From assembly GCA_016748015.1 (NCBI GenBank), contig JAAOMT010000703.1, forward strand, positions 1,196,445 to 1,260,444: 64,000 bases of DNA, read 5' to 3'. The translations under genes were made by a program, and so were the position numbers. This document shows, piece after piece, positions 1 to 64,000 of this stretch (positions are counted from its first letter, which is position 1; every line of letters begins with the position of its first letter). The notes beneath the pieces are model-generated. The model had not been told where the DNA came from and made no database searches. It saw only the letters and a list, made by a program, of their open reading frames with translations. The stretch comes from Geosiphon pyriformis (Eukaryota; Glomeromycota; Glomeromycetes; Archaeosporales; Geosiphonaceae).

Positions 1-149
1 TCACATTTCGTCAATGCATGCCTATGCACTTCAACATAAGGTAAAAAATTTTAGGTCTTGAAAAAAATCTCTAGGACCGCATTTTTTAATTTAACCCTTT
101 TTTTTAGTAATAAGTATAACACAGAAACAATAAGTGCCTATTAGCAGAA

Positions 150-570
150 GATTACATCTGACGGAAAGTTAAATATTTTCAAAAAACCAACAAATAAACG
201 TTTTCCGTGTCTATGGGGCGCAAAGAAAAGTCTGCGAAATCCAAGTGGGCAGCTCCGTTAATGCAGTCTCTATTCACCATAGAGTTTGTACACCCTTCAG
301 TCGGTATTCCCTTCTAAAGTGTGGGTAAAATAAGATCTGGTGACAGGGGATGAATTTTTCGCCTGTGTAACTGGCTATCTTTAATTCAAAGCATAAGAAA
401 CGCAGGACCCGGCGACTCGACAAAGTAGTCTCGCACATATGACGAAAGACCGTGCGTCTGCAGAATGAAATCCACAGAAAGCCGATCATGTTCTTCATTT
501 GCGAGTTTATAATCCCGTGGCATTGATAAGCAATAGTATTCTTAAATTTAAATTTTAGACTTTTGGTCAA
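150..570 (-). pseudogene. unidentified coding-like remnant
   Basis: One minus-strand frame reads like protein with two in-frame stops: about 50 residues beginning near 520 (includes LANEEHDRLSVDFILQ and VRDYFVESPGPAF), a stop, then segments including INGAAHLDFADFSLRP. Base composition is clearly less AT-rich than the flanks, which supports former coding DNA. The opening loosely recalls the start of fungal methyltransferases, but the rest does not, so no family is assigned. No intact start or full frame exists. Confidence 0.25.
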
Positions 571-1815
571 TTTCGATTTAAAATTTTTCTTAAATTGTCC
601 AAGCCGCTTAGTGTTTTTTAATCCTTATTACTTATTTATTGTTTTGATTTCGCTTTTTCAGTGTCTAATATTTATTTTTAATGGTATTGCCGTCTTCGGT
701 TTATTGGCTGATATGAATAATTTTAAATTTTCCAAATATGTCTATTGTTTTTTGGATTAAAATAATAATAATAACAACAATAATAATAATCTGATTTTTT
801 CACCGTTCAAAGTGCTCACAGCATTTCCTATCGTATTTTGCTTGGTTTTTTTATTCATTAAAAGTGCAAGAGTTATAGTGAATGGTGAGATTTCCTGGTA
901 TTTTCTTTATTATATCAAACTGCCTCAAAAGAATTCAAACCAGTTTTGATAGAAAATGTAGTGACCGTGAAATACATCCCATTGGCCCGAATTTCCATGA
1001 TAAATTTGAGCAATTTAAAATTAATCTTTATAACATTATTTAATGGAAAAGAAACAATTTTGGGACTAAAGTCGTAAATAAAGAACTTGAAGAGTAGAAA
1101 AATTCCTCCCATTCATCATATAAAAAATACAATAATTTTGGAATTGATTTGTTTCAATCTTGGAGTAAAATAGTCAATAGCCCCATTATAGGAGTAAAAT
1201 TTTGATTTTCCGAAACTAAATTTTTATGCGAAAGAAATTGCCCTTTTCTCATTTTAAAAAAAGATGACAATTTTCAATAAAAAATCCTTTTCTTAATATA
1301 CTCATGAAAAATAATTTTCGTATTTTTACAATTTCCGTTGATGAGTTTCACGGAAATCTTAAAGACACGTGTTTAGTAATAACGCTTTGAACGACAATGT
1401 GCAACTGTCAAAATTTTCCATATATTTTCCATAAAATCCCTGGAGTCCCTTAAAATACCTCAAGGTTTTTAATTCAAAGTTCCCTCAGAAAACCAAAATT
1501 TTTTATCACCATTAGGCATAATAAAAAAGATAATTAAATTTGTTGCGTTTTTTATTTTTTGAACAAAATTGAAAATGAATTTAAATTACCGATTACCTAA
1601 AAAATAAAGTAATAAGTTAAATTGCTGAATTATTTATAAAATTAAATTAATTAAATTAAACTAACATTTTTTTTAGTGAGTTGAAGTTTAATGAGTCCAC
1701 CTATAATTTATCATAATGATCCACCTTTTAGAAAATTTCTCGGCATAGTAAATTATCAAAATTTACCCTTACAAAGTACAACTAAGGTTTATCTCTGAAT
1801 TATTCAATTAAAATT
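571..1815. other. gene-free AT-rich stretch
   Basis: No coding frame with protein-like composition was seen. It contains a short AAT/AAC trinucleotide tract near 760-790. Short open frames here consist of low-complexity Phe/Ile/Asn/Lys codons. Confidence 0.4.
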
Positions 1816-2085
1816 AATGGATCATGTAAAAAGTCGAACTTTGATTTCTATAAGACTTTTGGGACCACGTGTTGAAGAAGAGTGATGACGGATAGAAGAA
1901 ATATTCAGGGATTTGGCGATGAGCGGTTTTAGAGCCGAGTTTGGTAAAGCGAAAAACGGTATACTTGAAGTAGAATCAATTGTTGAGATTAGATTGGTTT
2001 TGTCAAGATTGCGAAGGGGGATCTGGGTTTTTGGAAAATTTCTAGTGGGCTTGAGACTGCAAGTAAAATAATAATATGTATTCAA
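1816..2085 (+). other. short coding-like segment, unidentified
   Basis: Opens with an ATG frame of about 23 codons ending in TGA TGA. The same frame then continues without stops for about 60 codons with a charged, protein-like composition (for example FRDLAMSGFRAEFGKAKNG). The antisense strand is also open for 87 codons, so strand is uncertain. No family recognised; probably a remnant. Confidence 0.2.
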
Positions 2086-2269
2086 AATTTCAATCTTAAT
2101 TAATGATTAAAAAAGAATAGAAAAATTATAACAAATTAAAAATTACAATATCACGTTTATCGCTATCACATAAGAAATCCATTCATGATTATCCCCAAGT
2201 TGCCACATTTAAGACACTTGAATTCATCTGAAAGCTTCGAAATCTAAAATTCTCCTTTCGAACTCTAGG

Positions 2270-3250
2270 TATTTAAAGTGACGATTTTGTGATTGTAAAA
2301 TGATACGTTCCAGGTGGATCATAGTCACTATTCAAACGTACTAACATTGCTTTATATTTCGTTCCAGGGTTATCTTTAGCTTCGGATTTTGGTTCCGAAA
2401 GTCTTTGCTTCTCGCTGGCTTCCAGAGTTAGCAGCAAGAGAATCCGAAAAATCAGCTTTCTCTATTCCATCCTGCCATTTCTTCTTTAAAGTCTCCAAAT
2501 GTTTAACTGTTACATGGAATCATTCAGAGATGCCTCTTAATTATATTTAAGAGTTCATTCAAAAGCCTGACAATAGTCAAAGATGGCTGAAAAAAAGATA
2601 TGGGTATAAATGAATCTGGGTCATATCGCAAGATTGCATCAGAGCTAAGCCGTTGATCATCCAAACTTTTACGTTGGATTAGAGTTTCTAAAACGCTTAA
2701 TACTTAATTTTTTAGAAAGGAGTCAATATTAGGATATAAAGCAGAATAAATGGCATTCTTTCGGTCATCCAAATTACAGCCAGTAATCGTTGTACGCGTG
2801 AGTAAAGCAAGGAACGGAATAATCACACACTGAAAAGAGAGTAAATTTGTCTCCTGCCCAGCATCTGCCGAGGCAGAAATCCTATAATTTCTCTTAATCG
2901 ATCTAAACCTACGTCACAGCCAAGCTTAGCTACAAGGTCTTCCTTTTTCTTATCAGCCGTTAGAAGGCAAGAATTAACGAAGTGTCGAACTTGCCGCTGG
3001 TTCGTTAAAGGTTTATGAATAAGCCTTTTCCATACTGTCTAATAAGTCTGCTTGTATAAGAAATACAATGGCTTCACTGCCCTCGAAAGAGAGAGCCACA
3101 GAGTTAAAGTTTTCCGTCAAGCGCTCGCGTGATTTTTTGACAGTTTCAGGAGGGGGGAGTGCCCCTTGAAAAGCTTTAGCATGGTCATAAAAAGGATGCG
3201 GTGGACGGTCGCCTCGTGACCATCCCCCCTCTTTCAGGGGTTCCTTGAGG
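2270..3250 (-). pseudogene. NFX1-type zinc-finger/helicase-like relic
   Basis: Reading the minus strand from about 3240 downwards gives collinear protein-like blocks separated by frameshifts and stops: PFYDHAKAFQGALPPPETV, then EGSEAIVFLIQADLLDSMEK, RHFVNSCLLTADKKKEDLVA, KLGCDVGLDRLREIIGF, a block with LSFQCVIIPFLALLTRT, LDDRKNAIYSALYPNIDSF, and finally DNPGTKYKAMLVRLNSDYDP. From memory of the family, the order and motifs resemble the region before the helicase core of fungal NFX1-type zinc-finger proteins; this was not checked by search. No helicase motif or zinc finger is present. The many disruptions mark it as dead. It runs into Sel1-like repeats at 3250-3745 on the same strand. Confidence 0.5.
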
Positions 3251-3745
3251 CCGTCTTAATTTATTTGTCTCAAATATAGTTCATATGCTTTTTTAAGGTT
3301 TTTTGTTGTTCCATCCATTTTGAAAGCACTATCCAAGGTTGTATAGTCCATTTGTATTTTTCGCAGTTCTGCTATTTTTGAATAAAGTTCAAATGGGTTT
3401 CCGGATTTTTTGTAGTTGTCCATCCATTTCGATGACGCGTTTCAAGTTTGTTTTGTGGATCTTGATTTTCCACTTTCCAGATTTTTTGTTGTTCCCGATC
3501 TACTATGATAACAAAATCTAAGATTGCTTTTGAATAAAGCTCAAATGCTTTTTCCAAATTTTTTATTGTTTCCTATCATTTTCATAATATCCAAGATTGT
3601 TTTGTGAATTTAAATCTCACGCCTCTGCCACTTTTGGATAGAATTCAAATACTTTTTCCAGATTTTTTGTTTCTGATACATTTCATAACATCCAAGATTG
3701 TGTTATGCATTTAATTCCCGCCTTCCAAAATTTTTTTGATCGCGC
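3250..3745 (-). pseudogene. decayed Sel1-like repeat block
   Basis: On the minus strand, roughly 105-base units repeat four or five times. The clearest unit gives NLEKVFEFYPKVAEA then DLNSQNNLGYYEND, matching the Sel1-like consensus (Ala-rich helix pair, QNNLGYCYENGIGT, then KAFEWYxKAAEAG). Others read KMDGTTKNLKKAYELYLRQI and EKAFELYSKAIL. Frameshifts and stops interrupt every unit. In AM fungi such repeats often follow protein kinase domains, but no kinase remnant adjoins this block; upstream, near 3860-3740, lies only an unrecognised segment (GHIKCADQVWKEALSRFLAP). Confidence 0.6.
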
Positions 3746-3979
3746 CCAAGATATTTTTTGGAGAAATGGCCATTCTTTGATAACTGGTAAAATTACAGGA
3801 GCCAGAAATCTAGACAACGCTTCTTTCCAGACTTGATCGGCACATTTTATATGTCCCGGTTTACCCTCTTTTACATAAATATTCGATCAAAGACATCTGC
3901 AATTATGTACAAAATTAAATATTAAAGCAAATAAATACCTTGCATGACAATATTTCGTCAACATTGATTGCATATGAGA

Positions 3980-4135
3980 GCTTGCACTAAAGTGCTGAAC
4001 GAAGAGTTCATCACTGGAGACGAAGAGTCCCAGCTTGCACTAAAGTGTATTAAAGCACTGAACGAAGAGTCCCAGCTTGCACTAAAGACATAAGAGTAGC
4101 TTGCACAAAGTGCTGAATGAAGAGTTCAGCTTGCA
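3980..4135. repeat. short degenerate tandem repeat
   Basis: The core AGCTTGCACTAAAG, followed by variants of TGCTGAACGAAGAGT, recurs about five times with irregular spacing of roughly 30-60 bases. On the minus strand it gives a repeating peptide LVQAGTLRS with stops. It lies inside a longer minus-strand coding-like relic (4290-4150 reads YFAILERYESIERWFINTSF), so the repeat may have expanded inside a former gene. Confidence 0.6.
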
Positions 4136-4149
4136 CTAAAAGCTATAAG

Positions 4150-4290
4150 AATCCCTGCTTGCGGTAAATCTCTAGGAATCGGTTTACGTCCTCTTTTCTC
4201 AATCAGAAAGAAACTAGTATTGATAAACCATCGCTCAATGCTTTCGTAGCGTTCTAATATGGCAAAATACTTGATTTTATCAAATTCTTT
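4150..4290 (-). pseudogene. unidentified coding relic
   Basis: The minus strand is open for about 47 codons with strong protein character: KYFAILERYESIERWFINTS followed by LIEKRGRKPIPRDLPQAGIL. The frame runs directly into the tandem repeat at 3980-4135. No start codon or complete frame. Family not recognised; it may belong with the NFX1-like and Sel1-like remnants further along the same strand. Confidence 0.35.
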
Positions 4291-4776
4291 GCTACAAAAA
4301 TTTTCCTTAGAAATGAAGTGATAACATTCAAAACATCATTCCAATTTTCTCTTTATCTTTCCATTGAATTCGTGAAGAGTTTCTAGGTAATGAGAGTTAC
4401 TTGTAATTATCACTTTTATTTGATATTCAAAATCCTAATGCCGGAAGTTTCCAACCATTTTTTATTTAAATGGAAATATGTTAAACAGATAGGCCAGGTA
4501 TCCCAATGAATGGAATTTGTCAGACGATTTAGGTATGAATCTTATATGTTTATACATCGTTTAATCATTCCATTTTTTAACCTTTGACATTTTCCAAAGA
4601 CACAATGACGATCATCTATAGGTGCTGAATATGGTCTCTCTTTAAATAAAATTATTTAACATTAACTACTATCCCTTTAACGTGAAATCGGATTGAATCG
4701 ATCTCAAGGTCAAAGCGAACACATTTTCTCGGATAAAACCGATAAACTTACCTAAAATGTCGAAAATCTTCCGTGG

Positions 4777-5740
4777 GTGGGAAAGTTTCTAATGGGATTG
4801 AATCTCCTCGAACTATCAACGAGATTGCCCTCAAACGAGGTAAACGTTATGAACGCTTCAACCCCTCAATCATCATCTAATGATGTGAGTCAATCAGATG
4901 CTTCCGCAGGAAAAGAATGTGATAAGCCTCGATTCACTGATGCTACTATATGCATGACATCACCAACCCGAAACCAATTGAAGCTATCAAGGGTTTTTGG
5001 ATTCTTTCGGGTGTTTGTCATACCATTCTCGTAAGCACAATTTCAGATGGTATATAAAACACAATCACTTGATGAACAGGCACTTTTACAAGCTGCCAAT
5101 GACGTTGAATACGTATTTAGATCACGGGATTCTAAAAATTGTAATCACTGTTTTGGAAGGAAATGAGATTCATTATGGAATGTTGAACGTCTTGTAATTC
5201 ACCAGCTCACGAAAAAGAATGAATGTTATAATAAGGTCGCTAAAAGATAAAAGAATTTATTTGTTTTGTAAAGGAGGTGATAATGTATTCTTTGAAAGGT
5301 TTTCCACTGAGCAAGATTTTATGTTAAATACAACTGGTGAGCATTTAGGAAGTTTTGCCAAAGAGGTTATGTTGAATTTTTCTTATATAAAGTATAGCTT
5401 ATATACACTAATTAATTCAATTTGATAACGGATCTAAGAACATTGTGTTTGGCAAGGAAAATGATTGATCCATCCTACTATGGAAAATGGAATCTTGAGT
5501 TTCGGGAAGCATCTACGGCAATCATTGATCGTGAAAAAAGGATCGCTGCTGTTTGTGATCAAGTTGAAACCAATTTAACCCTCGACTCCAGGATGGTGTA
5601 CTACAATGTATGGCCACGCTCAAACGAGCTGGTATCAAATTTGGGTTTTGACCAGTGATAAAATGGAAACGACAATCAGTATCGGTTTCTCAACTTTTTG
5701 TTGAGGAAAGATATGTGACGCACATGCTTGATGGAGCCTT
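4777..5740 (+). pseudogene. P4-type ATPase (phospholipid flippase) relic
   Basis: Collinear pieces of the nucleotide-binding region of a P4-ATPase occur in shifting plus-strand frames. FFRV then VCHTILVS (near 5000-5040) matches the efFrvLAvCHT motif. SLDEQALLQAANDVEYVF (5065-5120) matches the P4 SPDExALVxAA signature. YGMLNVL, a TAA stop where Glu is expected (5195-5197), and FTSSRKRMNVIIR match LNVLeFnSxRKRMSVI. FCKGGDNVFFERF matches KGADxxIfERL. LRTLCLARKMI (5430-5470) matches GLRTLClA. ATLKRAGIKF then WVLTSDKMETTISIGFS (5610-5680) matches the LTGDK hinge, with Ser replacing Gly. No DKTGT phosphorylation site or membrane segments were found. At least three frameshifts and one internal stop; clearly dead. 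Confidence 0.8.
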
Positions 5741-6774
5741 GATCCTCTACTGATGTTTCACAATCTATCCGAGCCAAGCTGTCTAAATTAATCAAAAGAC
5801 TTTAAGATTATTTCTTACTGTGAGAACGGAATCTTTATTTAGCAATTTGAGCTTTAGGTTTTATGGGGCTTTGTATTGGATTTTTTTGAAATGTATTTAT
5901 AAAAATTTCAAGAAAATGATTTTTTAATTTTCACTCAAAGATTTGGTACAAGATTTTTCTGGTATCTTCTCATTTAACACTTGAAACTGCGAATCAAGCA
6001 AACTACATTAAATAATTTTTCAGGTAAAATATCGGATTATTTGAAAATTTACACAATAATTAATATAGCCCAATCAGAAATTTCTATGGGGATAATTTTG
6101 AGATTTGATTTATGAATTCAATAGGATTTTTATGTTCGAAATACTTATTTTCAAACTCATCTTTAGAGGTTTTGATGTGAATCTGATATGTTGAAAATCG
6201 ATCTTAAAAAAGAAATTTCAAATTTTTAAAGCAAGAGAAAGTTATCGAGAAATTTCATTCAAGTAATTTGGAAAAAGGATGAAAATGAAAATATTAAATA
6301 TCAAATATCAAATTCTCAAATTGAATTGAGTTCAACTATAATCTTTATGGAGCATGAATATGAAATTAAAAATTTTTAATTCACCCAAAGAGGAAAATAA
6401 TTGTAGAGTTTGGTATTTCTCGTGATATGTAATAGAATCTCAGATTTGAATTCTGAAGAGTTTCATAAAAAGAGCAAGATAATGAACTTTGCAAATTAGA
6501 TTTGAAGAGATAAAGAAAACTATCAAGAACATGAAAAGAAATGAAAGACAAGTAGGTAAAAAAAAAATTATTAAAAAAATTATGAAATTACATTGCTTTA
6601 TTTATATAACACTTTTGTATATAAATCCGGGTTTTTGAATTTATAAATTAAATGTTAAATAAAAAATCACACCATTCTCCATTGATGATTATTAATTAAG
6701 ATGATCTTAGATTATATTAAAGTCTAACTTATACGTAAAGTGGAAATTTGATTCTATAAATTGGATGTAATATG
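5741..6774. other. gene-free AT-rich stretch
   Basis: No coding signal seen. Probably the 3' flank of the minus-strand HMG-box gene ending at 6775, with several AATAAA-like hexamers. Confidence 0.4.
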
Positions 6775-7746
6775 TCAGAAAAAAATACCATAGAAATTCT
6801 CAATAGTTTCATCTGAAATTGATTTTAAACATAAAGATTCTTGTAGCAGTTTCTCTTTTTGATTTTTTAATTCGTGTTGGAGTTGTTGCTCTTGATTTTC
6901 TCGGTCTAGTTTTGATAAAGGGGTGAAATTATTTGAAAGGGAGATTTCTGTGGATTTTGATAATTCCATTGAGGATTTAATGTCGAATAAAGGCCATTCA
7001 TTACTTGTTTCAGGTATAAACTCATTAGCATAAGAATAGGTCTGATCAAAATTCAGCATTTCTGAATTCAAAAAATTATCGTCAAGAAAATATTGCTGTT
7101 GTTGGCATTTTTCCAATATTGATGAATTGATGTTGGATAAATTTTGTAGAAATTCAAATAAATCGCAATCTACGGGAAAATTTGGTCCCAAGACAGTTAA
7201 GCTTTGTTCAGGTGAAGAGGTTGATAAAGAATAAGAAGAATCTTGTAATTTTTCAGAGTCTTCATTTAAATATCTAGGTTTATCGGGTTGGTCACAAAAA
7301 CTTTGACGTTTCTTATTGTTTAACTGAGGTGATCTTTTCATTTTACAATATGGTTTCTTCATTACTTTAGAAAACTTTAATTCATGTTGAGATTTGGCAA
7401 TTCTTGCAATTCGTTTATATTCCGCTTTCACATATGGTGGTTCATGACTCCAAGCCTGTGATGCCATAGTAGATACAACAGTCATTGGTAAATTATATCC
7501 TTCTTTTCTAACCGCCTTAACATAAGCACGTCGATAAATAATAAAAGAATTTGGTGATTTCGTAGGTTTTTTGTCTTTTTGTGGATTTTTCTCAATTATA
7601 TCGTCAAGAATAGGAGGAAATGGTGGAGTAAACGTTGGTTTTGAATCACCACTTGTTATTACATGACTTGGACTCTCCTGATCGGTGGAATCGAGAAAAA
7701 CGAATAAACGCGCTTTGGAAAAGAGTTTGGATTCATTTCTGGTCAT
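6775..7746 (-). CDS. MATA-type HMG-box protein (323 aa)
   Basis: Single-exon gene. The HMG box spans about residues 61-125: PTKSPNSFIIYRRAYVKAV, the family core MTVVSTMASQAW, then KAEYKRIA. This is the fungal MATA_HMG subtype, a sequence-specific DNA-binding fold known from mating-type and Ste11-like regulators; nuclear action as a transcription factor is inferred. Before the box is PTFTPPFPPIL, a version of the FPP motif shared with the paralogues at 28.0, 43.6 and 48.7 kb. The long tail is Ser/Asn/Gln-rich and ends in a Gln/Glu/Lys-rich helix (about residues 278-310) that could form a coiled coil. It lacks the PYIFI N-terminal motif of the others, so it is the most divergent member. The neighbouring reductase gene is transcribed divergently 1.17 kb away. 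Confidence 0.88.
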   Translation of the reverse strand: MTRNESKLFSKARLFVFLDSTDQESPSHVITSGDSKPTFTPPFPPILDDIIEKNPQKDKKPTKSPNSFIIYRRAYVKAVRKEGYNLPMTVVSTMASQAWSHEPPYVKAEYKRIARIAKSQHELKFSKVMKKPYCKMKRSPQLNNKKRQSFCDQPDKPRYLNEDSEKLQDSSYSLSTSSPEQSLTVLGPNFPVDCDLFEFLQNLSNINSSILEKCQQQQYFLDDNFLNSEMLNFDQTYSYANEFIPETSNEWPLFDIKSSMELSKSTEISLSNNFTPLSKLDRENQEQQLQHELKNQKEKLLQESLCLKSISDETIENFYGIFF

Positions 7747-8916
7747 CTTTTTCGGTGAAAATAATAAAAAATTTGAATTCTTTAAAACTTTTGGAAAAAA
7801 AATTTAAAGGACCAAAGAGGCCAAAAAAGATTCAATTGATTATTTATAAAAAATGTGGGTATAGATTTTTTGTATTATGTAAGTGACTAATCATTAATTA
7901 ATTATTAATACAACAGAACAAGGAATCTTAACGAAAATTACGTGGCACATTACCACATATGGTGAAGTTTATTCAGTAAAAAGGCTGCAAAAAAAAATCT
8001 CAAGGAAAATGATAATAACATTGAAGTTGAGAAAACATTGATAGCGATCCTGACAAATCCAAGGTTTGTCAATATCGAGGTTCTATGTTTTTCCCGATAC
8101 GTTTTTGAGAACACAAGTTGACCACATTATGGGGTCATAGAAGTCATTAACATAGTTAGAGGAATTAATTTTAAATATTTTTTAATATAATGATCCTTTT
8201 TATTGGCTCGGATCCAAAAATAAACTACTTATAAAATTAATAAATTCTCCAGGATACAATGGAACTTTTCTTATCTTATTTCAGATATTAAGAACTTTTT
8301 GTATTGCCCATAATGAAGAATTCATTAAATTTCCATAATCACTATAATATTCCGAACTTTTCTTGGTTCTCTTGTACAATTTCCAAGTCGTAAACGCGAA
8401 AAATCCAATGGAAATGGAAATCAAAGACGCGTCGTTTCAGTCTACCCAAATTTAGAAGTTAAGCTGATTAATACGTGTATCATCATTTTCAATGTAACAC
8501 TAATTTAAAATAATTATTCGAAGCTAGAGCTTTTTAAAGTTTTCCAATTGGATTTACCTGTCAGTGTTGGTAACACTAATTCTATAAATCTTTTACCTCT
8601 AGTGTAATGTACGATCATTGGAGCCCACACTTACGTTGGAAAATCGTCAATATTGGGTGACAAATCTGAAATTGTTATGATGATCTTTTTGTTGAGATAT
8701 TGAATTAGTAAGATACCGGAAATGTTACTGGTAGATTTTTAGTTTTCCGGTGATAAATTTGTCCCCCCTTGATAAAGTAGGGAATCTGACTATCACCGCA
8801 TAATTCTTTCTTTCTAAAGTATTGAGTATATAAAATGGCAAAGAATTTTTATTCTTGAGTTTCGAAATTTCCACTCAAGTTAATCGATTTGTTATTGTGC
8901 TATAATTACGAAAAGT
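7747..8916. other. divergent intergenic region, HMG / reductase
   Basis: Separates the minus-strand HMG-box gene from the plus-strand HTATIP2-like gene, so it should hold both promoters. No coding signal. Less A/T-monotonous than other intergenic stretches. Confidence 0.45.
8827..8835 (+). promoter_or_regulatory. candidate TATA box of the reductase gene
   Basis: TATATAAAA lies about 82-90 bases before the ATG at 8917, a suitable distance for a TATA element with a short leader. In such AT-rich DNA this could occur by chance. Confidence 0.35.
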
Positions 8917-10049
8917 ATGTCTGAAAAGTCAGCTTTGATTTTAGGCGGAACAGGTATCTCGCTATAAATTTCGCAAATGAAAAAAAGATTAGATTTAAAG
9001 GGACCAATTACAATGATGATCATGGCTTTTGTTGGCAACGGATTATTTTCCTCAAAAATAATATGTTTTTAATATAGACCACCTTTTTAATCCAAGTCTT
9101 AGACCATCATATAGCTAATACCATAAACATTATTATTTAACAGGTGCCGTAGGCTCCATCCTTGTTCATGAGATATTAGAATCAGGAAAATTCACAAAAG
9201 TTACTGCAGTTGGTCGACGCCAGTTTGAGTATGATGGACCGAATGGTGAAACTTTGGTAAGAATGTTCTCGAAAATTTTCCCTAATCAAAAATATATATT
9301 GATATGAATTAATTATTTTTTGTCAGGAACAAAAAGTCGTAGATTTTGAGAATCTTGAGGCCCATAAAGAGGCATTCAAGGGTAGCTTTGAGTGAGTATA
9401 TATTCATTATCTATTTAACTAGCACAAAAATTTCATTCATTTTTTTTGTTATATAAACTTATAAGCACCGTATTCTGCACATTGGGGACAACCCGAGCAC
9501 TTGCCGGATCAGCTGAACGTTTTTTAGCTATTGATAAAGGATATGTAATCAACTCTGCGAAAATTTTACACGAACAAAATCCTCATCTTCAGATTCATTT
9601 TCTTTATTGTTCATCTGTCGGTGCTCATCCTCAATCCATGTTTCTTTACATGCGCACCAAAGGTGAAATTGAACAAGAATTAGGTGAAATTGGATTTGAT
9701 CGGGTCTCCCTTTTCCGACCTGCAATGTTTGAGGTTGAAAAAATGCGTGAGGATCGTGGTCGATTGTCTCATTATTTTTTGTCAGGAATTTTGAATATTT
9801 CGAAAGTTTTGAGACCACGTGGATGGATTAAAGTTAGGACGGTTGCCAAATGTAAGTTTTTTTTATAAATATTAGGAGTTAATTAACATTAATATTAATT
9901 AATGATTTTATATTCTCATTTGATTTATAGCTATGCTCAATGTTGCCTTAGGTGAGACTAAAGATGTCACTCCTCAAAAGATTACAAAAGAACATGGAAC
10001 AAAAATCGAAATTTTTGAGAATGCACAAATGCTTGATATTGGAAATTAA
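8917..10049 (+). CDS. HTATIP2/TIP30-like NAD(P)-binding reductase (239 aa)
   Basis: Five exons: 8917-8953, 9144-9256, 9327-9391, 9466-9851, 9931-10049; all GT..AG, and the joins stay in frame (720 bases). The product is an atypical short-chain dehydrogenase/reductase of the HTATIP2 (CC3/TIP30) and yeast Fmp52 group. The N-terminal ALILGGTGAVGSILVHEIL carries the GxxGxxG dinucleotide-binding loop. VFCTLGTTRA follows the third strand. FLYCSSVGAHPQ, then YMRTK, provide the Ser and the YxxxK active-site pair. FRPAMF and RPRGWIKV match the C-terminal substrate region. The length is normal for the family. Fmp52 is mitochondrial-outer-membrane associated in yeast; location here is unknown. It looks intact and single-copy, unlike most genes in the window. 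Confidence 0.9.
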
Positions 10050-10913
10050 ATATTGTCAAGTACAAGTTTCATTGATCGAAGATTTGAAATTGAGGATGGA
10101 AAATTTTCCAAGTCGGAAAGTTTACGTAATTATTAGAAAAAACCTTGTTTTAAAAATTAATTTATGGATTAATTTACGTTCCAAAAAGCTTTTTTCCCAA
10201 TCCCGAGTTTTTTGATCTGGATTTAAATTGTGAAGTCGAATTTTGAACGGAGACCGGCGGATTGATTACCATCCTAAAATAATTACGATTGACATGACAT
10301 ATTACTGATATCATTAGTATACATATACATATACATATCAATGTAAATGATATGATATTAATTATCTGTGCTCCAGCATTCTCCAAATTTGACAATAGCA
10401 GATAGATAAACTCTCAACAGTTTGCTTAAGGAATTACTCTACCAATCCTTTTAATCTTTTTCTAACTCATCGCGCTTTATCATCACAAAAATCGAAATTC
10501 ACAACAAATTAGTAAAGGCACATAATAAACTCTTTTCACAATTTTAACCCATATAAATTTTTGATCGAGCAAATAAATATGAATAGTCTACAAAGGTTTG
10601 ATATGTTTTTTTTTCAAGTTTCTAATTTGGTCTCAACATCACTCAATTGACCTGATCTATTCAAAATTCGAAACTTTGTTTCGTATATAAAAAAAATACA
10701 AAGCGCAGAGACAAAAAATTTATCCCTATCCGGATATTTTAGTCCAATATTATGGATCAGACTACTTAATACTCATCTATATTCTTGGCTTATTTCTCAT
10801 GAACGGTAATATTTGGAAGATTTCATACCTTAAATGAATGAGCTTTCGTTTGACAGATTTCAATTTTTGGAATTTCTATTGAACATAGGCTTTCAAACCC
10901 GGAAAACCGACCA
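10050..10913. other. gene-free stretch
   Basis: 3' flank of the reductase gene. It holds a short ATACAT tandem tract near 10318-10338. No further coding signal. Confidence 0.35.
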
Positions 10914-11039
10914 ATGGTAATACTAATTGGTGTATTAATTGTGTCAAGTGTCGGAAATTTATCGTGGTATGTTTGGAGGACTTGGAAAAGTTCTTCGACA
11001 AGTGATCCATCTAATGGTCGCGGTGGCGCAAGAGGATAA
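10914..11039 (+). CDS. possible small membrane peptide ORF (41 aa)
   Basis: ATG VILIGVLIVSSVG gives one hydrophobic helix, followed by WYVWRTWKSSS and a Gly/Arg tail ending NGRGGARG before TAA. One helix plus a Gly-rich tail is the layout of several small tail-anchored ER proteins, but no specific family is recognised. The G+C-richer end stands out from the surroundings. An alternative overlapping frame contains NTNWCINCVKCRKF, with a cysteine pattern like the N-terminus of the kinases in this window, so the segment could instead be a kinase crumb. It may be one exon of a larger gene. Confidence 0.25.
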   Translation: MVILIGVLIVSSVGNLSWYVWRTWKSSSTSDPSNGRGGARG

Positions 11040-14000
11040 ATATATTTTATAGATTATTGATATGCGGAAATTCTTCAAATATTCAAGAAACGATTGATAG
11101 AGTTATTATCAGGTAAGTGGTGATTGTAAAGTGCTCAAAAACAATTTAATAACTTTAATCATAATTGAAAATTTTTGCGAATAAAAAATTTTCATTTCTT
11201 ATCTCATTAGTAGTTATCCATAAATACAAACGCAAAAATTTAGGATTATATAACGGAAGAATGATGAGATTTGGTGAGATTTATAATTTGAAACATAAAT
11301 GCTTGTGGTTCCGATGTAAATTCAAATATTTATATATAGATGTATCAAATAATGGGATCGTTCCCAACAGTTGTAAAATATAATTGAAATTTATTATTAT
11401 AATTTTATTTTAAATTAGGAGATTTCGATTTTTATAAGAGTATACGAGAATAAATGAAACAAAAAAAAAATCAATCGAGATTCTTGGATCAAAAAACTTT
11501 TGTTTAGAAATCTTTAATAGATTTATAACTACTTTTTTTATCAAAATCAAAAAGCATAAAACTACCTGCAAAAGAAATATATTGAACTTTTTCAATTATA
11601 CTAATGGGAAATTAAAGGAATATATTAAAATTAATGAATCATATAAAAGAAATCTTGAGTTAGAAAAAGGTATTTCTTTTGAAAAAAATCTGTACCATTG
11701 AAAGTAATTAATGAAACCATTTTAAATAGGCAAAAAACAAATATTAAAAATTTAAAACTAATTTTCTGTAAAATAAACATGATACTTGATTAATTGAGAT
11801 TTGTATTTTTTTGGGTAAATTGGGTTATATATATTTAAATAACATAACAATAATATATGCAAAAATGAGCTTATATTATGTTTCAATTAATGTGACAAGC
11901 AATAAATAAGGATGAAAAAAAACTTGAAAGTTTAAAAATATTGCACACATTATTTTATTGAAACTTTGAATTTTATTCAATTTTTTTATTTAATTAATTT
12001 AAAATAAAAATTTTTTATTTTTTATTTTAAAGACTGCAAAAAGACTTTTTTTTTAAAAAAATCATTTATTCTTATTTGAAATTTTTTGAAATTAATTTAT
12101 TTTGTGTGTAAAAGTTTTATCAGATTATTGTTATAAAAATAAACATTAAAATATAATTTTTACAATCTTTTAACTGACAAAAAAACATGTAAATAAATTT
12201 TTATACTTTTAAAAACAACAATAATGAATTATATATTATAACAATATTTATTAAATTTATAGCAGAAATTACTTTATAAATTTTATTATATTAAAATATT
12301 TGAAAATAACTTATTGGTTAAAATTAATCAATTTTAAATATGGGTTAATAAAAAGATTTTGTATATAGATTTCCAAATTTAATTTTTTGAAAAATATTTT
12401 ATTTTAGTCAATTAATTACACTATATGCTTTATTTGATTAGCTATATTTAATTAATATAAAGAGATTAAGTATCAAAATAAACTTGAAAATTTTATAATT
12501 TTAAAATACAAACATATTAAGAAAAAAAAATTGATTTAAATAAGCATAAAATTAAATTGGTATATAAAATTTTATATAAATTTTTATTTAAGATATAATT
12601 AATTATAAATAAAAAAAAACTATTTTTTATAAAATTTTTAAAAGTTTCAAGATAATATTTTATCTATTAAAATTTAAGACAAATAATTATATTGTGTAAT
12701 TTTTATTAAATTAAAGATTTTTTTTTTAATAATAAAAACACTTGAAAATTTATTGATTGATAAAAAATAATAATTAAATTAAAAATATTTAATTTAAAAA
12801 ATTTAAGAGTTTTAAAACAGCAAAAATAAAAGTTTTCATGTGAATATAATTAAAGATGAATTTATTCAAATGATAATTTTTTAAAATTTAATAAAATTAA
12901 CTTGAATTTAAATAAACTATTTTGTTTTTTTAAGAAAATTATTGATATTTATATTAAATGAAATTGTAATCAATTAAATTTTAAACTAAAATTTTTAAAA
13001 TTTAATTATTTAGTTTATTAAAACAATAATTTAAAGAGAATTTTTTTCGATTTCAGGGTTAATTGTGAAAAACTTATTGCATTAATAAAATCAATTGTTT
13101 ATATTAGAAATTTGCACAATTGCTTGTATTTAAATTGTTTATTAAGCTCTATATTTTTAAAATGATTTTATTCTTGACCATGCATCAGCAATTGGGTTTA
13201 TATGTAAATTAAAACTTTTAAGATGCATAGATCCAATGAATTTTCAAGATTTTATTCAAATTGAAGCAAATTTCTTGGAGAATAAGCCAATAACTAAAAT
13301 AAAATTTTTTTGGTAAAAGAATTTAGATAGAGATGTTTATTAAAAAAAATTGAAAATATGTTTTTTAAATGGAAATTCTATAAAAATCCAGACAAAGCTA
13401 GGACGGTCTAACTGGTTGATTTGTCCTTATAAAAACTAATCTTAAATTATATGGAGAACTAAAAATCCAAAATTATAAATGTGGCTAAAAATATTAAACT
13501 AATTAAAGCAAGAGGACTCCAATAATTTCTAGATTTCTCAGCTTTTGGGATGGAGGTTCGGCGATAATAAGTGGGACTACATAATTTGAAAGTTCCATTA
13601 GTTATATCAAATATTCTTATTTCCTTGCTCGGGGGTTATAAACTAAATCAATGTAATCATGGAGCCTTATATTTCAAAAATATATCATCATAAAATTTAA
13701 TTGGAGCAATTAAAGTATTATGTTAATGAAACTTACCAAAATCAATTATCATCAAGTTTTGATATCTCGTAGCGATATGAAAAAAGAGCACAGATAAATC
13801 GTTAAGAAGGAGTAATTTCAAAATTTTTCTTGATTGATTCACATTTTTTAAAATGGGATAAAAATATGTTAGCTGATATAATTTGGTTGCAACAAAGGCA
13901 TACAATGATGCTCTTTCTTGGTTAGTAAACTTCAAAAAGTTGCTCATGAGAATATTTCAATAAAATGGTTAAAATCCATTTTGTTGAACATGGAATTGAA

Positions 14001-14580
14001 TGAGATAAATTTTTACATTAATTGATATCTCGAATTAAAATAAATATTACTTATTTAGAAAAAAAAAAAGTATTCTTGAAAACAAATTTTAACTGCCTTG
14101 TATTTGAAACATCTAATTGTAAAACAAGTAGCATATGTAATCCACAATTTAAATCCATGAAAATAGATTTCTGATTATGATTTTAAGTAATTAATGTATA
14201 AATTTTGATGATTTTTAAAATCAAGAGTTGCTTAAATTTTGTATAAAAACAAAAATAGTTGGTTTGATTTTTTTTAGCACTACACTGTATATAAAACCTC
14301 GCAAAGATATTAAAATATGAATTATATATTAAATAATTTTTTTCTTTGAATACTTTCAAATCAAATTCAAGTAATTGTAAAATCAAATTTATGTATTATT
14401 AAATAAATAATTACATATTTTTGTCACAAGAAACTTTAGTGTTATTATAAATTGAAAATTAAATACAAATATATTATAAAAATCAATCTAAACTTTAATT
14501 ATTAGTTATTTAAATTGTTAAAATTATTTTATTATTAATAATTCAATTTGTAACAGTTCATAAAAATTTATTTTTTGAAA
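11040..14580. other. 3.5 kb gene-free, extremely AT-rich stretch
   Basis: Long A/T runs with almost no G or C, especially 11700-13050. Short open frames are low-complexity and none has a recognisable motif. No repeat unit longer than a few bases was noticed. Confidence 0.45.
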
Positions 14581-16312
14581 TTAAGGCAGCAGCTTTAGGT
14601 AAATTTCCGGACGGAACTCCTCTGTCCATCCTCCATCAACAATCCTCCTTCCATCTACAAGAGCTTCTTTATGCATCAAGTCATAATACACCGTCGGGTC
14701 TTGAGGGACAACAAATCGTAATTCATTTGGCAGTTTTGGTAAATTCTGAAGAAATCCGACAAAGGATTTAGCAGAGAAGGTGCAATAAACGGTCATTGTG
14801 AACCGTTGGAAATTGTAAGGAATGCGAAGACCTAGATCTGGCAAAATATTTTCGAAATCTTGAATTTCCTGTTCTTCGTACCCATCATATTCACCACTAA
14901 TATCAAGGCATTCTAATTTCGAAAACGATTCCAAATTCGAAATTAGCACCTTCATTTCTTCAGCCCATTTAATATGTATTTCGAGAACACGTAAATTCAA
15001 GCATCTAGGAAATACTCGCAAAAGACCGGGGTATAATTCAAGGTGAACGTGAGGTAATCGTATTTCTTGTAAATTTGGTGCTGCATTCTCAAAAAATTTG
15101 GCCAAAAATCCAACTTTGTCATGCTTAATTTTTATGATGTGAGGAAAAGAAAAATCTCTTCCCATAAAGAACGTCGCTAGCTGTGGAAAATTAAAATTTT
15201 CCATGCGGCTAAATACAAGGTCTTTCAAACCGGCACAATACTCAAATCGTAGTGATTTCAGACTTTTTAAAATAGTCCAGTCACTGTTGAAGACCAATGG
15301 ATCAAATTGGCACCCCAGAAATGTTAAAGACCTCAAACTCGAAGGGGAGTGGGAAGTAAGGGCAGAAACCAACTTAGTAAGGCCTTTCAAATCAGCAAGA
15401 TCTTCCCAACCGGATAAATAAACTTCAGTCAAGTTTTCTTGATTATTTATTAATTCAGCATAATATTCTTCGATCGCTGTTTCAATTGCAATAATAGGTC
15501 TCACTATTGAGGGTGGGATGTGAGAATTTCGAATTCTTTGCTCATTTTCATTTGTAATAATGCCGTCATAATACAACGAGAGATTTTGGATACTTTCGCA
15601 ATATATCGCGAGGGATCGATTAATTCCGGCGCAAAGAAGAAATTTATTTCCAATGGTAAGACGATTGACTAGCTTCACACAGATTCCATTATTAGCAAAA
15701 AGTGGAGAAAAGATAGTTCCTAGTTGGTGAGTTATGTCCAGCTCGAAAAATCCTGGGCCGGTCAATAGTACGATTTCTTCAAGTTCCGCTTGACAGTGCG
15801 AAACAACACCCACAATGGCTTTCAATAAAATCTTGTTACGTCGCTCCTTGGGAATCCCCGTTTTGCCTCAAAATTGCAAGAGAATCAAATGACATATTGT
15901 ATTAATTTTCCCCTGATTAATTATTAAAAAAATAATTGGAAGTTCTAAATTTCATACTTGCTCGATATTGCCTTCGAACTGAAATTAGTTGAACAAATTG
16001 ATATAATTTCTCGAAGTTCAGCACACGCAACATAGATGGGTAACAAAATGTTACTGGTTTCGAGGTGCGAGATATCACCCTTAGCCGCTTAATTTCTTTC
16101 CTGGATTTCTTTTCCATAAATGCTAAATATGCTTTTAAAATTTTTTTAGGGTCTTTGTATCGACTAAGTGAAAAGGGATCACGCCATAATTCCCAGATGG
16201 CATTTTGACTCCAATGTCGATTCACTCGGATACATCGATTTAAAGTTTGAAAGTCGTCACGAAGATTCAAGAATATTTTTTGCAATATATCGGGAGAGAT
16301 GGTGTCAATCAT
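14581..16312 (-). CDS. F-box / leucine-rich repeat protein (546 aa)
   Basis: Two exons, 16312-15958 and 15866-14581, joined in frame (1641 bases) by GTATGA..GAG. The N-terminus ISPDILQKIFLNLRDDF followed by CIRVNRHWSQNAIWELWRDP is an F-box, which in such proteins binds Skp1 of SCF ubiquitin ligases. Next come the YPSMLRVLNFEKLYQFV and KKILKAYLAFM blocks usual in the large F-box families of AM fungi. The rest is an irregular leucine-rich repeat solenoid (LTKLVSALTSHSPSSLRSL, LKSLKSLRFEYCAGLKDL, LRVLEIHI, LECLDIS). The LRR part would select targets for ubiquitination; the target is unknown. Both exons are open and more GC-rich than the flanks. Confidence 0.85.
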
Positions 16313-16512
16313 TTTTGGTGCTTGATAATATGTTATAACTTATTAGAATTTTGTCATAACAAACTTTTTATAAATATATTAGGTAATCGAGTAGCATAAT
16401 CATCTGATGCTAAATCATATTGCAAAAAGCCTGACAAACTGATCTGTTGATCGAAGATTCATGTGAAAACACTCCTCACATCATCGCGTATTAATGATTA
16501 ATGATTAATTGT

Positions 16513-16590
16513 TGGTGGGATTACGCAAAACGCTGAAACATTCGAGTATGAACTTTCCCGAAAATGGAGACATTCAACATTCTACGAGCG
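16513..16590 (+). pseudogene. crumb of a protein kinase gene
   Basis: About 60-75 bases match, with scattered substitutions, the kinase gene at 59181-59250 and the kinase pseudogene at 38872-38950. The shared core is GGGATxACGCAAAAC, then CTGAAACA and TCGAGTATG, giving GITQNAETFEYE where the intact gene gives GITQNSETLEYG. Nothing else of the kinase was found around it. It shows that kinase copies were once more widespread here. Confidence 0.6.
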
Positions 16591-16884
16591 GAAACATAAA
16601 TTAGAGATTGCGTGGAACATTGAGGAAACCTCGGATTGTGTCAATTGACATCATTGACGAACCAATGATACATTTTAAGGTCAAACGTGAGTTTTTTCTT
16701 TGGCATATTCAATATCCAAAGATTCATGTTCAATTTTGGAACAAAATTGATTTCTTTCTTTCGATGATTCTACAAATTTTGTTACTATATCGTCTTTTAA
16801 AAAAGAACAGACCACAACGGAATCTAATGAACGCCATAAGGTCAGGTGGGACACAGGCACCCACCATAGTTGTGTGAGTATTAC

Positions 16885-17152
16885 CCTTCTCGGGATTGCT
16901 GGAAGGCCATATGATACAATCAAGCTGTAGACCCTTTGGCAAACGTTGAGCTGCATGTTTCTCTATATTTGATCCATTTTCTACTAAATATTCCAAGCAC
17001 TTTTTGAGTCTTCGTGCTTCCAGGCGAAAATTATTTGTAAAATCATCTTGGCCTTTACGATATTGATAGTAATCAAGAAACCGATAATTTTCTGGTGCAG
17101 TTTCTTTGAAATATTGGTCAAAAGTGTGACATCTCCATAATTCCTAAATTTA
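16885..17152 (-). CDS. unidentified putative exon
   Basis: The minus strand from an AG acceptor (TTTAG|GAATTATGG, about 17152) down to a possible donor (AAG|GTAATA, about 16885) is open with strong protein character: ELWRCHTFDQYFKETAPENY, then YQYRKGQDDFTNNFRLEARR, CLEYLVENGSNIEKHAAQ and PKGLQLDCIIWPSSNPEK. The opening ELWRCHTF resembles the stretch after an F-box in F-box proteins, which is only a hint. The frame reads on past the donor to about 16730. No start codon or partner exon could be supported, so it may be a remnant. Confidence 0.3.
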
Positions 17153-18792
17153 TAAGTTGTAAACGGTTTAATTATTGGTATTTCGGGCAATAAGAGAAAA
17201 ATTGATCATAAAAGGTAGAACATTTTAAAAGTGACAAAAAATCGGTTAAAGCAAAAGTACAATCTGTGATTGGACATATTTTTGTTTATACCATCATCTG
17301 AGTATTTAGTGATTTTTAATTATATGTTTTGCTGGAACAGATTTTTTTAAGATTATCAAATTTTGTTAAATCTTTAAAATTGTATATAAAAATAGATATT
17401 TAATTTTAGTATTTAATTTTAATATGCAACAAACCTCAGGCAGCTATTTAAATGTGCGTTAGGGAGTTAAACCCTTTTGCTTAAGTAATAGATGAGTAAA
17501 CCATCACAAATTAATTAATTTTTTATTTGAAGCTATGATGGTTGGCCGCCTATGGATCTAATACGAACATTTTCATAGTAGTTTTTTATCAAATATAAAT
17601 TTTTTTCTATAGACCTTGGTAAAGAGCCTATTTAAAGGTAATATAGATCAACTTTAAGGATTTATAAGACAAACATCTAAAACCAAATTTCCTACTAAAA
17701 CAATAGAAATTCTTTGTATTAAAAGAAAAATAAGGCAGAAAAATATGTGAAAGAATTATCAAATGAGCTGAAATGTCATATACATATACTAATTATTATA
17801 AAAACACAAAAGGTAAAAAATTTCCAAACTTTCCATATTGTCTCCTTTAAAATGTAAGATGTTACTGGTAAATCGGAATAATTCGAATAATTGACTTGGA
17901 AAAGAATAACGGGTTTGTGATTTTTGGAGAAATAAAATATTTTTGTCTTATTTGTATTTTTTGAACTTTATAGTTGACGTTTCTCTCAGTCCCGATTGAG
18001 GTGAATTATAGTTGAATTTATTTGGTTGAGGCATGGTGCCTTTATTAATTGAAAACTTTAAAAATTATTAGAAATTCTGTTTTATAATTTAATAGGTGAA
18101 GGTAAAACTAAGATTTTATTCACTTATAAACGTTTTATTTAATTACTGAAAATATTTTATGAATTTCTTTTTTTGCAAAAGATAAATGTTCCTAGCCACT
18201 TTGTTTTTTCATTAGCATCAAGTCAATCCTACAAAATATTGCGTTATTGACATTGTCATATTTGGTCCCTTAATTAGAAATTCAGAATTTGTAAAATTAA
18301 TCAAGGAATTATTTCGTCTTTGGAGTAACTTATTGGAATGATTGGCTTTTTCAAGGAATGATTAAATTTGAATTATTAAAAAAAGTTTTCATTTTTTATA
18401 AGCTTTATATATCAATTTTTATTTATTTATAGTTAAATATATGTGCATTATTTATGCACTTTATAATTTTTACTACATATTGTATTATTATTATTTATTT
18501 TGTTCAATTCTTTAACTTTACCATAATGTCATAAATTCTCTCTCTAGTTTTTTCAATAAAGATTAAAATATTTAAATGAAAAAAATCTTTTATTTCCACA
18601 AAAATCTCTGCGAAGGTTTAAAAAACATTATATACCAGCTTAATTTTAAAGAAATTAGTAGCTACGAAATATTTATATGCATAATTTCATGCCCAAATTT
18701 ATTTTCTCATTCTTTTACCCCTTATAAAGATAGGATAATTTATATATTTTTTTATTGCATCTGTTGTGATTTAAATACACACGTTCCATATT

Positions 18793-18830
18793 AAACGTGG
18801 CTCATTCGCTTTCTACACGTGATCAGCCAC
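18793..18830 (+). repeat. 38-base dispersed hairpin element, copy 1
   Basis: Matches the reverse complement of 61083-61120 at 35 of 38 positions. Its ends GTGGCTCAT and (G)ATCAGCCAC pair as an imperfect 9-base stem, and the middle carries CACGTGATC. It stands out as G+C-rich in surrounding A+T DNA. It lies about 360 bases before the start of lipase-like gene A, so it could be a regulatory site or the end of a small transposable element. Confidence 0.65.
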
Positions 18831-19138
18831 TATTATTTTAATTGGTTAAAATAAGTTTTATCCGCCTGACTATTGGTTTGTTTTTTTCTATTAGCGTTTA
18901 CTCTTTCATTAATTTTCTTTGTTTTTATTTTATTCTATATTTTCAAACTTTACAATATTTTAAACTTACAAATATTTCCATTGTTTTCGTTTATCTTTAT
19001 GTTTTTAAGATTTAAAAAAATATTTTTGGGAAGAATTGCCTATTGATTTTTTCGAAAAAGGAAACTATTTATCAAGACTATTAATTATCTTGTGGTAAAA
19101 ACTCCTAACGTTTTTAAATATGCTACTCGAGATTCTGC

Positions 19139-19146
19139 TATATAAT
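19139..19146 (+). promoter_or_regulatory. candidate TATA box of lipase-like gene A
   Basis: TATATAAT lies 47-54 bases before the ATG at 19193. Position is plausible; chance occurrence cannot be excluded. Confidence 0.3.
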
Positions 19147-19192
19147 CAGCTTATCTTTAAAACTAAGTCATTAAATTTATTGCTCTTACAAA

Positions 19193-20721
19193 ATGTTACT
19201 TAATGAAAATTCTTTTTTATTCTTTATATTTTGCTTAGTATTTCAAGTGGCTGTTGAATCAGCCCATATTCAATCTTTGGAAAATGTGCGAAAAAGACAA
19301 ACTTATTCGAATTCAATCAGTGATATTCAAGAAGATATCAATTTATCTTTCAATGAGAAATTTCAAAATGTTCCATCAATTGATTCTTTTGATCAACCAA
19401 ATCTCGACATTGACAATTTATTGAACGTTCAAGAAATCTCAGCTGAGCAAGATTTTATTCCCACAAACATCGAATCAAATAAAATCTTATCGAATAATTT
19501 TAATTCTGAAATGTCAACTGTTCCATCAATTGAAAATCCAGCTGCCAACGAGGAAAGTTTCTTCGCAAATAATGATTCAGTAATGGGAAGTAATATCATA
19601 TCTACTTCCGATCTTGAGCCAGAAAAAGGTGGAGGATCTTCAGATTTGAGGGATAAGGCTTCAGAGGAAAAAGAGATTCTTCTTGAAACCAATGAAACGA
19701 ATCCTGATGTAGCACAATTGATTTCATATGTCTCATTAGCAAAACTGGCATTATGCAGTAAAAATGGAACTGCACTTTCAAAAGTAGTTTTTGGTCAGTA
19801 TCTTTGCTTTCAAACCATTTCTCGGTTCTCTCTATTGGTTTTCCTCTGAGTAAATCAGAGACTAACCTATATATAATTTTTCTATATATAAGCTCAACCT
19901 TTTGTAGAAGGAAATAAAATATTAATTGCATTTGCTGCGGAAAGGAAGAATGTGAGTTGGACCTTAGGCCATTATTTCACTAAATACAACCAAACAAAAG
20001 TTGAGGGATTACAAGTTAATAAAGACCTATTTGAGATCTTTTTGCCGAGCAAAGATCCATTTCTTAAACTTTTCTCAAGTTTAATAGCAAGAGCGAAACC
20101 AGTGAAAGTAATTCATTTTGTTGCATTTAGTATGGGCAGTGGTAAGAAACTCGCTTCAGTCTTGAAAACAATCAATCAATCGAAACAAATATTTGACGAG
20201 TTTTTTTGAAATAGGTGTGGCAATATTTTCTGCTCTAGCTGTTAGAGACATCTTCCCAACTTTACCAAAACCAGTAATTTATACTTTTGGCGGTCCAAGA
20301 GTTGGAAATCTCCCATTTGCAAGGTACGCTATGGAAAAAGTTCGGTTGATACGAGCTACCAGAAAATATGATAGAATGCCCAGATGGCCGAGTTGGAACG
20401 ATTTTCTTGGGCCTATTACCTATTCTCATTTTGGGGATGAGTATTGGATAAATGAAATAAATGGAGTTGAAAGAACCTTTAAGTGCCCTCCGCTCCAAGG
20501 CCAGCTTGAAAGCAAGGTATGTGATAGTCAATTGACTTTAAATTCTTGTATTTGATAACATATACCATTTTCTATTTAATACGACTTCCTTCTCATTAAT
20601 TTTCCCGCAAATTTTTATTAAGCTTTGTATAAATCATTATCGCCTTGGATGGTACAATCCACATTATGGGCCATACTTTAATGTCAAAATGAATTGCAAA
20701 TTTAATTTTTTTTCACGATAA
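19193..20721 (+). CDS. class 3 lipase-like protein A, serine retained (416 aa)
   Basis: Four exons: 19193-19793, 19893-20141, 20215-20516, 20623-20721, in frame throughout (1251 bases). A hydrophobic N-terminus (FLFFIFCLVFQVAV) looks like a secretion signal. A long Asn/Ser/Glu-rich segment (residues 30-175) precedes the alpha/beta-hydrolase domain. The nucleophile elbow is FVAFSMGSGVAIFSAL, with Ser at codon 20129-20131 but Ala for the first Gly of GxSxG. Downstream are YTFGGPRVGN, the Asp site RKYDRMPRW and the His site YSHFGDEYWI, so Ser, Asp and His are all present. The oxyanion-loop FRGT motif is not recognisable (IAFAAERKNVSW). The last exon encodes GPYFNVKMNC, the terminal motif shared with the other family members. 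Ester hydrolysis is possible but weakened by the elbow changes. Confidence 0.85.
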
Positions 20722-21629
20722 TTTGTCTCTATTTAAGAGTAACACTTTGTCCAGTTAGTTCTAATTTATTAATTAAGCTTTGAGGACAACATAACATGTT
20801 ATAAAATTAATTTTTTTTCCATTAAATAATAAAAATATTTGACGTGTTAATATTGAATTGAAGTGATCCAATTTTAAAATAAATAACCTTTTTTTTTAAA
20901 AAAAACTTGTGAATAATTAAATAATTTCACTTATTTTAGTTGCATTAAAATTTTTGTAAAATCATATTTTTAATAATCAATTTTTCACGAAATTATAATC
21001 ACTTTATATAAATTAAGAATTTGAATATATGTATATTTTTTTTAATATTTGTATATAGAAAAAGGATTTAATTGGACAAATTTATAATTTTTTAATTAAT
21101 AAAAACCTTAATAACATATCTTTCTATTAATAAATATATTCTTAATCAAATGTGTTTGTAAAATTTACAAAATTTTATACTTAATAAGAAAAATCCAATC
21201 TCAATATAAACTTTAATTTATTATTTATATTTATATAAAAGTCATAATCAATAATTAATTAGGTGATACCAAATTTTTAGGTGAATTATTTATAAAAGCT
21301 ATAAACTAAAAATTATTTTAGAAAAAATTTGACAAATGTTATAATCTTAAATGATCAGAAAAATCAATCAAAAATAAAAAAGAGGTGAAGAATCAAGTTG
21401 TTCTTGATATTTTAAAAGTCAAATATGAAAGGATTAATATAAGTAGAAGACGATATAGAAGAAGATTGATTAATTTTTTGTGTTATTTCTTTAGAATTAA
21501 CTGGTAATTAAATCGTTGTATAAGAATTTTTTTCATAAAATTGGTTCTCGAAGATCTTTTAAAAGCTTTGAAATTATATTTTGTTTTTCCAAGATTAGTT
21601 TACAATTTGTTTCATCATAATTCAATTTT
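20722..21629. other. gene-free AT-rich stretch
   Basis: No coding signal or repeat of note. 3' flanks of lipase-like gene A and of the HMG pseudogene. Confidence 0.4.
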
Positions 21630-22043
21630 TTATTCCTTTTTCCTGGTTGTATTTGGGTCAATACTCTTGTTAATTTTCTTTCGCAACTCCTTTACAATTC
21701 GTTTATACTCTGTTTTCACCTGTACTGACTGAAGTTGCAATGCCTGAGAAGCCATAGTTGAAATAACAGTCATTGGAAATTTATAACCTTCTGCCTTTTG
21801 CAGCTTTAACAAAATCTCTTCGATATAGAATAAAATAATTTGGGGTTTTTTCTTTGAAAATTTTTTGAAGGTTATATCTAATTGTTTTAAAATGAAAATT
21901 TGATGGGAATGGATTATCAAAAAAAAAGGTTTAATTGCAAGAGAAGGTAAAATCTGGCTTAAAATTTCTGGGGTTATATTATTCATAAATATGAATGGTC
22001 GAGGTTGTAATGGGAATTTTTGATAATTTGAACATTTTTCCAT
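21630..22043 (-). pseudogene. MATA-type HMG-box pseudogene
   Basis: Starts at 22043 with MEKCSNYQKFPLQPRPFIFM, the counterpart of the N-terminus of the gene at 28042. Two compensating frameshifts flank the front half of the box. Between them the correct frame reads FFDNPFPSNF, then TPNYFILYRRDFVKAAK. The open frame resumes at AEGYKFPMTVISTMASQA and ends soon after the box, at TRKKE. An extra A in the GCAAAGG run accounts for one shift. The whole Ser/Asn-rich tail of the paralogues is missing. A dead copy, or one usable only with corrections. Confidence 0.85.
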
Positions 22044-23208
22044 TCTTTTAATATTTATTTTAAATTTCTGAATATATATATTTTAAATTTTTCAATTCGA
22101 AAATATTTACCAAGAGTTTTAAAAATATAATTGCAACTTGGCTTTGAAATATCTTCCTCAACTTATATGTTTTGAGTTATGAACTTTTTTAATCCAATAA
22201 TCGATATTTCATTTATTGAAACAGTTCAAGGAGAAATTTAAGCTCAACCATGTTTGAAATGCTGATAAAATTTTTTATATCAGTATTTTTAAAAGAATTC
22301 CAGCATATAATTTTTAAATTTTTAAATTGAAGGTATTTATTAATTGATTTAAAGATTCTGTAAAGAACTTTTATGGATCCAAAAGACAATTTATAAACAT
22401 GAAACACATAATTTATTTTCAATTTTCACAATAAAATTTGGCAAGATTAATTTATTCTCCATTCATATAGATTATCAAAATAACCAGTATTTTAAAATAA
22501 ATTATATTCTAGTTTTTTGTCATGCATAATAAAAAAAATTTATTTGATTATTTGTTGAAACAGTATTTAAATTCAAAATAGAAAGAACGTAAATGAATAT
22601 CATTAATTAAAGTCCAGTTAAAAATAAAGTAGATATCTTATTATTGGTAATAATTTTCATTTATAGTGCCTAAATAGATCGCTTTTGCATTTTTTATAGT
22701 CTAAAATCGGATAAGAGCGATTTCCAATTAATTCGATAATGAAATCGTTAAAATCTTTTTGGGTTTAATTAATAAAGTTTATCACGTTTTAATTCAAATC
22801 CCTTTAAAATAGAACCTTTTCCTTTATTTATTTTTTAAACAAAGAGAATCAGAGAAACTATTTTTAGAATTAAATAAAAATATAGGAATTTTATTAAATC
22901 TTGAGGTTTTTATTTTCGATCATTAATTTAGCAGTTTATTTATAAAAATTTATTATTATTATAATATTTCTTATTTAAATTATACTTTAGAACAATACGA
23001 TTGTGGAAGGACCACACTTTGTTAAAGTATAAGATAAATTAAAATAAAAAATACTAGTTTGAAAATAATATAATAATCTTTTTATTAAACATCAGATTCT
23101 CTAAAATGATTTTACTATAAAAGATTTAGCCAACCAAACTTTTTCTCAAAAATATTTTGAACTGATTATCGCATAATAACTCGATACAAAGACTTTTTGT
23201 GCGATAAA

Positions 23209-23238
23209 ATAAAATAAAATAAAATAAAATAAAATAAA
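23209..23238. repeat. (AAAAT)n microsatellite
   Basis: About six copies of the pentanucleotide in tandem. Confidence 0.8.
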
Positions 23239-24142
23239 TATCAGGGTAATATCACACATTTTTCTATATTTAATGATTTAGGTTAAATAGATCTCACCAT
23301 CAAAGCATCTAGTAATTGCTTTTAATCAATCTATCGAGTCAGGAACCCATTCAAATCGATCGCTATATGCATATCATATGAAAGTTGCAGATATTGAGAG
23401 ACTCAGCGTGTTGGGTAAAGACTCGATGCAAGATGACAGAAGCCAAGGAAACAAAACTATCTTGGTATGATATTCTCCTTAGAATTCGAATAAAATAAAT
23501 AATAAAATCAAGAAAAGTGTAACAGAAATGACTAATTCTGGGTTAATTTCTTTTAAAGAATAATACAAATTTTTTGTTAAAATTAGCCCTTTGAACAGGT
23601 CCCAGAATATTGAAAAGAAATGTGATTTCAAATGTGTTTCAAGAGTACTTTGCCACCCAAAGTTCGGAAAATTCAAGGGAGAAGTTTAATTCTTATCTTT
23701 TTGAAACTTGAATAAACAATACACGATTTTAGGAAATAAAATAGGGGTCACTCAATTCGTAAACAATAATACTGTAAAATTAAACTGAAAAATTGAAAAA
23801 TATATATCAATTAAAACTCTGGCTTTTCAATCTTTGGACACCAAAAAATATATTTTTCGATCCATTTTTGATGTTTCATGTAGCATTTAATGAAAAAAGT
23901 AAACAAGAAAATTAAAAAGAACAAATTTATTAGCCACGTACATGTATTTCTAAATGAGACTAAAATCTTATAATTGGGAAGAAAATTGCTAAATTTTGGT
24001 TTGGGAACTTGAAACCCTTAAAAAATAAGAATACATTTGCCTTCAAAATATGATTTTTTGTGTTTAGTCTGTAATAAAATAGTTTTGTAAATTTTATCAC
24101 AAAAAAAAAGTTGCTTAAATTAGAATCTAAAGATTTTCATTT

Positions 24143-24203
24143 ATTTCTCTTTTGATTTCTATTCAGTCTTCATATATTTCTCTTTTAATTTCTATTCAGT
24201 CTT
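24143..24203. repeat. 33-base direct duplication
   Basis: ATTTCTCTTTT(G/A)ATTTC, then TATTCAGTCTT, occurs twice in tandem with a single visible difference. Confidence 0.7.
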
Positions 24204-24631
24204 AATTATATTTCATTCTCAAAATTAAAATATGTTTTTTATAATTTTACAGAAATGTTAATGCAACTCAAAATTATTTTTAACGAATATAAGAAAATCT
24301 TCTTTTTTAATGTGAAATGGAATCCATTTTAAATGCAATTACATTCTTAATGTAAAATTAAACAAAGTGTTTTGTTAAAAAAAAATTATTTCAAATAATA
24401 AAAAAGCATAAAATACACTAAAAGATTTTTAAAGATTTCTAACTTCTAAAATAATTTAATACTAGTTATTTAAAACGCAATAAAAGATACTGAAAATCAA
24501 GTTCTAATATTTCATGCTGAAAGGCATTTTATAAACATAGAATTTTGTTAAAATTTTTCAAAACCAAGAAATTTAAATACTCAAAAAAAAAGTTTTCTCT
24601 AATATAAAAAATTTTTCGTGAAAATTCAAAA

Positions 24632-26171
24632 TCAAGTAATTTTAATTGAAGGCTTATTATTAATTATAGTACAATTGGTAAAAATTGTACCAAAATAAGG
24701 GCCCAGATTAATTTTTGCAATATCATCCGGGTCTTCAGAGTCGACTGTGCCCAAATTGCATTCCTTGAATGTATTATATAATATTTTTAATTCAAAAACG
24801 AGGTCTGCGACTAAATTTTAATTTTTTTTTTGAATAGATTACCTGATTTTCGTCAATCACTCCTGATTTTCTTCCAATACATTTAAAGAGAATAGGTTTT
24901 TTTTTAAATGACATACAATCACAATCAGCTTTTTCGTAATCCAACCAAAACTCTCTTTCATAGTGTAAAAATGGATCCTTTGGCAGCATTTCCCGAGAAA
25001 GCCAATCATTCCAATGAGTTACTCGATAAACCTTTTCAAAAACAATCACTCGCTTCAAAGTTTTTATGAACTCTAAATTTCCGACTCGGGGAGCACCAAA
25101 TGTAACGATACGGGTATGCCATGGACTGAATCCAAGATCTTTTAGTAAACCTCCGGCTATTAATGCTCTATTAAAGCACATAGCAGCTAGCGTTGCATAT
25201 GCTTTGGAAAAAAAAACTTTTGAATAGGGGTTTTTTGGAGTAAAAAAAAGTCAAATTCAGAACCCAAAGTTTACCACCACCAACTCCATGTCCAACAAAG
25301 TAAACGGAAAGCAACACTTGTGGAAATTTTGCCTGGGAAATTTTTGCAAGCTTTTCAAACAATGAAGGCATCATTTGCTCGACATGACTCAGCCAATGAA
25401 AATCAACTAAACTTTGTTGATCTGTCTGAATTGGAGGAGTGAGGTGAAATTTCCTACTCTGCCATTGACTTTTGCTAAGTATTGGTCCTGCAAAGTAAAC
25501 AACAAGTCTCTGGTTGTTTACTGACATATCCCATATGTCAGCTGTACAATTCAAAGGATACGTGTTTTACAAAAAATAATAAAAAGAGTAAGTCTTTGTT
25601 TCCAATAAATTCTAAATAGAATCGATCTTTATAAGCCAAATTATAAAATATCAACTTACCCACGATATTTTCCCCTTTTACAGCTTTACCAATTTCATTT
25701 TGAGAAAAACAATAACCAAAATTTGCAATTATTGACATACGTTTCAGAAAAACCATTAAAGTGGCCTCAGAAACTTGGACTTTTTGTTCTGCGAGTTTCA
25801 CTGGTTTAGGTTTATTTGTTGTTCGTTTAGGGTAGATTTTCCCATCTTTTCTTAACCACATTAACTGTTTTTCATTTTCTTTCTTGAGAAAATTTACTCC
25901 CATATCTTGATTTTTAAGATGAGTTGTGTTAACTTTTTTTGTTAGGAAATTTAAAAATTTCTGATATTTAGCCTGGGATAATAATGAAACCCCGAAAACT
26001 TTTTATTCGGTCCACATTACATTGAAATAAATTTTTGTTCAACTTTTCAGCAAGATTCGATTGAAAAATATTTATATCGGTCAAAGGGTTGCTAACTAAA
26101 AACCTCGTGTAAATGGGCACGAACACGAGGAATCCTAAAAAGAAAGGAACAAGATACATGTATCTCATCAT
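24632..26171 (-). CDS. class 3 pseudo-lipase B, Ser to Gly (393 aa)
   Basis: Five exons on the minus strand: 26171-26021, 25932-25660, 25541-25275, 25201-24843, 24763-24632 (1182 bases, in frame). Residues 1-25 are a strong hydrophobic segment (YLVPFFLGFLVFVPIY), a signal peptide or membrane anchor. IANFGYCFSQNEIGKAV is the usual N-terminal lipase_3 motif. The oxyanion loop reads YFAGPILSKSQW where active enzymes have FRG[ST]. The elbow is FVGHGVGGAYATLAAM: the nucleophile codon (25285-25287) is GGA, Gly. THWNDWLSR keeps the Asp and PFLHYEREFW the His. The final exon gives ECNLGTVDSE and GPYFG. The fold is expected to be intact but ester hydrolysis through Ser is not possible. An active-site substitution within a clean gene suggests a binding or structural role. 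Confidence 0.88.
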
Positions 26172-28041
26172 ATTAAAGATAAAGTTAGATTCGAAATGCC
26201 TAGTTTTATATGATTGTTAAAAACTTTTGAAATCTAACAAATATTTGAACCCCGATTGTCGATTACCGGTTACTGATCATTTCATAATTTTAAGATTGTA
26301 TGATTCCATAATGAATTTAAAAAAATAAAATAATGAATATCAAATTATGTTTTTCCATCTTGTCAAATATATATTAATTGATTGCATAAAGTTTGATATT
26401 CTTTAATCAGTTAATTTAAGAATTATTAATAATGCAAAAGAGTTTTTAGTCACCAATTGAAGTTTAAATTATTTTAAAAGGCTTCATTAATTATAAAAGT
26501 TAAAAGATTTATAGGATTTAAATATTATGAAATTAAACTTGAAAGTTTTATTCAAAAAACCAAAAATTAAAAATAATGTATTTAAAATTTATTAAAATGA
26601 GTCACTTTTATTTTGGCAAGTTTAAGTACATTTATAAAACTTTTATACATGTAATTTATCATGAAAAAATTACTAAAAATATGTAATCATTAAATAACAC
26701 AAAGTGAAAATTAAAATCTGGTGACAAGCTGAACTTTAAGAATAATTTTATACGTAATACATGTAAAAATAGGGTTCATTCTATTTTGGAATTCTATTTG
26801 TTCTAGTCTTGATCGAATGCATTGAAAGGATTCAAGATCTCTGATCAAAGAATGTGGCTGACTAATAACTTGGATTACATATAAGATTGTAAAGAAATAT
26901 AATAAAGTTGATGATACTGTATATAATATATAATAAAGTTGATAATATTGATGAAAAAACTAGATAATATTAATTTAATATATATTCACAAACTTTGAGA
27001 TTAAGAAACTTTTTTATTTTATTAATAAAAAATTAATCCAGAAAAAATTTATGTATTATGTATGTATGTTTGTATGTATGTTTGTATGTATGTATGTATT
27101 TATGTATGTATGTATGTATGTATGTATATATGTATATTTGTATATGTGTATACGTATATTTATATATATTTATATGTAAATTAAAAGATTATTTTAATTA
27201 TTTATATATTGGATTTACAAGATATCTGTAACACTTGATGAGATTTATTTCGTAAGAATCTTGTCGTGTCTTAATAAAATTTTTTTCAAATGTTTAAAAG
27301 TTTCAGTTTCATATGCATATTTCCACTGAATAAGAACGGTTTATTAAAAAGCGATACATCGAAGTTTTTTATCTTTTCAATACAAGATACTGCAGATATC
27401 GATATAAAATATTTTTAAATACATGTAATAAAATAGGTATCCTCTATTACATCCTAAATTGATTCCATTAAAATTGACTACATTAAAATAAAATCAATGA
27501 ATAATTTAGAGTTCTTTTATACTATTAACTTTTTTCTTTTGTAAAAAATTTCATGAAAGGAAATACTATTTATATATTTTTCTAGTTTACAGTATTTTAT
27601 CAAACTGAATTGAGCTGAATTGAATTTAATTGAATTGCTTTTGTAAGTTTTATTTTTAAATTTTTTCTCGGATGAATTATTTAGGCTTTTTTTGTATTTA
27701 CATTAGGAAATTCGGCAAAATTTTATTTTACTCACTCCATTTGGTTAGATTGTATAAAAATTTCAACGTAAAAATGACATAGAATTTTCTGGATGCCAAG
27801 TGCTGAGCAACTTTAAAATGAGAAGGAATATAATACGTGTATGCCAAGATTTCGTTCCTTCTCTAACTTTTTGGGCTATTTAATTCCCACGACTACAAAG
27901 TGACGTAGCTATTAAAGAAATGGATTATTGCCAAAGAGGCTTAGCAAATATCAGAAAAAATATAAACACACTCGAGGGCTTTTTTTTAAAAAAAAAAAAA
28001 AAAAGGAAAATTGAAATATAATATTCTAATTAAAGTAAAGA
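26172..28041. other. divergent intergenic region, pseudo-lipase B / HMG gene
   Basis: Lies between the start of pseudo-lipase B (minus) and the HMG-box gene at 28042 (plus), so both promoters should be here. No coding signal. Holds the TATG microsatellite and a T8/A18 run at about 27980-28004. Confidence 0.45.
27056..27180. repeat. (TATG)n microsatellite with TTTG and TATA variants
   Basis: About 70 bases of TATG/TTTG units followed by a degenerate TATA/TATG tail. Confidence 0.85.
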
Positions 28042-28935
28042 ATGGAAAAACTCCCAAATAATCAAAAGTCACCTGATCATTCCTCGTCAACCCGTCCATA
28101 TATATTCATAAACAATACAATACCAAAAAGTCCAAGCCAACTATTACCTTCTACTACTACAACAAAAGCCTTTTTCAATATACCTTTCCCTCCTAAATTT
28201 TCTCCAGAGGAATTGAATTTAAAATCGAGAAAGAATTCAATACCAACTAAAACTCCGAATGCTTTTATTTTATATCGAAAAGCTTTTGTAAAAGCTGCAA
28301 AGGCAGAAGGTTATAAACTACCAATGACTGTTATATCAACTATGGCTTCTCAGGCATGGAAATTTGTTCCTTTAAATGAGAAAACAGAGTATAAACGAAT
28401 TGCTAATGAGTTGAGAAAAAATTATAATGAAACTGTGGGTTTAAAAATAAAAGAGAAAAGGAAAAATAATAAGAGAGTAAAAGATTGGAAAAATCATGAA
28501 AGTATATTTCTAAAAAAACTCTCAGAGATTTCAACATCTTCTGAAAAGTCTGAAATGTATATTTCAGAAACAAATGAGTTTAATATTGGTTCCAGTTCAA
28601 TATGTTATGAGAAATCAAACCAATTAGAAAATGTCAATTTTTCATCATCTCCAATACCGTTCTCTTCAATTGATCATATGATGAACAATAATAATTTGTT
28701 TCTTAATAATTTTACACCAGTTATCATACCTTCAGAACAATTCCCACTGAATGAAGTTTTAGAATTAAAATATTCAAATTCTTTCCAACAATCATTGGAA
28801 ACTCGACAACCTTTTTATTTCACTAAAGAATTGGAAAAAGATTTAAGCTATCCTACTTCGTTATATCCAATCCTATCACGAAATGAAAATGATGTAATTG
28901 TGATGGATTCGGGTATCGATATTTTTTATACTTGA
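28042..28935 (+). CDS. MATA-type HMG-box protein (297 aa)
   Basis: Single exon. The N-terminus has the family motif RPYIFINNTIPKSPSQL and then AFFNIPFPPKF. The HMG box is at about residues 68-130: PTKTPNAFILYRKAFVKAA, then LPMTVISTMASQAW and EYKRIANELRK. A Lys/Arg-rich stretch just after the box (EKRKNNKRVK) is a plausible nuclear localisation signal. The tail is Ser/Asn/Glu-rich, with no second domain and little similarity to paralogue tails. Predicted sequence-specific nuclear DNA-binding protein of the MATA_HMG class; targets unknown. It sits head-to-head with pseudo-lipase B, 1.87 kb apart. Confidence 0.9.
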   Translation: MEKLPNNQKSPDHSSSTRPYIFINNTIPKSPSQLLPSTTTTKAFFNIPFPPKFSPEELNLKSRKNSIPTKTPNAFILYRKAFVKAAKAEGYKLPMTVISTMASQAWKFVPLNEKTEYKRIANELRKNYNETVGLKIKEKRKNNKRVKDWKNHESIFLKKLSEISTSSEKSEMYISETNEFNIGSSSICYEKSNQLENVNFSSSPIPFSSIDHMMNNNNLFLNNFTPVIIPSEQFPLNEVLELKYSNSFQQSLETRQPFYFTKELEKDLSYPTSLYPILSRNENDVIVMDSGIDIFYT

Positions 28936-30657
28936 GACAATATAAATTAAATTTAGCTCATAATGTTTGACTTCTTTAATAATTAACCTTTAAATTTTGT
29001 TAAATTATATTTTTTTGTAAATATGGTTTTCGATGAGTATGTGGCATGACATTTGTTTATTATCGATGATAAACCCTTTTTTTTTTTTTTTTTTTTAATT
29101 TTCAGCCCGCTAAAAATTCCACGCAGTTAATGCATATACCTTTAAGTGATAATCATATTACATTTATAAAGAGATTTCTAAAATAATTTTTATCTTTTCT
29201 TGATATACACTATTTTTAAAATTTATATTCGGAATCATTTTATCCAATATTTTAAGTCTAGTAATCTATTTTATTATTTATTTATTTTCAACTTATAATA
29301 AGTTTTGCATAATGACTTGTATTTATGTTGTTTGACAAAAATATGATCCTGGGGGGGGGGGGGGCAAAGANNNNNNNNNNNNNNNNNNNNNNNNNNNNNN
29401 NNNNNNNNNNNNNNNNNNNNNNNNNNNNNNNNNNNNNNNNNNNNNNNNNNNNNNNNNNNNNNNNNNNNNNNNNNNNNNNNNNNNNNNNNNNNNNNNNNNN
29501 NNNNNNNNNNNNNNNNNNNNNNNNNNNNNNNNNNNNNNNNNNNNNNNNNNNNNNNNNNNNNNNNNNNNNNNNNNNNNNNNNNNNNNNNNNNNNNNNNNNN
29601 AAAAAAAAAAAAAAAAAATTTTTTTTTCTCATGCATATATCATATGACAGAGCAGAAATAATTCCTGATTTTTTCAAGAGAGATGGTGAAATGACGTTAT
29701 TTTAAGGAATTTTTTTTTTAAAATCGAACGTGAAATCGGTAAAAATAATTAACTCTCTCCTAGAGATCGCTTAATGGGTTCACATGCCAAATGAAGATCT
29801 AATCAAATGATATTTGCTTTGGTATGCATAAATAAATACTTCTTTTAGAAGGTATTTGTGAATTTAACAAATAAATAAGAATTTTAGAACTATTAAAAAA
29901 AAATTTGTTTGAATTTGAATTTTTGAATATATATATTGGAATATATAATACATAATTTCTATGGTTTCTTACTCTTTTAATCCTTGAGCATGTATTCGAA
30001 TATTAAATTTTATAATTTACAAAAATTTATGATTCACACGTGAGCTCTAATGAGGAAATTTTCTTAATTGTCAATCATCAGTCATTCCTCTTATACAAGT
30101 GCATATTTTGTACACCAATTTTCCTTATAGATCTATGTTTAGTTCTTTATTGGGATTTTCATTTAGGATTCCCTTTTACTAATAATATAAAAAAATTATG
30201 AAAAAATCATTTCGTTAAATATAAATAAAAGCAATTAAAATTTTATCATTATTATTTCCTAGATTTTAAGAGAAAAAACTTTCTATTTATTAAAAAACCA
30301 ATAAAAACTAATATTTTTGAATTCAAAATAAAAGTCATTCATATTTGATATTAAATATTAAACAGAGATATTTAAATTTAAAAATATTTAAATTTTTAAT
30401 AAATTTATTAAATTACAACAATAATTATTAACCAATTTATTTAATATAAGCATATTGAAATCTTTATGATAAACTAAATTATATTCAATATGGTTTTTAA
30501 TATGATTAAATTTAATTTTTTTGATAAAATTGATTTGTTCTTAATGAATAATCAATGTTTCATTTTTTATCTTTAGAAAAAAATTCATTCTAATTGATTT
30601 TTTTTTAATTGAAAGTCAACAACCGATCAGAGCTTTGATTTAAAAGTCAAAAAATTC
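28936..30657. other. gene-free stretch with assembly gap
   Basis: 3' flanks of the HMG gene and of pseudo-lipase C, convergent here. Contains a poly-T tract (about 29079-29096) and the gap. No coding signal in the known bases. Confidence 0.45.
29351..29627. other. assembly gap bordered by homopolymers
   Basis: A run of 14 G (29351-29364) precedes 230 N (29371-29600). The gap is followed at once by 18 A and 9 T. The homopolymers probably caused the break. Open frames drawn through the N run are meaningless. Confidence 0.95.
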
Positions 30658-32214
30658 TTATTTGTTTAAAATTGCGGGATTTATTCCATTACAATCACCA
30701 AAAGTAATACCAAAATAGGGTCCCCGATTTGTGAACCCATAGTCATCTTCCTCATTTTCAGAGTCGACTGTTCCCAAGTTACATTCCTAAAAAATATATA
30801 TTTTTTGTTCAATAAAAATTTTTTCCACAAATATTTTAAAAAATACAATTTCTTTCAAGAGATTACCGAATTTTCGTCAATTTCTCCCCGAGAATTTCTT
30901 CCAATACATTGAAAAAGAGTCTCTTTTCTTTGAAATGGTGGACACTCACAATCGTTCGGTTCATAATCAAGCCAAAGTTCCCTCTCGTAGTGTAAAAATT
31001 GACCCTTTGGAGAGAAATCGCGAGAAAGCCAGTCATTATGTCGAGTAACTCTGTAAGCACCACGAGTGGGTAAATTGTTTCTCACTGTTCTTACAAATGC
31101 GTAATTGCCAATTCGAGGAGCACCGAATGTGACGAGATTTACTTGTGTTCTTTTAAAGAGATTATCTTGTTTTAAAATTCCGGCATGCGTCATGTATTTA
31201 AAATATATAGCGGCTAGCGTTGCATATGCTTTAGCAAAAATAATTTAATATTCATCAAATAAAAATGTTTTATGTTTAAATCAAGTGTTTTTCTTTTCTT
31301 TTTTTTTTCTTTTTTTTTCAAAATAAATTGTTTTTACCTCCACCAACTCCATGTCCCACAAAGTAAATTGGTACAGGCCGAAATACATATTTTCTAAGTT
31401 TATTTATTAAAAAAGGCACCATTTGCTGAACATGACTCAACCAAATAGAATCAACCAAACTCTTTTGATGAAGATCAGGACTCATGTCTATTTCAGTGAC
31501 CTTTAATTGTCTCTCAAACCACTCTTTTTTGCTGAGACTTGGGCCTCGAAAGTAAACAAAAGGTGTGTGACCTCCATCTGGCTTTATCCATATATCAGCT
31601 GGGAGATTAAAGAAAAAAAGTTATGAAAATAAAAAGGGAAAGATTTTACTTTAGGAAAAACAAAGAGCCGTTTTTTTTGGTAAGTTTCAATCGAGTATTA
31701 AATGGGTAAATAGGTAATATACCGACAATATCTTCTGTTTGCAAAGTTTTTCCGATTTCATTCTGAGGTAAACAATAAGCGAAATTTGCAACTTGAGCCA
31801 TTCGCCTTAGAAACGATATTACCGACTTATTGAGAAATTCAACCTTGCTTGTTGTAATTTTTATTGGTCCAGAGCGTTTGACCACATTTTCTATACCCTT
31901 CAAATTTATGTTATTTCCTTTTTTCAAGCTCATTAAAGTGTGGTCTACCTTTTGCTTAAAAGGGTTTACTATAGATGACTTTTCTTTGAAGCAGGAATTT
32001 GGCTTTAAGGCGTTAGAATGATGGTAGTAATAATTAAATTTAAAAAATTTGAATTTTATTTCTCACTACCTTGAAAATCGTTCTTCTTCAAATTCTTGTC
32101 AACTTCAAATTGAAAACTATTTATATTTAACGAAAAGTTGTCATAAAATTTAATAAGGCTCGGTATCAATAAGACAAGTAATAAGAGAATATTTTGCATA
32201 GCATGCATGTTCAT
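30658..32214 (-). CDS. class 3 pseudo-lipase C, Ser to Gly (385 aa)
   Basis: Five minus-strand exons: 32214-32070, 31983-31723, 31598-31338, 31228-30867, 30786-30658 (1158 bases, in frame). The exon 2 acceptor is chosen by phase and is the least certain join. The N-terminal ILLLLVLLIPSLI is a signal or anchor. VANFAYCLPQNEIGKTL is the lipase_3 entry motif. The oxyanion loop is YFRGPSLSKKEW, with Pro for Ser/Thr. The elbow is FVGHGVGGAYATLAAI with GGA at 31348-31350. Asp (TRHNDWLSR) and His (FLHYERELW) remain, as does TFGAPRIGN. The last exon reads ECNLGTVDSE..GPYFGITFGDC. Same architecture and phases as B, D, E and F. Predicted catalytically dead toward esters by the Ser route. Confidence 0.87.
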
Positions 32215-34744
32215 TCGTTCGAAAGAGAAATCTCTGAGTATGTTTTAACCAGACTAATAGGAATAAATAATGAAACAAAGTAAAAAAGTTTGATTGGAAA
32301 TCGAATTGTCTGTAAAGAAAAGAGATAAAAAAAAGTAAAAAGTTATCTTAATTAAAAATTATGTGAAAAAAAGAAACAAGGATAAAAAAATTGATAAAAG
32401 ATATATATTTATTTTATTTTATCAAAAAATACAAATTGTAAATTATTATTATTTAAAAATGAATTATTTTGTTATTCAATGATAAAAAAATCTGTTCACA
32501 AACAAAGTGAAAACATTTCCAAAATATAAATAAAATTTCAAAACAGAATTAATTTTTTATATAGAAAAAGAAATAAGATTGATAAAAAAAATTTTTCAGC
32601 AAGAATTTCAAGATTCGTTTTTTTTTAAAAAATCTCAGATTCATAAAATATAAATAAAGAAATTTGATAAAAAAAAACATTGTTATATATTTTTTCTTTT
32701 TATATAAACTTAAAAGTTTTTAAATTAAAGTGTATAAACAAATCATAATTTTTGAATTATTTTTGATTTGAAATTTTGTATATTATCAAATAATATAAAA
32801 AATTTTGAAATATAAATTTTATTTGAATTAATTTATTATACTCGACTTTTTGTTAGAATTACAACTTTGTGAACATATGAAGGAATTTTGGAAAAAAACA
32901 ATAAATATTTTTGAAAGCATCTTACTAAAAAAAGTTCTTTCTTTCTTTCCAAATCATATATAATGCTAAACAGTTGTATTGTAGAAATTTATTTTTCTAA
33001 TCTCTTTTTTTTTTTTGGTATTATAATCTTAAACTGTTTCATGAAATTAATCATCTTTAATTGAATCAAAAATTAACAGCTTTGTTGGATAAAAAATAAG
33101 TTTTAATTAATATGAGCTAAATTCAAAAATTATTAAGTTTCAGGCAAATGTTTAAAACCCAATTTACTATAATAGAGAAAACTGGTCATTTCAAAGATGA
33201 AACTAGTAGTATAAAATCTTTTAAGAAAAAGAAAGAGAAAATATTTGATGATATTCGGAAAAAGAAAAATTATTAATCTGAAACGAATACCTGCGAGTGT
33301 CTAGGATGGTTAAAAACCAAAGTAAAAAAAGTCAAAGTTTTCTGACCCATATGACTCAGTTTCTAAATTTTGCTTATTGTACTTTTTAAAACGAAATAGA
33401 ATTTTCCATATTGTACTACTTGAAATGAAATAGCAAGAAAAAATAGTCAGTAATTTTATTAATTTAATATTCTGTTTTTTTAAAAAGAATGTATCAAAAT
33501 ATTTTTTATTTTAAATGGAAAAAAAAGTATTTTATTTTATTTTTAATACTTTTAACTGTTTGAATTTAATAGCTGAAATATGGATAAGTCTAAAGAAGGA
33601 CAACAAGACAATTGTTTTTTCATCAATTTTTGGTTAAGCGATTTTCAAAAAATGATGACTGAACTAATTGAAAACTTGAATTCAGTATAATTTTATTTGT
33701 CAGAAATGAAGTTGGTAAAGTTAAATATTTTATCTCAAATTATTTAATTAGCTTAAAACGTTGCATTGGATTTATTTCCAAAGTCTATGTAGTGTTAGCC
33801 TCTCGTCGTATTTTTGTCATGCAATATGTGTAAAAATTTACAATGAAATAATAATTTTAAAACCTCAGGGTTTTAAATTTTTCATAATTAGTGCTCGCTT
33901 AATCAGACATTTCAAATTGTGAAATAAATAAAGCAAATATTCTATCTTAAAAACTTTTTTAAAGTTACTTATTCGAATGACGGAATTTCTCCTGAATCTT
34001 TGGCATATAAAAAAATTTCTTTTTGTTTATATAAAAGTTTATTCCTTTGTCAAAGCTCTTTATTTAGGAAATTTAGGGGGCAAAAGTTTTTTTTAAATAA
34101 TACTTATTGACATATGTTTTTAGGATTGCGAATGCAAGATGATGTTGAAAATAGAAATCTCGGTACTAATAAACACTTATAAATTTTTTAGATTTATAAG
34201 CGTTTCTCAAATAAAATTCTTATCATCTCAACCTTATGTATAATATTTGATATAGTAAACAACTGTTTTTAAATATTGAAATTCTAAGCCTTTTGTTTAT
34301 ACAATCCCTAATGAAAGTAATAGTGAGAAATTTTTTTAATATTACTTTAAAATTGTATAGTAAATTTGAGACATTCTCAATTCAAGTAGCTTCAGCATAA
34401 ATTTGCATGCTATTGATGAAACTAACTATATCAGTCTCAAGAAAATTCCAATTTTCTCTTGTGAACCTTTTTTTCAATATTTCTTTTGAACATTTTAAAC
34501 AGAATAAGATTTGGACTGTACAAAAACAAAGGAAAATTTTTTTTCAAGTCATTTTGAATATTATGAAAGATTTACTTTAAATTATTCATTTGCTGAAAAC
34601 CCTAAAAAAAACCATCATGTATTGCATCTAACGCCCGATTCAAAATTGGATACAAAAAATTTTGATACTTTTTCGATTTACTTCATTTTTTTATTAATTT
34701 ATACACAAAATAAAATATTATATCTAACTAATACTTTTTCAACC
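32215..34744. other. gene-free AT-rich stretch
   Basis: 5' flank of pseudo-lipase C, then AT-rich DNA with many homopolymer runs. No supported coding signal. Confidence 0.4.
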
Positions 34745-35375
34745 TTCCATTTGAATTTAACACTGCTTCAATCCTCCTGGCATTGAGGCATAACTTTTTC
34801 GAGAACAGATGTATTAAATTTCTCCAATTCCTCTTTTAAAACAATTTTAAGTTAGGCCAAATACTTCTAAAAGCATCATGTTTTTGGATATTATCCTTGA
34901 ACAGCTTTCAAATATTCTCGATTTGATTCAGGTCTGGCGAATTCGTTGTCTAGTTGATTGACGTAATTTTATTTTTCCATTTATCATTTCCCGGAGTATA
35001 GATCGGTTTGTTATCTTTTAATTACGTTCTGAAATGGAAACAAGTTAGCTTTTAAAATTTCAAATAAAGTATTTGTTTTTTGTTTTTTCCTCATTTTTTT
35101 TGAATTAATCACAAAATAATATTAATATTCCTTTTAATACTCTCGCGAAACACCCCCAACCCATTATAGATTTTCGTCCACTTTTGAAACTAGAGACTAA
35201 GCTATTAGTATTAAATTTTTTTTCCAGCGTGCTACTAAACTCTTGGGTATCATGATTGCCTCCCAATTTCCATACTCGTCTCATCAGAAAAGATAACTTT
35301 TGCCCAATTGTAAGCGGTTTTATTTTTATTTTCCTCTTGCTGCAATCAGTGATATCTTGATTTTTCAAAAGGGGT
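34745..35375 (-). pseudogene. Tc1/mariner-type transposase relic
   Basis: Minus-strand pieces in order. AYNWAKVIFSDETSMEIG (near 35320-35270) is the first catalytic-Asp block. FKSGRKSIMGWGCFARV (35190-35140) matches the GGGSVMVWGCFS block. NSPDLNQIENI (34955-34920) carries the final acidic residue. KHDAF, FNTSVLEKVMP and ARRIEAVLNSNGRLKKY (near 34745) form the C-terminal end. Several frameshifts and stops separate them, and the second catalytic block (DNxxxH) is not readable. No terminal inverted repeats were identified by eye. A long-dead DNA transposon. Confidence 0.8.
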
Positions 35376-36085
35376 TACACATGCAAATCGGGTAGTTAAC
35401 TTTTGGGATACATGTAAATGTATTTAGAATTGGGCAGGATAAATTGCAATTAAGATTTTCCGTGATTACATCCCACACTAATTTTTCTTTAAATGCAAGC
35501 AGAATATTGCAAAACATCTGGATTAGATAAAAAAAAAACTTTTTGTCAATTATAGTACATGTGACCAAAAATGGTTGTCTTTTGATTTTTGAATCGAGGG
35601 AAGGATTAAAGAAATGTTACAAGACAAAGATTGATACAATAAAAATAAAACAAATTTCACAATTCTACACCCAAAAGGAGAAGGTAAAGTATCAACATCG
35701 CAAGGTTTACATTATTCGGTCGATGATTTCGAAATTGATCCTGTCTGAGGTTTGATAAATTTGATGATAAAATAAAAAATAAAAAATATTTAGATATTCA
35801 AAATATTTTCCGATAATGCAATTATTTGAAGCACCGATATTTGAAAGTATACCGAGGGCGTACATCTTTGATCCCATATTTATTTTAAAACACAAAAGTC
35901 TCACGAATATTTTTTTTTTTAGAAAAGATTTTCGTGGGTTTACGAATGACGACTGTTTTTTGTTATTCAAATTCAACCTGGAATCTTTCTAAATATGTCA
36001 GAGATAATGAGAAATTTTTAGTTTTAACCAATTCCATTCTATAATAAAACTATTCAGGAATTGTAATCTGTCCAAGTATAAGAGA
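35376..36085. other. flank of transposon relic / upstream of gene A2
   Basis: Somewhat GC-richer than average with short open frames on both strands. It may include the remaining N-terminal part of the Tc1 element, but no helix-turn-helix motif was recognised. Should also hold the promoter of the lipase-like gene starting at 36086. Confidence 0.35.
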
Positions 36086-37088
36086 ATGTATAAATATTCT
36101 ATTTGTCTTTGCAAAATTTTACCATCACTTTTTAAAGGGAACCAAGCAGCAGTGACGACCTTGACAACGATTACTACAACAATTCTGTTTGCAAACATCT
36201 TTATAACATCATCCTATAGCTGTGAAGCTATATCAATTTCATCAAGTTTATCAAATAAAACGCCCTTTAATTCACCATTTATTAATCAATTCAAAAGATT
36301 CATAAAGAAAGACTTGGATTTTCAAGATAATTTAGAATTTGCAAGTGAAGATTTAGACCAGTTTCCCGGGCTTGACTCATCAATTTTTAAATTTCCCCCT
36401 AATGAAAAAATTAAATATGAAGAAAGTGTACCTGAAGTTATCTTTGATCCCTCTTTACAAGAGTCTGGGAACTCAGAATTTCAAAACAGTGATCAGAACT
36501 TATTGAAAGGACTTGGAATCAAAGATTTTTTAAATTTTTTTAAAAGCCAATTTTTTAATTCTCGTCCCATTGCTGAAACTAAATACCGAAAAATTGTTCA
36601 AGATCGTTCCATTTTAAATAAATTTGCAATAAATGCAATATTAGCTAATTTAGTGTTTTGCTCTCCTACAATTAAATTCTCAAGTAATATTCTATCAAAT
36701 AATGAATCATATTTTCAAAATTTGACTTGATATTTTTCGATAACTCAGGATTCGCAAAAATGGAAGAAACAAATTGATATCAAAAAATTCTTACTTTCTC
36801 TCTTCGAGGGGAGGAAGATGATTTAAAGATATATCTTTTACAAAATATTTATATGGGAGAATATCCAGGAGTTTTGAATGCTCATGTTCATAAAGGATTT
36901 TACGAAGAGTTTGAAGAGGCTAAATTAAATTTTTTGAAATTTTTCAAAGAGACGATCAAAAAGGAGAAGAAAATTGATGAAATTGTTATTGTTGGTTATA
37001 GTTTGGGTGGTGGTACTTGTTTAATCTTTTGAACTTTTATTTTCGAATTTTATAGTGACTTGATTTAAATTCTCTCTCTAATCTCGCA

Positions 37089-37129
<41 letters not shown>

Positions 37130-37652
37130 CATTATTTATTTATTTATTTATTTCTAAAACCAATTTTATTAGTCTATGCAGTCTTGGCCGGTCTCTTTTT
37201 GAAAGAAAAGTTCCCTCATATATTTTCCAAAACTCCCCTAACGATCTTTACATATGGGCAATCAAGAATAGGTGACTCCAACCTGGCAAATTTTATCTCT
37301 AAAAACCTTCTTATTTATCGTGTAACAAACACCGATGATTTGGTACCTCAATTATTGGGAATCGGGGGAGAAAATGCGGATGGCCAAATATTGTATACAC
37401 ATCACGATACTGAGTATTGGATTGCCCCGGGCTCGAATATCGTGTTTAAGTGTTTTCCAAAAGGATCAGATCCTGAGTCAAAGGTTAGCTTCAAAAAAAA
37501 AAAAAAATTTAGTAAAAATTTTTTCTTATATTGAACGTTATATCAAATTTCTTTAGGAATGCGTTAACTCTCGATTTTCACGAAAAATTCAAAAATCGCA
37601 TAAGGGACCTTATTTTGGTGTGATGATGGAAAATTGTAATAGTTCCAGATAA
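36086..37652 (+). pseudogene. class 3 lipase-like gene A2, serine kept, in-frame TGA
   Basis: Four exons: 36086-36683, 36749-37012, 37173-37483, 37557-37652; the joins keep one frame (422 codons), broken by TGA at 36775-36777. A Thr-rich N-terminus leads into a hydrophobic segment (TTTILFANIFITSSYSC), and an acidic Ser/Asn-rich region precedes the domain, as in gene A. After the stop come KILTFSLRGEED, VHKGFYEEFEEAKLNFL and the canonical elbow IVGYSLGGVYAVLAGLF (Ser codon 37000-37002). Next are FTYGQSRIGD, TNTDDLVPQ (Asp) and YTHHDTEYWI (His). The terminal exon has GPYFGVMMENC. This is the most catalytically complete copy, yet it would be truncated unless the TGA is an error, removed by a different intron, or read through. 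Intron 3 (37013-37172) carries an ATT repeat. Confidence 0.75.
37085..37152. repeat. (ATT)n / (ATTT)n microsatellite in intron
   Basis: About 15 ATT units then TATT units, inside the intron that follows the nucleophile-elbow exon of gene A2. Confidence 0.85.
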
Positions 37653-38232
37653 AATATATTTTTTTGGGGTTATAGAATTAAATGATGGCTCTCTCATTTG
37701 TCATTTGAAATAAGGTTAATTACGTATTTTATTTCTTTTAAAGACTTTTGTGACTTTCAAGAAAATGGAAATATTGCAAGATAATATTGATGCTGAGAAA
37801 ATGTATATTCAATAATCAAAAACTTTTTTATGATACATTGATTTTTTTTCTATAGAATCGATCCTCAAATCGGAGAAATTAAAAGATTAGTATTTTTATC
37901 TAAAATGACAAAAGGACAATGGGAAAGATTTTCTGCATTTCTGTGTACATGTAGATACATTGTATTTAAAGTTTGAAATCATAATAACCTTTGCAATAAA
38001 ACCTTTTTTGATAATCACACTTTTTAAGTTTGAAATAGAGAAACATCATAAATATGAGCTATGCGTTTTTAAAATACTTGTATTACTTTCTAATATATAC
38101 TATACATAAAAAGCTTTTTAAAAAAAAGAAGTGTTTTTTTCCAAACTTTAAAGTAAAGATATTATTAATAAAAATCATAAAAAATTTTTATTGACATTCT
38201 AACCATAATTGTTGTAAATTTTATTCGCACTC
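37653..38232. other. gene-free stretch
   Basis: 3' flank of gene A2; no coding signal. Confidence 0.35.
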
Positions 38233-39590
38233 ATGGAAAACCTTGAAATGAAAAAGAACTCGGTTAGAAGCTCATGATTGCAATGAGTGTGAAAATATTG
38301 TCAGTCGAGTATAAAACTTAAAGCCAGGAATAATTGCAAATCATACCAATTCTATTTTTTTGGAAGAATTTTTTAAATCTTTTTCATGTGACAATAAAGT
38401 AGTCGAGGAAATAATTAAGAATTCATTATATGTATGACATTTTTATGACTGGATATATATTATTCTGAATGGATTTCATGAAAGTATTTAAGGAATATTT
38501 AAAAGATTGGTGAGGGAGGGTTCGACAATATTCATAAGGCAACAACATGAATTGACGGGAGAATTGATTTAAGCAGAATAAAAGATTATGATGAAATGGA
38601 ATATGAAAGAGATAAAGATACAAAAGAGATGGAAGTTACAATAAAATTTATGAATTTATCACACACCATCACAGTGATGAACTATTTAAAGAGGTGTGAT
38701 CAAATATTTTATTTGAATCCAATTATTTTTAAATTTAAATCAAATAATAAATAATATAAATAACTATTTAACTGAATTTATTTTATTTTTCCAATTAAAT
38801 TCTTAGATACATATTCAAAGAGCTATTCTTATAAATAAAGATGTATATAGATTTTCGTTCATCTCTTCAATATACGGGAATTACGTAAAACCCTGAAACA
38901 CTCGAGTATAGGATTGTAATAGAATTTGCCAAACATGTAGATATGCGTGAATTTTTATTTCTAATTTTTTATTTCTAATTTTTGATCTCATAGATTGGCA
39001 ATAGCAAGGGGAATTACTTTGGGACTTAATCCAATTCATTCTGCTGGTATGTTTTATTGTGACCTACACTCGGGCAACATCTTAGAATATTATTGGAATG
39101 ATGTAAAAATTAGTGACCTCGGATTGAGTCAATTTGAAATAGAAAATGATGAAACAAAAGGTATATTTGAAGTGATTCCATATATTACACCAGAAATTTT
39201 AAGAAGAGAAAAGTTTACAACGGCTAGTTAATATTTATAGTTTCGACATGTTATCATGGGAATTAGCAACCGGAAAACTTCCATTTCATGATCGTTCTCA
39301 TGATTACCTTCTCGTGATTGCTATCTTGGATGGTAAAAGACCTGAAATTACTATTCCTCATAATTCATCTTAAATTGCTGAGCTCATTAAAAAGTTTTTG
39401 GATGCCAATCCATCGAATCGTCTTACTGGAGAAAAATTTAGGGATAGGTTGTTGCAACTTATGAAATTGTTAAGTTAAAGAATAAATCTCCAAATGAGAA
39501 TTCTGAAATATTGGAGTTTTTAAAATTAGAAAAATATGTAGAAGAAATGCCAAAAAAGGATGATAAAACAAATTGTTCTAAGGTTAGTCA
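38233..39590 (+). pseudogene. protein kinase pseudogene, collinear with the 58.5-kb kinase
   Basis: Begins MENLEMKKNSV, the counterpart of MENKEIKRARP in the 58.5-kb gene, then hits a stop. Later pieces in shifting frames: SHDCNECEN (Cys-rich N-terminus), FKSFSCDNKVVEEIIKNS, the Gly-loop KIGEGGFDNIHKA, and EMEVTIKFM, which keeps the ATP-site Lys. After the intron come IQRAILINKD, LAIARGITLGLNPIHSAG, a catalytic loop YCDLHSGNIL (His and Arg of HRD lost), and DLGLSQFEIE in place of DFG. VIPYITPEIL and WELATGKLPFHDRSHDY end the C-lobe, and YVEEMPKKDD the tail. Stops and frameshifts occur in nearly every block. A complete but dead duplicate. Confidence 0.85.
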
Positions 39591-39600
39591 ATTTATTTAG

Positions 39601-40061
39601 AATCATCTTTATAGATTAAATTAATTAATCATTAAACATTTTATTATACTTTTAAATATGAAATTTTTGACAAAAATATTAATTGGAAGGTTTTTATAAA
39701 ATTTTCTTAATAAATAATAAATATTAAGTTTTTACAAATAATCTAATAAGATACTTGAAAATCAAAGTTCGTTTCATGTATTTATAATATTTTTAAAATT
39801 TTTTTTTACATTTAAATCAATTAAATTATTAAGCTGTAATTATTATTTTTGATTAAAAAATAGTAATCATGTTTTTGATAAATTTATTGAAACAAATTTA
39901 AAACTTGAAATTTTTATTAAAATTATCATTATTTTTGTTTACAAGTTGAAAATGGCAAAAATTATATTTGGGAAAATAATTTATCAAGTAATTTGAAATT
40001 AAATAATATAGCTCATTAATTGAAACGAAAAATACATTTAAAAAATTCTTTAGTATAATTA

Positions 40062-40104
<43 letters not shown>

Positions 40105-40142
40105 GAATTAAAAATATAAACTAATTGTATGTTTCAAGTTTT
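39601..40142. other. gene-free AT-rich stretch
   Basis: 3' flanks of the kinase pseudogene and pseudo-lipase D. Holds the dinucleotide TA repeat at about 40065-40101. Confidence 0.4.
40065..40101. repeat. (TA)n microsatellite
   Basis: About 18 uninterrupted TA units. Confidence 0.85.
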
Positions 40143-41601
40143 TCAGCATTTGCCAAAATCAATGCCAAAATAAGATCTCTGATTTAATTCTTTAATATTA
40201 TCATCATCAACTGTTCCTAAATTGCATTCCTAAAAAATATTTATCATAATAATTATATTTAAATAAAATAAAATATAATTAATAAATTAATAACATTCAG
40301 AAAATTTACCACATTTTCATCAATCTGTCCTCGAGGGCCTCTTCCAAGACATCTATAAAGAGTTTCTCTTTTTGGAATTATAATACATCCACAATCATCT
40401 TTTGCATATCCCACCCAATACTCGCTTTCATAGTGCAAAAACCAACCCTTTGGCGAGAAATCACGAGAAACCCAATCATTCTGTTGAGTGACCCGGACGA
40501 TTTTTTTTTTTTGAAATGATGCATTAACTAATCTTACAAGGTCCAAATTTCCGAATCGAGGAGTGCCAAATGTGTAAATGCCTATAATTATGGGTTTAAA
40601 CCTACGATATGATGGAAAACATTCGACAAGCCCTACATGCTTAAAATACAAAGCAGCTAAGACCGCATATACTTTGAAAAGAAATATTTCAGTAAAAATA
40701 AAATAATTTTGAATTGAATGATTTTAAAGAGAAAAAAAGTTACCCCCGCCAATTCCATGTCCAACAAAGTCAATAGACTCAGGTTGGTTTGTCAATTTTT
40801 TTAGCTTTCCATTTAATAAAGGGATCATTAGTTGAACATGCTTTAACCAGATCGAATCGACCATACTATTCAGAGGTTGACGAGTGACTATATTTGTTGA
40901 ACTGACATTAAATGGTCGGTTTATCCATTGCTCTTTGCTGAGTTTTGCCCCTCGAAAATAAACAACTAATTCCTTTTTTTTTATTGATTCTTCCCAAATG
41001 TCAGCTATGAAATAGGTTTTGATATAAAAGAACAATCATCTTCACTATAAAACTTGCGCTCATTATAATTCAAGAACATAATACTAAGGGTTTACCGACG
41101 ATGTCTTGGTCTTTCACAGCTTTTCCAATTTCATTTTGGTTATCACAATAACCGTAATTTGCAATTTCAGCCCTGCGTCTCAGATTATTTTTAAAGGATA
41201 TATCAGCAATCTCAACCATGCGTGACCCGAATTCATGATTAATGCGCTTGACATTATCTGATGTTTCTTTCAACTTTTTATTTTTGCCTTGTTCTGCTGT
41301 CAATAAATTGATATATTTGATCTTTTCAAGAGTTTTAGAGGATAAAAAATTTCCTTAAAGGCAAAGATTTTATATTTAAATAAAAAATTTTTCTTATACG
41401 CTTAATTCTGGTGAAATTTTGAAACAGAAGAATATTCTTTGTATCTATAATACCTTGGTTTGAACTTTTTTCCAATTCTCCATTGAAATTTAATTGAAGT
41501 TTCAGCAAATCCGACAAAGATTTGCTGTAAAAATTCAAATTGATTTGTACGATTATGAAAACAAAAAAAAAGTAAAAGAAAAATTTTTTTATTCTCGACA
41601 T
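40143..41601 (-). CDS. class 3 pseudo-lipase D, Ser to Gly (371 aa)
   Basis: Five minus-strand exons: 41601-41454, 41353-41096, 41004-40744, 40671-40310, 40229-40143 (1116 bases, in frame). N-terminal FFFYFFFVFIIVQINL is a signal or anchor. IANYGYCDNQNEIGKAV is the entry motif. The oxyanion loop is YFRGAKLSKEQW (Ala for Ser/Thr). The elbow is FVGHGIGGVYAVLAAL with GGA at 40754-40756. TFGTPRFGN, QQNDWVSR (Asp) and FLHYESEYW (His) are kept. The last exon gives ECNLGTVDDD and SYFGIDFGKC; it is the shortest C-terminus of the five. The TATA-like CTATAAATA lies only about 30 bases before the ATG, so the leader may be very short or the start may lie downstream. Confidence 0.87.
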
Positions 41602-43590
41602 TTTTATTGAAAAAAAAGAATTGGTGGTGTATTTATAGGATTTATAGGTACTGTATCTGGATAATGGGGAAAGATAGAGTGTGATTTACAGTTCATTCCA
41701 TTTTGTAAATAAAACTGATGATTTTATCAAAAGATTAAACATTGAAAATCTTTGTTCATCATAATAGGTACATGGATAAAGAATAAAAATGTGTTTTATC
41801 AGTTGTATATATTTTTTTTAACGGATCGATCATAGAACCCAGTTTATATTTTGATTAATAATAAAAATATTGAATTAAAACTGTTTCAATTTCAATTTAA
41901 CACCTGAGAGTGTTAAAAGTTTTGATTTCATTGAGTAAATAGGATACTTTTGTTGTTTCATTTTAAAAGTATTTATATTTAGAGAACATTTATTAATATT
42001 TTATTTTTTATTATGTTATATTTTATATATAATAAAATTTTTTATTTATTTTATTAAAAAATATTGTATATCAATCAATAAAAAAAATTTTTTTTTTAAT
42101 TTTGTTTAATAAACAGAATTATTTGATTAAAATTACTTTTGAAAATTTTTTTTTAAAATAAAACATAAAAATGTGTATTATTTTCAAGTTATCAAATTTT
42201 AATAATAATTAAAGATTTTAAAAAATGCAAATTATTTTTAAATATAAATGATAAAAAAAATTTAATTCTTGTTTAAAAATAGAATTTTTTGAAGATTTTT
42301 GTTTATAAATAATAAATGATGTATATGATGTAAATGATGTAAATGATTTAAATGATGTACATAGTTTAAATAATAAATGATATAAATGATGTAAATAGTA
42401 TAAATAATGTATTATATCTAGGAAAAGCTAAATAATTAGTTAATTCTGCTTTGGGGAGGGAGGGAGAGGGGGGTTCCATTAGTTCTATTATCGATGAGGC
42501 TACACTAATAATAGCATAAAAGCAAAACATAGACAACGTTGGGACTGGTTGATTGAAACATATTGATTATAATATATATTTATGTTATGATACTTGCTTT
42601 ATATAATTCAAAGACAATGCTTTAACATATTATAATTTTTCTATTGTCTAACATTTTTAGTATAAACCCGGTACTGTGTTTAAAAGAATAAATTGAAAGC
42701 AATAGTTATAAAAAGAATTCTTCGAAAAAGAATATTGTAGGCTATAGTAAGAAACCAAGGAATTCTAAAAAAGTGTAAATAGTACTAATAAAAGGTACAT
42801 TTGATTATCGGCATTTCATTCTAAACGAATGAGGAATTTCAATTTTTTTCAAGTATATATTTAACTTAACATTTTTATCTTCTGACTCTGAAGTGGTTAA
42901 AAAAGAAGTGAAATAGATATGTTTCTTTTAAAAAAATATAATACTTTTATCTAATTGGTCTTAAATATTTTTTATATTATTCATCCTTTAAGAATTATAT
43001 TAAGCAATCTATGAATTTTTGCTGACTAAGCCACATGACCTTAGTTCATATCATCCCCTTTTTTAGTAAAATAATCTCCGAATATTATTTTTCAGCTTTG
43101 TAAGACAAACATTTCAAAAAGTAACAATATTTTATCCTTGTTGGGTCAATTTAATAACTTCATCTGAAAAAATTAGCCCCCATTAAATGTTATTGAAGAA
43201 ATTGATAACAAAAAAATTCCATAGAGAACTTATAAGAGGTAAACGAGGGTAAATCGTTAAACCCATTTTAATGGATATTAAAGAATGTTAACTTTTTAAG
43301 GACTTTAAAAGAATTTGAATGACTTTTTCTTTCATTTCCAATTTTAAAAATGAGAAATATTCAAATTTTGGCAAAAAATTCTCTGATCTAATAAAAATAC
43401 TGTAAAATTTCAAATTTTTGTAATTTAGTATTTTTTTTTTTAAAAATTAAGAAAAAAGTAAAAAGAAAACTTCGTATGGTAAAAGATTAATAAAAGAAAA
43501 TTTTTTTATTTTTTCTTCAATTTTTAATCTTTCAAAAAAAAAGTTGTAAAATGGGCTATAAAAAAATAATATGGAAATGTTTCTTCATCA
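41602..43590. other. gene-free stretch with minisatellite
   Basis: 5' flank of pseudo-lipase D, then AT-rich DNA. Holds the AAATGATGT repeat (42306-42415) and a G-rich patch at 42455-42475. No coding signal. Confidence 0.4.
42306..42415. repeat. 9-base AAATGATGT minisatellite, degenerate
   Basis: AAATGATGT and variants (AAATGATAT, AAATGATTT, AAATAGTAT) in tandem, about a dozen units. Confidence 0.75.
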
Positions 43591-43861
43591 TCAAATTATA
43601 GAAGAAACTAGATTTAAAAAATTCAAATTTTGAGATTGTATCTGATCTATATAAGAATAATTCGGGTATTCACAATTATAATCATAATTATTATAAAAGG
43701 AATGAATATCTATTATATCGTACTGATTATAAATTATTATTGGAGGTTTTTCAACTGAGGTGGTCAAGTTTTTCCCTTTTTCTTCTATTGATTCGATATT
43801 CGGGAAAATTTGGGGAGAAAAATTTGAATATGAAATTCCTGAAAATTCATTAAGAGATGGT

Positions 43862-43892
<31 letters not shown>

Positions 43893-44580
43893 CAGCTGGG
43901 GTGAATACATTAAAAGATGAATTATCGATTGATGAAGAAGATTTATTAGAAAATAGAAAATTTTCATGCTCAAATTGGTTGTTAATTGGTTGCGTTAATA
44001 ATATTGGATTCGAACTAAATTTCAATGTTTCTTTTTCACAAAGTTCACTTTCAAAATTTTTCGACAATGTTAAAATTTGATTTCGTTTTAATCCTGATTT
44101 GTCTTGTTTTTTCTGATTGTTCTTTAAGCTACGACTTTCTTTTACACCTTTGTTTGAACTTATATTCTGACTATTTATGTTTCTCAACTCTTTGGCAATT
44201 CTTTTATATTCTTCTTTAACATAAACAGGTTCTAATCGCCATGATTGTGATGCCATAGTCGAAATGACAGTCATCGGGAGTTTGTAACCTTCCATCTTTG
44301 CAGCTTTAACAAAGGCTCTTCGATATAGAATGAAAGCATTTGAAGTTTTTGTTGGTATTTTACCGGTTGTTAAATTTTTTTTTGAGGTTGAATTTAAATC
44401 TTCTAAACTAAAATTTGGTGGAAATGGAAGATTAAAGAAAGGTTTTGTAACAGAAGACAAGAGTTGACTCGGATTTTCTGGGCTCGTATTACTTATGAAT
44501 ATGTAAGGTTTAGATGAAGGAGAATTTAGTCTCATTTGAGAGCATTCAAAGTGATTTTTTTGATTATTTGTTTTGGTCAT
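43591..44580 (-). CDS. MATA-type HMG-box protein with Thr tract (329 aa)
   Basis: Single exon. The N-terminus has KPYIFISNTSPENPSQLL and TKPFFNLPFPPNF. The HMG box spans about residues 76-137: PTKTSNAFILYRRAFVKAA, LPMTVISTMASQSW, EEYKRIAKELR. Trp, Tyr and the basic residues of the fold are in place. The tail contains an uninterrupted run of about 12 Thr (near residues 231-242) encoded by an ACT microsatellite, and ends in a Tyr/Asn-rich segment. Predicted nuclear DNA-binding regulator. It is transcribed away from the HMG gene at 48657 (head-to-head, 4.1 kb apart). The antisense strand is also open over part of the gene but has no protein character. Confidence 0.9.
43860..43893. repeat. (GTA)n microsatellite coding a poly-Thr tract
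   Basis: About ten GTA units on the plus strand (TAC/ACT on the coding strand), within the HMG-box gene. Absent from the other HMG genes in the window. Confidence 0.9.
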
Positions 44581-45995
44581 ATTAAAAATATTTGACGAAT
44601 AAAAATTATCAAACTTTTTTAAATTTTTTAAAAGTTGTTGTTACTAAAAAGTCTTTATAAAAAATTCAAAGCTTTTTCAGAAAAATTTGGAATCTTTTTA
44701 TATTAAATTTTATAGTTAATTTTTATTACTTGTACCAAGTTAATTATAGTTACTCAATAAAAGATTATTATTCAAGAAATCTAATTACTAAATCAGGTAC
44801 ATTCCTTTTTCTTGGCTTTTCTACAAGGAAGTGTTTTTATCCATGATCAATTTTTTACTTTTGATAAAAACTTTCGGAAATATTTCATTCCGATAAAAAG
44901 CCACCGAAAAAAATTGTTCAATACATTCGAATGTGATGACTTTTAATAAGTATTTCATCCACTCGGTGATAAAATAGCTAATGAGATTTTCTCTTTGTTC
45001 TTTAGAAAAAAAAAAAAAAAAATTTTTTTTATTACTTGTAGATTTCACAGTCAAAGGAAAATTCTTTATTAGAAGATTTTTTTTTGTTTAAAATTATTAA
45101 GAGTTTAATTAAACTTTATCTAAGACTTTCTTGGCATCCTAAATAGATTAAATAGATACTAGATTAGAAAATTTTATGTAATCTACATTCAAAAAAAAAA
45201 TAGTCTGTAGCACCAAATTACTATTTTTTAACTAATATTATTATTATTAATGGTTTCAAAGTAAACCAATACGGAACTCAAAATAGTTAAAAATAATGTT
45301 TTTTCGTACATTTTGAAACGAAATTTCAATGTAAAAGCTTTAAAAATGATAAAAAAAATTTTTTTTCTATTTTAATACAGATTAACCAAAACAAATATTA
45401 AAATTCTAAGTTTTTATAACTTATAATAATTATAAAAAAATATTTTAAAATTAAAAAATTTTTTAATTTTAAAATATTTTTTATTTATTTTACAATTCAT
45501 AAATTATATAAAGTTTGAAAATTTTATATTCAATTGTTATATGACAATAAGCCTTTTGAATATAAATATCTATCGTGTATCGATGCATTTGATCTTTGTA
45601 ATACAAATCGGAATTTAAATTCCTTAATAATGCCCAATTCTCGGATCTAAAAATAGCCCAATAGTAGATCCTTTTTTTATAGATAAAAAAAGTTAAATAT
45701 AAAGTGGCACAGTTTTTTAGTAAAAACCTACTCTCATCTGGGCGCCCCGTGAAAATTTGATAATAGCCAAGCAAAATTCCAAATGGACAAAAAAATTAAT
45801 CTAGAATTTTTCTTTGGAAATGAATTTTTTTGAGATCAATAATTTCTAAAAATGTTTTAATCTAGAATATTTTTACATTACGAAGAAAGATATTTAAAGA
45901 AAATATTTATTATATATATCTATATATCTATATTTAAAACTTTGCACCAAATTTTTTTTCAATTCTAATTCACAAAATATTTCAATTACAAAAAA

Positions 45996-46031
45996 GGGGG
46001 GGGGGGGGGGAAGGAAGGGGAGAGGAGGGGA
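45996..46031. repeat. poly-G / purine tract
   Basis: 15 consecutive G, then AAGGAAGGGGAGAGGAGGGG. Confidence 0.9.
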
Positions 46032-46104
46032 ATTTACATTTTAAAAATTTTTTTAACTCTTAAGAATTTTAATTAAAATTGATTCGAGAAGGTAATTTGT
46101 TTTC

Positions 46105-46140
<36 letters not shown>

Positions 46141-47494
46141 GAGCTTAAGGAGTATTAGTTCAAATTATAAATTTTAATATTAATTTCAGATTTTTTTGAT
46201 TCAAAATTTTATAAAATATATAAAATTAACTTTTAAGAATTTTTAACATGATAAGATTTACTTAAAATAAAAAATAAATATATAGCTTACTATTAGTTAC
46301 AATAATTTCTAGTTTCTTTTCTTGACTTATACTCAAAAATAAATTAGCCTACAAAATAAATATAGTTTTCAAGTTTTATTCAATAAAAATATATTAATGA
46401 TTTATATTCCCATTAAAAATTCTTATTTAATAATTTTATTGTCTTTGAAAAATTTATTAGAAAAAGGTTATTTTAAAACTGTTTAATCGATTTTCAGTTG
46501 GTTAAACTCTCTTTACTGCTTGAGCTCAAATCTGAATTAAAAAAACTATCTTTGAAAAAGAATTAATAAATAACTTAATTAAATTTCTTTACATAAAGCC
46601 GTGAGAGTTTCCATTTTTAAATATAAAATGAAACACTAATTGTGGATAATTTATCAAAAGATAATGAAGATATGAAAGTTTTTTGTCATTTGAGAAATTT
46701 GCGGCTTCACCTATAGCTGTTTAAGTCTTGAGAAATTTATATATCTGTATATCGGTATATCGATCTGTAATATTCTTCCATGCGCTCAAAATGGTAATAT
46801 CAATATGACAAAGATAATATCTCAATAGTATTTAATCTCGATTCACAATTTCAATTCCAAGATATGAAATTTCATATATGTATATATATATGTATAATTA
46901 AAATTTCCAATCAAGCTATAAAAGAGAAACAGGATTCGAGTTTAGAAAAATATTAAATGCCAAGAGATTTTTAAGAGTTAATGTACACACAATATAAAAT
47001 CTATGATATTTAGAGTTGGGGCAAAAAGAAAACCATGAAAACTTTCATGCGGAATGACATCAAACTGAATGGAAAATATAAATTAGAAAGAACTTATTTT
47101 TAAATATATTTATAATTTTTTCGAATATTTGAATTTTGAATAAATAAATAAATAAATAATCGAATTACTTTAGACTTTTTCATATGACGGCATTTAATGT
47201 CGTTTAGAAACAAAGGGAAAATCAATTTTTTCCAATTTAATAAACTCGGGATGGCTGATTGCTTTAAAAATCTCGATCTCTTCTATACTTGATTCATGTA
47301 AAGGAAAAAGATTTTCGATACAGACTTACCAATTAATAATGCGATGTGAAAAAGAGGGAATTTTTAATTAATTTTTATTTATTTTGAACTCCGGATCTTT
47401 TTCAATTTTAAGCAGATTTAAGAATTTTTCCTGGCTGATCTTTTAAAAGTCAAAAAATTCTAGAAATGGATTGTGATTTGAGTTAACCTTCTCA

Positions 47495-47497
47495 ATA

Positions 47498-47527
<30 letters not shown>
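47495..47527. repeat. (CAAT)n microsatellite
   Basis: About eight tandem CAAT units. Confidence 0.85.
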
Positions 47528-47528
<1 letters not shown>

Positions 47529-47929
47529 TCTTTAATAAATTAAAATATCAAAAAGCCATAGAAAAGCATGGAAAAATTAAAGATGAAATATTTAAATCTT
47601 TTTGCTTTTTGCTTTTAAAAACTGAAAATTTTTAAACTAAATTTTCAATAAAATTTTCTTTAATAGGGAAGGTATTTTTTAACATTGGTTAAAACTTTTG
47701 TCGTCTCTTCTTTCTCTACTTGCTTTACATATTAATTATCACGAGCTGAAAATTTTGTTATTCTAGTTATACTTTATAAATCTTTAAATGAATCTAAGAC
47801 ATATTTAAATAAATTTGGGCGTTCTTTTTGGCAGAGAATGTTCTTTTGATCTTGGCACTTGTACAATAAAGATGGCGTTAACAGTGGACCGGAGTTTAAA
47901 TTCCATTAATCATAGATATGATATTGAAT

Positions 47930-47931
<2 letters not shown>

Positions 47932-47999
<68 letters not shown>
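47932..47999. repeat. (ATT)n microsatellite
   Basis: About 22 uninterrupted ATT units. An open frame reading through it as poly-Ile (47815-48054) is an artefact. Confidence 0.95.
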
Positions 48000-48000
<1 letters not shown>

Positions 48001-48656
48001 CTGCACTTCAATGATAAAAGAGTAGAATCTCCTTTTTTTGATGTGCAATATTGAATTGCCTTTTTGTATGATCGGGGGTTTTAAAGATTGTTCGAATATG
48101 AATATATATTTATATGTTTGTTTATTTTTGAAAATTAAATGTTCAAAGCTTGCTAAAAAAAATCCCTAGAAATGGGAATAAATTTCTCTTACTTGTTTTA
48201 GATAGACTAATTTTTATTTCATATTAAGTGAAATCGAAAAAATTTACTTTATCTCCAACTTCTCTAACTAGGTCTAAAGTATCTTCATTTAAGTATGCTT
48301 ATTTTTTAAATTCCTTATTATATGAATTTGAATTAAAATGTAGAGAAGATATTAATTTTTACGTAATTGTATTACTATTCATGCACTAAACCCCAAAAAA
48401 ACTATAGGCATTGATAAAATATGTGTTCAAATCTATGTTTATTCCATATAGAACTTTCTTTACGAATCTTTTTAAATTTAAAGAAGTTTCTGAGTTACAC
48501 GTAGGAATCTTTCAAAGATCTTTTTAAGAATATAGATTGATAAAAATTTGGGGGATAAGGGGGTAAGGAGTTAGTAGAAAAATTTTTTTTTATAAAAACC
48601 TGAGGTATGTCCATTTTTCAAATTTTTTAATCATTACTTTTAAAATTTGACTAATT

Positions 48657-49493
48657 ATGAAAAGCCTTCAAGAATCCCTTATTGACTCATCATCGTCATC
48701 ACAATCATATATATTCATAAATAGTACAAACCCAAAAAGTCCAATAAAACTCTCACCTTCTCCTGTAACTAAACCTTTTTTTGATTTACCTTTTCCTCCG
48801 GAAATCAATTCAGAAAATTTAAGTTCAATCCCGAGAAAACGTTCAGTAACCGGTAAAATACCAACGAAAGCTCCAAATTCTTTTATTCTATATCGAAGAG
48901 CTATTGTTAAAGTTGCAAAGACCAAGGGTTATAATATTCCAATGACTGTTATTTCAACGATGGCTTCCCAGGCATGGAAACTTGAGCCTGAATATGTAAA
49001 GGCAGAGTATAAAAAAATTGCAAAAGAATTGAAAAAGAAAATTAACGAAATTAACGACCCAAACAAAAGAAAAATAAAGGAAAAGTACAAAAAGCAGAAA
49101 AAATTAGTGATAAAGAAATTGGATAAAACTTTAGAATTGAAAAATTCTCAAGAGCTAATTTTAGGAAACCAATTATTAAATATACATTCAACTCCAATCT
49201 GTTATGGAGAATTTAATAGGCCAATCAATAATTTTAATTATCAAGATTGGCATTTTTTCAATAATATTTCATCTTTTCCTATGCTTAACTCACCTATCAC
49301 ACCTGTAGAGTTATCTTATTTCAATGAAAGTTTAGAATTTAAAAATATTAAATTAGGAAAAGATTTTGAAAAAGATTTTACAACTTCAATTCAACCATCT
49401 TCTCCTATGATACAACCTAACTGTTATGATATCAGCGGAATAAATTCAAACATTTATTTTTACTCTGAAAATGATAATAATATATTTTTTTAA
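48657..49493 (+). CDS. MATA-type HMG-box protein (278 aa)
   Basis: Single exon. The Ser-rich N-terminus carries SYIFINSTNPKSPIKL and TKPFFDLPFPPEI. The HMG box is at about residues 69-130: PTKAPNSFILYRRAIVKVA, IPMTVISTMASQAW, EYKKIAKELKKK. A basic stretch after the box (KRKIKEKYKKQKK) could serve nuclear import. The tail is short and Asn/Phe-rich. Predicted nuclear DNA-binding regulator. It is the closest in layout to the gene at 43591-44580, its divergent neighbour. Confidence 0.9.
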   Translation: MKSLQESLIDSSSSSQSYIFINSTNPKSPIKLSPSPVTKPFFDLPFPPEINSENLSSIPRKRSVTGKIPTKAPNSFILYRRAIVKVAKTKGYNIPMTVISTMASQAWKLEPEYVKAEYKKIAKELKKKINEINDPNKRKIKEKYKKQKKLVIKKLDKTLELKNSQELILGNQLLNIHSTPICYGEFNRPINNFNYQDWHFFNNISSFPMLNSPITPVELSYFNESLEFKNIKLGKDFEKDFTTSIQPSSPMIQPNCYDISGINSNIYFYSENDNNIFF

Positions 49494-52400
49494 AAATTTT
49501 AGGTTAAATATTTATAGCATTCTTAACTTTTAGTTACTATAATAATATATTTTTCCTAAGATTAATATTCTGTAAATATATTTTTGTCAAATATTTCCTT
49601 TTTATTACTAGTATTCAAAAAAGAGTTTCAATTAAATTTTATAATAAAAATAAATTATAATATCTTATAGTTCAAAAAATTTAATAAATTATTTTAGGAA
49701 ATAAAGTTTCCAATATTTAATTAATAAGCATAACCATTGTTTTCAAATAATCATTTAAAAATGTACTATTCTTTTTTTTTATTTTTATTTTTTCATGACT
49801 ACGTACTGAGAAAAAGATGGTAACTGGATACCTGTTTTCAACTAAATTTGATTAAAAAAAAATTTTTTTTTGCGAAACCTTTAATAATACCATATATATA
49901 TATATATGTGGTTGGTACATTGATTATAGAATATTGGTAAATTGTTTCTTAAATATATGCATGTATGTTGTACAATAATTTTAGAAGAAACCGTAATTAA
50001 TACAGTTCGGAATACCGGGTAAAATCTCCATGCGATATGATGTTTATCTTCTTTTTTAGGGTCCGGGAATGAATATTCCCTCTAAAAAACCCCCCCCCCC
50101 CCCCATTAATCATTCCCTAATAGCCTACGGTGACAATTGTAACCGAAAAAAAAATGTTATCAATTGTAATAGAAATTTTGGTAACATGAATAATACAGAA
50201 TTCTTTGAATGAATCATTTAAAAAATGAACCATAATATATATATATATATACTCAAGTATTATTAAAAAAAATGAAATTCTCGATAAAATTTGTACAAAA
50301 TTTTCAATCGATTGCCAAATTTCAATATAATTTCAACCTTATTTTTAAAAATCTGATAAAAACCATATATTAAAAAAAAAATTAAAAATGTTTCACGAAA
50401 AAGGGATCTAAATCAAGTGATAGGAATGCTCATTTGAAAACTCCGGAATAAATGATAATTGTACGTACAATTTTTAAAAAAATGACAAATCATTTGTGAA
50501 ACCAGTGATTTTTTTATTTTAGAATTTTCTGAACATTTTTTAAAAATAATGTCTCGAGATATATACATAATTTAAAAAGATTTTGGTTACTAAACACCAT
50601 GCACCAATTTTAATGTCATAAAAATTTAAAAATCTTTCTTTTTTTACCTATAAAATACTAAATTGTTTGAAAAAGTTTATTATTACTAATATATTAAAGG
50701 AATGTTCTCAAATGAAAAATTCTCAATATCTTAAATAATTACAAATAATTTAAAAATATTTTTCTATGTTTAAAATCAAATTTATTTTTTTCACAAAATT
50801 TTAATTACTTTTATATTTTATTAATAAAAATTTTGACAACTCAAGTAAATTTATTATTATTTATTTTATAATATATATATACATGTTCGAAAATAAATGT
50901 TGAATCCCCAATTTCTAAATTACATTAAAACATTAATATCTATATTACTAGCATATTTTTTAGTTTTATAGATTTTAATAGCTTTTGAAAATTTACAAAA
51001 AAATTTTCTTCATATCATACTAATAAACAAAACCACCATTAAAATCCACAAAAGTTTTAATTATTATTCAAATTAATATAATCAATAAAACATAAATATG
51101 TTTTAAATTTGGAAAAAACTGTTCAATTATTCTTTCAAAAATAGTATATACAAATTATTAAATAAATAATAATAATTCTTTTTATATAATCAAAAATTAA
51201 TTAATTTAAAACAGAATTTGAGTAAAAAATATTATAAATTTTTAAAATTTATCTAAGAAGCGTTTTATAAAATTAATTTAATAAATTACTAAAAATAAAT
51301 CAAGTGGGTTTTTTTTTTTAAATTAGTTTATTACAAAGTTTTATTATTTTAATTTTATATATAATAAAAAACAAATTAAAATTTATAATTAAAGACAATT
51401 TTATTCGGAAAACTATAAAATTTTAATAATATTAAAAAAAAATTTAAGTGAATTGTGCCTTTTTAAAAGTTAAAGTTTTTATTAAAAAAAATAAAATAAT
51501 TTTATTATAATTATATAATTAATTATAATAAAAACTGAGGTTTTTTTTTTGACTAAAAACAAGTTTATTATAAAATTCATAAAATAAATTTTTTAAAATA
51601 AACAAAAATTAGCATAAAAACCAAAAAAAAATAATGACATATAATCTTAAACTATTTATATACTTAAATATAATTTTAATTTCTTGAGCATAAACATTAA
51701 TAATTTACAAATTTTTAAAATATTCTTAAAAGTTTTAAATCTAATTATAAAAATAGCAACAATCTTAAAAATTTTAATCTAAAAAATATGGATTATAGGT
51801 TATAATTCTGTGAGATAATACAACCAAAAAATGACAAAAATCAATGTTAAAAACATTTACAAATTTTATTGAATTAATTAGTAAATCAAAATTTAAAATA
51901 ATTTATGATCGATGGATCGATATAGAAATCACATGATTAACATGGAATTTTGCTGCAATAATTTTAATATTAGTAATTAAAAACTAAAAATAACTATTAT
52001 AATATCAATATAATGTTAAAAAATATTATAAGTCTTACTATTATGCATTGCCAATTCAATAAACTATTTATAATACTTGTGTAACATTTAAGTTAAATAA
52101 TATAATAATATTTATATTATTTTTTATAAATTATTAATAATTAATAATAAATTTAAATAATAAAAAATTATTAAATAAATACAAATTGAATTGTAGTTTA
52201 GAAAAAACAGTATTGCAAGAAAACAATTTTTAATTACTTGGTTTTTTTTGGAATATTTTAAATTTTAATAAAATTATTATCAATTTTACAAAATTTATTT
52301 TATATACAAAAACCTATTTATTTTAAAGTTTTTATCTTTTTTTATCTGAATATTATATTTGTGTCATACTTATATAACTTATTGTACCACTACAATATAA

Positions 52401-52690
52401 AATTTTTATTTAAAGTTAATTAATTCACATTTTTTAAATTAAACATATAACTTATAATATTATAAATATTTATTGTGTTTTTTTGGTTATTAGAATAAAA
52501 TTGAGATAAAAAACAATAAATTAATTCAAAAAATTTTTCATTAAATGTTATGCTAATATATGATTAATAAAATAAAAAATATTTTTGTCAAATATTATAT
52601 TAAAAATTAACCAAATCCAACATTTTAAGATTATTTATTTTTATGTAAAGGAATTTTTAATAACATGAAACTACATCTTATTTGGGACAA
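49494..52690. other. gene-free, extremely AT-rich stretch
   Basis: 3' flanks of an HMG gene and pseudo-lipase E (convergent). Contains a 15-C run at 50090-50104 and short AT repeats near 49885, 50237 and 50874. No coding signal. Confidence 0.45.
50090..50104. repeat. poly-C run
   Basis: 15 consecutive C in otherwise A+T-rich DNA; comparable to the G runs at 29351 and 45996. Confidence 0.9.
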
Positions 52691-54136
52691 TTAGTTTAAA
52701 TAAAATGCAGGATTTATTCCGGTACAGTTTCCGAAAGTAATACCAAAGTAAGGTCCTTGGTTTACTTGAGAAATATTATATTCTTCTGATCCAATTGATC
52801 CTAGGTTGCATTCCTAACAATTTTAAGTAGAATATTACAATTAAATTTTAAAAAAACATAAAGGTCTATATAAATTACCTGATTTTCATCAATTTCCTCC
52901 AAATTTTTTTGAACGCATTTAAAAATTTTATGTCCTTTATGAGATGAGAAACAGTCACAATCATCAAGCCAAAATTCTGTCTCATGGTGTAAAAATTGTC
53001 CCTTTGGCAAAAACTCCCTGGGAAGCCAGTCATTCGAATGAGTTACTCGAAAAATATTTTTATTATTGAATTTTCTTGCGATCGAATTTACAAAATTCAA
53101 ATTTCCTACTCGGGGTGCACCAAACGTGATAATACCGATGCGTGAGGCTTTTAAGCGACCATCTGGTATTATAGTTCCACCGAGCATTGCTTCATGAACA
53201 AAGAAAGCAGCCAGCACCGCATATGCTTTGAAAAAAAATTGAATACATTTTTCGTTACAAAAAGATAGAAATTTACTTGAAAATTTTTTTTTACCTCCCC
53301 CAACTCCATGTCCAACAAAATAAAGTTTAGTAGTCGATAGTTGAGATTTTTCACGGATCTTTTCGTTAAGCTCGCCAATCAATGCCGGCATCATTTGTTT
53401 TGTGTGCTCCAACCATACAGTATCGACCAATATTTTTTCATCAACTTCTATTGAACTGACATTAAATTGTCTACCAAGCCATTCATTCTTGCTTAGTCTT
53501 GGTCCTTTAAAGTAAACAAAAAGTGCTTTTGAGTCATTTGGTCTTTCCCATATGTTAGCTAGGAAATTTAGAAAAACAAGCAAAAAAATAATGTTTTTCT
53601 ATTAGTTGAATTAAAAAAAAAATCAAAAAATTTTGTGGCCCAAGATTTACCTATAATATCCTTCCTTTTTGTAGCATTTCCAATTTTATTTCGAGGAAGA
53701 CAATAAGCAAAATTTGCAACCCGAGCCATACGCTTTAAAAATGATATTACAGACCCATCAAAATATGGAGTCTTGCCGTTTTTATATTTAGGACTTCGTT
53801 TAAAATGAAGGTTTCTTTGTTTTATTAAAGTTTTGTTTTTTTCAAGAGATTTTATCGCCCAAATTTTTTTTTCATGTAACACGTCTTATAATATATGATA
53901 GAAAGTTTGTATTTAGACATTTGATATTAATTTAAATAGCTTTTTTCTTGTTTAGCATTACCTTGAAAAAGACTTTTACTCATCAGTTTTTTGATGTCTA
54001 AAAAAAAATTACTTGAATTCGAGAAAATAACACAAAGAGAATTTAAATAATTCCGTAAAAATATTAAGAAAATTACTAAAAAAAAAAAGAAATGAATATT
54101 TTTTTTTCTATAAATTTTCATTTTTTCAGGGTTCAC
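52691..54136 (-). CDS. class 3 pseudo-lipase E, Ser to Gly (380 aa)
   Basis: Five minus-strand exons: 54136-53962, 53884-53651, 53558-53295, 53225-52879, 52813-52691 (1143 bases, in frame). A second ATG five codons in is an alternative start. The N-terminal IHFFFFLVIFLIFLRN is a signal or anchor. VANFAYCLPRNKIGNAT is the entry motif (Lys for Glu). The oxyanion loop is YFKGPRLSKNEW. The elbow is FVGHGVGGAYAVLAAF with GGA at 53305-53307. TFGAPRVGN, THSNDWLPR (Asp) and FLHHETEFW (His) are kept. The last exon encodes ECNLGSIGSE and GPYFGITFGNC. The intron after the elbow exon happens to be open, so an unspliced frame runs through it. Confidence 0.88.
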
Positions 54137-55891
54137 AGGTTAAGAAAGAAGTTACTTTGAGTGTGTTAAATATATTAATCAAAGCAAAAATGCAAGATTT
54201 TATGGTTCTAAAGTGTATTTATCCTTCGAAAAAAAAAATTTTGCTTAATTGCCTTTTAAGGAGAATAAATTTTTCATTGATCTGTAAGTTAAAATGCAAT
54301 AAAATTATAAGGGGCCGTATTTATATTTTTGATAGATAAGGGTTTTATCGTAGAATAGATACACCTAATCAGAGATCATCACTTAAGTAATTGAAAAACT
54401 TGAATCAAATCAATTATCGAATCAGATAGTGATGAAATTAACTCAAAATCTCAATTCAATAATTATCCCCCTAGATAAATTGAATAAGAAAAAAAAATTT
54501 GTAATCTTATTTATATTTTGTTTTGTTTTCTCAAATAACCAAATGATATTTTTTCATGCATCCGATTCAATATAATCATACCTTTTCAAATCTTTTTCAA
54601 CATTGATTTGGTCTAATTCGTAGAAATTAAAATAAGCGTTAAATAATGGAAAAATAAGACATGACCAAATTTTAATTTGTATTCAAGCCAATAAATTAAA
54701 CAAAAATGTTTGAACGATATTAGAACTTTATCATAGATTAGTTGCATTATTCCTTGTCAGGGAACATAAAAAAATTTTATTGACTGCTAACTTTGGTTTA
54801 ACAATTTATTTTCAATTCAAAATTTTTTGAAATTTGTGAAAAATCAAATTTTGAATTTTATCTTTAATTAATGAAATCCGTCAAGTGAGAATTGAGGGAA
54901 TTTCAATAATAAAATGATTGCTCCAATTTTTCATTACCAGAAATCATGAGACCAGATTATTTAATTTCTTAATGATGACTTTTTTACTTTGCAAAATAAA
55001 ATTTTTAAGGATCGTTATACATTCTGAATCGATAAAATCGTTCGGGTTATGTAGACTTCACTTTTTCGATTGATGAGATAAGACATTCGTTAACTTAAAG
55101 AGCTTCCGAGATCATGATTAAAATTCATTTTTCAATGTATTTTGATTATTTGATAATAAAATTTAAGAAAATGACTTTTTGTTAATAGATTCATTAGTAA
55201 AAAATGGTAAAAATTCTCGATTACTATTTGCCCTTTGCTCTTTCTCTCTATTTCATTATAGATTAATTCATTTTATTACTTGTATGTTAGTATATATTTG
55301 AAATAAAGAAAGCGGTAACCACGCGACTAGATTTCTCTTGTTTATTACCCCCACCCCCACCTTGCTATTATTGAATTTTTGTAAGAAATATTTGATATCA
55401 AGAAAATTATCAAATTATTAGTGATAATCATTGAAGAGCAAGAAAAAACCGTCGAAAATAGTGGATGATATCAAATTTAATAATTATTGGCAAGCATATA
55501 GTACCATCCGACAAAATTTATAAAAAAATAAAAAAGATGCACGTAAACGTTCAATATTATTGTTCTCAAATCACATCTCGCAGTACAATTCTTCTGTTGA
55601 GAAAGGATATCTTGTGTACCGGTCATAATAATTCTTCTTTTTAGAAGAAAATGTAATCAGATCGTTACTTAGTTCAGTATATATATATATATATATATAT
55701 TTAAAGATAATCTGAAATCTGCTGATTTTCTTGTGTCATCATTATCGTGATTGTCAATTCAAACTATTGATCCTAAACTAATCAACTCATTTATAAAGAA
55801 TTTTATTTATTTTTGATTGAGCCAAATAAGAAAATCTTAAAATAATATTATATTTTATTGGATATTAGAAGATTTTGTTTATGAATTATAT
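54137..55891. other. gene-free stretch
   Basis: 5' flank of pseudo-lipase E and unrelated AT-rich DNA; TA repeats at about 55677-55700. No coding signal. Confidence 0.4.
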
Positions 55892-56313
55892 AGGCACAAA
55901 AATTTTTTTTTTCAAAGTGGGCGTTAAACTATTTTAGATTATATATTAACCTTTTGTTTACCCAAAATGGCCTTAGAGCTATCAAAATTGAATTTGCATT
56001 TGAACAAGTTTGTTCTTTGAATATATTTTCTACTCTCTTAACTGAATTTATTTAAAATTTCTCCTTCTAAATTTTTTTCTTTATGTGCAAAAATTATTTT
56101 GTCAAAGTTGGCGTTAAACTATTTTAGATCATATAGTAACCTTTTGTTTACCCAAAATGGCCTTCAGCCTAAAGCAATTTCTATTTAATAGCTATCAGTT
56201 TAACTTCAAAACTGAATTTGTAATTGAACAAATTTGTTCTTTGAATATATTTTCTACTCTCTTAACTTAATTGATTTAAAATTTCTCTTTCTAAATCATT
56301 TTTTCTTTAAAAT
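55892..56313 (+). repeat. imperfect tandem duplication, about 190 and 230 bases
   Basis: Unit 1 (55892-56084) and unit 2 (56085-56313) share long blocks: GGCGTTAAACTATTTTAGAT, CCTTTTGTTTACCCAAAATG and TTGTTCTTTGAATATATTTT, each in the same order, plus CTCTCTTAACT. Unit 2 has about 35 extra bases in the middle. It ends directly at the ATG of the small ORF at 56314, so the duplicated unit looks like a promoter/leader. Confidence 0.85.
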
Positions 56314-56520
56314 ATGGCAGCCCAAAGGAACAATAACTTGGTCATTCAGCCACCACAAAGAGAAATAAATGTGAATATCGAAACACATACCATTGATGGA
56401 TGCACTGCTATTTTTTCCCAAACAGGTTCAGAAAACGGTAATTTTCGATTACAACAACAAATCATCACAGTTGAGTCAACTACCACCTTTGCCGTGATTG
56501 CTAGAGAATCTTTTCTTTAA
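56314..56520 (+). CDS. small ORF of unknown function (68 aa)
   Basis: MAAQRNNNLVIQPPQREINV starts a hydrophilic 68-residue frame ending TFAVIARESFL, with higher complexity than spurious frames here. No signal peptide, membrane segment or known domain. Because a duplicated upstream segment leads exactly to its ATG, it may be a real small gene or the first exon of a truncated one. No homologue is recognised. Confidence 0.35.
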   Translation: MAAQRNNNLVIQPPQREINVNIETHTIDGCTAIFSQTGSENGNFRLQQQIITVESTTTFAVIARESFL

Positions 56521-58480
56521 AGCCATTTTTACAATTTATGTTGACATTATATCTATTGCTATTTGATGATCCCAAATAATAAGAAACTATATTTACAATA
56601 TCTCAAATTAATCCACCTTTATATAAAATCAAGGATTTTATAAAGATTAAAAAATTTTCATATCAAAGCCTATCAATTATATTCTGATTACAATGTCCAA
56701 TTAGATCCTTTTTGTCATCATGAAAATGCAAAAAGAAAATTTCTTTTGAGAATTTTGGTGATACCGCATATAGTTCAACCATTTTGAACGGAGATAATTC
56801 ACACTAACCTTTTTTGTAATAAATATACACTATCAAAACATATTATATTGTTTGGATAATCTTTAAAAATTGCCTAATATGGATTAAAAGTATGGAATGT
56901 TTTCTTTCATTTATTTCCATGAATAGCACAAAAATATTTTTCGAACTTTAAATTTTTTCATTTGGCTTTCGTAGCATGACATAGTTTTTTGGTGTTCGTA
57001 TTTACCTTAAAAAATTTATTGAAGATGAGATTCTTATGATCAAGGAATTTTTTTAACTTCCGAATTTCTCCAAAGTTCAGTGTGAGTACCACAAATTAAA
57101 AGATAGTGAACAAGGCCAGAAAAAAAATTTTATTTACTAGTTAGAAACCATGACTTTATATAGTAAACAACAGCTAGAACAAATTTTTCGACAAAAAAAT
57201 ATTTGCATTAAACTACAATATATAAGCAAAAAACTAGTGCCAAGGCTTGAATATGAAACAATTGAAAAAAATGATTAATATTCTTTCATTAATAAGCATT
57301 TATTTGATCAGGTCATGAATATTTCTGTTTTTACTTTTTTGATAGTTATGCATGAATCATGGATTTTTTAAGGGTCAAATTTAAATCAATGAACTTTTTA
57401 TCACCCAAAATTAGTAATATGTATGTATTAAAAAATTTTTATGTAAAATTTTCCAGCTGAAAAATATTAAATGAATAATTATTCTCTGAATGTCCATTGT
57501 TTTATAGAACATTGAAATAAGGTATATTTATTTCCCTTAAATTCAAGCCATCAATTATTAATCTTAATTTAAATTATATCTTTTCCTTTTTTTTGTTTTA
57601 TAAAAAATTTTAACCAAAGTGTGAAGAGAATAGTAGCTTTTGAAATTATTCCGTTGTCATAGAACACGGATAGAATGTCATGAAATCTTTTAGAAGATCA
57701 ACAAATGACGGTGCATCTAGATTCTTTGCCGTGGCTAACTTTAAGTCTCCACTAATTTCTAACACAAGACCTGTTTTTATAAATGTTGCATATTGAAATA
57801 TCTAAGCTTGTATCTAATAATCTTTTAATTGAAGAATTATAAAAATTAATTTTAATATGCTATAATGTATTTTTAAAGGTGAACATAAGAATATTTCGGT
57901 AAAAACAAGCAAAATTATTAAATTTTATTTTTAACATTATAATTACGATTATGAAAAAAAGATTCATAGATACTTGTTTCATTATTTCTGTTTTAAAATA
58001 ATAATTAATTAATTATGAAATAAATTAAAGTACAAAAATATTTATGATTTTGAGTTAGCCTAAGATTTAAGTAAAAGTCAAATTCAAATTGATTAATAAA
58101 GATTTTATACAAGCAATATGGATGGGAGAGGGTCTTATGATTAAATCAAACGAAGGCTGAATTAATTCTTTGTTTGTTATTGTTGTTGGCTGTTAATTTA
58201 TGCTATTGGTTGTTGGTCGTTTTTGTTGTTCTACAAGGCAATTGAACTTTCTTTGTGTTTACTACAGCTGCTGCAATTTAGTATTTGTAGCGAATAATAA
58301 TGATTCTATTAATTGATTTGTTAAACCAAGTGTGAACACAGAGAAACAATATTAATAAGAATTCAGTCTTTAAAAAATTACTTTATAAACGTACCATCAA
58401 ATAAAGCTTTAAAAAAACTTTTAAGAATAATAATTTATTCACCTTTTCTCTTTTATAAGCCATTATAATTTATCTACACC
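56521..58480. other. gene-free stretch
   Basis: AT-rich DNA with no supported gene. Includes the promoter side of the kinase starting at 58481. Confidence 0.4.
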
Positions 58481-58974
58481 ATGGAAAACAAAGAAATTAA
58501 AAGAGCTCGTCCTTATTCTCATGATTGCAAACTTTGTGAATTTTGTCAAGAGAGCATTAAAAACAATAGTAATAATGGTTGTAAAGCATGCCAGTTCACA
58601 TTTTTTTGTAAAACTTTATAAAAACTTTTCAAGTGGAAATAAAGTAGTTGATGAACTGATTAAGAACCCAACCTATATTCTACCTAATGATAAATGTAGT
58701 AGAGAAAAAAACGGTAGATTAAAACATTATTCTTGGATTCCATGGGAACATTTGTCGAATATCACCGAAATTGGTAGAGGAGGTTTCGGTATAATTTATA
58801 AAGCAAACGTAATTGACGGATTAATTAATGAAGATACTATAAAACATCATGGTTCAATGAAATATGAAAGACTGAAAAGAAATGAAGAAGGGATGGAAGT
58901 AGCAATAAAAATTATAAAGAACAGTGAAGAAGTATTTAAAGAGGTAATTATATTATTATTATTATTTATTATTA

Positions 58975-59050
<76 letters not shown>

Positions 59051-60200
59051 TAATTCATATTTATCTATTATTTATTAACTATATACTTTATTTATAATTT
59101 TTTATACTTTTGATAGTTAAATATTCAAAGAGTTATGTTTATTAATAATGATGAAACCTTAGATAGTGTCTCTTCAATGTATGGGATCACGCAAAACTCT
59201 GAAACACTCGAGTATGGAATTGTGATGGAGTTTGCCAAACATGGAGATATGCGAAAATATTTATCAACAAATTTTCATTCTATCAGTTGGTTTGATAAAT
59301 TATTCACCGCACGTTCCATAGCTTCTGGACTTTCAGAAATTCATTCTTCTCGTATGGTTCATCGTGACCTACACTCGGGCAACATTCTACAATATGAACA
59401 GGGTGTTAAAATTGGAGACCTCGGGATTATGTCAATCTACAAACAATGAAACAACAACAACAACAACAGGTAAACATGCAAAAGAAAAAAATATATATGG
59501 AGTGATTCCATACATTCCACCAGAAGTTTTAAGAGGAGAAAAGTTTACAATGGCTGGTGACATTTATAGTTATGGAATGTTATTATGGGAATTAGCAACT
59601 GGGAAACCTCCCTTTTATGATTGTACACATGATCATATCCTTATAATGGCTATTCTAAATGGGGCCAGGCCTAAGATTACTTCCCCACTTATTCCACCTT
59701 TTATCGCCGAACTAATTGTAAAATGTTGGGATGTTAATCCAAAGAATCGTCCTACTGCTTGGCAGGTTTTCCTAAAGTTGTGGGAACTTAAAAACATGTA
59801 TCGGAAGTTCAAGAATAAGAGGTTTGCAGATGAGGATACTACAAGTGAAGAGTTTAAAACTGAGATGCCTGAAATGAAACAGTTTTTAGAATCAGATAAA
59901 TACGTAAAAGAAATGTTGAAGAATGACATGACAAATAATACTTCAACGACAACAAACATTCATCCAGGAGCAGTTTACACAAGTCGTGTTTTAAGTTTGC
60001 AAATGATTGAAGAAACAAAAGGTTAGTTAGAAGTAATTAATTATTTTTGATTATTATAAATTAAAATTTATTTTATCTTCATTTACTTTTTTGAAAGTAT
60101 TAGTCTATTTGCCTAAAGGTAAGTAATTATGATAAATAAAATTTAGAATGTAAATTTTTATTTTTTAACACTTATTTCATTTACTTTAGGCGACTCATAA
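58481..60200 (+). pseudogene. protein kinase gene with two frameshifts
   Basis: ATG at 58481 opens a Cys-rich N-terminus (HDCKLCEFC, then CKACQF) typical of the amplified kinases of AM fungi. The frame shifts by one base in a run of seven T (about 58600-58606) into the kinase frame. There, WIPWEHLSNITEIGRGGFG is the Gly-rich loop and EVAIKIIKN the ATP-binding Lys. A GT..AG intron (58942-59115) holds ATT repeats. Exon 2 has VMEFAKHGDMRKYL, the catalytic loop VHRDLHSGNIL and a DLG in place of DFG (59417-59425). An extra G there shifts the frame; deleting it restores GLCQSTNN, then VIPYIPPEVL and WELATGKPPF. Two tiny tail exons (60098-60118, 60190-60200) are possible. The product would be a Ser/Thr or Tyr-like kinase. 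Both lesions lie in homopolymers, so they may be sequencing errors. Confidence 0.82.
58941..59050. repeat. (ATT)n microsatellite in kinase intron
   Basis: About 110 bases of ATT and ATTT units immediately after the exon 1 donor site, filling most of the intron. Confidence 0.9.
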
Positions 60201-61762
60201 TAAATATAATCGTGATCGGACATCATAATTTTTTATATCACATAATTTTATTAAGATATTTTTATAAAGGGTATTTCCTCTCATAATATTTTTTACTGTT
60301 TTCGCTGTTTTTTACAAGTTTAATGTTTCAACATTTGCTCGTTGATTTAAAACAATATTATAAATACCTAATCCCTTATTGAATAATTTAATTAGCTATA
60401 GTACACAAAGACGTCAAAAAAAGTTTTCTTATTTATCTTTTTGTTTAAACAAGTGTTCTGAGACCCTGTTAATAAGAGCATAATCATTGGGTTAGCTGAT
60501 TCAAAAAAACATAAAAACGAATTTACAATTGATTAACATTTATTAAATTACATAAATCAATCTCAATATAGGATCAGAAACAAATTTCATTTTTTTAAAC
60601 CAAATTCTATTTTATTATTTCAATTAAAATTTTTATTTTATTTTATTTTATTTTATTTTATGTTATAAAATTTAATTAAAAATGAAGGAAAAATTGTTTT
60701 TTGAAAACAATTTTAAAATAAAATAAAATAAAATATATATTAATATTAAATGCTAAATATTTGCTAATTAGAAATAAATTTATTTATAAAATAGAAATAA
60801 AAGTTTTTTTTAATAAATCTATTTATTTTATTTGTTCTCTATCAACCAATAATATCTTGTTAATCAATACAAAAAATTATTTTAATTTTAATAAAAAGCA
60901 TAAAAATATAAAACATTAAAAATTTAATTTAATTTTAAAAATAAAATTTTTTAACAAAAACAATGTTTTAAATATTGTGAAAAATTATATTTTTATTAGA
61001 GATAAATCAATTCAATATTAAATGTATAATTTTTTTTTTTTAGAAAAATTTATAAAATTTAACCTTGATTAAATAGGTCCGAGTGGCTGATCACATGTAG
61101 AAAGTGCATGAGCCACGTTTTACTTTAGAACATATATGTCTTGTTATAATAATAATAAAGTTTTTTTTTAATAAATATTCAAAAATTTCTTTGAAACAAA
61201 TATTTTTATATTATTATATTCTAAAAATAATTTATATATATATATATATATTGAAATTTTGATTAATTGTTATTATAATGTCAAATATTATTTAATAAAT
61301 TTAAATTTAGATTTTTTTTCTAGAATTTAGATATACGAAAATATTCAAATTTTGGTTTTTTTGGGAAATTTTTCAAGAAAAAAGTTAACCATTAAATTAA
61401 ACTGTGTATTATTAAATTATAAATTCTGAATAAAACTTTTTATCAGAGTAAATTCAACTAGAGTAATATTTGCTATGGGCTATTATTTACTTAGCGAGTG
61501 TTAAAAATAAAATATCAATTTTTCAGTGGGTAAAAATTTTCAATCATTTTTTTATAAACAAATTCTTCTTTTTATTAAATAAGGAGACTTTATTGGCTTC
61601 GAAGACGTCTATGAAAATTTACACCCAAAAAAAATGCTCAAATTCATAAATGTGATGTAAAATTTGATTAATTCAAGTTTTTGGTATTATTCAGATATAA
61701 AAGTCGCTATAACATAAAAAAACAATCATTGGTTCCCAAAAAATTGGGAATATTTATTAAAT
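60201..61762. other. gene-free AT-rich stretch
   Basis: 3' flanks of the kinase and of pseudo-lipase F (convergent). Holds a TTTTA tract near 60635-60660 and the second hairpin element. Confidence 0.4.
61083..61120 (-). repeat. 38-base dispersed hairpin element, copy 2
   Basis: Inverted relative to copy 1 at 18793-18830, matching at 35 of 38 positions. The stem-forming ends GTGGCTGAT and ATGAGCCAC are kept, while CACGTG of copy 1 is CATGTG. Lies between the kinase and pseudo-lipase F, over 600 bases from each. Confidence 0.65.
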
Positions 61763-63229
61763 TTAATAAAAATGAGAATCCTGTTCTGAAAAGGTCATTT
61801 TGTTGTAGTCACATGTGCCGAATCTAATACCAAAGTAAGGCCCAATATTTGGTTTAATATTATTATTTTCTTCTTCAGAGTCGACTGTACCCAAATTACA
61901 TTCCTAAAAATAGTAATTGTAATAATTATAATAATTATATCATAAAAGAAAGCTTTCTAATGCGAAACTTACCTCATTTTCATTAACCTCTTGCCTAGAG
62001 TTTCGCCCAAAACATTGAAAAAGAATTTGTTTTTTTGATGGACATTCACAATCATCTTTTTCATAGTCCAACCAATACTCCACCTCATTATGTAAAAACA
62101 TACGCTTGGACATAGAATCTCGAGAAACCCAATCGTTAAAATGAGTTATCCGGAAAAGATTTTTAATAAGAAATGATCGCTTCACTTGGTTAACAAATGC
62201 TAGATTTCCGATTCTGGGGGCACCAAATGTGATAATTTGAATTTTCTTTAAGCTTATATTCGTATGTGATTTTATCGTGTCATTAAGTAAAAGATTACGA
62301 AAATACAAGGCGGCTAACGTTGCATATGCTTTAGAGAAAAATAATATTAGTATACATTTGTAGGCATAAAATAAGTTCTTACTAAATATATATTATTTTT
62401 GATGACAAAGATATTTACCTCCACCAATTCCATGTCCAACAAAATAAATTTTATCAGGCTTGTATCGTAATTTCTCAAACTTTTCAGTTAATAAAGGCAT
62501 CATCATCTTAGTATGTCTCAGCCAAGTAGCATCGACCATGCTGTTTTCCCGCCAAAGAGGATCTACTTGTATTGGAGCCATGTAAATTGATCTCTGACGC
62601 CATTGCTCTTTACTAAGGTTTGGTCCTCGAAAGTATGCGACAAATTTGACGCCGTCAATCTTATTTGTCCAAAAATCAGCTATAAAATCCAAAAGTATGT
62701 TTTTGATAAATTTTTCACTTTAGCGTAAATTGAATATTAAATAACAATTATTTACCAATCACTTTTTTATCCCCTACAACTCTTCCGATTCGATTTTCCT
62801 TGCTACAATAAGGAATATTTGCAATTTCTGCCATCCGCCTCATAAAAAGTATTGCAGTCTTGTTAAAGACTCTGATTTTTTCTGTTTTGAATTCCTTTTT
62901 TATAGGGCCCGATGGATTTTGTGTTCGTTTCCAATACAGTTTCTTTTCTTTTCTCAACCTCATTAAATTCTTGTTTTCCTCTTCCTCAAAGGGCCTTACA
63001 CTCGAAACTTCTTTATTTAAAACGTTGAGTTTTATTTCTGTTTGATAAGGAATTCACCCTAGCAATTTAACCAGAAATAATTATAAAGTTAAATACCTTT
63101 AAATAGGATTTTGTTCAACTCTTTATCGAAGTTCAATTCTAAATCATTTTGGTTAAATGAAAAGTTCTTGCTAGAACTCAAATAAATTTTTATAGATATA
63201 AACAGTAGAAAAAAAATGAAATTTTTCAT
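61763..63229 (-). CDS. class 3 pseudo-lipase F, Ser to Gly (390 aa)
   Basis: Five minus-strand exons: 63229-63097, 63037-62756, 62679-62419, 62328-61973, 61903-61763 (1173 bases, in frame). N-terminal MKNFIFFLLFISIKIYLSSS is a classic signal peptide or anchor. IANIPYCSKENRIGRVV is the entry motif. The oxyanion loop is YFRGPNLSKEQW. The elbow is FVGHGIGGAYATLAAL with GGA at 62429-62431. TFGAPRIGN, THFNDWVSR (Asp) and FLHNEVEYW (His) are kept. The last exon encodes ECNLGTVDSE and GPYFGIRFGTC plus a 14-residue tail longer than in B-E. Same predicted loss of Ser-based catalysis. Confidence 0.88.
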
Positions 63230-64000
63230 TCTATGTTGATTCAAGAAGTTTCATATACAAAATAGAAAATTGATAAAGATAAATAAAGGAGATGTGATGG
63301 TTTAAGGTTTCTATGAATTTCGAAAGTTTTCAAGTCTGAAAGTCTTCTTATGATAAAGAAAGAACAATCTTTAAATCACGATTTAAAACTTAAAGGGGGA
63401 GGGGTAATGCGAAAAAAATATTTTGATTATTTAATTTAATTAATTTGATCTTTTGATATAGAAATTCATTAATCAAATTTAACTAAATAAATAAATAAGT
63501 ATCAAATATATCCAATCAGTTAACGACTTTAAGCAGATCTTTTAATTAAAGTCGACTTTTTAAAAGATCATAATTAATATCTAAATAAATCTCTACCAAT
63601 TTAGTGAAATAACAAATAACAAATATTGATCGCTTGCAATTGATCGATTGATTGTTCTGTTATGAGGGTTATTACTGTTATTAATTTAAATCTTGTGAAT
63701 TTGGCTTTATAGCGTGTGAATTGGAGGGAATTTTCAAACTAAAAGCTAAACTAGATTAATTATTTGTTTTATTAAATATGAAAGATTAGATTAACACAAC
63801 TATTCATACCCCAGCAAAATACTTTTCCATGTTGAATATAATTTTTATGTATTATAATAAAATAATAATAATAAAATACTGTCATTTATCTATTGCTTTA
63901 AGGAATAGACATTTTAAAATTTTATTTTATTATAGTTCTTGCAAAAATTTTTGTCCACGTTATTTTTATAAAACAATGTCCTATGTCTTTATATAATAAT
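63230..64000. other. 5' flank of pseudo-lipase F
   Basis: No coding signal up to the window edge. A GGGGGAGGGG patch near 63394-63405 stands out. Confidence 0.4.

Follow-up and report, generated by a model that had tools for sequence, protein, structure and literature searches.

What are five lipase genes for when the nucleophile serine has been replaced by glycine in every one of them and nearly everything else has been kept? The window (the whole stretch of DNA analysed, 64,000 nucleotides) carries these genes, W1 to W5, on its minus strand. Their spliced models were drawn from the DNA by reading, with GT-AG introns and without transcripts.

24632 to 26171, minus strand: pseudo-lipase gene W1, 393 aa; exons 26171-26021, 25932-25660, 25541-25275, 25201-24843, 24763-24632; Lipase_3 E 1.2e-13
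25285 to 25287, minus strand: W1 elbow codon GGA, Gly for nucleophile Ser
30658 to 32214, minus strand: pseudo-lipase gene W2, 385 aa; exons 32214-32070, 31983-31723, 31598-31338, 31228-30867, 30786-30658; Lipase_3 E 2e-16
31348 to 31350, minus strand: W2 elbow codon GGA
40143 to 41601, minus strand: pseudo-lipase gene W3, 371 aa; exons 41601-41454, 41353-41096, 41004-40744, 40671-40310, 40229-40143; Lipase_3 E 8.2e-17
40754 to 40756, minus strand: W3 elbow codon GGA
52691 to 54121, minus strand: pseudo-lipase gene W4, 375 aa; exons 54121-53962, 53884-53651, 53558-53295, 53225-52879, 52813-52691; Lipase_3 E 3e-18
53305 to 53307, minus strand: W4 elbow codon GGA
61763 to 63229, minus strand: pseudo-lipase gene W5, 390 aa; exons 63229-63097, 63037-62756, 62679-62419, 62328-61973, 61903-61763; Lipase_3 E 2.2e-16
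62429 to 62431, minus strand: W5 elbow codon GGA

As originally predicted, the codon is GGA at 25285, 31348, 40754, 53305 and 62429 (5/5; TCC on the plus strand, the coding strand being minus), and the elbow reads GHG[VI]GG in all five genes. The models span exactly the range given for the group, 24632 to 63229, and the genes are intact, with five exons, open frames and intron phases of 1, 1, 1 and 0. The claimed Pro or Ala at the oxyanion position was also recovered (P, P, A, P and P in W1 to W5), as were Asp (NDW), His (FLH) and the [AT]PR-GN block in every gene. FLH is indeed present in all five, but the motif written as FLHxExEW actually runs FLHxExExW. The signal segments correspond to a hydrophobic N-terminus in all five proteins, which also have six Cys in common. 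Lipase_3 (PF01764) was the sole Pfam family found in each of them at E 0.001, with 51.6-66.5 bits against a curated cut-off of 22. W2 aligns with the Rhizomucor miehei lipase (E 9e-6), and the register of its triad Asp and His was checked against 1tgl. Because the nucleophile Ser and the oxyanion Ser/Thr are both gone, the sequences make it very unlikely that W1 to W5 are ordinary serine lipases.

The elbow forms the end of exon 3, and exon 4 goes on as [AV]YA. Alternative splicing that restores Ser was considered and ruled out, since no GHSxGG exon is present in any frame of the window and the Gly codon, being internal to exon 3, precedes the donor site. A six-frame scan of the window for GH[SGACTD]xG[GA] returned the five elbows of W1 to W5 only. 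Two lipase-like genes in which Ser is kept are located on the plus strand.

About 19193 to 20721, plus strand: N1, divergent class-3-lipase-like gene model, 416 aa, four exons; Lipase_3 E 1.6e-10
About 36087 to 37653, plus strand: N2, divergent class-3-lipase-like gene, Ser kept in elbow GYSLGG; from reading and open frames only

The elbow of N1 (AFSMGSG) keeps Ser and not Gly-His, and its oxyanion loop is FAAE. N2 is possibly broken, as by reading no in-frame acceptor was seen before its exon 3. Neither gene was in the original list of lipase genes.

Beyond the window, W1 to W5 are a small part of a far larger family, with well over 100 such gene pieces genome-wide. A genome-wide pattern census, in which elbow codons were copied by hand and then tallied, counted 252 elbow exons, of which 172 carry Gly, 32 Ser, 23 Ala and 25 other residues; its reversed-pattern control gave 0 matches. 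Dead-enzyme paralogues are usually a minority, whereas here Ser is missing from 220 of the 252 elbows (87%), with Gly making up 78% of these. By comparison, 3.9% of the neutral lipases of fig wasps, which belong to another lipase family, are reported to lack the full triad (PMC9143690). In a set chosen by similarity irrespective of the elbow residue (the best 30 of 137 matches to the W2 exon), 25 elbows carried Gly, two Glu, two Ala, one Arg and none Ser; elbow residues seen among the relatives include Glu, Asp, Arg, Tyr, Phe and Ile. Nine Gly elbows lie within a 74 kb span on the window's contig, a tandem clustering. Sequencing or assembly error as the source of Gly is ruled out by the 172 Gly elbows of the genome.

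Per-gene results come from 91 loci that gave 75 distinct elbow exons, less than a third of the 252. The loci included the best 30 Pfam matches and the best 30 W2-like matches, both biased towards similarity, together with 30 more taken first in contig order. For seven of the 75, the assignment of exon 4 was doubtful; two that had no fitting exon 4 were dropped and five kept, leaving 73 exon-3/exon-4 pairs, namely six true-Ser rows, 51 Gly rows and 16 other pseudo rows (67 in the last two groups). Asp is kept in 49 and His in 49 of the 51 Gly rows, matching the best-conserved structural positions in exon 4, while the oxyanion Ser/Thr is found in 0 of 47 readable rows. The other pseudo rows have Asp in 13, His in 15 and the oxyanion Ser/Thr in 0 of 14 readable, and the true-Ser rows have oxyanion Thr in 5/5 readable. 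Pro or Ala at this position is typical of the window's local clade, and many different residues occur in other sampled members. A C-x-C motif is present in 61 of the 73 rows, 47 of them Gly, and in none of the five readable true-Ser rows.

Such a frozen Asp-His dyad might mean that the proteins are still enzymes, with the dyad activating water or a hydroxyl of the substrate as general base and no covalent acyl-enzyme being formed. There is a precedent in dioxygenases of the alpha/beta-hydrolase fold, which depend on a His-Asp dyad. Nevertheless, residual catalysis appears highly improbable, as the oxyanion Ser/Thr is lost as well and the assortment of residues at the relatives' elbow, from Glu to Ile, argues against a precise active site.

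Did Gly arise independently in each copy? A quick tree rooted with outgroups was poorly resolved and was replaced by a careful tree of 70 rows, from which three more gappy rows and two outgroup rows were left out. In this tree, six Ser lipases split from the other 64 rows with support 100/98, and four Ser rows fall inside the pseudo clade. Gly is the ancestral state of those 64 rows by Fitch reconstruction and with 0.88-0.96 by likelihood, on a topology whose deep part is poorly resolved (of its 67 inner branches 23 stayed open, and the bootstrap had not stabilised) and which raised two warnings of long branches meeting. Five parallel fixations of Gly were therefore rejected in favour of inheritance, since the reconstruction puts Gly at the base of a genome-wide clade, from which the five window copies received it. 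It follows that the original argument against decay, which took the same change in five copies as five events, was wrong; most likely it is one inherited state. According to the tree, Gly would most likely have replaced Ser once, early in the genome-wide clade, and then have been mostly kept. The backbone of the nucleophile elbow is strained and tolerates Gly best, which would probably explain its persistence once catalysis was unneeded.

Selection was assessed with a self-written codon model, used for omega and for site-class tests. The clade of 11 genes that includes the window's (10 Gly, 1 Glu) evolves at omega 0.46 (p 1.2e-19 against 1), that is, under purifying selection, and the posterior of the constrained class is 0.994 for Gly, 1.000 for Asp and 0.995 for His. 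Together with the hydrophobic N-terminus and the six shared Cys, these values support the proposal of selected, secreted or membrane-anchored pseudo-lipases. In the dN/dS check suggested earlier, the clade thus lies significantly below 1, but the newest duplicates have omega 0.60-0.74, which is not distinguishable from 1 (p against neutrality 0.11 for the W5 clade, 0.32 for the W3 pair and 0.051 for the three-gene C8/C104 clade), so the young copies may be partly relaxed. Single pairs among them reach omega 1.05. These values would suit relaxed birth-and-death, in which one dead lipase underwent a burst of duplication and its copies, weakly constrained and without a selected function, are drifting. 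Such an origin of the whole array is improbable: deeper Gly groups show omega 0.24-0.46 (p 1e-9 to 1e-32), all five window genes are intact, and after deep divergence Gly still dominates the non-Ser elbows. For the older groups it is already refuted by the purifying signal.

About 10% of sites in the window clade are diversifying, with omega 3.8. M2a was preferred over M1a by 2dlnL 35.6 (p 2e-8), by 26.1 on gap-free sites (p 2e-6) and by 21.5 for the seven divergent members, and nine simulated null sets gave at most 3.6. The W5 subset alone carries a weak signal (p 0.013), whereas five true lipases and the seven Gly genes of a sister group showed none. The diversifying residues are situated just before the elbow strand and beside the Asp and His loops. 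This pattern, along with the tandem clustering, could be explained if the dead fold were a stable extracellular scaffold for recognition or adhesion, with surface loops binding proteins or glycans of a host, a microbe or another fungal individual, akin to the non-catalytic hydrolase folds of EDS1/PAD4/SAG101 or neuroligin; tandem expansion and diversification would then reflect an arms race or self/non-self recognition. We regard this account as possible though unlikely, as diversification is seen in the window's clade alone and a pure surface role would not need Asp and His frozen at the bottom of the cleft.

On balance, we moderately favour selected, secreted or membrane-anchored pseudo-lipases whose old cleft would bind a ligand or a partner; the lipase shape was probably retained for another job, binding something. 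Selection keeps the fold in place together with the Cys pattern and the Asp-His pair, while residues just before the elbow strand and beside the Asp and His loops diversify in the window clade. The former catalytic cleft may serve as the binding pocket and Asp-His as a hydrogen-bonding pair for the polar head of the ligand. An acyl lipid or another ester is the most plausible ligand, and it would be captured uncut at the hyphal surface or host interface. An arms race between proteins would account for the diversifying sites no less well than lipid binding does, and conservation of Asp-His could be purely structural. One domain search of the genome, run without a positive control, detected no helical domain of fungal FAS-I, as would be expected of a fungus that depends on outside lipids. 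A bolder and rather doubtful proposal is that in this apparently FAS-less fungus well over 100 extracellular lipase folds, with Ser changed to Gly once and the dyad frozen, form a diversified receptor or carrier system catching host acyl lipids or lipid signals in the dead site, where the dyad would read the head group and the fast-changing flanks set specificity.

No description of a pseudo-lipase family of this kind was found among the matches listed from open-licence papers. Should the genome belong to an arbuscular mycorrhizal fungus, which its features indirectly make probable, annotation as "lipase" would give a false picture of the lipid biology of the fungus, and the family would become a candidate for the part that the fungus plays in taking up lipids or recognising its host. 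In addition, the pairing of Gly with Asp-His makes it possible to test cleanly why two triad residues would be kept in a hydrolase fold without the third.

Among known systems, fungal class 3 lipases (Rhizomucor miehei, Thermomyces lanuginosus) and feruloyl esterase A, all of PF01764, resemble the window proteins in sequence match, in Asp and His, in a secretion-type N-terminus and in the fold of a weak structure model (pLDDT 59.9), whose top neighbours are fungal lipases and feruloyl esterase. The window proteins differ from these lipases in Gly for the nucleophile Ser, in the lost oxyanion Ser/Thr and in a phase-1 intron in the elbow that is common to this genome's own Ser lipases; from the latter, the pseudo-lipases are set apart by the extra C-x-C motif. 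The neighbours of the weak model also include the S146A mutant of the T. lanuginosus lipase with oleic acid, indicating that loss of Ser does not stop a class 3 lipase from holding a fatty acid. EDS1, PAD4 and SAG101, intracellular plant proteins with a C-terminal EP domain, share the Lipase_3 fold. An EP domain after the lipase domain is absent from all five window proteins, in which 79-95 residues follow the Lipase_3 match. EDS1 complexes appear among the neighbours of the same weak model, and the catalytic Ser of EDS1 and PAD4 is reported to be dispensable for basal immunity (PMC6465387), both of which speak for a role in recognition; unlike in the window proteins, this Ser is retained in EDS1 and PAD4 (PMC6465387). 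The Pfam hits of the five window proteins include no match to PF00151. This is the lipase family of the dipteran yolk proteins, which, like neuroligins, have kept the hydrolase fold with Ser replaced by Gly. Yolk proteins and neuroligins thus offer the same substitution in other hydrolase families, as small gene families as against the genome-wide array described here.

Two catalytic parts lost and the other two frozen are the odd core of what was found in a group of class 3 lipase-like proteins of Geosiphon pyriformis. Five of the genes concerned lie in the window:

W1, 24632-26171, minus strand, 393 aa
W2, 30658-32214, minus strand, 385 aa
W3, 40143-41601, minus strand, 371 aa
W4, 52691-54121, minus strand, 375 aa
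W5, 61763-63229, minus strand, 390 aa

As the original prediction had it, the nucleophile elbow codon, read on the minus strand, is GGA in all five (25285, 31348, 40754, 53305 and 62429). The intact frames, five-exon structure and kept intron phases proposed there also hold in splice models, the source of these lengths, which were read from the genome and not from transcripts. All introns are GT-AG, with phase 1 for introns 1-3 and phase 0 for intron 4. Intron 3 splits the elbow, with GHG[VI]GG closing exon 3 and [AV]YA opening exon 4 (joined example: GHGVGGAYATLAA). A GHSxGG exon as splice substitute for the Gly elbow was ruled out, as none occurs anywhere in the window. Intron 3 of W4 (53294-53226, minus strand) is 69 bases long, in frame and stop-free, so a transcript retaining it would encode 23 additional residues immediately after the elbow.

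Pfam Lipase_3 matches all five proteins well above the cut-off, and no other Pfam family was found in them at E 0.001. An alignment with Rhizomucor miehei lipase places the Gly of W2 opposite the nucleophile Ser, its Pro opposite the oxyanion Ser, and its Asp and His opposite the remaining two triad residues, these being the catalytic roles we take the R. miehei residues to have. Each protein has a hydrophobic N-terminal segment (best 16-residue Kyte-Doolittle mean 2.1-2.5), which could be either a signal peptide or a signal anchor. Six Cys, equivalent as judged from order and spacing, are common to all five: one N-terminal, then C-x-C, then three more.

The Gly elbow extends beyond these five genes. 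The pattern Gly-His-any-[FLIMV]-Gly-Gly then G|GTR (elbow plus phase-1 donor), which fixes GH and GG and counts one elbow kind, matched 252 times across the 124.7 Mb genome, against 0 for the reversed control, the units being exons and not proven genes. The elbow residues are Gly 172 (83 + 89 by codon split), Ser 32, Ala 23, Asp 7, Arg 4, Glu 3, Tyr 3, Phe 2, Cys 2, Asn 2, Ile 1 and Leu 1; of the non-Gly codons, 47 begin with A, C or T and 33 read GCN or GAN. The Gly count is a lower bound, because one sampled locus (L052, G000:C85:71210-74452) has the elbow GYGIGG, with Tyr replacing the elbow His, and escapes the pattern. Gly makes up 78% of the 220 non-Ser elbows vs 6.4% of residues in the same exons; the site is therefore constrained and does not drift freely. 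Ala is the second common nucleophile state (23/252, 18 as GHAIGG or GHAVGG; e.g. G000:C301, C314, C356 and C378), and the Ala elbows may form their own subclade. The best 30 of 137 matches to the W2 exon, chosen by similarity and not by elbow, comprise 25 Gly, 2 Glu, 2 Ala, 1 Arg and no Ser. On the window's contig, nine Gly elbows fit the pattern, all inside 74 kb: five belong to the window and another four lie no more than about 36 kb past its end.

The window, with a G+C of 26%, also holds other genes and open frames:

6775-7803, minus strand, HMG-box open frame (Pfam)
28039-28935, plus strand, HMG-box open frame (Pfam)
43591-44640, minus strand, HMG-box open frame (Pfam)
48651-49493, plus strand, HMG-box open frame (Pfam)
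14581-16339, minus strand, F-box-like and leucine-rich-looking open frames (Pfam scan)
19193-20721, plus strand, divergent class-3-lipase-like gene, elbow AFSMGSG
36087-37653, plus strand, divergent class-3-lipase-like gene, elbow GYSLGG (by reading)
58434-60026, plus strand, fragmented protein kinase gene with Pfam PK_Tyr_Ser-Thr at 59322-60026

The HMG-box frames, one of which falls just below the Pfam cut-off, are interspersed with the pseudo-lipase genes. Both divergent lipase-like genes keep the elbow Ser and lack the canonical oxyanion loop, and a reading of the one at 36087-37653 suggests a possible break ahead of exon 3. Low-complexity trinucleotide-type repeats separate the kinase pieces, as read from open frames. 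The F-box-like frame (15917-16339, minus strand) is just below the cut-off, and the leucine-rich-looking frame directly after it has no Pfam match.

The sampled loci gave 75 distinct elbow exons, with exon 4 joined for 73, doubtfully for five. In a 70-row maximum likelihood tree with the elbow residue masked, a branch with support 100/98 sets apart six Ser genes, the true lipases; the remaining 64 rows, the pseudo clade, are 49 Gly, 4 Ser and 11 other. Rooted on the Ser clade, their ancestor is Gly by parsimony and, by likelihood, Gly at 0.96 with equal rates and at 0.88 with free rates. Several later changes led from Gly to Ala, Glu, Arg, Asp, Cys, Ile, Phe/Tyr and Ser, most of them one base from a Gly codon. 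A few separate origins of Gly may have occurred, since deep branches are weak, the bootstrap is unsettled and there are two points where long branches come together.

Oxyanion state and C-x-C split the same way as the tree. In the true lipases, the oxyanion residue is Thr (5/5 readable) and C-x-C is lacking (0/5 readable). Among Gly copies, C-x-C is present in 47/51, and none of 47 readable has oxyanion Ser/Thr (Pro 23, Lys 8, Ala 5, others). Of the four Ser rows nested in the pseudo clade, three have C-x-C without oxyanion Ser/Thr, which suggests reversion or a tolerated Ser and not working lipases. The triad Asp is kept in 49/51 Gly copies (exceptions, one gap and one Asn) and the His likewise in 49/51 (two gaps), about the level of the most conserved structural exon 4 residues; of the pseudo clade's 16 members with another elbow residue, 13 keep Asp and 15 keep His.

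Codon models were fitted to exons 3 and 4 of the 11 genes nearest W1-W5 (nine on the window's contig, plus one from C266 and one from C366; Gly in ten, Glu in one). An omega near 1 for the group, which the original prediction would have counted against itself, is rejected (0.46; vs 1, p 1.2e-19), but it is possible for the newest duplicates (0.60-0.74): omega is 0.60 in a three-gene clade on C8/C104 (p 0.051), 0.71 in the W5 clade (p 0.11) and 0.74 in the W3 pair (p 0.32), and single pairs reach dN/dS 1.05 by a simple method. Omega is 0.265 in seven Gly genes that form a sister group, 0.32 and 0.24 in two further Gly sets and 0.133 in five true lipases. A two-class model of the 11 genes places about 47% of sites at omega 0.10 and the others at 1, with constrained-class posteriors of 0.994 for elbow Gly, 1.000 for elbow His, 1.000 for triad Asp and 0.995 for triad His.

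In addition, a class above 1, which takes in about 10% of sites with an omega of 3.8, improves the fit for the 11 genes (2dlnL 35.6, p 1.8e-8), in gap-free columns (26.1, p 2e-6), in seven divergent members (21.5, p 2e-5) and in a four-gene W5 subset (8.7, p 0.013); the highest value in nine null simulations was 3.6. Neither the sister Gly group nor the true lipases show this class. The signal could be confounded by gene conversion between tandem copies. Thirteen sites have posterior >0.8 for this class. Among them are the stretch that immediately precedes the elbow strand, the loop following the elbow helix, and the residues two positions ahead of the triad Asp and three ahead of the triad His.

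With neither oxyanion residue nor nucleophile left, ordinary lipase chemistry is very unlikely in the Gly proteins. Selective retention of fold, Cys pattern and Asp-His pair speaks for a binding role in the former catalytic cleft. The window's low G+C, the genome size, the mention of AM fungi in the original prediction and one domain search, run without a positive control, in which the FAS-I helical domain found no counterpart in this genome all point to an arbuscular mycorrhizal fungus, a kind of fungus that depends on plant lipids. Lipid capture would be the most natural role in this setting, with surface recognition as its main rival.

Pseudo-lipases as such are already known. Fly yolk proteins and neuroligins carry the same Ser-to-Gly change as the Gly copies. 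What appears to be new here is that class 3 lipases form a family across the genome whose elbow Gly is ancestral; none of the papers listed from open-licence full-text literature was found to describe one. A precedent is provided by EDS1 and PAD4, whose lipase Ser is reported to be dispensable for basal immunity (PMC6465387).
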